Positions 1 to 64,000 of a stretch of 64,000 nt of DNA are shown one piece after another. This DNA comes from Candidatus Azobacteroides pseudotrichonymphae. GTDB lineage: Bacteria > Bacteroidota > Bacteroidia > Bacteroidales > Azobacteroidaceae. Positions within the stretch are counted from its first letter, which is position 1; every line of letters starts with the position of its first letter. Below the pieces are notes generated by a model that made no database searches, was not told where the DNA came from, and saw nothing but the letters and a program-made list of their open reading frames with translations. The translations under genes and the position numbers were made by a program. The stretch is from assembly GCA_002091395.1 (NCBI GenBank), contig AP017914.1, positions 1-64,000 on the forward strand. The letters run 5' to 3'.

Positions 1-33
1 TTTTCCATAATTGTCATAGTATAAGTTTCTGAG

Positions 34-63
34 CACATGTCTTTCATTTATGGAAGACATGTG
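34..63. repeat. 10-bp hairpin upstream of 16S rRNA
   Basis: Perfect inverted repeat CACATGTCTT (34-43) and AAGACATGTG (54-63) around a 10-base loop. No T-run follows, so it is not an obvious terminator of an upstream gene. It may be part of the rRNA leader. Confidence 0.5.
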
Positions 64-75
64 TAAGGATGGGTT

Positions 76-90
76 GTAAGTTTCTCTGTT
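76..90 (+). other. 5' half of predicted 16S processing stem
   Basis: GTAAG (76-80) and CTCTGTT (84-90) are complementary to CTTAC (1699-1703) and AACAGAG (1688-1694) just after the 16S gene. Together they give a 12-bp stem with a 3x4 internal loop that brackets the whole 16S rRNA, as expected for an RNase III-type processing stem. Pairing is seen in the sequence; the role is inferred. Confidence 0.5.
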
Positions 91-135
91 GGAAATATTA
101 GTTAGTAAATAAGTGATTAATAATTTGTGATATTT

Positions 136-1662
<1,527 letters not shown>

Positions 1663-1687
1663 GGAGAAAGTTATTAATTAATGTAGA

Positions 1688-1703
1688 AACAGAGATTTCT
1701 TAC
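1688..1703 (+). other. 3' half of predicted 16S processing stem
   Basis: AACAGAG (1688-1694) and CTTAC (1699-1703) pair with CTCTGTT and GTAAG upstream of 16S (76-90). See the partner entry; the pairing is visible, the processing role is inferred. Confidence 0.5.
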
Positions 1704-1815
1704 CTTGTACTATGGATTATGGAATTATTTTTATAATATTTTATTAGTTCATGAATTTTAAAATTTGTGAATTGTTTTGAGATGTGATGAATGAGCTAGA
1801 CTTTTTAGCTAATGA

Positions 1816-1890
1816 AGTCCTATAGCTCAGCTTGGTTAGAACACTTCTCTGATAAGGAAGGGGTCGACAGTTCAAATCTGTCTAGGACTA
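1816..1890 (+). tRNA. tRNA-Ile (anticodon GAU)
   Basis: Cloverleaf with acceptor AGTCCTA/TAGGACT, anticodon loop CTGATAA and T stem GACAG/CTGTC, discriminator A1890; CCA is not encoded. Lies in the 16S-23S spacer as usual. The D stem GCTC/GAAC carries a C-A mismatch (family normally GCTC/GAGC). Confidence 0.93.
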
Positions 1891-1899
1891 CTATAATAT

Positions 1900-1973
1900 G
1901 GGGAATTAGCTCAGATGGCTAGAGCATCTGCTTTGCACGCAGAATGTCAAGGGTTCAAGTCCCTTATTCTCCA
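1900..1973 (+). tRNA. tRNA-Ala (anticodon UGC)
   Basis: Acceptor GGGGAAT/ATTCTCC, anticodon loop with TGC, T stem AAGGG/CCCTT, discriminator A. Nine bases after tRNA-Ile in the 16S-23S spacer, the standard rrn arrangement. CCA not encoded. Confidence 0.95.
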
Positions 1974-2135
1974 CAGTTTGTATATTTGATAATAAGTTCT
2001 TTGACATATTGGTAAAGCGATAATTAAAATATTGGAAGATTTTGTTGTTATTAATTTAATTGTGGAATTATGCTAAAAATTTATTGTTTAGTTAGTTTTT
2101 AGTATTAGAGTTTCTGTAATAAAATGTAACAAAAA

Positions 2136-2146
2136 TTTGACAATGT
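2136..2146 (+). other. 5' half of predicted 23S processing stem
   Basis: TTTGACAATGT pairs with ACATTGTTAAA at 5083-5093 (11 bp, one G-U). The two segments bracket 23S rRNA, so together they could form its processing stem. Confidence 0.45.
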
Positions 2147-2176
2147 ATTTTTTATTAAAAAAGTAAAGAAGATTAA

Positions 2177-5078
<2,902 letters not shown>

Positions 5079-5082
5079 TATA

Positions 5083-5093
5083 ACATTGTTAAA
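5083..5093 (+). other. 3' half of predicted 23S processing stem
   Basis: ACATTGTTAAA, complementary to 2136-2146 in front of 23S; see that entry. Confidence 0.45.
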
Positions 5094-5187
5094 CATTTAA
5101 AATTGGACTTTAGTTTTAGTTTTTGCTTTACCTTATGTTAAAATTATATTGAAATTTTTGATAAATTTATTTGTGAATAATCAGTTT

Positions 5188-5293
<106 letters not shown>

Positions 5294-5461
5294 TTTTATA
5301 AAATTATGTTTTTAGTATTTTTAATGAAGTGATGTTGTTTCTGTGTAATTGTGTGTTTGTTACGTTCAAGTTAAGTTGTTAGATTTCTTCTGATGCATGT
5401 ATAAAAATGAAGTTATTGTGGTAATTATTTAATTACGCACTATATTATATCTTAGAAAAAA

Positions 5462-6295
5462 TTAATCAATATTAAATTCACCAGTAAATACTAAATGTGC
5501 GTCTCCAATCATTGATATATAGCCTTCTTTTTCTAATTCTAATTCTAATTCACCTCCTAAAAGAGAAATTTTGGCTTTTTTGTTTAATTTTCCATTTATA
5601 ATGCCAGCTGTTAGTGCTGCACATGCCCCTGTTCCACAGGATTGTGTTTCACCACTGCCTCTTTCCCATACTCTCATTTTTGCATAGTTTAGTGAAATAA
5701 TTTCTACAAATTCTACATTTGTTTTTTCTGGAAACATCGGATGATTTTCTATCTCTTTCCCAATTTGTTTAATATTTAGGTTTTTGATCTTTTTGGTAAA
5801 AATAATGGTATGCGGATTACCCATTGAAACTGTAGTAATTATCCATTTCCCACAAGAAAAATTTATTGATCTAGAAATCAATTTTTCTTCTTCCCATATT
5901 ACTGGTATATTTTTAGTAAGGAGTATTGGTTTCCCCATATTCACTTTTACTTTTTTTATTTTTCCTTTTGTAGGAAATAATTCTAGTTTTTTTACTCCTG
6001 ATAGTGTTTCTATTTCAAGATTTATTTTGGTTGTATAACCAAAATCATATACATATTTACCTACACAACGAATAGCATTGCCACACATTTGTGCTTCTGA
6101 CCCGTCTGAATTAAACATGCGCATTTGAAAGTCACATTTAATAGATGGCATTATTAATACTAAACCATCTGAACCAATACTTTTATGACGATCACTTACA
6201 TAAATAGCCAATTTCTCTGGATTTTCTACTTTTTCTTGAAAACAATCTATATACACATAATCATTACCTGTTCCATGCATTTTTATAAATTTCAT
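5462..6295 (-). CDS. dapF: Diaminopimelate epimerase
   Basis: Cytosolic enzyme that converts LL-diaminopimelate to the meso form, the last step before lysine and the peptidoglycan cross-linking residue. The 277-aa length is usual. The N-terminal signature [12 protein letters not shown] (6-17), the first catalytic cysteine in [11 protein letters not shown] (Cys71) and the second in [12 protein letters not shown] (Cys220) are all present, so the two-cysteine racemase chemistry looks intact. A short repeat of TTCTAA units near the 3' end encodes an ELELELEKE stretch. fabD lies 24 bases upstream on the same strand, suggesting a fabD-dapF transcript. dapB is elsewhere in the window (31.3 kb). Called with high certainty from motifs and full length. 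Confidence 0.97.
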
Positions 6296-6319
6296 ATTTA
6301 TTATTTAAATGATAGATTT

Positions 6320-7198
6320 TTATTTAATATTTGTTAAAATAACACTGCTATTGATTTTTTGTATTAATCTTTTTAGCACATTACCAGGACCTATTTCTGT
6401 AAAATTAATAGCACCATCTGTAATCATATTCTCTATAGATTGTTTCCATTTGACTGGAGAAATCAATTGAGAAATTAAGTTATTTTTAATTGTTGTTGAA
6501 ACAATTTCTCCTTTTGCAGTTACATTTTGATAAATAGGACATATCGGATTTGTAAATGTTATTGAAGAAATTGCTTCTGCTAATTCGTCTTTTGCTTGTT
6601 CCATTAATGGAGAATGGAAAGCTCCATTAACATTAAGCTTTAATACATGTTTAGCTCCTTTTTTTAGTAATAGTTTACACGCGATATTTATTCCTTCTAA
6701 AGTCCCTGATATTACAATTTGTTCTGGACAATTATAATTTGCTGGAACTACTATTTCTTTTTCTATCTCGTTACACGTTTCTTCTACAATTGTTTCTGAT
6801 ATACCAATAATAGCAGCCATTGTCCCTGGATTTGAATCACATGCTTTTTGCATAGCTAAGGCACGTTTGTAAACTAAAAGTAGCCCATCTTCAAAAGATA
6901 ATGATTCAGAAACTACTAAAGCTGAGAATTCACCTAAAGAGTGCCCGGCAACCATTTTAGGATTAAAATTATTTAAATTTTTTGTAGCAATTACAGAATG
7001 TAGAAATACTGCAAGTTGTGTTATTTTTGTTTGAGAGAGTTCCTTTGCTGTTCCTTCAAACATAAAATCACTAATTCTAAAATTTAAAATTTTATTGGCT
7101 GTTTCAAATAATTTCTTGGAAAGAGTTGATTTTTTGTAAAGTTCAAATCCCATGCCAGGAAACTGAGTTCCCTGCCCTGGAAATACAAAAGCGTTCAT
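6320..7198 (-). CDS. fabD: Malonyl-CoA:ACP transacylase
   Basis: Loads malonyl groups from CoA onto acyl carrier protein to start and extend fatty acids (type II synthase, cytosol). The protein has 292 aa, a normal length. Seen: the N-terminal FPGQGTQFPGMG motif (6-17), the nucleophile elbow GHSLGE with Ser87 and the second catalytic residue in NGAFHSPLM (His195). It is not in a fab cluster here: its neighbours are dapF downstream and a 575-bp spacer upstream. A possible -7 promoter element (TATATTTG on the minus strand, 7247-7254) lies about 50 bases upstream of the start, but I found no matching -33 element. Confidence 0.96.
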   Translation of the reverse strand: MNAFVFPGQGTQFPGMGFELYKKSTLSKKLFETANKILNFRISDFMFEGTAKELSQTKITQLAVFLHSVIATKNLNNFNPKMVAGHSLGEFSALVVSESLSFEDGLLLVYKRALAMQKACDSNPGTMAAIIGISETIVEETCNEIEKEIVVPANYNCPEQIVISGTLEGINIACKLLLKKGAKHVLKLNVNGAFHSPLMEQAKDELAEAISSITFTNPICPIYQNVTAKGEIVSTTIKNNLISQLISPVKWKQSIENMITDGAINFTEIGPGNVLKRLIQKINSSVILTNIK

Positions 7199-7773
7199 TT
7201 ATATAAATATTTTGTTATAGTTTACAAGTTTAAAACCATTACAGAGCAAATATATGACAATAATTTAAAACTTTTTTAAGTTTAATCATAACTATAAACA
7301 AAAATTTTATATGTATTGTTGTATACATTTCTTACAATAAGTTTTAATTATTAATGTAAAAATTGTGTTTAATATTTTAAAAAATTTGTATGATTAATTG
7401 CATTCAATGTGCTATTAAAACTAAACATAGACTAACTACTTTTATTAAGTTCAGTTAATAAAATAATCATTGAATTGTCGTTAATTGAATTAGTTTATTT
7501 GATGTTCATATAAATAGTAAATAAATATTTAAGATATATTTTACTGAAAGTATTTTTTGCAAAAATAAAAATTTTGTCAATTCTATATATTTTTTATAAA
7601 AATTTCTGATTAACAAGAAAAATGGTAGTATTTCGTATTCAGTAACGCTTACTATATAATATGAAACTTGTGTTTATAACTCTAATTAAATTAAAAATTA
7701 GTTGCTAACTAGATTAATTTTGTATGTTTATTTTTATGATTTACAATGTATATGGATTGATCGCCTAAATGTT
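7199..7773. other. Spacer without recognised gene
   Basis: 575 bp of very AT-rich DNA between two minus-strand genes. No open frame of use, RNA gene or clear long repeat seen. CAAATATA (7247-7254) is a possible minus-strand -7 box for fabD. Confidence 0.6.
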
Positions 7774-9054
7774 TTATTCGAGGCGAATTGTTTTTATTGG
7801 TGGTATTTTTGCTACCAAATATGAAGGTAAAATTAATGTTAAAAGTGTGATAATGATTGTGCAAAAATTGATTAAAAACATATGAATAATATTTAAATGA
7901 ATAGGGACTATTGATAGATAGTATATTTTAGGATTTAATTTTAATATTCCGGTATATTTTTGGAAGAAACAGATAGATAGAGCAATTATGTTCCCAAATA
8001 TTAATCCTCTTCCAATTAAAAAAAATGAGATGTAAAAAAATATTTTGCGAATATTTGTATTATTTTCTCCCATAGCTTTTAATAATCCAATCATGTTAGC
8101 ATACTCTAGAATGATCACTAATAAGGCAGAAATCATAGAAAATGATGCAACAATAAGCATTAGTATTAGAATAATTATTGCATTAGTATCTAGTATATCT
8201 AGCCATGAAAAAATACTTGAATTAAGTTGTTTAATAGAACGTACATAATAGTCATTTCCAAACCGATTGTGTTGAGTTGATAATTTGTCATTAATTGTTT
8301 TTAATGTTTGATCTAAATATCTAAAATTGTTTACCCATATCTCATATCCACTAACTATATTTTCATTCCAATTGTTTAAGCTTCGGATTTGTGAAATATT
8401 ACATATGATAAACAGTTTATCATAATCTAAAAAATCAGTTTGATAAATACCAATAATATGACATTTTTTAATTTTAGTAATAGAATTTTGAATAAAGTAA
8501 CAAATAAAGGTATCATTTATTTTTAGATTTAGTTTATCAATAATATATTTGGATATTATCACATTAGAATTAAAAAAATTTAAATTTAAGCTCAGTGTAT
8601 CACCTTCTATAATTTTTTTTTTTAAAAACTCCCAATTAAAATTTTTATCTATTCCTTTCAATAAAACTTCTTGAAAGTTATTTTTTGTTTTGATAATTGC
8701 TGGTTTTATTGCAAATGATTGAATATCGGAAACATTTGGAATTTGTTTTATTTTGTCCAACAATATAGTATCTACAGTAAGAGGATTAAATTCATAAAAA
8801 ATATTGTCACTGCAAGAATTAGTGATTCGAATATGTGAATTAAATCCTGTAATTTTATTTTGAATTTCTTTTCTAAAGCCGAGTACAATGGCTACAGAAA
8901 GAATTATTACTACTAAACTTAACGACATATTTATGGTAGCAATATGTATTGCTGGAGAAAACAATTGCTTTTTATCGTCCTTATTAAAAAAAATCCGTTT
9001 TGCTATAAAAAATAAATGAGAAAATAGGAAATTTCGCATTTTTATTAGAAACAA
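7774..9054 (-). CDS. LolC/LolE-type ABC transporter permease
   Basis: Inner-membrane protein of the FtsX/MacB permease family, most like the lipoprotein-releasing LolC/LolE subunits that hand lipoproteins to the periplasmic carrier. The 426 aa show the expected plan: one membrane segment near residues 43-62, preceded by the family-like SPAIHIATINMSLS, a large periplasmic region (about 70-285), then three C-terminal membrane segments (about 290-420). It directly abuts the aminotransferase gene upstream (1-base spacing), so they probably share a transcript. No ATPase (LolD) gene lies in the window, so the partner must be elsewhere. Which Lol subunit it is, or whether one protein forms a homodimer, cannot be told from sequence alone. 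Confidence 0.85.
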   Translation of the reverse strand: MFLIKMRNFLFSHLFFIAKRIFFNKDDKKQLFSPAIHIATINMSLSLVVIILSVAIVLGFRKEIQNKITGFNSHIRITNSCSDNIFYEFNPLTVDTILLDKIKQIPNVSDIQSFAIKPAIIKTKNNFQEVLLKGIDKNFNWEFLKKKIIEGDTLSLNLNFFNSNVIISKYIIDKLNLKINDTFICYFIQNSITKIKKCHIIGIYQTDFLDYDKLFIICNISQIRSLNNWNENIVSGYEIWVNNFRYLDQTLKTINDKLSTQHNRFGNDYYVRSIKQLNSSIFSWLDILDTNAIIILILMLIVASFSMISALLVIILEYANMIGLLKAMGENNTNIRKIFFYISFFLIGRGLIFGNIIALSICFFQKYTGILKLNPKIYYLSIVPIHLNIIHMFLINFCTIIITLLTLILPSYLVAKIPPIKTIRLE

Positions 9055-10260
9055 TTAGTTATTTGTATTGTTATATTTTTTTAATGCTTTTTCTAAAATT
9101 AACATTGCATTTTGCAATTCTTCTTTTTTTAGAACGTATGCAATACGTACTTCATTTTTCCCTAATGTTGGATTAGTATAAAATCCAGATGCTGGTGCCA
9201 TAAAAATTGTTTGTCCATTGTATTCAAAATCTGAAAGACACCATTCACAAAATTTATCTGTGTCATTTACTGGTAAGCGAGCGATAGTATAAAAAGCACC
9301 CATTGGAGTAGGTGAATAAACACCTGGAATTTGATTTAGAGTATTTACTATAAAATTGCGTCTTTCTAGATATTCATTATAAACATTTTTCATATATTCT
9401 TCAGAAACTTCTAATGAAGCCTCTGCTACAATTTGTCCTAATAATGGAGGACTTAATCTCGCCTGGCAAAATTTCATAACCGTTTTTCTTACTTCTTTAT
9501 TTTTAGTAATTAACATTCCTTCTCTGATTCCACATTCACTATACCTTTTTGAGACTGAATCAATTAAAATTACATTTTCTTCAATGCCTGTTAAATGCAT
9601 AGCACTAATATATGGTGAATTTGTATAAATAAATTCGCGATATACTTCGTCTGAAAAAAGATATAGGTTATATCTTTTTACAAGATTGCAAATCTTGTTC
9701 ATTTCTATTTTTGAATAGAGATATCCAGTTGGATTGTTAGGATTACATATAAGAATTCCTTTAGTTTTTTTGTTTATTAAAACTTCAAATTTTTCTATTG
9801 GAGGCAAAGCAAATCCTTTTTCTATAGTAGACGAAACTGTGCGAATTGTAGCTCCAGTTAAAATAGCAAAAGCAATATAATTGGCATAAACAGGCTCAGA
9901 AACAATAATTTCATCTCCAGGGTTTAAGCATGCCATAAAAGCAAATAACACAGCTTCTGATCCACCAGTAGTGATTATTATATCTTCAGTATTTACATTT
10001 ATATCAAATTTAGCATAATAAGTTGTTAATTTTTTGCGGTATGAAAAGAATCCATCACTTGGACTGTATTCAAGTATTTTTCTATCTAGATGATGAATCG
10101 CTTTCAACCCAATTTCTGGAGTAGGGATGTCAGGTTGCCCAATATTTAAATGGTATACTTTTAATCCTTTTGATTTAGCGTGATCAGATAGGGGTACTAA
10201 TTTTCGAATTGAAGAGCTTGGTACTACACGCCCTCTTCTTGAAATTTCCAGCATAAACAA
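9055..10260 (-). CDS. Class I aminotransferase, aspartate aminotransferase-like
   Basis: PLP enzyme of fold type I, 401 aa. Seen in order: NIGQPDIPTPE (39-49), the YSPSDGFFSYR segment (65-75), NPNNPTG (173-179), SDEVYREF with the PLP-nitrogen-binding Asp204, the Schiff-base lysine in DSVSKRY (Lys238) and a late conserved arginine in NEVRIAYV that would bind the substrate carboxylate. The N-terminal ISRRG...SSIRKLVPL resembles the aspartate aminotransferase group common in Bacteroidetes; the exact amino donor is inferred. Met3 could be the true start instead of Met1. Downstream the permease gene follows with no gap. Confidence 0.9.
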   Translation of the reverse strand: MFMLEISRRGRVVPSSSIRKLVPLSDHAKSKGLKVYHLNIGQPDIPTPEIGLKAIHHLDRKILEYSPSDGFFSYRKKLTTYYAKFDINVNTEDIIITTGGSEAVLFAFMACLNPGDEIIVSEPVYANYIAFAILTGATIRTVSSTIEKGFALPPIEKFEVLINKKTKGILICNPNNPTGYLYSKIEMNKICNLVKRYNLYLFSDEVYREFIYTNSPYISAMHLTGIEENVILIDSVSKRYSECGIREGMLITKNKEVRKTVMKFCQARLSPPLLGQIVAEASLEVSEEYMKNVYNEYLERRNFIVNTLNQIPGVYSPTPMGAFYTIARLPVNDTDKFCEWCLSDFEYNGQTIFMAPASGFYTNPTLGKNEVRIAYVLKKEELQNAMLILEKALKKYNNTNN

Positions 10261-10386
10261 GTAATTACCAAATTACAAAAACTAAAACTGCAGTGAACTT
10301 AACTAACTTGAAGAACTGGCAAAGAAAAGCAAATTTTACATTTATTACTATCTTAGATAAATAGCATGTAGATCTGACATGTTCAA

Positions 10387-10641
10387 TTACTTCAATTCAT
10401 TTTTATATAGGGCCAATTTAGATTTTAAATTGTTTGCTTTATTTTTGTGAATAATACTTCTCTTTGCTAGTTTGTCTAACATAGAGCTTGCTTTTTTATA
10501 TAATTCATACACTTGAGCTTTATCGTTTATCTTTCTAAGATGTTTTATTATGTTCTTTGTGGTTTTAGCGTAGTACCTATTATGTAATCTTTTAATTTGT
10601 GATTGTTTAATTCTTTTTATAGTTGATTTATGATTTGCCAT
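10387..10641 (-). CDS. rpsT: 30S ribosomal protein S20
   Basis: Small basic protein of 84 aa that binds 16S rRNA. The start MANHKSTIKRIKQSQIK matches the S20 pattern (ANHKSAxKR...), and the rest is a lysine-rich set of helices with the conserved HKNKANNLKSKLA end. It stands alone, with 748 bp of empty DNA upstream. Length is usual for the family. Confidence 0.95.
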   Translation of the reverse strand: MANHKSTIKRIKQSQIKRLHNRYYAKTTKNIIKHLRKINDKAQVYELYKKASSMLDKLAKRSIIHKNKANNLKSKLALYKNELK

Positions 10642-11027
10642 TTATAGATACATTTTTGACATTTGCTTTTTTGTAAGTGTTCAACCTTACGTAACGTTTT
10701 AAAACTAAAAATACCTAAATTCTTTCTTTATGTTATGACGAGAATTCCATGATTATAGTCCATATACCGAGTAAATGTAATACCTATCGGTTGAATATGC
10801 AAATTTTAGTAACTAAAATACTTTTTTAATTTTAATATCAGTATAATTTTTATTGTTATTTTCTAAATGTTATTAATGTCATTTTTAAACAGTTATTTTT
10901 TATTTTATATTACTTTAATAGAGATTAAATTATTTGATTGTTTTTTGTTTTCAAAAAATAGTTTGTAATTTTTTTTTGAGATGTTGTAATAAGTGTATTT
11001 AATAAAAATTGTTAAATGTTATTTTAA

Positions 11028-11052
11028 ACTATATCTTAGGCTAAGATATAGT
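11028..11052. repeat. 12-bp inverted repeat
   Basis: ACTATATCTTAG (11028-11039), one G, then CTAAGATATAGT (11041-11052): perfect arms in a gene-free region. Role unknown. Confidence 0.6.
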
Positions 11053-11319
11053 ATTGCATACTAGTTACATATAACAGTTTCCGCAGGTTAAAAAATCTTT
11101 AAATAATTAGATGCAACGTAAAACAATAGTTTGATTAATTAAATGTAGGTGCTAGTGTATAATAAAATATTTTATAGTGTAATTTTGGATCAATTGTTAT
11201 AGAGAGTTATAAATATTATATTTAAACTTAAATGTACTTGTATTTATAATTTTAATTACAATTCTAATTGTAATGTTATCTTACATGTAACTTTAATGTG
11301 GAACAGCTTATTATTGTAG

Positions 11320-11349
11320 TTGTCAGTTTTAGATTTTTGTATACCTTTG
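11320..11349 (+). promoter_or_regulatory. Bacteroidetes-type promoter for the U32 operon
   Basis: TTG (11320-11322), 19 bases, TACCTTTG (11342-11349). This fits the known Bacteroidetes -33 TTG and -7 TAnnTTTG consensus, and lies about 40 bases before the start codon. Confidence 0.6.
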
Positions 11350-11389
11350 GTCAATACTTAGAAATACGATTGAGATAAAAAATTGAAAA

Positions 11390-12658
11390 ATGGTTAAAAA
11401 TTATGAAATAATGGCGCCAGTAGGTTCATATGAGTCTTTGTCTGCAGCAATACATGCTGGTGCTGACTCAATTTATTTCGGATTGAAAGGTATAAATATG
11501 CGTTCAGGTTCTTCTAATGAGTTTGTAATAAGTGATATTTTAAAAATTGTCCAAATATGTCAAAATTACCAAGTAAAAGCATATATTGTACTTAATACTG
11601 TTCTCTACGATAGAGACCTTGTATATGTTCGTAAAATTATTGATACTGCTCGAAGTTCAGGTATTGCAGCAATTATCATTGCAGATGTATCTGCAATGAT
11701 TTATGCTCGTAGTATTGGTGTAACTGTTCATATCTCTACTCAGTTGAGTATTTCTAATATAGAAGCTCTTCGTTTTTATGCACAATTTGCAGATGTGGTT
11801 GTTTTGGCAAAAGAGTTAACTCTTGAGCAAGTAAAAAAAATTCATGAACAAATTGTTATTCAACAAATAAAAGGGCCTAACAATAAATTACTTCGTATAG
11901 AGATGTTTGCGCATGGTGCTATTTGTATGGCAATATCTGGGAAATGTTATCTAAGTTTACATGGTATGAATTCTATTGCTAATAGAGGGAAGTGTAATCA
12001 AGTTTGCAGACATAAGTATCTTATTAAAGATAAAGAATCTGAATTAGAATTAGAAGTTGATAACCAATACATTCTTTCATCGAAAGATTTGAAAACTATT
12101 CGGTTTATTGATAAAATGGTGGATGCTGGTGTTGAAATTTTTAAAATAGAAGGACGTGCTAGGGGACCTGAGTATGTACGATTAGTAACTGAATGTTACA
12201 AACATGCTGTTAAAGCTTGTTTTGAAAACAAATTCACAGAAAAATTAAAGAATATTTTAGATGATCAGCTGAAGCGTGTTTTTAATCGTGGTTTTTGGAA
12301 TGGTTATTATTTAGGGGAAAAATTAAACGAATTAGACAACTATCATTGTGATTCTTATGGGAATAAAGCTACAGAAAAGAAAATATACGTTGGGAAGGTT
12401 ATTAGTTATTTTTCAAAATTAAAAGTTGGTGAATTTTTATTGGAAACACAAAGACTCGATATAGGTGATAAAATATTGATTACAGGACCAACAACTGGTG
12501 CTTTATTTTTGATTGTCAAAGAAATCAGAGTAAATCTGCTTTCAGTAGAGACAACTATAAAAGGAGAGCGGTTTTCTATGCCTGTTTTTGGGAAAATACG
12601 ACCTTCAGATAAGTTATTTAAAATAATAAATAAGGGAATATATGGGGAAAATTTTTAA
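11390..12658 (+). CDS. U32 family protein, TrhP-like tRNA hydroxylation factor
   Basis: 422-aa protein of the 'peptidase U32' family. The N-terminal APVGSYESLSAAIHAGADSIYFG (positions about 9-31) and the family signature EMFAHGAIC followed by further cysteines (GKCYLS, NRGKCNQVCRHKY) are clear. Relatives such as E. coli TrhP (YegQ) and RlhA act in 5-hydroxylation of tRNA U34 or 23S rRNA, and the cysteines would hold an iron-sulfur cluster; older 'collagenase' labels are doubtful. Size fits TrhP rather than the longer RlhA. A well-formed promoter precedes it and the thioesterase gene overlaps its 3' end by 17 bases, so the two are co-transcribed. Function is by family, substrate inferred. Confidence 0.86.
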   Translation: MVKNYEIMAPVGSYESLSAAIHAGADSIYFGLKGINMRSGSSNEFVISDILKIVQICQNYQVKAYIVLNTVLYDRDLVYVRKIIDTARSSGIAAIIIADVSAMIYARSIGVTVHISTQLSISNIEALRFYAQFADVVVLAKELTLEQVKKIHEQIVIQQIKGPNNKLLRIEMFAHGAICMAISGKCYLSLHGMNSIANRGKCNQVCRHKYLIKDKESELELEVDNQYILSSKDLKTIRFIDKMVDAGVEIFKIEGRARGPEYVRLVTECYKHAVKACFENKFTEKLKNILDDQLKRVFNRGFWNGYYLGEKLNELDNYHCDSYGNKATEKKIYVGKVISYFSKLKVGEFLLETQRLDIGDKILITGPTTGALFLIVKEIRVNLLSVETTIKGERFSMPVFGKIRPSDKLFKIINKGIYGENF

Positions 12659-13061
12659 AATAGAGATGAAAGTCCGTGATTATGAGTGTGATTCTCAAGG
12701 AATTGTAAATAATGCTAACTATTTACATTATTTTGAAAATACAAGACATGAATTTTTACTTTATATAGGATTGTCTTTTTCAGATGCACATCAAAAGGGA
12801 ATAGATTCTGTTGTAACGCATGCTGAACTTGATTATAAATGTTCACTTCGTAGTGATGATGTTTTTATTTCTTCTTTAATGATTGATAGAAAAGGAGTAA
12901 AAGTTATTTTTCATCAAAGTATTTTTCGTAAAATTGATAACAAAATGTGCTGTAAAGCTAAAATAGAAGCTGTTATTTTAATCAAAGGGATTCTCTCGAG
13001 AGGTGATTATTATGATAAATTAATGGAAGAATATTTTTTAACAAAAAAAATTAAATTGTAA
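12642..13061 (+). CDS. Acyl-CoA thioesterase, hotdog fold (4HBT/YbgC-like)
   Basis: 139-aa single-domain hotdog protein. The segment YECDSQGIVNNANYLHYFENTRHEFL (about 14-39) holds the family's D..G.V.N..Y..(Y/F)E..R pattern, with the Asp of the DSQGIV stretch as the likely catalytic residue. Such proteins hydrolyse short or medium acyl-CoA or aryl-CoA thioesters in the cytosol; the physiological substrate is unknown. The gene overlaps the U32 gene by 17 bases and ends 20 bases from the convergent MscS-type gene. Length is normal for the family. Confidence 0.85.
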   Translation: MGKIFKIEMKVRDYECDSQGIVNNANYLHYFENTRHEFLLYIGLSFSDAHQKGIDSVVTHAELDYKCSLRSDDVFISSLMIDRKGVKVIFHQSIFRKIDNKMCCKAKIEAVILIKGILSRGDYYDKLMEEYFLTKKIKL

Positions 13062-13080
13062 CTAGTATTTTTATTGATGA

Positions 13081-14658
13081 TTAATTTGATCTTTTTATAT
13101 TTACGTCTTGCTTATGATAGTGGATGGAAAGCATGCTGATACCAGCCTCATTGAATTTATCTTGTACATTTTGTCTTAACTCAGAAAAAATTTGTAACAT
13201 TTTGTTGGCATCTTTTATATAAACATTTATCTGATAAGTAATATGAAAATCGTTAAAATTTGTTTCAAGAACAAATGGGTGAGGTGTTTTAAGTATGTTT
13301 TGTGTTGATTCTGCACTATCAAGAAGTATCTTGTGTACAATTCTCCACGGAGTATCATATCCGAAGGTTACATCAAAATGTAAAATTAATCCGTTTGTTC
13401 TTGCTGATTCACTTAAATTGACAGTTTGTGCGTTTATTATTGTTGTATTGGGGAATGTTATTATTTCATTTTTAATAGTTAAAACACGAGTTGCGATTTG
13501 TGTTTTTTCAATAACGTTTCCCATAACGTCATTTATTTTTATCATATCTCCTATTTTAAATGGGCGCATATAAGTTATGATTATTCCAGCAACTAGATTA
13601 CTAATTGCTGAGCTAGATCCAATTGAAAAAATTAATCCAATTAATACTGAAACGCTTTTAAATGCTTCAGATTCGGAATGTGGAAGGTGAGGGTAGATTA
13701 ATGCTGTCATAAAGGCGTATAATAAAAATCGTATAATATTGAATGTTGGTTTTGCCCAATCTGTGTAAAATCCAGGCAATTTCAGTTGTTCTTTTTCAAT
13801 TTCTTCTGCTAATGTTCTAAGACCTTTTATTATATAGCGAAATATTGTCCAAATAATTATAATAGTAAATATATTAGGAATATAATGTGCTATGTCTATT
13901 CCAATTTTTTTTATTGGATTCCATATATAATAAAAGCTTATTACTGCCACTTTTTCTGTTTGTGGAAAGATTTTAAAAAATCCAGGAATAGATAATAATA
14001 ATTGCATTATTATTGTAATAAATTTTAATATTTTTAATAAAAAAAGTATAATCTTTACTTGTTTTTCAATATTGAGAAATTCATAATTTTTTATAAAAAT
14101 TGGTTTTAATCTTTTATTATTTGTTAATTTTATTTTTTTTTGCAATTGCTTGTACACTTTATTTGTGCATAAAATTACAGCATATTGGATTGTTAATATT
14201 AATAAAGCTAAAGTGGTATTCCTAATTATACCTTTTGATTTATATATTTTTTGTAAACTTTGTAATTTTTCAATTACAATTGTTTTATTTAAAGCAGTTA
14301 GATTAATTCTAAATATTTGAGCGCAATATGTGACTTTATCAGTTAAAAATAAAGTTTGTTTGGTTCTATACATTGTATTTATTGTATAATTATTTTGTTT
14401 AGTATATATTTTATTTGAATTTGTAGTAAAATTTTTATTTAGATTTTTGACAAAAGATTGATTTTGAAGATCTTTTTTTGGGGGAAAAGCTCTTTTGTGA
14501 TTGTCACATACGTGATTTTTAAAAATGATATGCATTATTTTAGGACAAAACTGAATTTGTCTGATAATTGATATGTTAGCTTTAGTTTTTTGTGAAAATG
14601 TGAGAAAATGTGTTATTGTAACACAATACAAAAATATTGATCGAAAAAGTATTTTCAT
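13081..14658 (-). CDS. Mechanosensitive ion channel, MscS family
   Basis: 525-aa membrane protein. It begins with a hydrophobic leader (about 4-22) and a poorly conserved, Asn/Lys-rich N-terminal part, followed by several membrane helices. The pore helix and beta domain are recognisable: GLIFSIGSSSAISNLVAGII (about 340-360), then RPFKIGDMIKINDVMGNVIE and RVLTIKNEIITFPNTTIIN, the MscS signature. The C-terminal alpha/beta cytoplasmic part runs to the end. These channels release solutes on hypo-osmotic shock. Longer than minimal MscS (about 290 aa) because of the extra N-terminal region, as in many Bacteroidetes homologues. It diverges from purL, with only 135 bp between the two starts. Confidence 0.9.
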   Translation of the reverse strand: MKILFRSIFLYCVTITHFLTFSQKTKANISIIRQIQFCPKIMHIIFKNHVCDNHKRAFPPKKDLQNQSFVKNLNKNFTTNSNKIYTKQNNYTINTMYRTKQTLFLTDKVTYCAQIFRINLTALNKTIVIEKLQSLQKIYKSKGIIRNTTLALLILTIQYAVILCTNKVYKQLQKKIKLTNNKRLKPIFIKNYEFLNIEKQVKIILFLLKILKFITIIMQLLLSIPGFFKIFPQTEKVAVISFYYIWNPIKKIGIDIAHYIPNIFTIIIIWTIFRYIIKGLRTLAEEIEKEQLKLPGFYTDWAKPTFNIIRFLLYAFMTALIYPHLPHSESEAFKSVSVLIGLIFSIGSSSAISNLVAGIIITYMRPFKIGDMIKINDVMGNVIEKTQIATRVLTIKNEIITFPNTTIINAQTVNLSESARTNGLILHFDVTFGYDTPWRIVHKILLDSAESTQNILKTPHPFVLETNFNDFHITYQINVYIKDANKMLQIFSELRQNVQDKFNEAGISMLSIHYHKQDVNIKRSN

Positions 14659-14715
14659 AGCATGGTTTTTATAAAGTAGGACGAATTTATAGAAAATAAA
14701 AAATTTTTAACAATG

Positions 14716-14723
14716 TATATTTG
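14716..14723 (+). promoter_or_regulatory. Possible -7 element for purL
   Basis: TATATTTG fits the TAnnTTTG consensus and lies about 70 bases before purL. I found no TTG at the right distance upstream, so this is a weak call. Confidence 0.3.
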
Positions 14724-14793
14724 TTATTTATTTTAATTGTTTTTTTTTATAAAATTTTTGTTTTAATGTCAGATATAAACTAATCAAACTCAA

Positions 14794-17700
14794 ATGATAT
14801 TATTTTTTGAAGTATCTACTAAAGATGTTATAGCAGTGCAAACAGTTGAAAAGTTGAGCAGTACAGATATAGATAAATTACTTTGGCTTTTTGGAGATTC
14901 AAGATTATTAAAAAATGATCGTGTAAATGTAATGATGGTCGGTCCTCGTCGCGAAATTGTTACTTCTTGGAGTACTAATGTAGTAGAGATTACTCAAATT
15001 ATGAATATAAATGGGATTATAAGGGCAGAAAAATTTTTTTTTATATCTCAGTTTCTTTCTGATGATGAGAAGAAGACTATATGTGATCCAATGCTTCAGC
15101 AATTGTATTACGGTCTTGAACAAGATGTTTTTGTTGTGAATAGAAAACCAGAAGATGTTATTTTTGTTGAAGACATTTCTGCTTTTAATTTTAGAGAAGG
15201 ATTAGCTTTAACTGTTGAAGAAGTAGCATATCTTGATGGAATAAGTACAAAAATGGGTAGATTTCTTACTGATAGTGAAGTGTTCGGCTTTTCACAAGTT
15301 AATTCTGAACATTGTAGGCATAAAATATTTAATGGAACATTTATAATCGATGGATTTAAAAAAAAACATACCCTTTTTCAATTAATAAAAAAAACATCTG
15401 AAAAAAATTTCAATTATTTGATTTCAGCATATAAAGATAATGTAGCTTTTAATAAAGGTCCAATGATTAAACAATTTTATCCTGTAACAGGAGACAAACC
15501 TGATTTTTTTAAAATAAAAAAAATAGAAACTGTTATTTCTTTAAAGGCTGAGACACATAATTTCCCAACTACTGTTGAACCTTTTAATGGGGCTTCAACA
15601 GGAAGTGGTGGAGAAATAAGAGATCGCTTGAGTGGAGGGCGTGCGTCATTGCCAATTGCCGGAATAGCTGTATATATGACATCTTACCCTTGGAAAATAG
15701 ATTTAAATAAAAAATGGTTGTACCAAAATCCAGAACAAATTTTGGTAAAAGCATCTAATGGAGTTTCTGATTTTGGTAATAAATTCGGACAACCGCTTAT
15801 TTGTGGATCAGTTTTAACTTTTGAACATCAAGAAAATGAGAAGCAATATGGATATGATAAAGTAGTTATGTTAGCCGGAGGTATAGGCTTTGCAAAATTG
15901 GAAGATGCTTTAAAAGGTGAAGTGAAATCAGGAGATAAAATAATTGTTCTTGGAGGTGATAATTATCGAATTGGTATTGGTGGAGGTGCGGTATCTTCAG
16001 TTGATACTGGAGAATATGATATTGCTATAGAATTAAATGCTGTACAAAGATCAAATCCAGAAATGCAAAAGAGAGTAGCAAATGTTATTCGCACTCTTGC
16101 TGAATCAAGTAAAAATCCGATTATTTCTATCCATGATCATGGAGCTGGTGGACATATAAATTGTTTTTCTGAATTAGTAAAGGATACTGGAGGATATATA
16201 GAAATAGATAAATTACCAATTGGTGATTTAACTTTATCAGCAAAAGAAATCATTGGGAACGAAAGTCAAGAACGAATTGGATTAGTGTTGAAAGCAGAAA
16301 ATATTGATTTAGTAAGCAAAATAGCTCGACGTGAGCGTTCTCCGATGTATATTGTTGGTGAAATTACTGAAAATATGAAATTTGTTTTTGTACAAAAAAA
16401 TGGAAAATGTCCTTTAAATATGTATTTAAATGATTTTTTTGAAGAACCACCTCATGCTATTATTAAAGATGTAACTATTAAAAACACATTCAAAAATCCT
16501 AAATATAATGAAAGTGATATTTTCAAATATATTGAAAAAGTTTTAAGATTGGAAGCGGTTGCTTGTAAAGATTGGTTAATTAATAAAGTAGATCGTTCAG
16601 TAACTGGGAGAGTTGCTTGTCAACAGTGTGTTGGAGAAATACAATTGCCATTGAGTGATCTTGGAGCAGTTTCTTTAGATTTTTGTGGAGTAGTTGGTAT
16701 TGCAATATCTATTGGCCATGCTCCACAAATAGGACTAGTTGATCCTTCTGTTGGTTCTATTATGTCTATAGCAGAAGCTTTGACAAATATTGTATTTGCT
16801 CCTTTAAAGAATGGATTGAAAAGTGTTTCTTTAAGTGCTAACTGGATGTGGCCCTGTAAAAATATTGGTGAAGATGCTCGTTTATATAGCGCAGTGGAAA
16901 GTTGCTCAAAGTTTGCTTGTGATTTAGGAATCAATATTCCAACAGGAAAAGATTCTTTATCTATGACACAAAAATACAAATGGGGAAAAGTATATGCACC
17001 TGGTACTGTTATTATTTCGGCTTCAGCAGAAGTTTTTGATGTTAAAAAAATTGTTTCTCCTGTGTTGATTAATGATATTGATACAAAAATTTATTATATC
17101 GATTTTTCTTCAGATTGTTTTAAATTAGGAGGGTCTGCTTTTGCTCAGTCTTTGAGTACAGTTGGAGATGATATTCCGACTATAAATGATGTACAATATT
17201 TCAAAAAAACTTTTAATGTTATTCAAAAATTGATAAAAAATGGATTTATTTTATCAGGACATGATATTTCAGCTGGTGGTATTGTAGTTACATTATTAGA
17301 AATGTGTTTTGCTAATAGTGTAGGAGGAATGAAAATTTGTTTGTCGCATTTGGGAACTGAAAATATTAATATAATTAGAAAACTTTTTAGTGAAAATTCT
17401 GGAATTATTATTCAAGTAAAAAATACAAATTTTGTTGAAAAATATTTAAATCAGAAAAAAGTTAGATGGGTTAATATTGGATATCCTATAAAAAAACGTT
17501 ACATTTTAGTGTCTGATTCGGGAAAACAGTTTCAATTAGATGTAGACTATCTTCGTGATATATGGTATTATCCTTCTTATCTACTTGATAGGAAGCAATC
17601 TGGTATTATAGCGTCAAAAGAACGGTTTGAAAATTATAAAAATCAAATATTAATAAATATTTTTCCAAAATCTTTTTGTGGAAAGTTGTCCGGACATGGT

Positions 17701-18480
17701 ATTTCTATTAACAGAAATACCATGTCCGGCATTAAAGCTGCTATTATACGTGAAAAAGGAACTAATGGTGATCGAGAAATGGCATATGCTTTATATTTAG
17801 CTGGGTTTGATGTAAAAGATGTTCATATGACTGATTTAGCTACTGGACGTGAAACACTGGAAGAAATTAATATGATCGTTTTTTGTGGAGGGTTTTCAAA
17901 TTCAGATGTGTTGGGTTCAGCTAAAGGATGGGCAGGGGCTTTTCGGTACAATGAAAAATCAAAAATAGCTTTAGAAAAATTCTATGCTCGTGATGACACA
18001 TTGAGTCTTGGTGTTTGCAATGGTTGTCAATTGATGATTGAACTTAATTTGATTTACCCAAAATATAAAAAAAAAACATTGATACTTCAAAATAATTCTC
18101 ATAAATTTGAGTCTGGGTTTATATCAGTTGAAATTCCTAAAAATTATTCAGTAATGTTTAGTACATTGTCAAATAGTAAACTAGGCATCTGGATAGCTCA
18201 CGGAGAGGGTCGATTTCAATTGCCAATGCTGGAACATAAATATCATATTATTGCTAAATATGTTTATAATTCTTATCCAGGAAATCCAAATGGATCAGAT
18301 TATAATGTTGCCGGTGTTTGTTCAGAAAATGGGCGCCATATAGCCTTAATGCCTCATATTGAAAGGGTAATATTCCCATGGCAGTGGGCATATTACCCTA
18401 AGAATCGTAGTAAAGATGAAATAAGTCCATGGATAGAAGCATTTATCAATGCTTTCAAATGGATTTCAAATACCAATTGA
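14794..18480 (+). CDS. purL: Phosphoribosylformylglycinamidine synthase, large form
   Basis: 1,228-aa single-chain FGAM synthase of de novo purine synthesis: it transfers ammonia from glutamine to FGAR using ATP. Seen: the SQVNSEHCRHK motif (about 170) and the ETHNFPTTVEPFNGASTGSGG ATP-binding stretch (about 252-272) of the first synthetase half, a second AIRS-like half with NIPTGKDSLSM, and a C-terminal class I glutaminase with nucleophile Cys1075 in GVCNGCQLM and the triad His1188/Glu1190 in MPHIER. Length matches the fused form of Bacteroidetes and enterics. A 17-bp perfect inverted repeat sits in frame between the synthetase and glutaminase parts (residues about 966-979), and an 18-bp one spans the stop codon into the ClC gene. 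Confidence 0.97.
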   Translation: MILFFEVSTKDVIAVQTVEKLSSTDIDKLLWLFGDSRLLKNDRVNVMMVGPRREIVTSWSTNVVEITQIMNINGIIRAEKFFFISQFLSDDEKKTICDPMLQQLYYGLEQDVFVVNRKPEDVIFVEDISAFNFREGLALTVEEVAYLDGISTKMGRFLTDSEVFGFSQVNSEHCRHKIFNGTFIIDGFKKKHTLFQLIKKTSEKNFNYLISAYKDNVAFNKGPMIKQFYPVTGDKPDFFKIKKIETVISLKAETHNFPTTVEPFNGASTGSGGEIRDRLSGGRASLPIAGIAVYMTSYPWKIDLNKKWLYQNPEQILVKASNGVSDFGNKFGQPLICGSVLTFEHQENEKQYGYDKVVMLAGGIGFAKLEDALKGEVKSGDKIIVLGGDNYRIGIGGGAVSSVDTGEYDIAIELNAVQRSNPEMQKRVANVIRTLAESSKNPIISIHDHGAGGHINCFSELVKDTGGYIEIDKLPIGDLTLSAKEIIGNESQERIGLVLKAENIDLVSKIARRERSPMYIVGEITENMKFVFVQKNGKCPLNMYLNDFFEEPPHAIIKDVTIKNTFKNPKYNESDIFKYIEKVLRLEAVACKDWLINKVDRSVTGRVACQQCVGEIQLPLSDLGAVSLDFCGVVGIAISIGHAPQIGLVDPSVGSIMSIAEALTNIVFAPLKNGLKSVSLSANWMWPCKNIGEDARLYSAVESCSKFACDLGINIPTGKDSLSMTQKYKWGKVYAPGTVIISASAEVFDVKKIVSPVLINDIDTKIYYIDFSSDCFKLGGSAFAQSLSTVGDDIPTINDVQYFKKTFNVIQKLIKNGFILSGHDISAGGIVVTLLEMCFANSVGGMKICLSHLGTENINIIRKLFSENSGIIIQVKNTNFVEKYLNQKKVRWVNIGYPIKKRYILVSDSGKQFQLDVDYLRDIWYYPSYLLDRKQSGIIASKERFENYKNQILINIFPKSFCGKLSGHGISINRNTMSGIKAAIIREKGTNGDREMAYALYLAGFDVKDVHMTDLATGRETLEEINMIVFCGGFSNSDVLGSAKGWAGAFRYNEKSKIALEKFYARDDTLSLGVCNGCQLMIELNLIYPKYKKKTLILQNNSHKFESGFISVEIPKNYSVMFSTLSNSKLGIWIAHGEGRFQLPMLEHKYHIIAKYVYNSYPGNPNGSDYNVAGVCSENGRHIALMPHIERVIFPWQWAYYPKNRSKDEISPWIEAFINAFKWISNTN
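17690..17729. repeat. 17-bp perfect inverted repeat inside purL
   Basis: Arms CCGGACATGGTATTTCT (17690-17706) and AGAAATACCATGTCCGG (17713-17729) with a 6-base loop, entirely coding. It lies at the linker before the glutaminase domain. GC-richer than its surroundings. Confidence 0.9.
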
Positions 18481-18494
18481 AAGCATTGATAAAT
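18441..18494. repeat. 18-bp inverted repeat across the purL stop and ClC start
   Basis: ATTTATCAATGCTTTCAA (18441-18458) and TTGAAAGCATTGATAAAT (18477-18494) are perfect complements with an 18-base loop. The purL stop TGA (18478-18480) is in the right arm, and the likely ClC start ATG is the first codon of the loop (18459). Confidence 0.9.
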
Positions 18495-20285
18495 ATTAAA
18501 AACATATTAGTTTTTGTTTTTCGTTTGCATTTGGAAAAAATACGTATTAAAGAATCACATTTTATTCTTATACTTAGTTTTGTTACTGGTGTTTTTAGTG
18601 CAATTTCATGTATTCTATTAAAGACCTGTATTCATATTGTCCAATATTATGTAGGTGGTGTAGTAAATATTTTTACTAAAAAATCGTATTTTATTTGTCC
18701 TGTAGTTGGTATTTTATTGTCTGGATTATTTGTAATGTATTTTGTAAGGGATAATATAGAGCATGGAATTACTAAAATTCTCATTGCCATTTCCAAACGA
18801 AGAGGTCGTCTTAAAATACATAATTTATGGACTTCATTAATAGCAAGTTCTATTACAATAGGTCTTGGAGGTTCTGTTGGATCAGAAGCTCCAAGTGTTT
18901 TAACTGGCGCAGCTATTGGATCCAATTTAGGAAGATTGTTTAAAATGGATCAAAAAACGCTTATATTGTTGATAAGTTGTGGTGCTGCTGGAGCTATTGC
19001 AGGGATTTTTAAAGCACCAATTGCAGGACTGCTTTTTACAATTGAAGTTTTAATGCTAGACTTGACTACTGTTTCAGTCCTACCACTTTTAATTTCTTCT
19101 ATAACAGCGGCTAGTATTTCTTATTTTTTTACAGGTATTAATCCAATATTTAAGTTTAATCAAGTAGTACCTTATGATTTGAAAAATCTTCCATGTGTGT
19201 TATTGTTAGGTGTAATTTGTGGATTAGCTGCTATTTTTTTTATTCGAATTTTAAATTGGATAGAAAACTTGTTTTCAAGTTTAAGAAATTATTGGCAACG
19301 TTTTGTTATTGGAGCACTTATATTAAGTATTATTATTTTTTTATTTCCGCCTTTGTATGGGGAAGGTTATGATGTTATTAACAAAATTATTAATAATCAA
19401 CATAATCACATATTTAATACTATATTTTTCACAAATTTATTGAATACTAATAATTACTATGAATTGTTCTTTTTATTTATATTTATTTTTTTTTCAAAAA
19501 TTTTTGTGATAGGAGCTACAGTAGGTGGTGGTGGGTGTGGTGGAATTTTTGCTCCATCATTATTTCTAGGATGTTTTATTGGATTTATTTTTTCGCATTT
19601 ATTTAATTTCTTTCTTGGGAAAGAATTTTTTTTATCAGAAGAGAATTTCTCATTAATAGGTATGGCTGGTATGATGTCATCAATATTGCACGCTCCATTG
19701 ACATCAATTTTTTTAATTGCCGAATTGACTGGTGGATTTAATCTTTTTTTGCCATTGATGATCGTTTCTAGTAGTTCATATTTCACTATTTTGTTTTTTG
19801 AAAAATATAATATTCATTCTATGCGTTTAGCAAAAGAAGGAAAGCTTCTAACGCATAATAAAGATCATGCTGTATTGACTTTATTAAACATAAATACACT
19901 TATAGAAAGTGATTTTAAAACAGTTTCTCCTGAAATGACATTGCGAGATGTTGTAAAAATTGTAGCACAATCTAATCGAAATATTTATCCTGTTATTGAT
20001 AGTAACGGTATTTTACATGGAATTGTGTTATTAGATGATATTCGTAGTATCATTTTTCGCTCGGAATTATATGATCAATATAGTGTTGAAAGATTTATGA
20101 TTTGTTCATTAACAAAAATTAGATCTGATATGTCTATGGTCAAAATTATGAATTTGTTTGAAGATGATAAAGTATGGAATTTGCCAGTTGTAGACAAAAA
20201 AGGACGGTATATTGGGATGATATCCAAGTCTAAAATATTTAGTTTTTACAGAAATGTGCTGCAAAATAATTTTGAAAATGATTAA
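18459..20285 (+). CDS. ClC-family chloride channel or transporter with CBS domains
   Basis: Integral membrane ClC protein, 608 aa from the chosen start. Seen: the ion-path motif GLGGSVGSEAP with the gating-type glutamate Glu143, later membrane helices including GATVGGGGCGGIFAPSLFLG (the GxFxP region), and two cytoplasmic CBS domains at the C terminus (about 470-590: NRNIYPVIDSNGILHGIV and VWNLPVVDKKGRYIGMI). Whether it is a channel or a Cl-/H+ exchanger is not decidable here. Start choice: the frame is open upstream to an ATG at 18429 deep in purL; the ATG at 18459 overlaps purL by 22 bases; TTG codons at 18477 and 18486 are alternatives. The junction is folded into an 18-bp hairpin, so translation may be coupled to purL. 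Confidence 0.9.
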   Translation: MDFKYQLKALINIKNILVFVFRLHLEKIRIKESHFILILSFVTGVFSAISCILLKTCIHIVQYYVGGVVNIFTKKSYFICPVVGILLSGLFVMYFVRDNIEHGITKILIAISKRRGRLKIHNLWTSLIASSITIGLGGSVGSEAPSVLTGAAIGSNLGRLFKMDQKTLILLISCGAAGAIAGIFKAPIAGLLFTIEVLMLDLTTVSVLPLLISSITAASISYFFTGINPIFKFNQVVPYDLKNLPCVLLLGVICGLAAIFFIRILNWIENLFSSLRNYWQRFVIGALILSIIIFLFPPLYGEGYDVINKIINNQHNHIFNTIFFTNLLNTNNYYELFFLFIFIFFSKIFVIGATVGGGGCGGIFAPSLFLGCFIGFIFSHLFNFFLGKEFFLSEENFSLIGMAGMMSSILHAPLTSIFLIAELTGGFNLFLPLMIVSSSSYFTILFFEKYNIHSMRLAKEGKLLTHNKDHAVLTLLNINTLIESDFKTVSPEMTLRDVVKIVAQSNRNIYPVIDSNGILHGIVLLDDIRSIIFRSELYDQYSVERFMICSLTKIRSDMSMVKIMNLFEDDKVWNLPVVDKKGRYIGMISKSKIFSFYRNVLQNNFEND

Positions 20286-20672
20286 TAAAAAAATAATTTA
20301 CAACAAAGATAAAGATAGTTTAATTCATTTTTTTAAAATTTGACTGGAAAATTTTTGAAAACTGGTATTGATTGTTCAGTTAACAATTTCAATATGTAAG
20401 TATTTTTAACTATTGGTGTTGTTTGTTGTTTTTAAATTTTTATATTAATTATATTGACTGTTTTGCTGTTGCAATCATGTTAATAATGATTATAAATATA
20501 AAAAATTATAATGAAGAATTTAAAAATCGTTGAATTAATTGGTATTTCATTTTGTTGCATATTTTTACTATGATTAAAACAATTATGATTTTTTCTAAAG
20601 CTACTTGGCTATAAATTTTATATTTTATGACATTGAAAATAATAAAAAAGAAAATTTTTAAATTTTAGTCTA
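20286..20672. other. Spacer without recognised gene
   Basis: 387 bp of AT-rich DNA between the ClC gene and metK. No promoter matching the consensus, no riboswitch-like structure and no RNA gene recognised. Confidence 0.55.
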
Positions 20673-21929
20673 ATGAGTTATTTATTTACTTCAGAATCAG
20701 TATCTGAGGGTCATCCAGATAAAATAGCAGATCAAATATCAGATGCTGTATTGGATCATTTTTTAGCTTATGATAGTGATGCTAAAGTGGCTTGTGAAAC
20801 ATTAGTAACTAGTGGTCAAGTGATATTGGCTGGGGAAGTTAAGTCAAAAGTGTATTTAGACATTTCTGAAATAGTTAGAGACGTTATAGAAAGAATAGGA
20901 TATACAAAAAAAGAGTATGCTTTTGAAGCAAAATCTTCAGGTATAATAAGTCTTATACATGAGCAATCAAAAGATATTATACGAGGTATAGAAAAAAAAA
21001 ATCCTATTGATCAAGGTGCTGGTGATCAAGGAATGATGTTTGGTTATGCTACTAGTGAAACAGATAATTATATTCCATTATCGTTAGATTTATCTCATCA
21101 ATTGATGAAAGAGTTAGCTAATATTCGTAAGTATGATTCTGATTTAATGCCGTACCTTCGTCCTGATGCTAAATCACAAGTAACTATTTGTTATAATGAT
21201 AATAATGTGCCAGAAAGTATAGATACCATTGTTATTTCTACACAACATGATGAGTTTGCTCCAGATAAAATTATGCAAACAAGAATTATGAGTGATATAA
21301 AAAATATTTTAATTCCTCGTGTTAAAGCTAAATATTCTATTAAAGTTCAAAATTTGTTCAGTAAAAAAATTAAATATTTTATTAATTCTACAGGTAAATT
21401 TGTTATTGGTGGTCCTCAAGGAGATACTGGATTAACGGGAAGGAAAATTATTGTTGATACTTATGGTGGAAAAGGTGCCCATGGGGGTGGAGCTTTTTCA
21501 GGGAAAGATCCTTCTAAAGTAGATCGATCAGCAGCTTACGCTGCTCGCCATATAGCTAAAAATTTAGTAGCAGCTGGTGTATGTGAGGAAGTATTAGTTC
21601 AAGTATCATACGCAATAGGAGTTGCTAATCCAATGAATATTTTTATTAATACATATGGGAAAAGCAATGTTTGTTTAACAGATAATCAAATAGCAGAAAA
21701 AGTATTAGAATTGTTTGATATGCGCCCAAAATCTATAGAAAAAAGATTAAAATTGCTTAGTCCAATTTATACAGAAACAGCAGTTTACGGACATATGGGA
21801 CGTAAAACAAAAAAAATAAAAAAAATATTCACTTCTAATTATTCAGATGAACTGGTAAAAATGGAAGTTGAATTGTTTACTTGGGAAAAATTAGATTATG
21901 TAGAAAAAATTAAAGCAATTATTCAGTAA
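20673..21929 (+). CDS. metK: S-adenosylmethionine synthetase
   Basis: Makes SAM from methionine and ATP in the cytosol; the SAM-dependent enzymes TrmB and RsmG and the radical-SAM enzyme MtaB in this window depend on it. All signature blocks are present: [20 protein letters not shown] (about 9-28), [12 protein letters not shown] (about 116-127) and [21 protein letters not shown] (about 248-268) continuing into the [19 protein letters not shown] loop. At 418 aa the length is typical. nadC follows after six bases and tsaC shortly after, so metK-nadC-tsaC is a likely operon. Confidence 0.98.
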
Positions 21930-21935
21930 AAAATT

Positions 21936-22787
21936 ATGAAACAAGAATTAATAAATAATTTTATTCAATTGGCATTTAAAGAGGATATTGGTGATTGTGA
22001 TCATACAACTTTATCGACTATTCCTTCTTCATTAGAAGGGAGTATGCAATTAATAACAAAAGAAGATGGAATTTTAGCTGGAGTTAAAATTGCTACGCAA
22101 ATATTTTACGTATTTGATTCAAATTTAAGTTTAAATGTTCATGTTATGGACGGTGAAGATATAAAAAAAAATGATGTAGTTTTTATAGTAAAAGGGAAAG
22201 TTAGATCTTTACTACAAGTTGAACGGTTAGTATTAAATGTTATACAACGTATGAGTGGTATTGCTACAGTTACACGTAAATATGTCAAGAAATTAGAAGG
22301 TACTGTTGCACGTATACTAGATACAAGGAAAACAACTCCAGGAATGCGTATGCTTGAAAAAGAAGCTGTTAGTATTGGAGGTGGTGAAAATCATCGTGTT
22401 GGTCTTTTTGATATGATACTATTAAAAGATAATCATATAGATTTTTCAGGAGGTGTAAAAAACGCGATTATTAGAGCGAATAAATATATTAATAAAATGA
22501 AAATACAACTTCCAATTGAAATAGAGGTACGTACATTTGATGAGTTAAACAAAGTTTTGCAAATAGGAGGTATAAATCGTATTATGTTGGATAATTTTGA
22601 TGTAAAAAACACATATAAAGCTGTTAAACTAGTAAATAGAAAATATAAACTTGAATCTTCTGGAGGAATTACTTATGATACTGTTCGTAGTTATGCAGAA
22701 ACTGGAGTTGACTACATTTCTATTGGATCATTAACTCATTCGGTGAAGAGTCTTGATATGAGTATGAAAATTGTAGATTGTAACTAA
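21936..22787 (+). CDS. nadC: Nicotinate-nucleotide pyrophosphorylase (carboxylating)
   Basis: Converts quinolinate and PRPP to nicotinate mononucleotide in de novo NAD synthesis. 283 aa, usual length. Seen: an N-terminal EDIGDCDHTT block (about 15-24), LNVIQRMSGIATVTRKYV (about 101-118), the active-site DTRKTTPGMRMLEK (about 130-143) and HRVGLFDMILLKDNHI (about 153-168), plus the late ESSGGITYDTV phosphate-binding turn. Lies six bases after metK. No nadA or nadB in the window. Confidence 0.97.
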   Translation: MKQELINNFIQLAFKEDIGDCDHTTLSTIPSSLEGSMQLITKEDGILAGVKIATQIFYVFDSNLSLNVHVMDGEDIKKNDVVFIVKGKVRSLLQVERLVLNVIQRMSGIATVTRKYVKKLEGTVARILDTRKTTPGMRMLEKEAVSIGGGENHRVGLFDMILLKDNHIDFSGGVKNAIIRANKYINKMKIQLPIEIEVRTFDELNKVLQIGGINRIMLDNFDVKNTYKAVKLVNRKYKLESSGGITYDTVRSYAETGVDYISIGSLTHSVKSLDMSMKIVDCN

Positions 22788-22803
22788 TTTTAGACGTATA
22801 TCT

Positions 22804-23370
22804 ATGTATAGAGAAATAAAAAAAGCGTGTGAAATTTTAAAAAAAGGCGGAATTATTCTTTATCCTACTGATACTATTTGGGGGATTGGTTGTGATGCTA
22901 CTAATGAGAATGCTGTGAATAAAATTTTTTTTATTAAAAAGCGATACAACACTAAGGCAATGTTAGTATTATTGGATTCTTTTACAAAATTACATAATTA
23001 TGTGCATGATTTTTCAATAAATACTTTTGATTTATTGAACTTTTATTGTGAAAAGCCATTGACAATTATTTATCCAGGAGCGAAAAATGTAGCACCTAAT
23101 TTAATCGCTCATGATGGTACTTTAGGAATTCGTGTAACAAAAGAAAGTTTTTCTAAACAATTGTGTTGTCAATTAAATAACCCTTTGGTTTCTACTTCTG
23201 CTAATATTAGCGGTTATCCTGCTCCAATTAATTTTTCAGAAATAAGTAATGAAATTATTCAATCGGTAGATCATGTAGTAGATTACAGAAAAAATGAAAT
23301 TAATTCAGCAACTTCATCTACTATTATTTCTTTAAAAGAAAAAAGATTAGCAAAAATCATACGAAAATAG
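22804..23370 (+). CDS. tsaC: Threonylcarbamoyl-AMP synthase (Sua5/YrdC family)
   Basis: 188-aa single YrdC domain. It makes threonylcarbamoyl-AMP from threonine, bicarbonate and ATP, the precursor of t6A37 in ANN-reading tRNAs. Seen: GGIILYPTDTIWGIGCDATN (about 15-34), IKKRYNTKAMLVLL and the STSANISGYPAP block near residue 137. It lacks the extra Sua5 domain, so it is of TsaC type. It pairs logically with mtaB (55.5 kb), which methylthiolates t6A. Third gene after metK and nadC. Confidence 0.93.
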   Translation: MYREIKKACEILKKGGIILYPTDTIWGIGCDATNENAVNKIFFIKKRYNTKAMLVLLDSFTKLHNYVHDFSINTFDLLNFYCEKPLTIIYPGAKNVAPNLIAHDGTLGIRVTKESFSKQLCCQLNNPLVSTSANISGYPAPINFSEISNEIIQSVDHVVDYRKNEINSATSSTIISLKEKRLAKIIRK

Positions 23371-23711
23371 TGAAAAATAATCGATTATTTATTTTTGTAT
23401 TATTTTACAATTTGTTGTTTTTTAATAAAAATAGAATAAAATGTACTATTTACATTTTATTTAAAAAAATTAAAAATGAAACTCGAAAATTAAAATTGTG
23501 TGAAAAATTTATAAATTTCCCCCTTTGATTTATTTTTTTTTGAATTATCTATCATGACATAATTGCAAAATTAAAAACTATGTAATTGCTAGTTTTATGC
23601 TAGGAGTATAAAATTTAAATAAAAATTGGTGATATTTTATAGCGCGTAGTCAGTACTAATTATTAGTTGATTAGTTTCTAATCAAATTTAGAGTTTAATG
23701 AGTACATGAAA
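23371..23711. other. Spacer between convergent genes
   Basis: 341 bp between tsaC and rsmG ends. It opens with a 16-base palindrome AAATAATCGATTATTT (23375-23390) followed by TTTTTG, a weak terminator candidate for tsaC. Nothing else recognised. Confidence 0.5.
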
Positions 23712-24341
23712 TTATACTGGCAGGTAAATTACTTTTTTCGTTTCAAAAAATTTTTCTTGAAAGAAATTGTTCAATTTGTATTCTACAACTTTTTTTTTGT
23801 ATGGTTTTAGTTCATTTTGTAAATCACCTCCTTTTAAACAAAGGAATCCGTTATGAATAGTATTCTTCTGGTTTTTACTAATATTTTTTTTTGTTAATGT
23901 TACTAATTTTTGTAAAGACATTGTTGCACGACTAACAATAAAATCAAACTGACCATTTTCGTGCTTTGCTTGTATACATTTACATTCAACGTTTTTCAAA
24001 TTAAGTGTATAAGCAATTTTTTTTACTACTCTTATTTTTTTTTTTATAGCATCTAAAAGAAGGAATTGAACATTTGGGAATAAGATGGCTAATGGTATAC
24101 CTGGGAATCCGCCACCTGTCCCAACATCTAATATTGTAGAATAATTACAAAAAGATACTACCTGAGCTATGCCTAAAGAATGTAATACATGTCTTTCATA
24201 TAAATTTTCTATGTCATTTCGTGAAATAAGATTAATTTTTTTATTCCAATTACTATATAAATCATATAATGTAAAAAATTGTAATTTTTGTTTATTAATA
24301 ATATGAGGAAAATATTTTATTAGATTTTTTTCAAAATTCAT
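23712..24341 (-). CDS. rsmG: 16S rRNA (guanine-527-N7)-methyltransferase
   Basis: 209-aa SAM-dependent methyltransferase that modifies G527 of 16S rRNA. The SAM motif ILDVGTGGGFPGIPLAI (about 69-85) is the GidB/RsmG signature, preceded by the conserved NLISRNDIENLYERHVLHSL block (about 37-56). The basic C-terminal part with FIVSRATMSLQKL and CLKGGDL is also typical. Full length. Runs toward tsaC with a 341-bp gap. Confidence 0.95.
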   Translation of the reverse strand: MNFEKNLIKYFPHIINKQKLQFFTLYDLYSNWNKKINLISRNDIENLYERHVLHSLGIAQVVSFCNYSTILDVGTGGGFPGIPLAILFPNVQFLLLDAIKKKIRVVKKIAYTLNLKNVECKCIQAKHENGQFDFIVSRATMSLQKLVTLTKKNISKNQKNTIHNGFLCLKGGDLQNELKPYKKKVVEYKLNNFFQEKFFETKKVIYLPV

Positions 24342-24853
24342 TTTCTGTTAATTTTTTATAAAAAATTTTTATTTGAAAATTATTTTAGATAATTTAGTCA
24401 TTTATAAGTAAATTTATATTTAGAAATACTTGCAATTCTTGCGTTGTAAAATACAATTTTTTTTTATTACTTTTCATATCGTGTGGGTATTATATTGCGG
24501 TGTGAATTTTCTATTATGGGTGATGTCTTTTATTAGTCAGCATGTTAGTTTTATATTTTGAAATTATTTTCGCATTTTCACTGTTTTAGGATTGTTGGAT
24601 CAATAGAAATGATTTTTTGATAAAAATGTAGTATAATTTTGATTTTTCATATGAAAAGTCATTTTTCATGAAATAAATGATGTGATGTTAATTAAAAATT
24701 AATTCTAATTATTGAAATTAAGATACACTCATAAAATTACAATAGCATGTATATTAGTAGTCAACTCTACTTTACTTACAAAAATTGGATATTCAAATCG
24801 ATATTGTAATTATTACCAAGAAACAAAAATGAACGTAACTAGACTGATAATTT
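24342..24853. other. Spacer without recognised gene
   Basis: 512 bp of AT-rich DNA upstream of both rsmG and a small membrane-protein frame. It contains a 14-base palindrome TTTTCATATGAAAA near 24645; no gene, RNA or consensus promoter recognised. Confidence 0.5.
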
Positions 24854-25024
24854 ATGAATAAAAAAATCCGAAGAAAAATACTTTATACTATTACAATAGT
24901 ATCATCTTTTTTGTCTATTATTTTTTTTATTTCTTTTGAGAAGCAAAGACCAATTATAAGTTTCATTGTCTTAAACCTTTTGTGTGTAATTGCTACGATG
25001 AGAGCTGTAAAAGACTACTTTTGA
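24854..25024 (+). CDS. Putative small membrane protein, 56 aa
   Basis: A short ATG-to-TGA frame whose translation begins with a basic stretch (MNKKIRRK), followed by two hydrophobic segments (about 9-26 and 33-48) separated by SFEKQRP, and ends in MRAVKDYF. The layout, two helices with positive flanks, looks like a genuine small inner-membrane protein rather than a chance frame, but I do not recognise a family. It converges on the lipoprotein gene, with an inverted repeat between them that could terminate both. Confidence 0.4.
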   Translation: MNKKIRRKILYTITIVSSFLSIIFFISFEKQRPIISFIVLNLLCVIATMRAVKDYF

Positions 25025-25061
25025 GGCAAGTGTATAAAATCAACTCTGATTTTTTTTAGAA

Positions 25062-25113
25062 AAACACAAAAACTAGAAATTAAAGATTATATCATACTTC
25101 AGTTTTTGTGTTT
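25062..25113. terminator. Inverted repeat between convergent genes
   Basis: AAACACAAAAACT (25062-25074) and AGTTTTTGTGTTT (25101-25113), perfect 13-bp arms with a 26-base loop, in the gap between the small membrane frame and the lipoprotein gene. A bidirectional terminator is plausible from position. Confidence 0.45.
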
Positions 25114-25134
25114 AACAATTAATTTAAAGCCAAT

Positions 25135-25365
25135 TTACTTTTCAGTGGCATCCTTTTGTGTTGAATCTTGACTACTTTCTACATGTTCCTGGTCAGAAGC
25201 CTTACTATCTTGGTCAGAAGCCTTATTATCTTGGTCATCTGAACTAGCAGGTCCTCCATTAGAATTTTCATTTTCGATAGGATGATCCGAATTCTGTGAT
25301 GAATTTTTACAAGATCCAAAACAAATAACTGAAAAGAAAACTGCAAATAGTGCTAATTTTTTCAT
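25135..25365 (-). CDS. Small putative lipoprotein
   Basis: 76 aa. The N terminus is a lipoprotein signal: MKKLALFAVFFSVICFGSC, with cleavage expected before Cys19. The remainder is low-complexity and acidic (Ser, Asp, Gln, Asn, Glu) with an in-protein repeat around ASDQDSKASDQ produced by a 21-bp tandem repeat. Nothing suggests an enzyme; such short hydrophilic lipoproteins are probably envelope spacers. I recognise no family. Confidence 0.65.
   Translation of the reverse strand: MKKLALFAVFFSVICFGSCKNSSQNSDHPIENENSNGGPASSDDQDNKASDQDSKASDQEHVESSQDSTQKDATEK
25190..25231. repeat. 21-bp tandem repeat in the lipoprotein gene
   Basis: Two copies (25190-25210 and 25211-25231) that differ at one base, plus a partial third starting at 25232. 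In frame: each adds seven residues (pattern ASDQDxK). Confidence 0.85.
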
Positions 25366-25476
25366 TTTTTAATGATTATAAAGTAACTTAAAGAACGACA
25401 CTCAAATTCTCATTATAGAAAATCTCTGGTTGCGAAGATAAGATATTTTTTTGTATAGTGTATCATTTTTATTGAA

Positions 25477-25484
25477 TAATTTTG
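25477..25484 (+). promoter_or_regulatory. -7 promoter element upstream of ugd
   Basis: TAATTTTG fits TAnnTTTG and lies 45 bases before the ugd start. The nearest TTG upstream (25451) is 23 bases away, slightly longer than the 18-20 seen at the other promoters here. Confidence 0.4.
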
Positions 25485-25528
25485 TTCAGTAAAATTAAAA
25501 ACATTTTTGGTTAAATATATTTTTTAAA

Positions 25529-26839
25529 ATGAATATTGTAATTATTGGAACAGGGTATGTTGGGTTGGTAACAGGAAGTTGTTTTTCAGAAATGGGTATT
25601 AATGTGTCTTGTGTAGATACGGATAAAATTAAAATACAAAAACTTAATAATGGAATTATTCCAATTTATGAGCCAGGCTTGGAAGAATTAGTTAAAAAAA
25701 ATTATAAGGCAAAACGGTTAAATTTTACAACTGATTTGAAAAATTGTTTAAAAAATGAAGTAAAAATAATTTTTATTGCCGTAGAAACTCCACCTGATAA
25801 ATTTGGTAATGCTGATTTACATTCAATATTAAGCGTAGCACGTACTATAGGGGAAAATATAAATAATTATGTTTTAGTAGTTATTAAAAGTACTGTTCCA
25901 GTAGGAACTTCTAGAGATATAAAAATAATTATCCAAAATGAATTAGATAATAGACGTGTAAATATTCTTTTTGATGTAGCAGTTAATCCTGAATTTCTGA
26001 AAGAAGGGTCTGCTATAAAAGATTTCATGAGTCCAGATAGAATAGTGATTGGAGTAGAAAATGGTACAGCAAGAAAAATAATAGATAAATTGTATAAACC
26101 ATTTACATTGAATTGTTATCGAATGATTTATACTGATATTTTTTCAGCAGAAATGATTAAATACGCAACTAATGCCATGTTAGCAACACGCATTTCATTT
26201 ATGAATGATATTGCCAACTTATGTAGTTTGGTTGGTGCAGATATAGATATGGTTCGTAGTGGTATTGGATTTGATTCTCGTATAGGAACCAAATTTTTGT
26301 ACCCTGGTTGTGGGTATGGAGGTAGTTGTTTTTCAAAAGATATAAAAGCTTTAATTCAAATAGGTAAGAAAAGTGGTTATTCTATGCAAATACTACAGGC
26401 TGTAGAAAATGTTAATAAGAAACAAAAAACAATACTTTTTGATAAACTTATACGTATATTTAAAAATGACTTAAAAGGAAAAATTATAACTCTTTGGGGA
26501 TTATCTTTCAAACCAAATACAAATGATATACGTGAAGCTCCATCTTTAGCAATCATCAATTTGCTACTAAAAAAAGGAGTAATATTGCAAGTATATGATC
26601 CTGTTGCTATGAATGAAGTAAAAAAAAAATTTGGTAATGAATTACGTTATTTTGAAAACATGTATGATGCTGTCAATGATGCTAGTGCTTTATTGTTATT
26701 AACAGAATGGAAAGAATTTCGTTTGCCTTGTTTTAAATTATTAAAAAAAATGATGCGTCATGCTATTATTCTTGATGGAAGAAATATTTATGATAAAAAA
26801 GAAATGCAATTAAATGGATTTACGTATATACATATATAA
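25529..26839 (+). CDS. ugd: UDP-glucose 6-dehydrogenase
   Basis: Oxidises UDP-glucose to UDP-glucuronate with two NAD+, supplying uronic acids for surface polysaccharides. 436 aa, normal. Seen: N-terminal dinucleotide fold GTGYVGLVTGSCFSEMG (7-23), the VAVNPEFLKEGSAIKDF block (about 150-166), central helix EMIKYATNAMLATRISF and the catalytic cysteine Cys267 in GYGGSCFSKD, then a C-terminal UDP-binding domain with LWGLSFKPNTNDIREAPS. It stands alone; no nearby glycan cluster. Confidence 0.96.
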   Translation: MNIVIIGTGYVGLVTGSCFSEMGINVSCVDTDKIKIQKLNNGIIPIYEPGLEELVKKNYKAKRLNFTTDLKNCLKNEVKIIFIAVETPPDKFGNADLHSILSVARTIGENINNYVLVVIKSTVPVGTSRDIKIIIQNELDNRRVNILFDVAVNPEFLKEGSAIKDFMSPDRIVIGVENGTARKIIDKLYKPFTLNCYRMIYTDIFSAEMIKYATNAMLATRISFMNDIANLCSLVGADIDMVRSGIGFDSRIGTKFLYPGCGYGGSCFSKDIKALIQIGKKSGYSMQILQAVENVNKKQKTILFDKLIRIFKNDLKGKIITLWGLSFKPNTNDIREAPSLAIINLLLKKGVILQVYDPVAMNEVKKKFGNELRYFENMYDAVNDASALLLLTEWKEFRLPCFKLLKKMMRHAIILDGRNIYDKKEMQLNGFTYIHI

Positions 26840-27806
26840 ATAAACAGAGATCTAACTTATGATTGAACTAATCATATATACTATAATATAATCAATTAAA
26901 TAATCTTTATATATGATGCCGTAATTATATTTAATTTCAGAAGTGAAATTGTATAACGTTAATTAATTATAATCATGCCAAGTTTAGTCATGTGAATCAT
27001 ATGTATTAAATGTTTTACATTTATTAAGTTAAATTTTCATTTAAATAGTAAGTGATTGTAAGTGTTTAATGTCATTTATTAAAAATTTATAGATAATATT
27101 AATAGTACAAACCTAGTTTAGGAATTATGTTTTGTGTAAATTTTTAAAAACCAGTTATTAATTATAATTATAGTGATTATAAGCTTAAGTAGTGTTAGTA
27201 GTAAAATTTGTTTTTCTTACAAGCTATAACATTATGTTTTAACGTGTTTTATTAAAAAATATAAAGTACTATATTTTATGATTATTACGGTTTTAATATT
27301 AATTTTTAATCATTATTGACAACGAGTATATTAATGAACAATGAATGTACTTTTTTAGTTAAAAACTATAAAAAAATTTTTACTTTCATTTTCATTAATT
27401 TTTGTTTGAGATTTATCATATTTTCTAATAGTATTTTTAATTTGAATAACCTTGATAGGCTTTTGAAGCCATTTTTTTTGCTATAAATTCTAAGTAATTG
27501 TTTTATTTATTTAGAAAAAATTTAAATTTATTTGTAGTTTATGTTTTTTTATATAACATAAGATTGACTAAATTGTCGGTATTGTTTTCTTAATTTGTTT
27601 TTAAATTAGTTCATTATTGTATTCAACTTGTATTAATTGTTGTTTTGATATTTTTAATATTGCTTTGTAAGCAAGTTTATAAAATTTATGTAAAAAATTA
27701 AATTTAATTAAATGTGGAATCTTTATAGTTAATTTTTGAATTAAGTAAGTTTTGTTTTATTTTTTGTAAAATAAATATTACGAATCATATATATAAATAA
27801 TTTTAT
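26840..27806. other. Spacer between convergent genes
   Basis: 967 bp of extremely AT-rich DNA. A 10-bp inverted repeat (26871-26880 with 26908-26917) just after ugd is a weak terminator candidate. No gene, remnant or RNA recognised. Confidence 0.6.
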
Positions 27807-28589
27807 TTATAAAAAAGTGAACGAATCTGCATCTTTCCATACACAAAATTCATTTCTAAATTTTTGCAATTCGCTTTTATTTAATGTAGATGTAAGAATA
27901 GATTCTTGATTTGGTTTTGCTTGCAAAATGGTTTCTCCTTTGAAATTTAAGAGCATGGAATCACCTTGGTATAAGATATTGTTGTTGTCATATCCAATTC
28001 GATTTACTCCGCAGGTATAACATAAATTTTCAATAGCTCTTGCTTTTAGTAAAATTTTCCATGCGTTATAGCGAATTTTTGGCCAATTCGCTATACAAAG
28101 TAAAAGATCATATTCATTATTTTTGTTTCTAGTCCAAACCGGAAATCTTAGGTCATAGCAAATAATTAATCGAATATTCCAATTTTTGTAATGAATAATT
28201 GTATAACTTTTTCCTGGAATAAGAAATTTATTTTCTTCACCTATACTGAAAAGATGTTTTTTGTCAGAAAAATAAATTTCTCCTTTCGCAGTTGCAAAAA
28301 ATCCTCTGTTAAATAGATTATTATATTCATTTCTTGCTAGAAAACTTCCAGAGATAGCAAAATCAAATTCTTTTGCCCAATTTAAAATTGATTGCATTGT
28401 TTCATCTGTATTAGTTTCTGACAAGTGTGGTTTTTTAATAGAAAATCCTGTAGTAAACATTTCTGGAAGTATAACTAAATCAGATTTTCCTTTTAATTGG
28501 GAAATTAAATAAAAAAATTTTTTTATATTTTTCTCTTTGTTTTCACAAATAATTTCAGATTGAATAATACTAATGCGAATGCTATTCAT
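27807..28589 (-). CDS. Nitrilase-superfamily amidohydrolase, omega-amidase-like
   Basis: 260-aa carbon-nitrogen hydrolase. The Glu-Lys-Cys triad is complete: Glu43 in ILPEMFTTGFS, Lys110 in FSDKKHLFS and Cys144 in IICYDLRFPVW. The overall length and the EMFTTGF and CYDLRFP forms resemble YafV-type omega-amidases, which hydrolyse alpha-ketoglutaramate or alpha-ketosuccinamate as metabolite repair after glutamine or asparagine transamination. That substrate is inferred from family resemblance. It is isolated, with almost 1 kb empty DNA downstream and 1.5 kb upstream. Confidence 0.88.
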   Translation of the reverse strand: MNSIRISIIQSEIICENKEKNIKKFFYLISQLKGKSDLVILPEMFTTGFSIKKPHLSETNTDETMQSILNWAKEFDFAISGSFLARNEYNNLFNRGFFATAKGEIYFSDKKHLFSIGEENKFLIPGKSYTIIHYKNWNIRLIICYDLRFPVWTRNKNNEYDLLLCIANWPKIRYNAWKILLKARAIENLCYTCGVNRIGYDNNNILYQGDSMLLNFKGETILQAKPNQESILTSTLNKSELQKFRNEFCVWKDADSFTFL

Positions 28590-30062
28590 AATAAATTAAT
28601 ATACATTAGTTATGTAGATAAATTGTTTTTAATTTGGTTTGTTTTTTTGTTGTAGCTTTTATATATATGTTGTAATATTGTTTTATGAAAAATTTTAGTG
28701 TGAAATTATTTTTTCATAAAATTTGAATTGATCTAAATTGATTTTCAATTTTTTTGTTAAAAAAAGTAATATTCAAATATATTGTATTTAATTAATTTAA
28801 TAGTTATAAAAAAATGATAGATAAATATTATTAATAGTTATAGATTTGGTCAATGTAAAATTGCTTATTATTAGATAATTAGTGAAATAAAAAATAAATT
28901 TTTTAATCAAATATAGTTTAATAATATTCCGATATCACTAACTGTATTTACAGAAATAATATTTCGCAAACGAAAAAATAAATTGATGCTTTAATTTTTT
29001 TTGATTTATGATTATTAAAAATAAGTTATTTATTTGTTTAGTATTATTGGTCCAATAATATTCGGACAAGGGTGTTTGTTATTATCATTTAATCAGTGGA
29101 AATGTATTCATATAAAATTAGCAATTCTGAATTTAACTAGTTGATCGAATAAAAACGTATCGATATATGTTCATCAAATGATAAAATTGTGAAGATAGAC
29201 TGTTTTTCACAAAAAAATATTGAATAAATTAAATAAATAGTAAGCAAGAATAATTTGATTTTTCTTACATTTTCTATACAGCACAGTGCCATAATGAAAT
29301 CCAAATGGTACTATTTGTTTGCAAATACATTTTGTCTATAGTACAAAATGATTATTTTGGTAAATAGGTTCAATTTTTTATATTCTAAATATTTTTACCT
29401 GTGATGCGTTTTTATAAAATAATACTTAGCTTCGTAGTGTACTAAATTGGATTGTCTGTAGTTATATATAATATAACTAATTAATGTAAATTTAATGGTT
29501 TCGTTATTATTTAGAAGTGTTAATTTTTCTCTTTTGTTTATTCCACAATTAAGTATTTATTAAAATAATATAGTCTATATATTTGTTTGAATTTTTACTA
29601 TTGTTTCTGTATGATACAATACAATAGTTTTTTGAGAAATACTACAGTTAATAAAAAAAATCTGTTTGACAAATTAACAAGTTTACTATGCATTATTTGT
29701 GTTTTTTTCATTTAAAAATCAATAATTTTATCCAATTATTGATTTTTGTATGGTTGAAATGTTGTTGATAGTGGAATTTTTGAAAATTTGATATTGTGAA
29801 CGTATTTATTGAAAATCAACTATCCTAATAGTTTTTTAATTGTTTGAATAAATAAATAATTTCACCGTCAACTAGCTTTCTATTTATACTAGTAATATTT
29901 TTCAGTTCCATTTTTGCCAATTACAGTCCATATTTCATTTTTATTAATTTTCTATGGAAAAGAGTATAAAAAAGATAATTTATCAGTGCTAGAGATTTTT
30001 TAAAAAGCTACTTTTATAAGTAAAATGTTTAATGTTATTGAAATTTTTAGCAATCAGGTGAT
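28590..30062. other. Long spacer without recognised gene
   Basis: 1,473 bp, the largest empty stretch here. No frame of useful length on either strand. Small inverted repeats occur (TATTATTGG/CCAATAATA at 29042-29060; a 14-bp one at 29714-29747). Possibly the remains of decayed genes, but nothing identifiable is left. Confidence 0.6.
29714..29747. repeat. 14-bp inverted repeat in spacer
   Basis: AAAAATCAATAATT (29714-29727) and AATTATTGATTTTT (29734-29747), perfect, 6-base loop. It has the A-stem-T form of a bidirectional terminator and lies about 315 bases beyond the 3' end of trmB. Confidence 0.6.
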
Positions 30063-30764
30063 TTAAATATCTATTCCAGATTTTGGTTCAAAGTATATTT
30101 CTTTTTTTTGTAAAAAAAAAGAAATATACTTGATTTTCAATCCTTTATTGAGCCATTGTTGTTCATAAAAAGTTTTAATGGTAAGTATTTTATCTGTTTG
30201 ATAATTTTTATATAAGTCATTTGTTTGAAACAGAATTCTGAAGTTATTAGCTTCTATAATTTTACGAGTATAATTGAATAAAAAATCGCTATCTGTTTTT
30301 AGATGAATGATTCCATTATTTATTAAAATATTGCTGTAGTATTTTATAAAACGGGCAGATATTAGTCTTTTGTTTATTTTTTTTATTTGTGGATCTGGAA
30401 ATGGTATCCAAATTTCAGATATTTTATTTTGTATGAAAAAATGATTAATAATGTCTATATTGGTACGCAAAAATGCTACGTTATTTAAGTGTTCCATTAA
30501 TGCTTGCTTAGCTCCTGAATAAATTCTTGCTCCTTTTATGTCTACTCCTACAAAATTTTTGTTTGGAAATAATCTTGCTAAATTGGTTGTATATTCACCT
30601 TTTCCACAACCAAGCTCGAGGATGAGCGGGTTATCGTTCTGTGGAAATAGATTAGATAATTTATTTTTTATTTTGATTTTTTTTTTTAAAACTGTGTAAG
30701 GACATTGAAAAACATTTGAAAATTTCTCTATTTCTTTAAATTTTTGTAATTTGGTCTTTCTCAT
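30063..30764 (-). CDS. trmB: tRNA (guanine-46-N7)-methyltransferase
   Basis: 233-aa SAM-dependent enzyme forming m7G46 in tRNA. Seen: the SAM motif LILELGCGKGEYTTNLARLF (about 47-66), FVGVDIKGARIYSGAK and the IWIPFPDPQIKKINKRL block that carries the family's FPDPW-like signature. Full length. A 19-bp perfect hairpin lies in the last 25 codons, including an A/T homopolymer run that encodes FFLQKKE. Isolated gene between large spacers. Confidence 0.94.
   Translation of the reverse strand: MRKTKLQKFKEIEKFSNVFQCPYTVLKKKIKIKNKLSNLFPQNDNPLILELGCGKGEYTTNLARLFPNKNFVGVDIKGARIYSGAKQALMEHLNNVAFLRTNIDIINHFFIQNKISEIWIPFPDPQIKKINKRLISARFIKYYSNILINNGIIHLKTDSDFLFNYTRKIIEANNFRILFQTNDLYKNYQTDKILTIKTFYEQQWLNKGLKIKYISFFLQKKEIYFEPKSGIDI
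30091..30131. repeat. 19-bp perfect hairpin in the trmB 3' coding end
   Basis: AAGTATATTTC plus eight T (30091-30109), a 3-base loop, then the exact complement (30113-30131). Coding for the trmB C terminus. The homopolymer part makes chance pairing easier than at the other palindromes. Confidence 0.85.
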
Positions 30765-31103
30765 TAATTTATGATTATAAAGTTGCTTGAATAATTTTTA
30801 TAATTACAAATTTTATATTATGTCGTATTCGATGTGTTGTGCCTTTAATAATTGTTGTAGTAATAAATGAAAAAATTGTAAATAGCTTTGTTTAATAGAA
30901 TACTGTGGTTGTTTCATTTTTTTATTTAAAATGTTACTGAGCGGTTTGTTTAATGATTGATAAAAAATTTGTACTAAATGTTAAATATTTGTAGTGAGTA
31001 AATTTTTAGTTCTAGATTAAAATTTAGTTTTTAATTTTGTCAGTGATATGGAAAAATTTATGTTTGTAAATCGATCCTTTACTTATTTTTAGTGTTTTAG
31101 CTG
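30765..31103. other. Spacer without recognised gene
   Basis: 339 bp between trmB and tRNA-Met (both minus strand). AT-rich, nothing recognised. Confidence 0.5.
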
Positions 31104-31177
31104 TGGTCCCACCAGGGGTTGAACCTGGGACTCCCTGATTATGAGTCAGGTGCTCTAACCTACTGAGCTATAGGACC
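31104..31177 (-). tRNA. tRNA with CAU anticodon, probably elongator Met
   Basis: Acceptor GGTCCTA/TGGGACC, anticodon stem CCTGA/TCAGG around CTCATAA, T stem CCAGG/CCTGG. The G1-C72 pair and the lack of three G-C pairs in the anticodon stem exclude the initiator. A lysidine-modified tRNA-Ile(CAU) cannot be excluded by sequence alone. Confidence 0.88.
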
Positions 31178-31192
31178 TGGTTAAGACGTTTT

Positions 31193-31223
31193 CAAAATTA
31201 CAATTTTTATTGAAATAATTCAA
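31193..31223 (-). promoter_or_regulatory. Promoter for tRNA-Met
   Basis: On the minus strand: TTG (31223-31221), 20 bases, TAATTTTG (31200-31193). It matches the Bacteroidetes consensus and ends 15 bases before the tRNA. Confidence 0.55.
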
Positions 31224-31305
31224 AAAATATCTAAAATTGATTGGTTTTAAATTTTTAATTTGCGAGATTTTCTGTTTGTAAGTATTGTACAATAAAAAAA
31301 TAATG

Positions 31306-31998
31306 ATGAATATTGCATTAATAGGTTATGGCAAAATGGGGCATGAAATAGAAAAAATAGCACTTGAACGTGGACATTGTATTACATCAATCATAGATAC
31401 AAAAAATCAGAGAGATTTTAATTCTGATAATTTTATTCATTATACTGATGTTGCAATTGAATTTACTTGTCCGAAATCAGCATTTAACAATTATATGAAA
31501 TGTTTTGAAAGAAATATTCCTGTTGTAACAGGGACTACTGGTTGGTTACAGAATATTTGGAAAATTAAAAAAGAATGTCTAGAAAATAAAAAAACATTTT
31601 TCTATGCTTCTAATTATAGTATTGGTGTTAATTTATTTTTTGCTGTTAACAAATTTTTTGCAAAATTGATGAATACTTTTAATCAGTATGATGTACTTGT
31701 AGAGGAAGTTCATCACATTAAAAAGTTAGATACGCCAAGTGGTACGGCTATCACGTTAGCAGAAGGAATAGTAAAAAATATTGAACGCAAATCTTTTTCT
31801 AATTTACCTATTCGTTCTAAACGAATAGGTAAATTCCCTGGGATTCACACAGTTATTTATGAATCTGAGTCTGATATTATTACTATTAGACACAATGCAA
31901 AAAATAGGAGGGGATTTGCTTTTGGAGCAATTTTAGCAGCTGAGTATACACAAAAAAAAACTGGATTTTTAAGTATGGATGATTTGTTAAAGTTATAA
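31306..31998 (+). CDS. dapB: 4-hydroxy-tetrahydrodipicolinate reductase
   Basis: Second committed step of the diaminopimelate/lysine pathway; works with DapF at 5.5 kb. Start chosen at the second of two adjacent ATGs (31306), giving MNIALIGYGKMG, 230 aa. Seen: NAD(P)-binding GYGKMG, the TGTTGW turn (about 78), ASNYSIGVNLFF and the substrate-binding EEVHHIKKLDTPSGTAI (about 135-151). A 16-bp perfect inverted repeat lies in frame around residues 166-177, in a stretch that is variable in the family. lepB follows after 53 bases, then the WbqC-family gene; this gene order is common in Bacteroidetes. Confidence 0.96.
   Translation: MNIALIGYGKMGHEIEKIALERGHCITSIIDTKNQRDFNSDNFIHYTDVAIEFTCPKSAFNNYMKCFERNIPVVTGTTGWLQNIWKIKKECLENKKTFFYASNYSIGVNLFFAVNKFFAKLMNTFNQYDVLVEEVHHIKKLDTPSGTAITLAEGIVKNIERKSFSNLPIRSKRIGKFPGIHTVIYESESDIITIRHNAKNRRGFAFGAILAAEYTQKKTGFLSMDDLLKL
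31801..31835. repeat. 16-bp perfect inverted repeat inside dapB
   Basis: AATTTACCTATTCGTT (31801-31816), loop CTA, AACGAATAGGTAAATT (31820-31835). Fully coding. Confidence 0.92.
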
Positions 31999-32051
31999 CT
32001 GTTAAAAGTGTGCATTTATATTGACTGAAATATTTTTTGTGAAATTAGAAA

Positions 32052-33455
32052 ATGAAGACAAATACTGGAAAATGTTATTTTCAATGGGTTAAATTTATTA
32101 TTGTTGCGGTTGTGTATATACTATTCACAATTTGGAATAGTAACTACTGGTTATTATTAGTTTTATTGTTAATTTTTGATATTTATGTTTTAAACATAAT
32201 TCCATGGTGGAAATTTGATCAATTAAAAAGTTCAACTTTGAAAAAAGTGTTAGAATGGATAGATGCTATTATTTTTTCTATTGTATCTGTTTATTTTATA
32301 AATATTTTTGCTTTTCAGCATTATAAAATTCCAACTTCTTCACTGGAAAAAACACTTTTAGTTGGAGATTATTTATTTGTTAGTAAAATTAATTATGGTC
32401 CTAGACTTCCTAATACTCCGTTATCGATTCCAATTGCTCATAATACTTTACCAATTTTTAATTTAAAATCCTATTCTGATTCTCCTTTTTGGAACTACAA
32501 GCGACTAAAAGGATTAGGGACTGTAAAAAGAGGAGATATTGTTGTTTTTAATTTTCCAGCTGGTGATACAGTTGTATCTAATTATCAGGATTATGATTAT
32601 TATGAGTTAGTGCATCGATTTGGATGGAAATATATTGGGACAGAAGAAAAGATGTTTGGAAAAATTATGACTCGTCCAGTGGATAGGAGGGAAAATTATG
32701 TAAAACGTTGTGTTGCTATTCCTGGAGATTCATTGCAAATTATAAATAATGTTGTATATGTTAATGGTGTTTTATTCCCATATATAAAGTGTATACAGTT
32801 TAATTTTTTTGTTGAAACTAAAGGAGATTTGATATCTGATGAAATTTTTAAAAGATTGAATGTTAGTAAAGATGATCAGATACTTGTTAATAATTCAACT
32901 ACTGCTCCACTTATATTTAGTTTTTTAGGAATTAAATCAGATAAGAATGGTAATTTTAATCCAGTTTATCGTTTGCCGTTAACAAAAAAATCTTTGTATC
33001 TCTTGAAAAGAGAATGTATTGTGAAATCTATTCATATAGAACCTGAAAATTTTGGAGGACATACATATCCTTATGGATACAATACAGGTTGGACTAGAGA
33101 TAATTTTGGACCAGTGTGGATTCCGCAAAAGGGGAAAACAATTGTTTTAAATAAAAAAAATTTAGCATTATATAAGCGTTGTATTGTCAATTATGAAGGT
33201 AATATACTATACCAGAGTAATAGTAGTCATAAAATTTTTATTAATAATATAGAAACTAATGTATATACTTTCAAGTATGATTATTATTTTATGCTTGGCG
33301 ATAATCGTCATAATTCATTAGATTCAAGGTCATGGGGTTTTGTCCCTGAGGATCATATTGTTGGGAAACCATTAATAGTATTATTATCTATAGATAAAGA
33401 TCGAAATTTGTTTAGTGGTAAAATTCGATTGAATCGTATTTTCCGTTTTTTATGA
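32052..33455 (+). CDS. lepB: Signal peptidase I
   Basis: Inner-membrane protease that removes signal peptides from exported proteins. 467 aa, long as in Bacteroidetes. Two hydrophobic segments (about 13-50) and a third (about 69-88) precede the catalytic domain. Seen: nucleophile Ser97 in IPTSSLEKTL (the usual Met after Ser is Leu here), general base Lys218 in NYVKRCVAIPGD, and the C-terminal box MLGDNRHNSLDSRSWGFVP. An insert of about 150 residues lies between the Lys box and the last box. Sits between dapB and the WbqC-family gene. Confidence 0.95.
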   Translation: MKTNTGKCYFQWVKFIIVAVVYILFTIWNSNYWLLLVLLLIFDIYVLNIIPWWKFDQLKSSTLKKVLEWIDAIIFSIVSVYFINIFAFQHYKIPTSSLEKTLLVGDYLFVSKINYGPRLPNTPLSIPIAHNTLPIFNLKSYSDSPFWNYKRLKGLGTVKRGDIVVFNFPAGDTVVSNYQDYDYYELVHRFGWKYIGTEEKMFGKIMTRPVDRRENYVKRCVAIPGDSLQIINNVVYVNGVLFPYIKCIQFNFFVETKGDLISDEIFKRLNVSKDDQILVNNSTTAPLIFSFLGIKSDKNGNFNPVYRLPLTKKSLYLLKRECIVKSIHIEPENFGGHTYPYGYNTGWTRDNFGPVWIPQKGKTIVLNKKNLALYKRCIVNYEGNILYQSNSSHKIFINNIETNVYTFKYDYYFMLGDNRHNSLDSRSWGFVPEDHIVGKPLIVLLSIDKDRNLFSGKIRLNRIFRFL

Positions 33456-33462
33456 AAAAATA

Positions 33463-34098
33463 ATGATTGTGAAAAATGTTTTTTTATCTACAGCATATTT
33501 GGCACCTATTGAATATTACATACAACTTGCTAATGCAAAAAATATAGTTATTGAAAGTCAAGATAATTATGTAAAACAAACTTATAGAAATAGATGTGTT
33601 ATTGCTTCGTCTAATGGGATACAATCTTTGAGCATACCAATTTCTAAACATAATTTTTGTAAATGCCTGATACGAGATGTTTATATAGCTGAAAATATAA
33701 ATTGGCAACAATTGCATTGGAATGCAATTGTTGCCAATTATAGCTCAACACCTTTTTTTCAATATTATAAAAGTATTTTTAGACCTTTTTATGAAAAAAA
33801 ACAAAAATTTTTATATGATTTCAATGAAGAATTAAGAGAATTAATTTGTTCATTATTGGGTATTTCTCCAAATATTTTTTATACATCTACATATATGAAA
33901 AATATAAATTCTGATGTATTAGATTTGCGAGAAAAAATACATCCTAAAAAAGTATCATTTATTAAAGATTTTAAATCTTATTATCAAGTATTTGAAAAAA
34001 AAATTGGATTTTGTCCTAATTTGAGCATAATTGATTTACTTTTTAATTTAGGTAAGGAAGCAATATTTTTACTTAAAAGGCAAACAGAGAGCCGTTAA
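33463..34098 (+). CDS. WbqC-family protein
   Basis: 211-aa protein of the WbqC-like family (Pfam group seen in O-antigen loci and, in Bacteroidetes, regularly after lepB). Seen: an N-terminal LSTAYLAPIEYYIQLANA block (about 6-23), IPISKHNF, and a central NWQQLHWNAIVANYSSTPFF (about 79-98) with the HWNAI...Y.STPFF core. Biochemical role is not established; involvement in surface glycan modification is an inference. A 19-bp perfect palindrome covers the NWQQLHWNAIVAN codons. The 3' end overlaps the tRNA-Thr gene on the other strand by 9 bases. Confidence 0.82.
   Translation: MIVKNVFLSTAYLAPIEYYIQLANAKNIVIESQDNYVKQTYRNRCVIASSNGIQSLSIPISKHNFCKCLIRDVYIAENINWQQLHWNAIVANYSSTPFFQYYKSIFRPFYEKKQKFLYDFNEELRELICSLLGISPNIFYTSTYMKNINSDVLDLREKIHPKKVSFIKDFKSYYQVFEKKIGFCPNLSIIDLLFNLGKEAIFLLKRQTESR
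33700..33739. repeat. 19-bp perfect inverted repeat inside the WbqC-family gene
   Basis: AATTGGCAACAATTGCATT (33700-33718), two G, AATGCAATTGTTGCCAATT (33721-33739). It codes for one of the most conserved parts of the protein. Confidence 0.93.
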
Positions 34099-34163
34099 TG
34101 AGATTTGAACTCATGACATACGCGTTACGAATGCGTTGCTCTACCAATCTGAGCTATAACGGC
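34090..34163 (-). tRNA. tRNA-Thr (anticodon CGU)
   Basis: Acceptor GCCGTTA/TAACGGC, anticodon loop TTCGTAA, T stem ATGAG/CTCAT. The anticodon stem ACGCA/CGCGT has an A31-C39 mismatch next to the loop. Its 5' end lies 9 bases from a 26-bp palindrome. Confidence 0.9.
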
Positions 34164-34172
34164 TTTGATTCA

Positions 34173-34230
34173 TTATGTACACATGGATACATAAAAATTA
34201 TATTATTTTTATGTATCCATGTGTACATAA
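34173..34230. repeat. 26-bp perfect inverted repeat at AEC gene end / tRNA-Thr leader
   Basis: Left arm 34173-34198, 6-base loop, right arm 34205-34230 (core TACACATGGATACATAAAAA). The right arm encodes the last residues of the AEC protein; its stop (34198-34200) falls at the loop edge; the left arm leads into tRNA-Thr. Longest palindrome in the window. Confidence 0.93.
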
Positions 34231-35155
34231 AAAATAAATTAGAAAAAAAATTGTAATACAAGAGCAGGCTGTTGTTAGTATGACTATTTGGACTGCGAGA
34301 TTATAGTCGCCATGCATGTTTTTTGCCATAATACAGCTTGCTGTAGCTGTTGGTGTTGCAAAAACACCTAGTATTATAGCTAGATTTATATTTCTAAGTC
34401 CTAAGTAAATACTTATGATAATCATAATAATAGGTATAATTATTAATCGTACAATTGTTATTGTAATTACTTTAATAAAATTACCTCGTAACATTTTAAT
34501 TTTAAAATCCCCTCCTATAATAAATAAAGCCAAAGGAATAGCAAGTTTTGATAATTGATCAATCGGCACTTCAATAACTTTTGGTAGTTTTAATTGTGTA
34601 ATTACCATTATTAATCCTGATACACTACCAATTATTAAAGGGTTTTTTACGATATGTTTTATGATATCTTTTAATGTTATTTTATCATTCTTATTATTAT
34701 CAGAGTAAATAGCTAATATGATTACTGATGATATATTATATAGTGGTATTATTACGCACATTAATAAAGAAATTTTCCCAATTGATGTATTACCATACAT
34801 TTTTGTAATTATTGGGGCCCCATAGATTATTGCATTACTACGGTAAATTCCTTGAATTATGACTCCTTTTTGTTTTTTTTTTTATTAACATGGGGACTAT
34901 TAATACTGAAAAAAAGATTGTAAGAATTATTCCACATATTATAATGTAAAATAACAACCTATCTGGTGAATTTTCTTTGCAAGAAAATTTTATATTTTGA
35001 AATAGCATTATTGGTAAACAAAAGTTAAATACAAATCGATTCAGTTGATTGAGAAAATCTTCACTAACAAATCTAATACACTTTGAAATATAGCCTATTA
35101 CCATTATAATTAATAATGGAGCAACTACATTAAAAGAAGATATTAAATTTTCCAT
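34198..35155 (-). pseudogene. AEC-family transporter, frameshifted at an A11 tract
   Basis: Auxin-efflux-carrier-type permease, broken into two frames: an N-terminal part (34838-35155, MENLISSFNVVAPLLIIMV..., with LNRFVFNFCLPIMLF) and a C-terminal part in another frame (34198-34863 region onward: GVIIQGIYRSNAIIYGAPI, later IIGGDFK, VFATPTATASCIMAK). The break is at a run of 11 A on the coding strand (34873-34883); ten would restore one frame of about 318 aa, normal for the family, with about ten membrane helices. Everything else looks intact, so this is a fresh mutation, a sequencing slip, or a gene read by transcriptional slippage. Substrate unknown. Confidence 0.85.
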
Positions 35156-35620
35156 CTACAATTTTTTAATTTTCGTTATTTATTTTTATTGTGATAAAAC
35201 ACTGTACATACAATATAATGCAATTAGATGTTATATTTTTGATAAAATATAACATCTAATTGCATTGATGTATTTTATTTATATAAAATTATTTACACAC
35301 TAATTAATGAATGTAATTTTTATTGATTAAAAACAATTTAACATACAGTAGTTTTTTTTATTATATTGAATAATGCACTAACTTTTATAGCTATTTTTTA
35401 GATTTTAATCCGGCTTGTATTATGTATAATCGTTCTTTTCCATATGTAAGTTAGTTAATTTTGTTGAAAATAATACTTATTAAGAGTTATTATTTCAAAT
35501 TTAATTATGAATTTGTTTTAACATAAAATAGATAGTCATTTTAGATTGTAATAATTTAATTTTATATAGAAGTGTAATTCGGTGATGTATAGTGAATAAT
35601 TATTTATACTTGAATTTGTA
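35156..35620. other. Spacer with palindrome
   Basis: 465 bp between lpxC/fabZ and the AEC gene (both minus). Holds the 23-bp palindrome at 35217-35266; otherwise nothing recognised. Confidence 0.55.
35217..35266. repeat. 23-bp perfect inverted repeat in spacer
   Basis: Arms 35217-35239 and 35244-35266 (AATGCAATTAGATGTTATA...), 4-base loop TGAT. No T-run follows beyond the stem. It may end lpxC/fabZ transcripts, but it is far longer than usual terminators. Confidence 0.9.
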
Positions 35621-37012
35621 TTATTTTTCTTTTATGGCTATTTGTGCCATAAATTCAGCTTCGCATACCAAATATTCTCCAACGAAACAAAACCCTTTCA
35701 TATTAGCTATTCCTCTACGAATTTCAGTAGTAAATTTCAAATGAAATATCAATGTATCACCAGGTGTAACTTTTTTACGAAATTTAACAGAGTTTATTTT
35801 CATAAAGTAAGTAGAATAAAGATTTGGGTTTTCCAATGTATTTAATACTAATAGTCCTCCTACTTGAGCCATAGCTTCTACAAGTAGAACACCTGGTACT
35901 AATGGCTCTTTAGGAAAGTGTCCTTGGAAAAATGGTTCATTAATTGAAACATTTTTAATACCCACAATATAATTTTCTCCTATTTCAATAATTTTGTCTA
36001 CTAATAAAAATGGGTATCTATGAGGAAGAAGTTCTTTAATGCGATTTATATCCATTAATGGTAATTTATTTTGGTTATATTCAGGTATTTGTATCTCAGC
36101 AACCTTAATTTTTTTACGAATAATTCTAGCCATTTGATTATTGATTTTGTGATTTGGGCAAGTGGCAATGATTCGTCCACGAATAGGTTTCCCAATTAAA
36201 GAAATATCGCCTAAAATATCTAATAATTTGTGTTTTGCGTATTCGTTAGAATAAGTTATTTCTTTTTTTGTAATATAGCCTAACTTTGTTGCGTCTGTGT
36301 GACCAATATTCATTATAGTTGTCAACTGGTTTAATTTGTCTTGAGTTATTTGTTGTTCGTAAATAATAACTGTATTATTTAAATTACTTCCTTTGAACAT
36401 ATTTTTTTTTAGTAATAATTCTAGTTCTTTTATAGATACAAAAGTACGACTAGTTGCTATTTCATTTTTAAAGTTGTCTATATGATCAAGTGTAGCAAAT
36501 TGGTTATTAATAATTTTTGATTTAGAAGTGATAAGTGTATTAATCACTAAATGATCATCTGGAAGTAATACAATATTTGATTTTTTTGTTTCATCGCAGA
36601 TCTCTATTTTATCTCTTATAATGAAGAATTCACGTTCAAGCGGCTGTTCTTCTAAGCCAATTTGTTCAATTTCATTAATATAGGATATTGATCCGCCGTC
36701 AAGAATTGGGAATTCTGATGCATTAATTTCTATTAAACAATTATCTACTTGAGAAGCATATAATGCAGCCATAGCATGTTCAATAGCATTTATATATACT
36801 CCATTTTGTGATATAGTTGTATTATAACATATAGAATCAATTACGTTTTCAGCTACTGCATTAATTATAGGCTGTTTATCTAAATCAATGCGTTTAATTT
36901 TGTACCCATGATTTGTATGTGCTGGACAAAATGTAACATTTACTAGTTGGCCATTGTGAAATCCATTTCCTGAAATAGAAAATTTTTTTTTTATTGTATG
37001 TTGTTTATTCAT
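35621..37012 (-). CDS. lpxC/fabZ: Bifunctional LpxC deacetylase / FabZ dehydratase
   Basis: Fusion of UDP-3-O-acyl-N-acetylglucosamine deacetylase (first committed step of lipid A) with 3-hydroxyacyl-ACP dehydratase, 463 aa; this fusion is characteristic of Bacteroidetes and Chlorobi relatives. LpxC part (about 1-310): zinc and base residues Glu78/His79 in NAIEHAMAAL, KHKLLDILGDISLIG and CPNHKIN. FabZ part (about 325-463): LPHRYPFLLVDKI and the active-site GHFPKEPLVPGVLLVEAMAQ with catalytic His and Glu. No lpxD or lpxA next to it, although they usually flank it. So lipid A synthesis seems retained. Confidence 0.97.
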   Translation of the reverse strand: MNKQHTIKKKFSISGNGFHNGQLVNVTFCPAHTNHGYKIKRIDLDKQPIINAVAENVIDSICYNTTISQNGVYINAIEHAMAALYASQVDNCLIEINASEFPILDGGSISYINEIEQIGLEEQPLEREFFIIRDKIEICDETKKSNIVLLPDDHLVINTLITSKSKIINNQFATLDHIDNFKNEIATSRTFVSIKELELLLKKNMFKGSNLNNTVIIYEQQITQDKLNQLTTIMNIGHTDATKLGYITKKEITYSNEYAKHKLLDILGDISLIGKPIRGRIIATCPNHKINNQMARIIRKKIKVAEIQIPEYNQNKLPLMDINRIKELLPHRYPFLLVDKIIEIGENYIVGIKNVSINEPFFQGHFPKEPLVPGVLLVEAMAQVGGLLVLNTLENPNLYSTYFMKINSVKFRKKVTPGDTLIFHLKFTTEIRRGIANMKGFCFVGEYLVCEAEFMAQIAIKEK

Positions 37013-38225
37013 TATTATATGTTTTTAATATTTTTATTGAAATGATTTTTTAAATTACGCAATTTAATTAAACGAAATATTTTTTAATTAAAAAAACAAA
37101 TTCAATAAAAGTGAAAATGTTAATTTTTTGTTTTTTATCATGATTTTAAACATTCATTTTATTTGGTTTATTTGTTTTTTACTCTTGATCAACAATTTTG
37201 TTTGTTTCAAAAATATTTATATATGAATTTTTCAAATTTCTTGAATGTAACAAATTCAAGAAATTTTTATTTAAATTTTAATTCTTGAATTAAATGTTTA
37301 TTTTGGTATGTTATGAAAATTAATTATTCGTTATTAACATTTTAATTGTACAAAATTTGTATTGTATAATTTGGTTATTTTCTTTCTTAATTTATCACTA
37401 GTTTATTTTACTTTATAAGTATTTAATATTTTTTATTTTTAAAATGAATGATTGTTTTGCTATTTTATTTTTTAATTCTGGCTAAGCTGTATACAGGTTT
37501 AAAATAAGACTATCATGGCAATACTAAGTTATAATATAGCACCATAAACTATAGATAATTTCCCTATAAAAAGAGATTATAACCAATTTTTATATTATTA
37601 TAAGTATGTTTATAAATATGTTTATAATTATGTTCAAGTATTTTATTTGTAAGTAATTCATAAAATAATTTTTTAAAAATATTCCTTAAATTGAATATAA
37701 TGCTTATTGTGGATGAATCGTATAAATTAAAATTTTAATAGTTTAATTTATTTTAATTTGGAATACTTTTCATCTAATAGTTTTGTTTTTCTCTTTAAGA
37801 AATTTTGTTAATTATTGTTACAATATTTAAATCTTTACAAGAATTATTTTTTATTTATGATTTGTATTTTACTATCTTAGTGTACGTTATAATAAAAATA
37901 TTTACAATTTTTTTTTTGAGAAAAATTAATGCTTACTTTTAAAATGAGACACTTTTGCACATAAACTAATAAAAATCAGATTAGTTTTTGCCTAAATATT
38001 TAGTTAATGTAACACTTTCAATTTTTTCTTAAAAGTTCGATTAAACATTTTTATATAAAATCACGATAAAAATCATGATAATAAATATTGCAAATGTAAT
38101 TGTATGTATTAACAGAATTAAAAATGATAGGTAAGTTCCGTTACTATAACAAATTTGTTAAATATAGTTTGTTTTCGATTGGTGATTAAGTTTTTTAAAA
38201 TTTACATTTTATTTTTGGTCATATA
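37013..38225. other. Long spacer without recognised gene
   Basis: 1,213 bp between rpsA and lpxC/fabZ (both minus strand), about 80% A+T by eye. Holds a 13-bp inverted repeat at 37234-37266. No gene remnant or RNA recognised. Confidence 0.6.
37234..37266. repeat. 13-bp inverted repeat in spacer
   Basis: AAATTTCTTGAAT (37234-37246) and ATTCAAGAAATTT (37254-37266), 7-base loop, T-rich flanks. Confidence 0.6.
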
Positions 38226-39860
38226 TTATATTTTTTCTTTTTTTTGTTTGTCTTCGAATATGCGGCTATGAGAAAGGATTATTCGTCTAGTATCTTTATT
38301 AAATTCTATAATTTTGAAATTGAGTGTTTCGTTTAACGATGCTTGACTTCCATCTTCTTTTACCAAGTGTTTTGGAGTAGCAAATCCCTCTACTTCGTAT
38401 GGTAAAGAAATAACAGCACCTTTGTCAAATAATTCAACAACAGTTCCTTTATGTATTGATCCAATTGTAAAAATTGTTTCAAATGTATCCCATGGATTCT
38501 CTTTTATTTGTTTGTGTCCTAAAAATAGACGACGATTTTCTTTGTCAATTTCTAATATTTTAACGTCAATATTATTGCCAATAGATGTTATTTCACTTGG
38601 ATGTTTAATTTTTTTGGTCCATGAAAGGTCAGAAATATGGATTAATCCATCAATGCCTCCTTCCATTTCTACGAAAATGCCAAAGTTAGTGAAATTGCGT
38701 ACTTTGGCTGTATGGTTGTCACCAACTGCATATTTATCAATATTTTTCCACGGGTCATCCTTTAGTTGTTTAAGTCCCAACGCCATTTTTCTCTCTTCAC
38801 GATCTATACTTAAAATGATAGCTTCTACTTTTTCTCCAACTTGAATATATTCTTGAGCATTTTTCAAATGCTGCGACCATGTCATTTCTGAGACATGAAT
38901 AAGACCTTCAATACCTGGAGATATCTCAACGAAAGCTCCATAATCAGTTACAACAACAACTTTCCCACTTACAGTACTACCTGTTTTCAAATTTTCGTTT
39001 ATATTATCCCAAGGATGAGCAGTTAATTGTTTTAGGCCAAGAGCAATTCTTTTTTTTTCATCATCAAAATCAAGGATGACCACACTAATTTTTTCGTCTA
39101 ATTTGACTATTTCTTCTGGATGTGATACGCGTCCCCAACTTAAATCAGTAATATGAATCAAGCCATCTACACCTCCTAAATCAATAAATACTCCGTAATT
39201 AGTTATATTTTTAACCATACCATCTAAAATTTGACCTTTTTCAAGTTTTGAAATAATATCCTTTTTTTGTTGTTCCATTTCTGCTTCAATAAGAATCTTG
39301 TGAGAAATAACTATATTCTTAGATTCTTGGCTAATTTTAACAATTTTGAATTCCATTGTTTTATCTACAAATAAATCATAATCCCTTATAGGTTTGACAT
39401 CAATTTGAGATCCAGGTAAAAATGCTTCTATTCCAAATATATCTACAATCATCCCTCCCTTAGTGCGACATTTTATGTAACCATTAATAATTTTGTTATT
39501 TTTGAATGCTTCATTTACTTTATTCCACGAATGAATAAAACAAGCCTTTTTATGAGAAATAAGTAATTGTCCTTTTTTATCTTCTTGATTTTCAATATAT
39601 ACATCTATTTTATCGCCAACTTTCAAATCAGAACAGTATCGAAATTCCGATGCTGAAACTATGCCATTGGATTTATATCCAATATCGATAAATACTTCTT
39701 TTTTAGAAATAGACACTATCTTACCTGTAACTACTTCATTGTTGCTAATTTTCCCTACTGACTGATTGTATATTTCTATTAATTGATCTCTGTTTATTCC
39801 ATTGTAAATTTCTTCTTTTTCAGAAGTGTCCCAGTTAAAATTTATGTTTGTATTATTCAT
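38226..39860 (-). CDS. rpsA: 30S ribosomal protein S1
   Basis: 544-aa protein made of repeated S1 RNA-binding domains; the repeats are visible as recurring GxVxxxxxxGxFVxxxGGxxGLIHxSDLSW units (about 205-275, 290-365, 377-450) flanked by more divergent units at the start (about 38-105, 120-190) and end (about 460-535). S1 helps mRNA bind the ribosome, which matters here because leaders lack Shine-Dalgarno sequences. Slightly shorter than free-living relatives (near 590 aa by memory). Isolated between a 1.2-kb spacer and the AlkD-like gene. Confidence 0.96.
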   Translation of the reverse strand: MNNTNINFNWDTSEKEEIYNGINRDQLIEIYNQSVGKISNNEVVTGKIVSISKKEVFIDIGYKSNGIVSASEFRYCSDLKVGDKIDVYIENQEDKKGQLLISHKKACFIHSWNKVNEAFKNNKIINGYIKCRTKGGMIVDIFGIEAFLPGSQIDVKPIRDYDLFVDKTMEFKIVKISQESKNIVISHKILIEAEMEQQKKDIISKLEKGQILDGMVKNITNYGVFIDLGGVDGLIHITDLSWGRVSHPEEIVKLDEKISVVILDFDDEKKRIALGLKQLTAHPWDNINENLKTGSTVSGKVVVVTDYGAFVEISPGIEGLIHVSEMTWSQHLKNAQEYIQVGEKVEAIILSIDREERKMALGLKQLKDDPWKNIDKYAVGDNHTAKVRNFTNFGIFVEMEGGIDGLIHISDLSWTKKIKHPSEITSIGNNIDVKILEIDKENRRLFLGHKQIKENPWDTFETIFTIGSIHKGTVVELFDKGAVISLPYEVEGFATPKHLVKEDGSQASLNETLNFKIIEFNKDTRRIILSHSRIFEDKQKKEKI

Positions 39861-40088
39861 TTTTAAATTTCCTAAATATTTTTAATTATAAATTGTTTTT
39901 ATTTAGCTTTTTACTCACTTGCAAAAAAATAGATAGAACTTACGTTTCTTAATTTGTTAAACTCAATATCTTATGAATGCCAAAAACAGTTTTAGATAAA
40001 TTTAATTTACGTTATTTTAGATTCCTTAAAGATTATGATTTTATTAAGATGTGACCACAAATATATGTTATTTCGTTTTAAATTGTGA

Positions 40089-40787
40089 TTACTTTTTCAT
40101 AAAATATCTTCTTCTCTCAGGAGAGAAAAGTTCTATTGAATATCGTAACATTGTTCTAGGCATTTGTTTGTATTTCTTTTCAAGAAAATCAACTAATACA
40201 GTAAAATTTCTTTTGCCAATTTCCCTCAACATCCAGCCAACTGCTTTGTGTATCAGATCATTTTGATTAATTAGTAATTTTTCGGCAAGTGCTAATGTGT
40301 CATCAAATTGTTGATTTTTGATAAATGCCATTGTAGAAACTATAGATATTCGTTGCTCCCATAAATTGCCATAAGCAAGTTTATACAGTATATTTCTATT
40401 TTTTTTATTTAATAAATGCAATCCAATTATTTTGTAGCAGGAAACATCTACCAAATCCCAATTATTAATTTTATGTGTATTTTTTATATAAAAATTAAAT
40501 ATTTCTTCTCTTTCCAATTCATTTTTTGTTTCCGAAAATATTTTGACCAAAAATAGCAGTCCAGCTAATCGAATTTCGTGATATTTAGAATACAGTAATG
40601 TTTGTATTTCTGGCAAATATAAATCAAATTCTTTTACAAGGTTTCTGATTGTTGGCGTTGATACACCAAGCATTATATCATTTTTCTCACATTGTCCTTG
40701 CTTTATTTTGAAATATTTCATTTTAATTTTTGACTTTTCTGGATTAGCATTAGATGAAATTTTGTCAAAAAAAATTTTTACATTCAT
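40089..40787 (-). CDS. DNA alkylation repair protein, AlkD-like
   Basis: 232-aa all-helical HEAT-like repeat protein of the AlkC/AlkD glycosylase family, which removes 3-methyladenine and 7-methylguanine. Seen: GVSTPTIRNLVKEF (about 42-55), the substrate-pocket NNWDLVDVS (Trp and Asp, about 112-120) and HKAVGWMLREIGKR followed by MPRTMLRYSIE. The key aromatic and acidic pocket residues appear present. It lies 7 bases after nhaD on the same strand, so the two are probably co-transcribed. Retention of a repair gene in a reduced genome is notable. Confidence 0.9.
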   Translation of the reverse strand: MNVKIFFDKISSNANPEKSKIKMKYFKIKQGQCEKNDIMLGVSTPTIRNLVKEFDLYLPEIQTLLYSKYHEIRLAGLLFLVKIFSETKNELEREEIFNFYIKNTHKINNWDLVDVSCYKIIGLHLLNKKNRNILYKLAYGNLWEQRISIVSTMAFIKNQQFDDTLALAEKLLINQNDLIHKAVGWMLREIGKRNFTVLVDFLEKKYKQMPRTMLRYSIELFSPERRRYFMKK

Positions 40788-40794
40788 ACTGTTT

Positions 40795-42129
40795 TTAGAT
40801 TAAAATCTGTTGAAAAATATACACAAAGCAACCGCTTAAATAACCTATCAATACTATCCATGATATTTTTTTAGAGTACCAAATAAAATTAATATCTTCC
40901 ATGCCCATAACTGCAACACCAGCGGCAGATCCGATTAGTAAAATACTCCCACCACTTCCAGTGGTATAAGCGAGAAATGTCCAAAAGTAATGATTATTAG
41001 GTATGGCTTTGTACATTTCTATTGTTCCAGCAACTAAAGGGATATTATCTATTATTGAAGAAAAAACACCAATAATGATGGAAATTATGTAGTATTTATT
41101 TGATTCTTTTATAAATATCTTATCTAAAAAAGCAGATAATAAATCCAATATTCCATATGATTGTAACGCATTTATTGCCATCAGTATGCCAAAAAAGAAG
41201 AGAATATTGTGAATATCAACTCGTTTTAAAATATTGTGTATTGATAATGAACAGTTGTGTTTGTTATTTTGGTATATAAAATTGCTTACAATCCAGAGTA
41301 TACTAAAACCACCTAACATCCCAAAATAAGGAGGAAGATTAGTAATTTTTTTAAATAAAGGGACAAATAACAAAATTCCAATACCTAAAAAAAACACGAA
41401 GTTATTTATTTTTTTTGGAAATTTAATTTCATTTTCAATAGTTTTCAAATAAATGATAGAACTATCCATTGTGAAAGAAAGTATTCCTATAGGAATTGTC
41501 ATGGATGTTAAAGCTGGTAAAAATGTGTTAGCAATAAGGTAATTTGAATTAATTTTTTCAGCGATCCATAACATTACAGTTGTGATATCGCCGATGGGGC
41601 TCCATATGCCACCAGCATTAGCAGCTAAAATAATAACACTTCCAAAAAGCCAGCGATCTTTTTTATTAACAATTAATTTTCGTAATAAAGTAGTCATTAT
41701 AATAGACGTTGTGATATTATCTAGTATAGCAGATATTCCAAAAGTTAAAAATCCAATAATCCATATAAAAGATACTTTTTTAGTTGTATGAATTCTGTTT
41801 ATAATCAATCTGAACCCTCCATACACGTTAATTATTTCAACAATTGCCATTGTGCCAATCAAAAAAAACAATACTTCTGATGTTTTCCCTAAATATTCAA
41901 TTAATAAATTGTGTACGAGCCAGTACGTAAAATTATTATTAGAATGGTATTCACAATAAGTAAGAAAATCTTTATAAACAGAAAATGAGCAACAATTACC
42001 TAAAGAAAAGAATATCCATAGTGAAACTGCCAGTAGTAATGCCATAGCTGTTTTATGAATACACAAAATATTTTCCATAGCAATGCATGTATAACACACT
42101 ATGAAAGTAGCAATCATTAGGATAAACAT
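40795..42129 (-). CDS. nhaD: Na+/H+ antiporter, NhaD type
   Basis: 444-aa inner-membrane protein with about 12 hydrophobic segments. Ion-site motifs of the NhaD family are visible: GISAILDNITTSIIMTTLL (about 133-151) and AANAGGIWSPIGDITTVMLW (about 173-192), and in the second half SSIIDNIPLVAGTIEM and TGSGGSILLIGSAAGVAVMG. Expels sodium using the proton gradient and helps pH control. Precedes the AlkD-like gene with a 7-base gap. Confidence 0.94.
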   Translation of the reverse strand: MFILMIATFIVCYTCIAMENILCIHKTAMALLLAVSLWIFFSLGNCCSFSVYKDFLTYCEYHSNNNFTYWLVHNLLIEYLGKTSEVLFFLIGTMAIVEIINVYGGFRLIINRIHTTKKVSFIWIIGFLTFGISAILDNITTSIIMTTLLRKLIVNKKDRWLFGSVIILAANAGGIWSPIGDITTVMLWIAEKINSNYLIANTFLPALTSMTIPIGILSFTMDSSIIYLKTIENEIKFPKKINNFVFFLGIGILLFVPLFKKITNLPPYFGMLGGFSILWIVSNFIYQNNKHNCSLSIHNILKRVDIHNILFFFGILMAINALQSYGILDLLSAFLDKIFIKESNKYYIISIIIGVFSSIIDNIPLVAGTIEMYKAIPNNHYFWTFLAYTTGSGGSILLIGSAAGVAVMGMEDINFIWYSKKISWIVLIGYLSGCFVYIFQQILI

Positions 42130-42500
42130 TTTAATAGCATTTATGTTGAATTCAATAGGTATACTTAAAAAACAAAAAAAATCAGATTGCTCACTTTAGT
42201 TGAACCATTTATAATACTTATACTAATATTTAATAGTATATTCTGAGTGTACAATCGTAATTGAAAAATTTTTAACAATTATGATTTAATTTTTATAGAC
42301 TAATTTTTTGAATTATTTAATCGAAAACACAAAAATTATATTGCTTTAATATTCATAGAATTATTCTTCGTAATAAGTATTATGATATTAATATTGAATT
42401 ATTCTCAAGATTTAACTAAAACGTAGTAACTCCAAGAAGTCATAATCAACATTATAATTTCAATGGCAAAAAATTATAATAGCTTTTCAAAAATCTAATG
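42130..42500. other. Spacer without recognised gene
   Basis: 371 bp between the tRNA cluster and nhaD. AT-rich; no consensus promoter or structure recognised. Confidence 0.5.
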
Positions 42501-42573
42501 AGCGGAAGACGGGATTCAAACCCGCGACCATTAGCTTGGAAGGCTAATGCTCTATCTACTGAGCTACTTCCGC
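42501..42573 (-). tRNA. tRNA-Gly (anticodon UCC)
   Basis: Acceptor GCGGAAG/CTTCCGC, anticodon stem TTAGC/GCTAA with CTTCCAA loop, T stem CGGG pairs; discriminator T. Last of four minus-strand tRNAs in a row. Confidence 0.94.
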
Positions 42574-42583
42574 TTACTTTGTG

Positions 42584-42665
42584 TGGGCAGTGGTGGATTC
42601 GAACCACCGTAGATATATTCAGCTGATTTACAGTCAGCCCCATTTGACCGCTCTGGTAACTACCC
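42584..42665 (-). tRNA. tRNA-Tyr (anticodon GUA)
   Basis: Acceptor GGGTAGT/ACTGCCC, anticodon loop CTGTAAA, long variable arm (class II), T stem GGTGG/CCACC, discriminator A. 10 bases from tRNA-Gly(UCC). Confidence 0.94.
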
Positions 42666-42689
42666 ATTCTTAAAATTCTATTTTTTTTG

Positions 42690-42763
42690 AGCCTCTTGTT
42701 GGATTCGAACCAACGACCACGAGATTACAAATCACGTGCTCTTCCACACTGAGCTAAAGAGGC
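42690..42763 (-). tRNA. tRNA-Thr (anticodon UGU)
   Basis: Acceptor GCCTCTT/AAGAGGC, anticodon loop TTTGTAA, T stem GTTGG/CCAAC. The anticodon stem CGTGA/TCTCG has a U29-U41 mismatch in its middle. Confidence 0.92.
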
Positions 42764-42831
42764 CTGAACTAATATTAAACATTGAAAATATAAAATTTTA
42801 TCCAAAAATATAAAATTTAATTTTTTATTTG

Positions 42832-42904
42832 AGCGAAAAACGGGATTCGAACCCGCGACCCTAACCTTGGCAAGGTTATACTCTACCAGCTGAGCTATTT
42901 TCGC
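42832..42904 (-). tRNA. tRNA-Gly (anticodon GCC)
   Basis: Acceptor GCGAAAA pairs with TTTTCGC, anticodon stem TAACC/GGTTA with TTGCCAA loop, T stem CGGG pairs. First gene of the cluster. CAAAAATA at 42966-42973 is a possible minus-strand -7 box for it. Confidence 0.93.
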
Positions 42905-44081
42905 AAATATTGTTTCACAAGTACAACTAAAAAATAGTTATTATAAATTTTTCAGATAATTTTTGCAAAAATATATAACCGCACGTTACAAATTATATAT
43001 AATAGCAAAATTATATATAAATTTTTATTACTTTAATATTCGCTTAAGTTTTAATATAAACTGGAATAAATCAAAATCATAATTTAAGTATTACAAATTT
43101 TAATGCTGTATCATTCAATATAAATAAATTTCAATATGGACAAAGCTAATGTTAATTTTTATATTTTTACAACTTTAGAGTTCAGATTTGTCTAGATTGT
43201 TTTATTAATTGTTTTACATGAATTGTAGAATATTTTGTGAAATATCAAAAAATTATTTAATAGTTTGTATTGTAAAGTTCTTTATTTATAAATTTTCAGC
43301 ATTTATAGATGTAGTATTTAAGTTTTGTTATAAATAAATTTTTTCAAAAACTTGTGTAATATGTTTAGAGTTAGCTGTATGATAATATTAATTAAGTTTA
43401 TATTTTAATTCGATGTTGTAGTTTACAGTAATTTAAATTTTAAGTGTTATGAAAAATTGCTAATTCTAAGACATTAATTTATTGGGCTCAGTACTATAGA
43501 TTATATTAATAAAGTGAATAACTTAAATATCCAAAATACATAATAATTTTTTTTTTAACAAAAAAGCATTGGATTAGAAAAAATTTTGTCTTAATTTGTA
43601 TGGAAAGAATTGTGAAAAATTGTTTATCATGAATGTGATATGTTAAAATAAATATTCGAAAGAATTTTGCAAAAAGTAATTTTTGTAGAATAATGATTTA
43701 GAGTTAATTTTTGGATATTATTGAGGATAATTTTCAGAAATATATATATTTAATTGCTTTTTGTTTTTGTAAAATTTTACTATGCAAATAGTATGTAGTC
43801 AATCTATTTTTTTTGATGATTTTTTAGTAAAAGATAATTTTTGTGTTAAAAAATTATCTTTTAGCTAGGATTTTTGAACTTTAAACTAAAATCAAGGACT
43901 AATTGTAAAAAATGTAGTGAAATTATCTTTTTAATTAGAAATATTATTGAAAAGAAAATTGCAAATAAATTTTGAAGTAATATTCTAAGTTTTAGTTTGT
44001 GTTATTAAGTTTGTATATTGATTATCTTGAATTAGTTGTAATTAATATGCTGAATAATTGACAATTTTTTTATTAGAACAA
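42905..44081. other. Long spacer without recognised gene
   Basis: 1,177 bp between the divergent tRNA cluster and the phosphorylase gene. Holds a 15-bp inverted repeat (43828-43863) and TAAGTTTG (44006-44013), a -7-like box without partner. No gene remnant recognised. Confidence 0.6.
43828..43863. repeat. 15-bp inverted repeat in spacer
   Basis: TAAAAGATAATTTTT (43828-43842) and AAAAATTATCTTTTA (43849-43863), perfect, 6-base loop. Confidence 0.7.
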
Positions 44082-44894
44082 ATGTTGAAGATTTTAGAAG
44101 AAACTGCATTGTGGCTTAGACCATATATATCACTAGAAACTAAAATCGGGATTATTTTAGGGACTGGAATGAGTGGGTTTGTGAATAATATCAAAAACAA
44201 AGTGATAATTCCATATGAAAAAATTCCAAATTTTCCAATTCCTACTGTTGAAGGACATGATGGCAAGTTAATTATTGGCCAATTAGGAAATAAAGATGTT
44301 ATAGCAATGCAAGGGAGATTTCACTATTATGAAGGTTATAGTATGCAGCATGTAACATATCCGGTGAGAGTAATGCAATTTTTAGGATTTGACTATCTAT
44401 TTGTATCTAATGCTGCAGGTGGAATGAATAGTACTTTTCAAGTTGGAGACGTCATGTTAATAGAGGACCATATTAATCTTTTTCCTGAACATCCATTAAG
44501 AGGTAAAAATTCATGTAAACTTGGAGTTCGTTTTCTGGATATGAGTCAAACGTATGATAAAAAATTGCGATGTTTAGCAAAAAATATTGCTAATGCGAAT
44601 AGTATCAAATTACAGTTTGGAATCTATGTTGGTGTTCAGGGCCCTACATTTGAAACTCCTGCTGAATATCATTATTTTAGAATAATAGGTGGTGATGCTG
44701 TTGGCATGTCAACAGTCCCTGAAGTAATTGTTGCTCGACACGGTGGATTGAAAGTATTGGCATTTTCCATAATTACTGACTTAGGTATTTTTGGTAAAAT
44801 TGTAGAAATAGATCATGTAGAGGTGCAAAAAGCAGCAAATATTGCATGTCCACGTATGGCTTTTCTTATTGAAGAAGTAGTTAAGCAGATATGA
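44082..44894 (+). CDS. punA: Purine nucleoside phosphorylase (trimeric class)
   Basis: Phosphorolysis of purine nucleosides to base and (deoxy)ribose-1-phosphate, for salvage. Start at the ATG 44082 (270 aa) is preferred to an upstream TTG at 44058. Seen: phosphate-binding GTGMSGF near residue 27, GRFHYYEGYSMQHVTYPVRVM (about 75-95), SNAAGGMNSTFQVGD (about 108-122), and the purine-site block PTFETPAEYHYFRIIGGDAVGMSTVPE (about 188-214). Length and motifs fit the trimeric guanosine/inosine-type enzyme, not the hexameric DeoD. Isolated between long spacers. Confidence 0.94.
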   Translation: MLKILEETALWLRPYISLETKIGIILGTGMSGFVNNIKNKVIIPYEKIPNFPIPTVEGHDGKLIIGQLGNKDVIAMQGRFHYYEGYSMQHVTYPVRVMQFLGFDYLFVSNAAGGMNSTFQVGDVMLIEDHINLFPEHPLRGKNSCKLGVRFLDMSQTYDKKLRCLAKNIANANSIKLQFGIYVGVQGPTFETPAEYHYFRIIGGDAVGMSTVPEVIVARHGGLKVLAFSIITDLGIFGKIVEIDHVEVQKAANIACPRMAFLIEEVVKQI

Positions 44895-45330
44895 TCATAC
44901 AATTATTGAATTGAAAAAATGATTTTTACAAAAATTTGTATATCTAATTTGGTGGAATACGAATGTTTTAAATTCATTTTGTAATTCTAGAAATCAATTC
45001 TGATTTATTATTTGCATAATGGCAAATAAAAGTTATGAGTGTGAATTTTCATTGATTCACATAATATTTATTATATGAATAGCTTTTTGAGAACTGATTT
45101 TTTGAAATTGATGTACTATAATTTTTAATTATCAGTTTAATTAATAATTAACAATTAAAAATTTGAACTTTCCATAAATATTAATTAAAAAGCGTTTGTA
45201 CAGTATATATCAATTTTAGTATTATGTAAATATGTGGTTTATTTTTTAATATTTAGTTGTGTAGGATTTTTGCTTCATTTTTTATTTTAAATTCAATTTT
45301 TGATTGATAGATGGTTAACTTTGACATTTA

Positions 45331-45360
45331 ATGTATATGTATAGCATTATACATATACAT
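45331..45360. repeat. 13-bp inverted repeat in spacer
   Basis: ATGTATATGTATA (45331-45343), loop GCAT, TATACATATACAT (45348-45360), followed by further GTATACAT copies; a simple TA/CA-rich tract. Confidence 0.6.
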
Positions 45361-45653
45361 GTATACATTATACATGATTTAAAAATTTTATACTACAATA
45401 TTTCTATATTCTGGCGATGAATTGTTCTTCTTTTGTAAGAATACTATCAGTATGTGATTTGAAACAATTGTGTTCTTTCAGTTTTTAATTTAAAATTATT
45501 TAAACTGATAAAACTCCATAAAGTTATGTAATAAAACAAAATAAAATTGGAAACTTTTTTTTGTTAAATTATAAAACTCAATGAATAATACAAATAATTA
45601 ATTTTTTTTATTTTTGTATATCGTCGAATATTTTTGTTATGAAATTGTTTGAA

Positions 45654-45682
45654 TTGTGAAACAAGAATGAATGTTAAATTTG
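45654..45682 (+). promoter_or_regulatory. Promoter for aroA
   Basis: TTG (45654-45656), 18 bases, TAAATTTG (45675-45682): matches the Bacteroidetes consensus, about 57 bases before the start codon. Confidence 0.55.
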
Positions 45683-45739
45683 TTAGTAATGTGATTTTTC
45701 TGGAATTTTTCATACTTTGATGCAAGAGTATTATGAATT

Positions 45740-47008
45740 ATGATTTACAAAGTACAACCGCCTACTAATTTATATATAAATACTTCAGTAAAATTGCCTG
45801 CTTCTAAAAGTATCAGCAATCGTATTTTGATTTTGAGTGCATTAAGTAAAAAAAAAAATGAATATTTTATAGATAATCTTTCAAATAGTGATGATACTCA
45901 AATATTAGCTCGTGCGTTACAATCTTCTCATAATGATTTTGATGTTGGATCTGCTGGAACTGCTATGCGTTTTCTTACAGCTTATTTAGCTCAACGTGAT
46001 GGAAATTGGAATATTACAGGTAATGAGAGAATGAAGAATCGTCCAATTCGAGAGTTAACAAATGTTTTATATCATTTGGGTGCTGAAATTAATTTTTTGG
46101 GTGAAAAAGGTTTCCCTCCTTTGAGCATTGTTGGCAAAAAATTAAAAGGCGGATTAGTTTCTGTAGATAGTGAAATCAGTTCCCAATATGTTTCGGCATT
46201 AATGATGATTGCACCTGTTTTAGAACAAGGATTAATTTTAAAATTGAGAGGTGATGTAATTTCTAAACCATACATTAAAATGACCGCTCATTTAATGAAT
46301 ATTTTTGATGTCAAAGTTGAATGGATGGAAAATCTTATTAAGATTGGGCCGCAATCATACCATGCTCATCCGTTTAAAATCGAAAATGATTGGTCAGCAG
46401 CTTCTTATTGGTATGAAATAATGGCTTTTTCATTAAAAAAATCTTCAATAAAATTATTAGGATTGGAAGAAAATAGCATACAAGGAGATGCTAGAGGAAG
46501 ATTTTTATTTGAAAAGCTAGGAGTAAAGACAGAGTTTGTTTTTTCTACATGTTCATGTTTTGATAAAAATTTAACGATTTCGAATGATTTAAAAAAAAAA
46601 TTGAATGTAGAATATCTATATTATGATTTTATTAATGAACCAGATTTAGTTCAAACTTTTGTTGTAAGTTGTTGTTTATTAGGTATTCATTTTTATTTTA
46701 AAGGAGTGAAAAGTTTACGTATAAAAGAAACAGATCGTGTTTTTGCTTTGCAAAAAGAGATGCGCAAATTAGGATACGTAATTGAAAATTATTCTGATAA
46801 TGTTATAGAATGGAATGGTGAGAGATGTTCAAAAGAGAATAATCCTATAATTTCTACTTATGGAGATCATCGTATGGCAATGGCATTTGCTCCAGCTTGT
46901 TTGAAATTAAAAGAAATTATTATAGATACTCCGGAAGTAGTTAGTAAGTCATACCCTAATTATTGGAAAGATTTGTTGCAAGCAGGGTTTATCATTAAAG
47001 AAATATAG
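45740..47008 (+). CDS. aroA: 3-phosphoshikimate 1-carboxyvinyltransferase (EPSP synthase)
   Basis: Sixth step of the shikimate pathway: joins phosphoenolpyruvate to shikimate-3-phosphate. 422 aa. Seen: VKLPASKSISNRILILSALS (about 17-36), GSAGTAMRFLTAYLA with the PEP-binding Arg (about 71-85), the RPIRELTNVLYHLGAEI block (about 105-121), SEISSQYVSALMMIAP (about 149-164), and the late RIKETDRVFALQKEMRKLG and YGDHRMAMAFAPA motifs. Complete and apparently active. No other aro genes nearby. Confidence 0.96.
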   Translation: MIYKVQPPTNLYINTSVKLPASKSISNRILILSALSKKKNEYFIDNLSNSDDTQILARALQSSHNDFDVGSAGTAMRFLTAYLAQRDGNWNITGNERMKNRPIRELTNVLYHLGAEINFLGEKGFPPLSIVGKKLKGGLVSVDSEISSQYVSALMMIAPVLEQGLILKLRGDVISKPYIKMTAHLMNIFDVKVEWMENLIKIGPQSYHAHPFKIENDWSAASYWYEIMAFSLKKSSIKLLGLEENSIQGDARGRFLFEKLGVKTEFVFSTCSCFDKNLTISNDLKKKLNVEYLYYDFINEPDLVQTFVVSCCLLGIHFYFKGVKSLRIKETDRVFALQKEMRKLGYVIENYSDNVIEWNGERCSKENNPIISTYGDHRMAMAFAPACLKLKEIIIDTPEVVSKSYPNYWKDLLQAGFIIKEI

Positions 47009-47318
47009 AAAGTTATATAAATAATAATTAAAAAATTTTAGTATAAGTATTGATAGAATTGAAAATGTTTTATTAAAATGAAAAATAAAGCTTTTTGAAG
47101 TGTATGCAATTACTATAATGTACATATTATATATATGTCCAAAGTGAAGATGTCATAGTATAATTATTAGTTTTTATAAAAAATGTAAAAAAAAATTAGT
47201 ACGAAGGATCATATGTAATTTTTTTTATAAATCTGCCGATCATTGTATAATTTACTGTGTGAGCTTAAAATGTTGGTTTTTGAATTGTATTCTTCAAAAG
47301 AAAACAAATATGTAACAT
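47009..47318. other. Spacer without recognised gene
   Basis: 310 bp between aroA and tig; no consensus promoter or structure recognised. Confidence 0.5.
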
Positions 47319-48668
47319 ATGAATATTTCAATAAATAAAAATAATGCCGTTTATATACAAATTGCAATTACGGTGACTAAAACTGATTATCAATTTTTAG
47401 TGAAGAAATCATTAAATAATTTTTGTAAAAATGCAATTATACCTGGGTTTCGTAAAGGTAATGTGCCTAAGTATATTATTCAATCGATATATGGTAAAGA
47501 CATTTTAACAAGAGAAGTGAATAAATTAGTTTCAGATAAATTATCTGAATACATAAAAAAAAACGAACTAAATGTATTATTGAATCCTTGTTTAGTTAAA
47601 AGTAATCTTGATTTAGATAATCAAGAAGAGTACGAATTTTTATTTGATATATGGTTACAACCAAATGTTTGCGTTAATTTAACAAAATGTGATGAATTAC
47701 CATATTATTCTATATCTGTAACAGATGAGATGATAGAAAAACATATTGATTTTATTAGAATTCAATATAGTAATGATAATACTAATGCTGAGTTAATAGA
47801 AGGTGGAGATATAATAAAAGGTAAATTTATAGAGCTAAATGAATATGACATTCCCAATAGAGGAGGCATTAATTTCAGCAATGTTCAATTGGCACTTTTT
47901 TTAATGAATGATGATGTAGAAAAATTAAAATTTATTGGAAAAAAAATCGGAGATACTGTTATATTCAATCCATATAAGGCTTTTGGAAAAAACAAAAATG
48001 AATTATCCTTTTTTTTAAAAATTTGGAATATTCGAATAACTTCTTTTCAAGGAAATTTTTCTTTTGTTATTACTGAAATAAATCGTCATAATCGTGCAGA
48101 AGTTGATCAAAAACTATTTGATAAACTATGTGGTGTTGGTGTGGTTACTTCTGTAGAAACATTCAAAAAAAAAGTCAAAGAAAATTTAATTTTACAATTT
48201 CAATTTGAGAGTGATTGCTGTTTTTGGGAAGATGTAAAACAATTTTTGTTAAAAAAAATGACAGATATCAAATTTCCGGAAACTTTTTTGAAACAATATT
48301 TTGTAAAAAATAATTTTAAAATTTCTAGAGAAATAGTTGAAGAAAATTTTTCTTACATTTTACAGGATGTAAAAATTAAATTTATTTGTAATAAAATATT
48401 TGAAGAAAATGTTACGACAATAACAATAGAAGATATTAAACAAACTGCTAAAGATTTAATTAAATCGCAATCAAATTTATTTAGTCTGTGTTTAATTCCA
48501 GATGCTGTATTAGAAAAACATGTGAGTGAATTATTAAAAGTGGAAAAAAATTCTAAACAACTGTATAATATGGCATTAAAAACTAAAATTATTAGTATAA
48601 TGAAAGAAAAAATTACTTTAAAAGTATCAAATTTAACAGAAAAAGAATTTTGGAAAATACTTAAATAA
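47319..48668 (+). CDS. tig: Trigger factor
   Basis: Ribosome-associated chaperone and prolyl isomerase, 449 aa. The ribosome-docking signature IPGFRKGNVPKYIIQ (about 41-55) is clear. The central FKBP-like domain is divergent (GGDIIKGKFIEL...), as in Bacteroidetes, and the C-terminal helical chaperone arms follow (LKKMTDIKFPETFLKQY and on). Followed by clpP after 20 bases and clpX: the widespread tig-clpP-clpX arrangement, here on one strand and probably one transcript. Confidence 0.93.
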   Translation: MNISINKNNAVYIQIAITVTKTDYQFLVKKSLNNFCKNAIIPGFRKGNVPKYIIQSIYGKDILTREVNKLVSDKLSEYIKKNELNVLLNPCLVKSNLDLDNQEEYEFLFDIWLQPNVCVNLTKCDELPYYSISVTDEMIEKHIDFIRIQYSNDNTNAELIEGGDIIKGKFIELNEYDIPNRGGINFSNVQLALFLMNDDVEKLKFIGKKIGDTVIFNPYKAFGKNKNELSFFLKIWNIRITSFQGNFSFVITEINRHNRAEVDQKLFDKLCGVGVVTSVETFKKKVKENLILQFQFESDCCFWEDVKQFLLKKMTDIKFPETFLKQYFVKNNFKISREIVEENFSYILQDVKIKFICNKIFEENVTTITIEDIKQTAKDLIKSQSNLFSLCLIPDAVLEKHVSELLKVEKNSKQLYNMALKTKIISIMKEKITLKVSNLTEKEFWKILK

Positions 48669-48688
48669 ATATTTAAATTGTAAATTTA

Positions 48689-49357
48689 ATGAACAATGAT
48701 TTTGAAACTTATGCTATTAAGCATTTAAGAATGAATAGAAATGTACTTAACAAGTATATAGCAATTTCTAGTAGTTATATTTCGCCAACTATTATAGAAG
48801 AAAGGCAATTGAATATAGCTCAAATGGATGTTTTTTCTCGTTTAATGATGGATCGCATCATTTTTTTAGGCACACAAATAGATGATTATTCTGCGAGTGT
48901 AGTTCAAGCTCAGCTTTTATATCTTGATTCAGCTGAGCCCGGTAAGGATATTTTTATTTATATTAATTCCCCAGGTGGAGTTGTGTATGCTGGATATGGT
49001 ATTTACGATACAATGCAATTTATTTCCAGTGATGTATCTACTATTTGCACTGGTATGGCAGCGTCGATGGCTGCTGTTTTGTTAGTGGCGGGGGCAAAGG
49101 GGAAGCGTTCTGCACTGAGTCATTCACGAGTGATGATTCATCAACCATTGGGTGGTGTACAAGGACAAGCTTCTGATATTGAAATTACAGCTCAAGAAAT
49201 ATTAAAAATAAAAAAAGAAATATATACAATTATTGCTGAGCATTCAGGACAAACTTACGAGCAAGTGTTAAAAGATGGAGATCGTGATTTTTGGATGAAT
49301 GCAAAAGAAGCGGTATCCTATGGAATGATAGACAAAGTACTTGTGAAAAATGAGTAA
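48689..49357 (+). CDS. clpP: ATP-dependent Clp protease proteolytic subunit
   Basis: Barrel-forming serine protease, 222 aa. Catalytic residues are in place: Ser126 in GMAASMAAVLL and His151 in MIHQPLGGVQG, with an Asp in the DRDFWMNAKEA stretch as third member. The oligomer and substrate motif FIYINSPGGVVYAG (about 89-102) is conserved. An N-terminal extension of about 28 residues compared with E. coli ClpP is likely a propeptide. The stop overlaps the clpX start by 8 bases, so the two are translated together. Confidence 0.97.
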   Translation: MNNDFETYAIKHLRMNRNVLNKYIAISSSYISPTIIEERQLNIAQMDVFSRLMMDRIIFLGTQIDDYSASVVQAQLLYLDSAEPGKDIFIYINSPGGVVYAGYGIYDTMQFISSDVSTICTGMAASMAAVLLVAGAKGKRSALSHSRVMIHQPLGGVQGQASDIEITAQEILKIKKEIYTIIAEHSGQTYEQVLKDGDRDFWMNAKEAVSYGMIDKVLVKNE

Positions 49358-50564
49358 ACTTATAATAAGCGAGAATACTGGAATTCGTTGTAGTTTGTGT
49401 GGAAATCTTTCAAACACATTTATTCAAGAGAAAGGCATTTGTATTTGTGATATTTGCATAATGCAATCTTATAATATGATTAAATTTTCAAAAAAGAAGC
49501 AACGAATTCAATTGTATAATCTTCCATATCCAAGAGATATTAAAATTTTATTAGATCAATATGTAATTGGTCAAGATTCTGCAAAGTGTTATCTTTCTGT
49601 TGCTGTTTATAATCATTATAAGAGGTTATTAAGATTAAATAATAAAAATGATGATGATGATGTAGAAATAGAAAAATCCAATATTATTTTGGTTGGAGAA
49701 ACTGGTACTGGGAAAACACTTCTAGCTAAAACAATTGCTCGTTTATTAAAAGTTCCATTTACTATTGTTGATGCAACTGTTTTAACTGAAGCAGGTTATG
49801 TTGGTGAAGATATTGAAAGTATTTTGACTCGTTTACTACAAGTGGCTGATTATAATTTGAAAGTTGCGGAGTGTGGAATTGTATTTATAGATGAAATAGA
49901 TAAAATTGCCCGTAAGGGTGACAATCCCTCTATTACGAGAGATGTAAGTGGAGAGGGAGTTCAGCAGGGACTTTTAAAATTATTGGAAGGATCTCTAGTT
50001 AATGTTCCTCCTAAAGGAGGGCGTAAGCATCCGGATCAAGACATGATACAGGTTGATACAAAGAATATTCTTTTTATCTGTGGAGGTGCTTTTGACGGAA
50101 TTGAAAAAAAAATAGCTAAACGTTTAAATATGCATATTGTAGGTTATGCTGGGAAAAATATTCAAAATATTGATAAAGATAATTTATTGAAGTATATTTC
50201 TCCACAAGATTTAAAATCTTTTGGCCTTATTCCTGAAATTATTGGAAGGCTTTCTGTTTTAACTTATCTTGAACCTTTAAATCGCATGACTTTGCGAAAT
50301 ATTCTTACAGAACCAAAAAATGCAATTATTAAACAATATATTAAGTTATTTGAAATGGATGGAATTAGGTTGAGTTTTGATGAAGAAGTGTTGAATTTTA
50401 TTGTAGATAAATCTATAGAGCTTAAATTGGGTGCGAGAGGATTGCGTTCAATTACAGAAACTATTATGCTTAATGCAATGTACGAGATTTCTTCTTTCTC
50501 TAAGAAAGAATTATACATAGATAAAGATTATGCTAAAAAACAATTAGAAAAAGATTTGATGTAA
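49350..50564 (+). CDS. clpX: ATP-dependent Clp protease ATP-binding subunit ClpX
   Basis: AAA+ unfoldase feeding ClpP, 404 aa. Seen: an N-terminal zinc-binding domain with Cys14, Cys17, Cys33 and Cys36, Walker A GETGTGKT (about 116-123), Walker [16 protein letters not shown] (about 177-191), sensor-type [18 protein letters not shown] and the ClpP-binding IGF-like loop region around [10 protein letters not shown], where the canonical IGF tripeptide reads VGY. Bacteroidetes homologues may share that change; I cannot check. Overlaps clpP by 8 bases. Confidence 0.96.
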
Positions 50565-50935
50565 AAATTACAATTTAGATTTTAATTATCAAACAATGAT
50601 ATCATTTAAATTATGATTATAATTTATTTTTGTTTTATGCTATTAGATTGATAAAATAAGTGTCAATATTGATTGTGTTTTTTGTTTTTATTTTTTTCTT
50701 GAATTGTTGTAGTACGTTTTACTGATAAATAAATTAAAACATGATATAAATATGGTTGCATATAAATTTTGTAAATAGTGCTACTATAGTTTTTACTAGT
50801 CGTTATGTATTTTGATTTTGTAATCAAATTTCATTTTGTGGTTATAGTTTTAATTTTGTGTTGTTGTGTTGGCATTATAATTATTTGAATTTGACGTAAA
50901 TTTTTAAAAAATATTTTAAAATTGGCCAATTTTAA
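50565..50935. other. Spacer without recognised gene
   Basis: 371 bp between clpX and the peptidase gene. It ends in a 20-base palindrome that touches the putative start codon. TAATTTTG (50851-50858) resembles a -7 box but has no partner. Confidence 0.5.
50916..50935. repeat. 20-base perfect palindrome before the peptidase start
   Basis: TTAAAATTGGCCAATTTTAA, uninterrupted, ending with the in-frame TAA directly before the TTG start at 50936. A 9-bp hairpin follows at 50961-50983 (ATAACGTAA/TTACGTTAT). Confidence 0.9.
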
Positions 50936-52891
50936 TTGAATCATATTGTAGAATGTTTTGATAACGTAAGTATTTTACGTTATGTTGTTGAAAAATGGGA
51001 AAGCCTTTCAATAAATCAAAAGAAATTGATTTATTGCCTTAATGAAGCCGCATTACACGGGAGAGATATTGTTTTTGATCAAAATAACAGTTACAATTTG
51101 GCAATTAGACGATCTTTAGAGGCTATTTATTCTAAGTATGTTGGAGATAAGACAGATGAAAATTATAAAGCCTTTTTGATTTATATAAAAAAAATTTGGT
51201 TTTTTAATGGAATTCATAATAATTATAGTGGAAATAAGATTTTACCTGATTTTTCTAAAGATTTTTTTATGAAAAATGTAAAATCTTTAAGTAGTTCTGT
51301 TGTTCCTGTAAGGGATGGCCAGTCGTTAGATGATTTTCTAATGGAAATAATTCCTGTTATGTATGATCCACATATTTATGCAAAAAAAATTAATCAAGAT
51401 AGTAATTGTGATGTTATTTTATCTTCTGCTAATAATTATTACGGTTGGAATGTTACTCAGGCAGATGTTGAGCAGTTTTATGATACAAAAAAAAAATCAA
51501 TTGGTACTACTTCTATTTTACATGGCTTGAATAGTCGTTTAGTTAAAAAAAATGGAATTTTAATTGAAGAAGTATATAAGATCGGAGGATTGTATTCTGC
51601 TGCTATAGAACAAATTGTTCATTGGTTAATAGAAGCAAGTAAGTATGTTGAAAATAAACAACAAAAAAATGTTATTGATTTTTTAATAAAATATTACAGA
51701 ACCGGTTGTTTGAAAACATATGATGAGTATGCTATACAATGGATTCATGATACATTATCAAAAATTGATTTTATTAATGGATTTACTGAATCCTACGGTG
51801 ATTCTTTAGGAATAAAAGCTAGTTGGGAATCTATTGTAAATTTTGAGGATTTTGAAAAAACAAAGATGGTTAAACTTATTAGTGATAATGCTCAATGGTT
51901 TGAAGATAATTCTCCGATTGATTCAAAATTTAAAAAAAAAAAAGTAAAAGGGGTTACCAGCAAAGTGGTTATTGCCACAATTTTAGGAGGTGATTGTTAT
52001 CCTTCTTCTCCTTTGGGAATCAATTTGCCAAATTCTAATTGGATTCGTGAAAATTATGGATCAAAATCTATTACTATATCTAATATTTCAAATGCTTATA
52101 GCAAAATGTTTTTTACAAGTGGATTTATAGATGAATTTGTTTATGGTTGTAAAGAAAAAAAAATGATTAAAAAATATGGGTTTAGAACAGGCAATCTTCA
52201 CACAATTTTGCACGAATGTTTGGGACATGCATCAGGGAGTTCTTTGATAAAAAATACTAATGCTTTAGGGTGTTACAGTGCTTCTATTGAAGAAGCACGT
52301 GCTGATTTGTTTAGTCTTTACTATATGTTTGATGCCAAAATATTAGAACTTGGGTTACTTTCAGACCATAATGCTTATAAAGCAGAGTATTATAAATTTT
52401 TGATGAACGGAATTATTACTCAACTTGCTTGTATCAAACTTGGGGGGAAAATGGAAGAGTCGCATATGATAAATCGTGCTCTTATTTCTAATTATATTCT
52501 TGAAATTGGACATAATGAAAATGTCGCAGGTATAATAAAAAAAAGCGGAAAAACTTATATTGTTATTAATGATTATAAAAAGATGCACGATTTAATAAGT
52601 CAATTACTTATTGAGATACAGCGCATTAAAAGTGAGGGAGATTTTAACAAAGCAAAATATTTAGTTGAAAATTATGCTGTTTGTATAGATATTGATTTAC
52701 ATAAAGAGGTTTTGGAAAGATATAATCATTTGAATATTACTCCTTATAAAGGGTTTGTTAATCCAGTTTATAAACCAATTAAAAATATGCAAGGTGATAT
52801 TGTAGATGTAAAAATTAGTTATAATGAAAATTATGCTGATCAAATGTTACGGTATTCACAAAATTATTCACACTTGCCTACTTATAATTAA
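50936..52891 (+). CDS. Dipeptidyl peptidase III (M49 family)
   Basis: Zinc metallopeptidase removing dipeptides from N termini; 651 aa. The zinc and base motif is HECLGHASG (the bacterial HECLGH form) with the second motif EEARADLFSLYYMFD; both are intact. The N-terminal half (FDNVSILRYVV, NQKKLIYCLNEAALHGRDI) aligns with my memory of Bacteroides DPP III from soon after its lipoprotein signal, but here no signal precedes it: an in-frame TAA lies directly before a TTG, the only start available near the conserved region. So either translation begins at TTG giving a cytosolic enzyme, or the 5' end has been lost. Flanking palindromes mark the spot. Confidence 0.88.
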   Translation: MNHIVECFDNVSILRYVVEKWESLSINQKKLIYCLNEAALHGRDIVFDQNNSYNLAIRRSLEAIYSKYVGDKTDENYKAFLIYIKKIWFFNGIHNNYSGNKILPDFSKDFFMKNVKSLSSSVVPVRDGQSLDDFLMEIIPVMYDPHIYAKKINQDSNCDVILSSANNYYGWNVTQADVEQFYDTKKKSIGTTSILHGLNSRLVKKNGILIEEVYKIGGLYSAAIEQIVHWLIEASKYVENKQQKNVIDFLIKYYRTGCLKTYDEYAIQWIHDTLSKIDFINGFTESYGDSLGIKASWESIVNFEDFEKTKMVKLISDNAQWFEDNSPIDSKFKKKKVKGVTSKVVIATILGGDCYPSSPLGINLPNSNWIRENYGSKSITISNISNAYSKMFFTSGFIDEFVYGCKEKKMIKKYGFRTGNLHTILHECLGHASGSSLIKNTNALGCYSASIEEARADLFSLYYMFDAKILELGLLSDHNAYKAEYYKFLMNGIITQLACIKLGGKMEESHMINRALISNYILEIGHNENVAGIIKKSGKTYIVINDYKKMHDLISQLLIEIQRIKSEGDFNKAKYLVENYAVCIDIDLHKEVLERYNHLNITPYKGFVNPVYKPIKNMQGDIVDVKISYNENYADQMLRYSQNYSHLPTYN

Positions 52892-52937
52892 ATCATTGTG
52901 TATTTTATGATTAAAATTTAATATGATTTACTAAAAA

Positions 52938-53711
52938 ATGAAAAAATTGACTATCATTAAAGTTGGAGGAAAGATTATAAAAGATCCTGATGTAAGGAAT
53001 CACTTTATTAAAAATTTTTCAATTATTGTTGGCTATAAAATGTTGATTCATGGCGGTGGAGCTGTTCTTGATGAATTTGCTAAAGGAATTAATGTTGAAA
53101 CTAAAGTAGTTAATGGGCGTAGAATTACCACTGAAAAGATTTTAAAATTAGCTGTTATGATTTATGCTGGATTAATTAACAAAGAAATTGTTTCTAAGTT
53201 ACAATCGTTTGGAATAAATGCTATAGGTTTTACTGGTGCTGATGCTGATATAATACGGTCCAGTATGAGATTAGTAAGAAATAATGTTAATTATGGTTTA
53301 GTTGGTGATATTCAGAAAATTAACGTGCATTTATTAAATAAACTTATAAACAATGGTTATACAATTGTGTTTGCTCCAATTACTCATGATGGGGAAGGGC
53401 AATTGTTAAATACTAATGCAGATAGTATAGCAGGTGAAGTATCAAAAATCTTAGTTTGTAATTATGATATTCGATTAGTTTATTGTTTAGATAAAAATGG
53501 GGTTTTGGTTGACGAAACAGATGAAAATAGTATTATTAAAGAATTAAGTTATGTTGATTTTCAGAAATATAAAAAAGATGGAGCTATTAGTCGTGGAATG
53601 TTGCCTAAGTTAGAAAATGCTTTTTCAGCTCTTTTTTCTGGAGTAAAGGAAGTAGTAATTACTTGTGCTTCTGATATTAATTGTCAGAATGGTACGTATT
53701 TGAAATTATAA
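52938..53711 (+). CDS. argB: Acetylglutamate kinase
   Basis: Second step of arginine synthesis, phosphorylating N-acetylglutamate (or N-succinylglutamate, which some Bacteroidetes use). 257 aa, amino acid kinase fold. Seen: IIKVGGKIIKDPD (about 5-17), LIHGGGAVLDEFAKG (about 36-50), NTNADSIAGEVSKIL (about 155-169) and a C-terminal GMLPKLENAFSAL block (about 217-229). No other arg gene in the window. purD follows after 33 bases. Confidence 0.92.
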   Translation: MKKLTIIKVGGKIIKDPDVRNHFIKNFSIIVGYKMLIHGGGAVLDEFAKGINVETKVVNGRRITTEKILKLAVMIYAGLINKEIVSKLQSFGINAIGFTGADADIIRSSMRLVRNNVNYGLVGDIQKINVHLLNKLINNGYTIVFAPITHDGEGQLLNTNADSIAGEVSKILVCNYDIRLVYCLDKNGVLVDETDENSIIKELSYVDFQKYKKDGAISRGMLPKLENAFSALFSGVKEVVITCASDINCQNGTYLKL

Positions 53712-53744
53712 ATTGTGAAGATTTAAGATAATTTTAGAAGAAAA

Positions 53745-55007
53745 ATGGAAAATATTTTATTATTAGGAAGTGGAGGAAGGGAGCATGCTTTGGCTTGGAA
53801 AATTAAACAAAGTCCAAAGCTTGGAGATCTTTATATTGCTCCAGGAAATTCAGGGACAGCAACAATTGGTAAGAATGTTAATATTTTAATAACAGATTTT
53901 GAATCTATAAAACATTTTATTATAAATAATGCTATTACAATGGTTGTAGTTGGTCCTGAAGAGCCACTTGTAAAAGGTATTTATGATTTCTTTAAACAAG
54001 ATGGGAAATTGAAAAATATTTCTTTGATTGGCCCTTCCAGTAAAGGAGCAATGATAGAGGGGAGCAAAAGCTTTGCTAAATTTTTTATGTCTAAGTACAG
54101 TATACCTACGTCTGAGTATTTAAACGTAACTAAGGAAAATTTAGAAGAAGGAATATGTCATATAGAAAAAATGGAATCCCCTTATGTTTTAAAAGTTGAT
54201 GGTTTGGCTTCTGGAAAAGGTGTATTTATTATTGATAGTTTAGAAGAAGCAATTAAACAGTTAAAATTTATATTAACTGAAAGAGTCGATGAGTTAGTAG
54301 TAATTGAGAAATTTATTTACGGAATAGAGTGTTCTGTGTTTGTAATAACAGATGGAGTTAATTATAAGATTCTTCCAGAAGCAAAAGATTATAAACGGAT
54401 AGGAGAGGGAGATACTGGATTAAATACAGGAGGAATGGGAGCTATAAGTCCTGTTCCATTTGTCGACAAAGTATTTATGAAGAAAATAGAAAAACGTATT
54501 ATTATTCCAACTATAAATGGATTAAAAAAAGAAAATATTGATTATAATGGTTTTATTTTTTTTGGGCTAATGAATGTGGACAATGATCCTATAGTTATTG
54601 AATATAATTGTCGTATAGGAGATCCAGAAGCAGAGGTTATTATACCTCGCATAAAATCAGATTTAGTGGATTTATTAGAAGGGGTTGTTAATAAAAATCT
54701 TTTTGAAAAAGAATTAATTATTGACAGTAGAACTGTTGCATCAGTGGTTTTAGCTTCTAAAGGTTATCCTGGAATATACGATAAAGGCAAAATTATTGAA
54801 GGACTAGATAAAATACAAGATAGTATTATTTTTCATTCGGGGACAATAGAGAGTAAAGGATCAATTATAACTAATGGAGGTCGTGTATTAGTAGTCAGCT
54901 CTTATGGAGAAAATAAAAAAGACGCATTACAAAAAATTTTTAAAAATACGAAATTGATAAATTTTGAAGGAAAATACTATCGCAGAGATATTGGATTTGA
55001 TATTTAA
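53745..55007 (+). CDS. purD: Phosphoribosylamine-glycine ligase
   Basis: Second step of purine synthesis, joining glycine to phosphoribosylamine; ATP-grasp fold, 420 aa. Seen: LLLGSGGREHALAWKI (5-20), VVVGPEEPLVKGIYDFF (about 67-83), ATP-binding YVLKVDGLASGKGVF, the EAKDYKRIGEGDTGLNTGGMG block (about 214-234) and GFIFFGLMN...EYNCRIGDPEAE near residue 285. With purL at 14.8 kb this points to a retained purine pathway. Follows argB. Confidence 0.96.
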   Translation: MENILLLGSGGREHALAWKIKQSPKLGDLYIAPGNSGTATIGKNVNILITDFESIKHFIINNAITMVVVGPEEPLVKGIYDFFKQDGKLKNISLIGPSSKGAMIEGSKSFAKFFMSKYSIPTSEYLNVTKENLEEGICHIEKMESPYVLKVDGLASGKGVFIIDSLEEAIKQLKFILTERVDELVVIEKFIYGIECSVFVITDGVNYKILPEAKDYKRIGEGDTGLNTGGMGAISPVPFVDKVFMKKIEKRIIIPTINGLKKENIDYNGFIFFGLMNVDNDPIVIEYNCRIGDPEAEVIIPRIKSDLVDLLEGVVNKNLFEKELIIDSRTVASVVLASKGYPGIYDKGKIIEGLDKIQDSIIFHSGTIESKGSIITNGGRVLVVSSYGENKKDALQKIFKNTKLINFEGKYYRRDIGFDI

Positions 55008-55176
55008 TAATATGTTATAAAGTAAAAAGTTTAAGAGTTGTCAATTTTATAAATGAATTATAGTTTTTAATAATCTTAGATTATATCTAACAAATTGTTA
55101 GCGTTTTTATTTGTTTGATCAAATATTCCAATTTTATTTAAATATAAATAATATGGATAGGTTTAGAATAACAAAT

Positions 55177-55277
55177 GGGCACGTTGGACTATATCACACC
55201 GCTACAACCATATGCCCTTGCTGCTGTCAAGCCCTGGGGAATTTAATATGGGAGCTGGTTGTATAGACCACTTGCCC
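55177..55277 (-). ncRNA. ffs: Signal recognition particle RNA (small, 4.5S type)
   Basis: About 101 nt on the minus strand folding into one long hairpin: GGGCA pairs with TGCCC at the ends, CTATA with TATAG, CAACCA with TGGTTG. The apex reads CCAGG-GCUUGACAGC-AGCAAGG: the M-domain binding internal loops (CCAGG and AGCAAGG) are as in E. coli 4.5S RNA, but the tetraloop is UGAC closed by GCU/AGC, where GGAA is usual. URRC-type tetraloops are an accepted alternative in the SRP RNA family. It targets membrane and exported proteins with Ffh and FtsY. Ends are set by pairing. Confidence 0.82.
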
Positions 55278-55495
55278 TGTAACTAAGTTAAAAATATAAT
55301 TTTAAAAAAAAAATAAAAATTGTGATAAAATCGTATTACTATACTATAGCTATAAAAATTATAATTTGTACATAAAAATAAATTAATATTGCTTTTATTT
55401 TTTCTCTACATAAATAATATTGTTTTTGGTTATAAAATGTAAGTTTTTATATTTATAAAATTAGTATTTTTGGGAGTTTTTTATTTTTATTAATT

Positions 55496-56773
55496 ATGTT
55501 GAAAAGAGCGGCATACTATACATTTGGTTGTAAATTAAACTATGCAGAAACTTCTGCTATAGAAAATTATTTTTTACATGCCGGAATTAATACAGTAAAA
55601 ACAGGAGAAAATCCAGATGTTGTAATTATTAATGCTTGTTCAGTGACAAAAGGAGCAGATAGAAGATGTCATAATTTAATTCACTATATTAAAAAAAAGT
55701 ATCCGAATACTTTCTTGGTGGTTACTGGTTGCTATGCTCAATTGTATAGCGAAAATTCTGTGGAAATTGATAAAATTGATTTACTAGTAGGATTAAAAGA
55801 AAAGATGAATTTGCTCAAATATGTTTTAAAGAAAAAAAAAGGAGTAATAGTATCTTCAATCGGTAAAACTAAGTTTACTTATGCATATTCTTATGGAAAT
55901 AGAACACGTTCGTTTTTGAAAATACAAGATGGATGCGATTACACTTGCAGCTACTGTATTATTCCATCATTAAGAGGGGAAAGTAGAAATGGAAAAATAT
56001 CAGATATAGTTAAAAGTGTAAAAAAATTATTTGAAAAAGGAGTAAAAGAAATTGTTTTAACGGGAGTTAATATTGGAGATTTCGGGAAAAGTACAGGAGA
56101 AAATTTTTTAAACTTGTTGGAAAAATTGGATGAAGTTGATAGTATTGGTAGATTCCGCATTTCTTCTATCGAACCAAATTTATTGAGTGATGAAATTATA
56201 GAATTTGTTGCATCATCTGACCATTTTGTGCCTCATTTCCATATACCTTTGCAATCTGGTAGTGACACTGTGTTACAGTTGATGCGTCGCAAGTACGATA
56301 CAGAATTAATTAAATCTAAAATAAAGAAGATAAAATTTCTTATGTCAGATGCATTCATAGGACTTGATATTATTGTTGGGATGAGAGGAGAAAATAATGA
56401 ATGTTTCAACGAAAGTCAGTTTTTCTTAGAAAATTTGCCATTCAGTCAATTACATGTATTTCCTTATTCAGAACGTATAAGTTCTAAAGCTTTAAGTATT
56501 AATCAAGAAGTTTCTTCAATAGAAAAAAATGAACGATGTAAAAAAATGATAGTACTGTCAGAAAAAAAATATAAAGATTTTTATTTTTCACAGATAGGAA
56601 CGAAGCATACTGTTTTATTTGAAAATATTTCTAATGGTGATAAAATGTATGGGTTTACTGAAAATTATATAAAAGTAGAAACTATATATAATAAAAAGGC
56701 TGTTAATCAATTATTCAATATAACATTAGGAGGATGGAATAACGAAATGACAGCACTAACTTTGAATTTTTGA
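55496..56773 (+). CDS. mtaB: tRNA t6A37 methylthiotransferase
   Basis: Radical-SAM enzyme turning t6A37 into ms2t6A37 in ANN-reading tRNAs; 425 aa. Domains: N-terminal UPF0004 with cysteines in FGCKLNYAETSAIE (about 10-23), NACSVT and GCYAQ; the radical-SAM core with CDYTCSYC (C-x3-C-x2-C, about 149-156) and CIIPSLRGESR; a C-terminal TRAM-like part. The FGCKLN start and length separate it from MiaB and RimO. It depends on t6A, which TsaC (22.8 kb) helps make. A 13-bp hairpin follows the stop and the glycosyltransferase gene begins 57 bases downstream. Confidence 0.94.
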   Translation: MLKRAAYYTFGCKLNYAETSAIENYFLHAGINTVKTGENPDVVIINACSVTKGADRRCHNLIHYIKKKYPNTFLVVTGCYAQLYSENSVEIDKIDLLVGLKEKMNLLKYVLKKKKGVIVSSIGKTKFTYAYSYGNRTRSFLKIQDGCDYTCSYCIIPSLRGESRNGKISDIVKSVKKLFEKGVKEIVLTGVNIGDFGKSTGENFLNLLEKLDEVDSIGRFRISSIEPNLLSDEIIEFVASSDHFVPHFHIPLQSGSDTVLQLMRRKYDTELIKSKIKKIKFLMSDAFIGLDIIVGMRGENNECFNESQFFLENLPFSQLHVFPYSERISSKALSINQEVSSIEKNERCKKMIVLSEKKYKDFYFSQIGTKHTVLFENISNGDKMYGFTENYIKVETIYNKKAVNQLFNITLGGWNNEMTALTLNF

Positions 56774-56802
56774 TATAGAAAATTTTTACAAAATTTTCTA
56801 TA
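56774..56802. terminator. 13-bp hairpin after mtaB
   Basis: TATAGAAAATTTT (56774-56786), loop TAC, AAAATTTTCTATA (56790-56802), starting at the mtaB stop. No downstream T-run, so its strength as a terminator is uncertain; the next gene starts 28 bases later. Confidence 0.45.
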
Positions 56803-56830
56803 ATCTGTTGTTTTATATTAATAATCAATA

Positions 56831-57838
56831 GTGAAACAAGCAGCTGTTGTTATTCTTAATTGGAATGGATGTGATCTGTTGAGAAGGTTTTTACCATCGC
56901 TGTTAATGTATACTCCTAAGAAAAATGTTGATATTTTTGTTGTTGATAATGGATCTACAGATAACTCTTTAGAGTTTTTACATTCTTATTCTCATACATT
57001 AATTGTACTATCGTTGAATAAAAACTATGGATTTGCAGAAGGATATAATAAAGTACTATTAAATATTGATTATGAATATGTAGTTTTACTAAATTCTGAT
57101 GTTGAAGTTAGCAAAAGTTGGTTTAATTCAGCAATAGATTATTTAAAAATTCATAATGATGTTGCGGCTGTACAGCCAAAAATTTTGTCATTAACTGATA
57201 AATATTCATTTGAATATTCTGGAGCAAGTGGAGGGTTTTTAGATAGGTATGGATATCCTTTTTGCCGTGGGCGTATTTTTTCTACGGTAGAAAAAGACAA
57301 TGGACAATATAATAATCCGATACGTATCTTTTGGGCAAGTGGAGCATGTTTATTTATTCGATTAAAAGATTTTAAAATGGCAGGTGGCTTTGATCCCGTG
57401 TTTTTTGCCCATCAGGAAGAGATAGATTTGTGTTGGAGGTTGAATTTACTTGAAAAAAAAATTATGTGTTTGCCATCATCTTACGTTTATCATATGGGAG
57501 GAGCAACACTTCCTAAAGAATGTTCTCAAAAAATATATTTGAATTATAGAAATAATCTTTTAATGCTTTATAAAAATCTGCCGTATATATACTATCATGA
57601 AGTGATGGTTGTTCGTTTTTTTTTGGATTATTTATTTGCTATTTATTATTTGTTGACTGGCCAATTTTATAATTTTTTTTCAATATTGAAGGCAAGGTTA
57701 GATTTTATAAAATTAAAAAAACGGTATCGAATTATTCGAAGTAATAACAAATTACCACGAATACTTTTTCGTAAAAGTATACTTTTTGAGTACTATTTTA
57801 ACAATAAAAAAAAATGGAGTTCATTATATAGAATCTGA
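56831..57838 (+). CDS. Family 2 glycosyltransferase (rhamnosyltransferase-like)
   Basis: 335-aa GT-A fold enzyme using a GTG start (56831; no ATG nearby). Seen: AVVILNWNGCDLLRRFLPSL (5-24), IFVVDNGSTDNSLEFL (about 36-51), the metal-binding region in VVLLNSDVEVSKSWF (about 85-99, with a D-x-D-like LNSDVE), the acceptor block FWASGACLFIRLKDFKMAGG and FFAHQEEIDLCWRLN. A C-terminal hydrophobic stretch (about 257-280) suggests membrane association. Probably adds a sugar to a surface polysaccharide; donor and acceptor unknown. Other glycan genes are not adjacent. Confidence 0.88.
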   Translation: MKQAAVVILNWNGCDLLRRFLPSLLMYTPKKNVDIFVVDNGSTDNSLEFLHSYSHTLIVLSLNKNYGFAEGYNKVLLNIDYEYVVLLNSDVEVSKSWFNSAIDYLKIHNDVAAVQPKILSLTDKYSFEYSGASGGFLDRYGYPFCRGRIFSTVEKDNGQYNNPIRIFWASGACLFIRLKDFKMAGGFDPVFFAHQEEIDLCWRLNLLEKKIMCLPSSYVYHMGGATLPKECSQKIYLNYRNNLLMLYKNLPYIYYHEVMVVRFFLDYLFAIYYLLTGQFYNFFSILKARLDFIKLKKRYRIIRSNNKLPRILFRKSILFEYYFNNKKKWSSLYRI

Positions 57839-58135
57839 AATGTGAAACATAAAATTTTTGTTTTTTGTAGTATGTTATTAATAATTAAAATATGTAGGAA
57901 AAATTTATAGCAAATTATTGACAATTGAATGAGATAAAAAGCTCATACAATAGTTTGAAACTAAAATACAGTAATATTTGTAAATATTTTTGTTGAGAAA
58001 CTAATTTTTATAAAAAAAAAATGTTCAGCTCTTATTTAAATATTAATCCATTTTTATAATTTTTTAAGTAAAAAATGAATTAATTTTCTATTTCATACTA
58101 TCAATACTACCATTATATGGTAATTTTTAGTGATT

Positions 58136-58543
58136 TCATATATTTTCAGAATCTATTTTAGTTTTACTGACAGATTTTTGAAAATTGTTAATTTTTGACC
58201 GAATTAATACTTGTTTATTATTTTCCCATATTTCAAATTTATTTTTCATTTCTGTTTCAGAAATAACACCTTTGGAAATTCCATTTAGTAAGTGTTTTTT
58301 AAAAAAAACACCTTTATGTGAAAGTATGCTTTTTGTTGTATTTGTTGGTTGTGCACCTACGCCTAGCCAATATAGAGCCCTATCGAATTTTAAATTAATT
58401 GTTGCAGGATTTGTATTTGGATTGTAAAACCCAATTCTTTCTATAAATTTCCCATTTCTTGGAGCCTTGCTATCTGCGATCACTATGTGATAAAATGCAT
58501 AATCTTTACGACCATGCCTTTGTAATCTTATCTTTGTTGCCAT
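58136..58543 (-). CDS. rpsP: 30S ribosomal protein S16
   Basis: Start placed at the internal ATG that yields [20 protein letters not shown], the S16 signature; the frame is open nine codons further upstream (to 58570). 135 aa: the globular S16 core (about 1-80, with [20 protein letters not shown]) is followed by a C-terminal extension, as in other Bacteroidetes but shorter. S16 is needed for 30S assembly. The 25-bp palindrome lies 44 bases upstream of the start. Confidence 0.94.
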
Positions 58544-58587
58544 TTTAAACTTAAATTGAATTAGATTCATAATTAAATTAGTATTTC

Positions 58588-58644
58588 AATACTGACTACA
58601 AATGTAGATTTTTTTTTTTAAAATCTACATTTGTAGTCAGTATT
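58588..58644. repeat. 25-bp perfect inverted repeat upstream of rpsP
   Basis: Arms 58588-58612 (AATACTGACTACAAATGTAG...) and 58620-58644 with a loop of seven T. Each arm holds TACATTTG reading outward, a perfect -7 promoter box: on the minus strand toward rpsP (58606-58599) and on the plus strand toward prfB (58626-58633). No TTG at the right distance was found for either. Confidence 0.92.
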
Positions 58645-59116
58645 TGATTTAATTAGTACTGAGTTAATGACAATGTATTCGATATTGTAGTTAATATATT
58701 TTTACAGTGCAATTTTTATACTAAAGGTTGTACTGTTTAAATTTTATAAGTATAGAGTTTATATTAAAATTATCAATTCAAACTGATCTTATAAAAAATC
58801 ATTGTATTCTTCCTAGGATTAGTAAAAATTATAACATTTTTTATTAGACAATAGTTAGTTTATTGCATAATAAGAATTATATGTTATATGTATAATGAAA
58901 GTACTTATAAAATTGTATTTTATTTTTTTAATGTTTTAGTCCATTAATTTTAAAATAATTAATATGTACGAAAAATTACTAAATAGTCTATAAAACTGGA
59001 TCGATATTGTAATTGTTAAATTATTTTGATTGAGTTATGTGTGTATGTAGTTGTACTGTTAAAATGAATGATTATAATTTAATGGTAATTTTTGTGGTTA
59101 TTTTGTTGTTAACAAA

Positions 59117-59145
59117 TTGTTTTCTACAATATTTTGTTATATTTG
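59117..59145 (+). promoter_or_regulatory. Promoter for prfB
   Basis: TTG (59117-59119), 18 bases, TATATTTG (59138-59145), ending 33 bases before the start codon. Good match to the Bacteroidetes consensus. Confidence 0.6.
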
Positions 59146-59178
59146 AAATTATCAAGTGGTTAAGATTTAAATAATTTT

Positions 59179-60283
59179 ATGATAACAATAGAACAATTGC
59201 AAAAAGTTGTAAAGCGTCAATTGGCACTGAGGAGGCATCTTTGACGTTGATAATGGAATAATTAAATTAAAAAAAGAAAAAGAATCTATACGAGCATATG
59301 ATTTTTGGGAAAATACTAAATGTGCAAAAAAACAGATGAAAGACGTAAGTAATATAAAATCATCGATAAATGCATATAAAAAGATTCAAGAATCAGTTGA
59401 AGAATTATGTTTGGCTTTTGATTTTAATAAAGATGGTATTATTGGAGAAGAAGAAGTAGATGAAATTTATAAAAATGTTATTATTCTGCTTGGTGATTTA
59501 GAATTAAAAAATACACTTCGTTCAGAAGAAGACCATTTTGGAGCAATATTGAAAATAAATGCTGGAGCAGGTGGAGTTGAAGCGCAAGATTGGGTTGAAA
59601 TGTTATATAGAATGTACAGTCGTTGGAGTGAAAATAAAAAGTATAAAGTTACTGTCATTAATTATTTGGAAGGTGATGATGCTGGAATAAAAAAAGTTAC
59701 TTTACAAGTTGATGGTGATTATGCTTTTGGTTATTTGAAAAGCGAAAACGGAGTACATCGTCTTGTTCGAGTATCTCCATACAATGCAAAAGGGAAGCGA
59801 ATGACTTCTTTTGCTTCTGTTTCTGTTGTTCCTTTAGTAGATGATACGATTGAAATTAATGTTAATTTAGGTGACATTACATGGGATACTTTTCGATCAA
59901 GTGGAGCAGGTGGTCAAAATGTTAATAAAGTTGAAACAGGTGTGCGTTTACATTATAATCATAAAAATTTTACTACAGGGAAGATTGAAGAAATTATAAT
60001 TGAAAATACTGAATCTCGTTCTCAATTTACAAATAAAAACAATGCTATTCGTCTATTGAAATCACAATTGTATGAATTAGAACTAAAAAAACGCAGACAA
60101 ACTACCATGAAGATAGAAGCTGACAAAAAAAAGATAGAATGGGGGTCACAGATTCGTTCATATATTTTTGATGATAAACGAATAAAAGATCATCGTACAG
60201 GCTGGCAAACTACTAATATACAATCTGTTATGGATGGTAATATTGACGATCTAATAAGTGCTTATTTAAATCACAATAATTGA
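59179..60283 (+). CDS. prfB: Peptide chain release factor 2, with programmed +1 frameshift
   Basis: Releases peptides at UGA and UAA. Translation starts at 59179 (MITIEQLQKVVKRQLAL...), meets an in-frame UGA after codon 21 (59242-59244) and must shift +1 at CUU-UGA-C to continue in the frame that ends at 60283, giving 367 aa, the usual length (about 365). Seen: GGQ catalytic motif (244-246, SSGAGGQNVNK) and the stop-reading tripeptide position 199-201, which here is SPY instead of the usual SPF. Own promoter upstream. The shift makes production self-regulating: low RF2 favours frameshifting. Confidence 0.96.
59230..59245 (+). promoter_or_regulatory. prfB frameshift site
   Basis: AGGAGG (59230-59235), CAT, CTT TGA C: the spacing and sequence are the same as in E. 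coli (AGGGGG TAT CTT TGA C). The SD-like AGGAGG can pair with the 16S tail. Confidence 0.93.
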
Positions 60284-60318
60284 TTAAATTTAAGATATAA
60301 CGAAATTTTGTTGCTCTG

Positions 60319-60393
60319 TGGAGCATACGAGACTTGAACTCGTTACCTTTAGACTGCCGGTCTAACGCTCTACCAAAGGTGAGCTAATGCCCC
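60319..60393 (-). tRNA. tRNA-Ala (anticodon GGC)
   Basis: Acceptor GGGGCAT/ATGCTCC, anticodon stem TTAGA/TCTAA with loop CCGGCAG, T stem ACGAG/CTCGT, discriminator A. Lies between prfB and xylB on the other strand. Confidence 0.93.
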
Positions 60394-60462
60394 GTTTAAC
60401 AGTTAGGATATAGATTCTCTATGCGATTACCATCTCTAAAATTACTAAAGTTATAAATAAAA

Positions 60463-60493
60463 TTTGATTTATACAAAAATATTTTTACATTTG
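60463..60493 (+). promoter_or_regulatory. Promoter for xylB-xylA
   Basis: TTTG (60463-60466), 19 bases, TACATTTG (60486-60493); the best consensus match in the window. About 85 bases before the xylB start, leaving room for regulation. Confidence 0.62.
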
Positions 60494-60578
60494 AGGAATG
60501 CACTTGGTTGTATTTAAAGTTAACTGATGGGATTTTTGTGTTTAGCTTTTGTTATTAAAATATTTTAAAGTTATTCTA

Positions 60579-62051
60579 ATGTATTTGTTAGGGTACGATA
60601 TTGGAAGTTCTTCTGTTAAGGCGTGTATAGTGGAAGCAGAATCTGGCAAGGTTATATCGCAAGATTTTTATCCAAAAACAGAGATGCGAATTTTTTCTGA
60701 AAATTTTGGGTGGGCAGAGCAAGATCCAGAGTCGTGGTGGATAAATTTAAAATTAGCTAATGAGTCAGTTTTAGAGCAGTCAAAGATTCTTGCTGAAGAT
60801 ATTAAAGCTATTGGTATTTCATGGCAAATGCATGGTTTAGTTTTAGTGAATAAGTTTAAGAAAGTATTGCGTCCGGCAATTATTTGGTGTGATAGTAGGG
60901 CAGTTTCATACGGAGAAAAAGCTTTTAAAATTATTGGGAAGGAAAAGTGCTTATCTCATTTACTTAATTCTCCAGGAAATTTTACTGCTTCTAAATTGGC
61001 ATGGGTCAAAGATCATGAACCAGAAGTTTATAAACAAATATATAAATTTATGCTGCCAGGTGATTATATTGCCATGAAGTTAACTAATGATATTACAATT
61101 ACTTTAGAAGGATTATCTGAGGGTATCTTTTGGGATTTCAAAAATAATTGTATATCTGAAGATGTTTTTAGTTATTTCGGTTTTGATAGAAATCTCGTTC
61201 CTGATATTAGACCAATTTTTGGAACTCAGGGGATTGTTTCTTCTGGAGCAGCAAAAGAATTAGGATTAAAAGAGGGTACTCCAATATCTTATAGGGCTGG
61301 TGACCAGCCTAATAATGCTTTATCATTAAATGTTTTTAATCCGAATGAAATTGCTTCAACAGCTGGTACTTCTGGGGTAATTTATGGTGTATTAGATAAG
61401 ATAAATTATGATCCTCTTTCGCGTGTAAACACTTTTGCTCATGTTAACCACTGTGAAAAAGAAAAAGTTCGTTTGGGAGTTTTGTTGTGTATTAATGGAA
61501 CTGGAATATTAAATTCATGGATTAAAAATAATATTACTTTTGGGTTATCTTATGATGACATAAATAAATTAGCTTCTCAATCAATTATTGGAAGTAGGGG
61601 TATATCTATTGTTCCTTTTGGAAATGGAGCGGAGCGTATTTTAGAGAATAAAGATATTAGATCTTCTATCCATGGTATTAATTTTAATTTGCATAGTCAA
61701 TCAGATATTATTCGTGCTGCACAAGAAGGAATTGTTTTTTCTTTTCAGTATGGGATGGAAATAATGGAAGGGATTGGAATAAATATACAGTCCATTCGTG
61801 CTGGTAACGCCAATATGTTTTTAAGTCCAGTTTTTCGCCAAACTTTAGCGAGTATTAGTGGGGTTCCCGTTGAACTCTATAACACTAATGGATCCGTCGG
61901 TGCAGCTAAGGGGGCAGGGTTGGGAGCTAAAATTTATAATGATACTCAAGAAGCATTTGCTAATTTGGAAAGGATTGCAGTAATAAATCCTGAGATTGTA
62001 AAAAAAAATCAATACCAGGAGGCATATGAAAAGTGGAAAAATTGTTTTTAG
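60579..62051 (+). CDS. xylB: Xylulokinase
   Basis: FGGY-family sugar kinase that phosphorylates D-xylulose to xylulose-5-phosphate. Start taken at the ATG 60579 (MYLLGYDIGSSSVKAC...), giving 490 aa; the frame reaches a TTG ten codons upstream. Seen: N-terminal phosphate loop GYDIGSSSVKACIVE, GISWQMHGLVLV (about 80-91) with the residues that contact xylulose, RPAIIWCDSRA, and the C-terminal ATPase motifs GDQPNNALSLNVFNPNEIASTAGTSG and AGNANMFLSPVFRQ...NTNGSVGAAKGAGLGA. xylA follows after 98 bases; the pair forms the isomerase pathway for xylose. Confidence 0.95.
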   Translation: MYLLGYDIGSSSVKACIVEAESGKVISQDFYPKTEMRIFSENFGWAEQDPESWWINLKLANESVLEQSKILAEDIKAIGISWQMHGLVLVNKFKKVLRPAIIWCDSRAVSYGEKAFKIIGKEKCLSHLLNSPGNFTASKLAWVKDHEPEVYKQIYKFMLPGDYIAMKLTNDITITLEGLSEGIFWDFKNNCISEDVFSYFGFDRNLVPDIRPIFGTQGIVSSGAAKELGLKEGTPISYRAGDQPNNALSLNVFNPNEIASTAGTSGVIYGVLDKINYDPLSRVNTFAHVNHCEKEKVRLGVLLCINGTGILNSWIKNNITFGLSYDDINKLASQSIIGSRGISIVPFGNGAERILENKDIRSSIHGINFNLHSQSDIIRAAQEGIVFSFQYGMEIMEGIGINIQSIRAGNANMFLSPVFRQTLASISGVPVELYNTNGSVGAAKGAGLGAKIYNDTQEAFANLERIAVINPEIVKKNQYQEAYEKWKNCF

Positions 62052-62149
62052 GTTCAGTTTTTTGTAAATATGAAAATTTTATTAAAGCTGGGCATTTTTA
62101 TGTTTTATTATATTGAAATTTTTAAATTTAAATTAGATTTTTTATATTT

Positions 62150-63472
62150 ATGAAAACAGATTGTAAATGTTTTTTTCCAAAAATAGAAAAGATACAATTT
62201 GAAGGGATTGAGAGTAAGAATCCATTAGCTTTTCATTGGTATGATGAAAAGAAAATTGTTCTTGGGAAAACTTTAAAAGAGTGGTTGAGATTTTCTATGG
62301 CTTATTGGCACACTTTATGTGCTGATGGTACTGATCAATTTGGTAAAGGGACTAAAATATTTCAGTGGAATAGTGGTTCAGACATTATTAGTCGTGCAAA
62401 AAACAGAATGGATGCTGCGTTTGAATTTATGTATAAATTAAGTATTCCATTTTACTGTTTTCATGATACAGATTTGGTAGATGAAGGGAATTCTCTCATA
62501 GAATATGAGAATAATTTAAATAAAATTGTGGAATATGCTAAAGAAAAACAAAATTTTACTGGGATAAAATTGCTTTGGGGGACAGCTAATGTTTTTAGTA
62601 ATCCACGTTATATGAATGGTGCTGCTACTAATCCTAATTTCTCTGTTGTTTCTTGGGCTGGAGCTCAAATTAAAAATGCTATTGATGCAACAATTGCTTT
62701 AGGAGGTGCGAATTATGTATTTTGGGGTGGACGTGAAGGGTATATGAGTTTACTCAATACTGATATGAAACGTGAGAAGGAACACTTAGCACAAATGTTT
62801 ACTGTCGCTCGTGATTATGCGCGAAAGCATGGATTTAATGGATGTTTTCTTATTGAACCAAAGCCTATGGAGCCGTCTAAACATCAATATGATTTTGATA
62901 CAGAGACTGTTATTGGATTTTTACGTCATTTTGGATTGGATAAAGATTTTAAGGTAAATATTGAGGTGAATCATGCTACTTTAGCAGGGCATACTTTTGA
63001 ACATGAATTACAAGTTGCTGTTGATGCAGGAATGCTTGGCTCCATTGATGCTAATCGTGGTGATTATCAAAATGGATGGGACACAGATCAATTTCCTATC
63101 AATATTTATGAATTGACACAAGCTCTTTTGGTTATTGTAGAAGGAGGAGGATTTAGTAGCGGAGGTACAAATTTTGATGCAAAAAATCGTCGTAATTCAA
63201 CTGATTTAGAAGATATTTTTATTGCACATATTTCTGGGATGGATGCTTTTGCTCGTGCTTTAATTGTAGCTGCAGCTATACTTGAAAAGTCAGATTATAA
63301 AAAATTACGTGTTGATCGTTATTCTTCATTTGATTTTGGAGATGGAAAATCTTTTGAACGTGGTAAATTAACACTTGCTGATTTGAGAAATATTGCAATT
63401 AGAGATGGTGAACCAATTCAATTAAGTGGTAAGCAAGAGTTATACGAATCAATAATAAATATGTACATTTGA
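62150..63472 (+). CDS. xylA: Xylose isomerase
   Basis: Interconverts D-xylose and D-xylulose, two-metal TIM barrel; 440 aa, class II length. Seen: catalytic His105 and Asp108 in [12 protein letters not shown], the tetramer and metal region [22 protein letters not shown] (about 145-166) and [20 protein letters not shown], then [17 protein letters not shown] (about 240-256) with metal-ligand Glu, and [20 protein letters not shown] (about 302-321). Cytosolic. Downstream of xylB; no xylose transporter gene in the window. Fits a diet of plant-wall sugars from a wood-feeding host. Confidence 0.98.
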
Positions 63473-64000
63473 ATTTGGGTTATACTTATAGTAATTTCAA
63501 TGTTTATTTATATAAGTTGTTTTATTAATTGTGATTTGTATTACTTTGACTGCAACAATTGGTTGGTTTTTATTTTGATATAATGTTGCAGTAATTTTTG
63601 GAATTGAAAATATATTAGAAGTTTTTAGTAATGCAATTAATTTTAATATGAGAAAATTTTATACCTATTTATTTCTTTTGGTATCTAAATCAGATAATTT
63701 GTTTTGAGTGACTATATCATGTTTTTACATATGAATATGTAGTCGTGTTGTTTTTCAGCACTAGATTTTTGTTATTCTATAGTTTTTATATTTTGATTAT
63801 GTAATTAATGCTATTATAGCAGAAATATTAATAGTTAATTTTTGTAAATTATTTGATACTTTATGTGGGCTTACTGTTTTAAGTTAGTTCTATGTTTTAC
63901 GGTTTTTAGATGAATTGATGTATATGTTTAGCTTCGGAGTTATTGTGCTCGTATTATTTATGTTTTTGTTTTTTGTTATTGAAATTTTTAGGCATTTAGT
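63473..64000. other. Terminal spacer without recognised gene
   Basis: 528 bp after xylA to the window end. AT-rich, no frame of use, no RNA gene or strong repeat recognised. A gene starting just beyond the window may use part of it as leader. Confidence 0.5.

Follow-up and report, generated by a model that had tools for sequence, protein, structure and literature searches.

The perfecting of quasi-palindromes by template switching is an already known process. In E. coli, quasi-palindrome mutations turn imperfect palindromes into perfect ones by this route (PMC6357072), and in the Ripley model of such correction, as that source describes it for thyA and lacZ reporters, one arm templates the other, in place and across a short loop. 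The perfect inverted repeats (IRs) described here resemble that model. They come from the shrunken genome of a bacterium resident inside a termite-gut protist ("Ca. Azobacteroides pseudotrichonymphae" ProJPt-1), and they differ from the E. coli reporters (PMC6357072) in forming a natural, genome-wide load with arms of up to 28 bp, in having an inconsistent donor side, and in that the strand switch is a step that we infer. They are also like the IRs in mitochondria of Nematomorpha (PMC6649704), which are perfect, lie in functional protein genes with both arms coding, and for which template switching was proposed; there, however, arms reach 284 bp and some sites are common to four species, whereas the ProJPt-1 arms are at most 28 bp and the palindromes lineage-specific. 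A 2014 survey already listed the genus as extreme; it predates ProJPt-1 (2017), its passages drawn on here contain no individual loci, arm histories or nuclease content, and the 3.6-fold higher IR density of ProJPt-1 relative to its sister CfPt1-2 is a further difference from it.

The inverted-repeat excess of prokaryotes, and the enzymes that limit it, have so far been argued mostly from statistics and from E. coli reporters. Among Rickettsia palindromic elements and REP-type repeats, the copies belong to one family and are related in sequence, and the Rickettsia ones lie inside genes. Palindromes also occur within genes in ProJPt-1, but unlike those families they are mostly unrelated to one another (80 of 90 have no 14-mer in common with any other) and nothing has been inserted.

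Perfect inverted repeats in the window

The window, that is, the whole stretch of 64,000 nt that was analysed, lies on chromosome 2. An earlier note on this DNA had reported eight perfect IRs, several of them inside genes; all eight were recovered at the positions that it gave, with perfect arms, and further ones were found:

17690..17729, no strand: perfect IR, arm 17, loop 6, inside purL (14794-18480, + strand), in a variable linker immediately before the glutaminase domain
18441..18494, no strand: perfect IR, arm 18, loop 18, spanning the stop of purL and the beginning of the following ORF (18429-20285, + strand)
30091..30131, no strand: perfect IR, arm 19, loop 3, inside trmB (30063-30764, - strand)
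31801..31835, no strand: perfect IR, arm 16, loop 3, inside dapB (31285-31998, + strand)
33700..33739, no strand: perfect IR, arm 19, loop 2, inside a WbqC-family gene (33463-34098, + strand)
34173..34230, no strand: perfect IR, arm 26, loop 6, in the region where two convergent genes meet; it takes in the final 33 bases of the AEC ORF (34198-34800, - strand)
35217..35266, no strand: perfect IR, arm 23, loop 4, spacer
58588..58644, no strand: perfect IR, arm 25, loop 7, spacer
43828..43863, no strand: perfect IR additional to the earlier note, arm 15, loop 6, spacer
29714..29747, no strand: perfect IR additional to the earlier note, arm 14, loop 6, spacer
37234..37266, no strand: additional perfect IR, arm 13, loop 7
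45331..45360, no strand: additional perfect IR, arm 13, loop 4
56774..56802, no strand: additional perfect IR, arm 13, loop 3

Pfam matches bear out the gene labels (PurL domains; Methyltransf_4, of the TrmB type; DapB_N and DapB_C; WbqC; Mem_trans for AEC), and the tRNA-Thr named beside the AEC gene was found at 34089-34163. With arms of at least 16 and loops of 2-7, the window contains 7 IRs against a mean of 0.005 in 200 order-2 Markov sequences, among which the longest arm was 16.

Excess and geometry across the genome

The window does not stand out from the rest of its genome. Among 796,485 of the 1,016,909 bases of ProJPt-1 we found 90 IRs with arms of at least 14 and loops of 0-8, or 113 per Mb, 3.6 times the 31 per Mb of CfPt1-2 as sampled without its plasmids. 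Most of them (72 of 90) fall outside conserved ORFs; within conserved ORFs there are 18, against 0.25 after synonymous shuffling. Loci from other Bacteroidales (196 of 212 kept, after removal of overlaps) carry 7 coding IRs of this arm length in 1.76 Mb of coding sequence. The excess is not chance, which is insufficient as a source of the palindromes by the Markov and shuffling comparisons. A phage had no IR with arms of at least 12 in 49 kb, a weak comparison because relatives at its 41% GC would give about two.

The IRs are AT-rich and concentrated where the spacer is shorter than about 20 bp: for inverted pairs on the chromosomes, density drops from 9.79 per Mb per bp of spacer at spacers of 0-8 to 0.09 at spacers of 21-50, and direct repeats have no comparable short-spacer peak (the analysis omits low-complexity seeds and retains 86 of the 90 short-loop IRs). 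Stems with one or two mismatches are fewer than perfect ones, with 27 perfect stems of length at least 20, 9 with one mismatch and 8 with two, or, when stems are taken by score, 87, 12 and 4, respectively. Stems of at least 20 bp with three mismatches number 25 against 2 in the shuffle, and are perhaps in part shorter perfect stems lengthened by chance. Perfect stems with short loops exceed composition-matched nulls, as template switching predicts.

Coding palindromes compared with the sister genome

Alignment to CfPt1-2 was possible for 17 of the 18 coding IRs with arms of at least 14, and none of the 17 has a gap within the IR, which bears out the earlier impression that no residues had been inserted; change in register and in place, without net insertion, is likewise what template switching predicts. 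In a wider set of 39 coding IRs, gap columns occur in 4, all at 27-31% identity. Among the 15 of the 18 that were used for tests of the arms (identity 55% or more, aligned, gapless), none is a perfect palindrome at the homologous CfPt1-2 site, and the suggestion that the palindromes were kept once formed is unsupported beyond this lineage.

The earlier note had asked whether one arm is ancestral and the other rewritten; a single rewritten arm fits some genes but not the whole set. In dapB, change is clearly heavier in one arm, and the 3' arm turns the conserved R-x-G-x-V-P-G motif into R-I-G-K-F-P-G; less clearly, one arm has more change in trmB (arms retaining 15/19 and 10/19 of the CfPt1-2 bases) and in a Dfp/CoaBC-type gene. 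The IRs of purL, the WbqC-family gene and a penicillin-binding-protein gene look mosaic, with ancestral-looking parts in each arm. Over the 15 IRs, the more-changed arm's share of changes is 0.590 against 0.621 under the binomial (P 0.93). Runs in the side of change are weakly non-random at arms of at least 12 (95/168 against 83, with P of 0.02 within IRs and of 0.055 across them), and at arms of at least 14 they give no signal (49/97 against 47). The share and run tests thus did not confirm a simple model with one donor arm. In purL, the WbqC-family gene and the penicillin-binding-protein gene, the inner half may have been copied in one direction and the outer half in the other, which would fit donors that alternate.

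Protein divergence is 0.435 over the IRs and 0.277 for comparison, and a relative-rate test on five genes, which used the 12 nearest outgroups and positions with at least 60% consensus, gave 11 against 2 in IRs and 213 against 94 elsewhere, which is not significant (P 0.36). Stops occur in 2 of the 39 coding IRs, both of them within a single ORF of about 30% identity, against 30.5% expected from blind overwriting (P 1e-4).

Nuclease content and the origin of the palindromes

SbcC and SbcD, the possible absence of which the earlier note had raised, have no match in ProJPt-1 or CfPt1-2, and neither have XseA and RecJ. MutS and RecA are kept in both sisters (ProJPt-1 RecA at G000:C2:130181-131143), and RecG, RuvB and RuvC are present; a loss of RecA, suspected after a local tblastn search over 78% of the genome missed it, was rejected once the gene was located. 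In the parts of the two genomes searched locally, RecC and RecD had no match and an E. coli RecB query gave short partial matches only; RecF and RuvA were detected in CfPt1-2 and not in the part of ProJPt-1 searched. Loss of nucleases cannot by itself account for the unequal loads of the two sisters, because CfPt1-2, without the same four nucleases, has 3.6-fold fewer IRs. Another relative (87% complete) has just 2 coding IRs in 322 kb despite giving no SbcD or XseA match. The evidence on SbcCD concerns a 460-bp palindrome (PMC4245961). Sisters that have the same losses and so unequal a load are natural material for quantifying the process, for following its multi-base consequences in proteins and for finding what controls it besides these nucleases.

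We hypothesize, as the best and a rather probable reading, that the arms were homogenised by fold-back synthesis (template switching) in a nuclease-poor lineage, and that the palindromes are traces of a mutational process, neither an element nor a regulatory system. As DNA is replicated, the 3' end of the nascent strand would fold back on a short imperfect palindrome, copy the opposite arm and rejoin the template in register, and repeated rounds on either strand would convert quasi-palindromes into long perfect palindromes. This endosymbiont lineage may have accumulated more and longer palindromes partly because it lost SbcCD, ExoVII (XseA) and RecJ, which normally would cut hairpins or trim unpaired ends; within genes, selection would eliminate outcomes carrying stops. 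This reading accommodates the excess, the hairpin geometry, the gapless in-register change, the lineage specificity, the stop deficit and the missing nucleases. Against it stand the tests of one-arm rewriting and of relative rate, the 25 stems with three mismatches, the low IR loads of CfPt1-2 and of the further relative, the much longer palindrome to which the SbcCD evidence relates, and the retention of MutS. If nuclease loss is causal, other reduced genomes that have lost these enzymes should bear comparable scars. More tentatively, ProJPt-1 might be regarded as a natural multiple nuclease mutant in which fold-back synthesis is a leading mutational force rewriting stretches of essential proteins, palindromes growing stepwise outward from the loop with the arms alternating as donor, so that protein sequence would arise in part as a copy of its own reverse complement.

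The alternative that survives best, although we think it unlikely, is that the arms, once extruded as cruciforms or hairpins, were homogenised through mismatch repair or inter-arm gene conversion, with no polymerase strand switch. It agrees with the three mosaic genes, where donors appear on both sides, with the about even split of changes between arms over the 15 IRs, and with the presence of MutS, RecA, RecG, RuvB and RuvC; but successive template switches on both strands also fit the mosaics, and for recombination or for extrusion as a cruciform, arms of about 16-28 bp are short.

We give little credence to the idea that the hairpins are RNA or DNA structures under selection, whether as terminators, as mRNA stabilisers or as regulatory sites. 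The location of most IRs outside conserved ORFs is in its favour, and some IRs may terminate transcription, because convergent spacers contain 0.62 IRs per kb, about twice the 0.32 per kb of tandem or divergent spacers. Near the end of a gene, an intrinsic terminator would combine a G+C-rich stem with a T-run after it, yet spacer arms are 15% GC within flanks of 21% GC, and 7 of 56 spacer IRs adjoin a T-run, a proportion like that at random positions (12.9%), so that terminators are insufficient; coding IRs, moreover, alter conserved residues, as in dapB, and are absent as perfect IRs from CfPt1-2.

Slightly less credible still is extreme AT-richness under weak selection with no special process. 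ProJPt-1 has the lowest GC (27%) of the genomes sampled, and AT-richness may supply more starting quasi-palindromes, because arms of 10-11 are about three- to fourfold above the Markov model in ProJPt-1, CfPt1-2 and other Bacteroidales alike. At arms of at least 14, however, composition-matched nulls are almost empty, and coding IRs in relatives show no increase from 70% down to 34% GC (none with arms of at least 12 in 306 kb of coding sequence at 34-38% GC, and none below 34% GC in the small sample of 37.5 kb); simple AT-richness is thus insufficient.

Whole-genome amplification is known to create inverted chimeras. The genome derives from amplified DNA of cells of one protist (PMC5478533). 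Palindromes made by amplification or assembly are nevertheless very improbable, because coding IRs are so deficient in stops; chromosome 2 was moreover covered 192-fold and chromosome 1 250-fold, and mate pairs and PacBio checks were used as well (PMC5478533).

Copies of one mobile palindromic element are ruled out almost entirely, since 80 of the 90 IRs have no 14-mer in common with another and the alignable coding IRs have no inserted residues relative to homologues. In favour of such copies there are five pairs with a common 14-mer: four are wholly plasmid-borne, and in the fifth a T-rich arm is common to the trmB IR and a plasmid IR.

Perfect inverted repeats in the window and across the genome

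All eight perfect inverted repeats (IRs; two arms flanking a loop) described in the earlier note are present in the window:
17690-17729, in purL
18441-18494, inverted repeat
30091-30131, in trmB
31801-31835, in dapB
33700-33739, in a WbqC-family gene
34173-34230, covering the end of an AEC open reading frame (ORF), near a tRNA-Thr gene
35217-35266, in an intergenic spacer
58588-58644, in an intergenic spacer

Seven of them have arms of at least 16 bp and loops of 2-7 bases, whereas 200 sequences simulated under an order-2 Markov model averaged 0.005 such IRs, which bears out the claim of a non-chance origin. The genome under study, "Ca. Azobacteroides pseudotrichonymphae" ProJPt-1, comes from an endosymbiont whose host protist, Pseudotrichonympha, lives in the termite Prorhinotermes japonicus (PMC5478533); the window covers bases 1-64,000 of chromosome 2. 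The replicons measure 774,998, 139,924, 26,809, 21,972, 20,721, 18,962 and 13,523 bp; the two chromosomes total 908,378 bp in the text of PMC5478533 versus 914,922 bp summed from Table 1 and the contigs. With loops of 0-8 bases, 796,485 of its 1,016,909 bases hold 90 IRs with arms of at least 14 bp (113/Mb), 50 with at least 16 and 27 with at least 20, against 25, 10 and 2 in 800,000 bases of the 1,114,206-bp chromosome of its sister CfPt1-2, the nearest relative compared; in ORFs of at least 200 aa the densities (arms at least 14) are 42/Mb and 16/Mb. The coding excess persists against synonymous shuffles of ORFs common to both genomes: 18 IRs with arms of at least 14 versus a mean of 0.25 in ProJPt-1 (arms at least 16: 9 versus 0.2; 20 shuffles each), and 6 versus 0.05 in CfPt1-2 (arms at least 14).

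Among 196 non-overlapping loci of other Bacteroidales, genus members included, 7 coding IRs (arms at least 14) occur in 1.76 Mb of coding DNA, with no increase as GC drops from 70% to 34%; loci below 34% GC hold none, over just 37.5 kb of coding DNA. The further genus member G006 has 2 in 322 kb. Within ProJPt-1, density is 260/Mb on plasmids, 154/Mb on chromosome 2 and 83/Mb on chromosome 1, so that palindromes with arms of at least 14 are about three times as dense on the plasmids (L043-L047) as on chromosome 1; the first 49 kb of crAss-like phage ProJPt-Bp1 from the same host (L352) contain no IR with arms of at least 12.

On the ProJPt-1 chromosomes inverted pairs cluster at spacings of 0-20 bp, with a roughly hundredfold drop from 0-8 to 21-50 bp, and direct repeats show no comparable short-spacing peak; on the plasmids direct repeats are frequent at 9-20 bp. 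Direct repeats exceed inverted ones (44 to 23) at short spacings in CfPt1-2. For direct repeats of at least 14 bp spaced by 0-8 bp, CfPt1-2 has 44 in 800 kb and the ProJPt-1 chromosomes have 4 in 704 kb, a contrast opposite to that in inverted repeats. Unlike ProJPt-1, G006 (L325-L344) has elevated inverted pairs at 21-300 bp too, invertible segments being one possibility. Stems of at least 20 bp with 0, 1, 2 and 3 mismatches number 27, 9, 8 and 25, the last class perhaps in part shorter perfect stems lengthened by chance; the scoring scan gave 87, 12, 4 and 1. Five pairs among the 90 IRs have a 14-mer in common. Intergenic IRs are mostly not terminator-like: their arms have 15% GC (flanks 21%), a T-run adjoins 7 of 56 (12.9% for random positions), and their density is equal in tandem and divergent spacers and about twofold in convergent ones.

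History of the palindromes inside genes

As had been suggested for purL and the WbqC-family gene, alignable coding IRs carry no inserted residues: 17 of 18 (arms at least 14) could be aligned to CfPt1-2, all 17 gapless within the IR. None of the 15 homologous CfPt1-2 sites used is a perfect palindrome. The proposal that one arm was rewritten while the other stayed ancestral fits dapB: homologues mostly read R-x-G-x-V-P-G (usually R-E-G-E-V-P-G), the 3' arm of ProJPt-1 encodes R-I-G-K-F-P-G instead, and the 5' arm retains family-like residues. Overall, changes are not gathered in one arm. In a CdaA-type diadenylate cyclase gene the 3' arm has glutamate where most genus relatives have isoleucine or valine, and at base level the distance from CfPt1-2 is about the same for the two arms. 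On our reading, alignments of purL, the WbqC-family gene and a penicillin-binding-protein gene place ancestral-looking residues in different halves of the two arms, as though copying had run in one direction over the inner part and in the other over the outer part.

Same-side change at adjacent newly paired positions was found in 95 of 168 cases against 83 expected for arms of at least 12 (P 0.02 within IRs, 0.055 across IRs), and without excess for arms of at least 14 (49 of 97, 47 expected). Protein divergence (arms at least 12) is 0.435 over IRs versus 0.277, which fits rewriting and would also fit survival at loosely constrained sites. A relative-rate test on five genes pointed towards ProJPt-1, not significantly (P 0.36).

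Probable selection, nuclease losses and a likely mechanism

Blind arm overwriting should introduce a stop in 30.5% of events; stops occur in 2 of 39 coding IRs with arms of at least 12 (P 1e-4), both within a single ORF whose alignment has about 30% identity. This deficit indicates that the palindromes are probably subject to selection in living cells, and an artefact is not likely. The assembly, from amplified DNA, used mate pairs, Sanger closing and PacBio checks, at 192-fold coverage for chromosome 2 and 250-fold for chromosome 1 (PMC5478533).

Whole-genome family searches of 39 genomes, with ProJPt-1 and CfPt1-2 both 99% complete, support the suspected absence of sbcCD: neither sister has a match to SbcD or SbcC, nor to XseA or RecJ. 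XseA scored above cut-off in 32 of the 39, RecJ in 30, SbcD in 12 and SbcC in none (some match in 21); MutS and RecA did so in 35 and 36, both sisters included. No SbcD or XseA was found in G006. Exonuclease I reportedly aborts template switching, and ExoVII has a role in opposing it. Quasi-palindrome mutations in E. coli originate by template switching and arise at very high rates in recB mutants (PMC6357072); hairpin cutting by SbcCD was demonstrated on a 460-bp palindrome (PMC4245961), far longer than those of ProJPt-1. Most likely, fold-back synthesis would perfect quasi-palindromes, would be less opposed after the losses of SbcCD, XseA and RecJ, and would be followed by selection purging outcomes with stops. 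In this account we infer both the strand switch and the part of nuclease loss as a cause. Since the sisters differ 3.6-fold in IRs with the same four losses, and density in G006 is low, other factors matter, and there must be further determinants of IR load, such as AT content, host or replication.

Template switching has been proposed as source and upkeep of perfect hairpins in RNA genes (PMC8794818) and as homogenising arms in yeast genes (PMC8604942). Endosymbionts are overrepresented among IR-rich bacteria (PMC10434271), the main text of a 118,019-genome survey does not name this genus (PMC13155455), and coding palindromes in nematomorph mitochondria are longer than in ProJPt-1 (PMC6649704). 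No paper among the matches listed from the open-licence literature tied palindromes of this genus to nuclease loss.

The trmB and tRNA-Thr loci

The 233-aa trmB product of ProJPt-1 has its CfPt1-2 counterpart at the N-terminus of a 710-aa ORF (L177:15469-17601), which by eye runs on into two ABC-ATPase-like halves and has its own arm-14 IR within the ABC part. The minus-strand tRNA-Thr gene (34089-34163) and the WbqC ORF overlap at the latter's 3' end. The AEC ORF (34198-34800) may be truncated, because its PF03547 match is limited to the C-terminal part.
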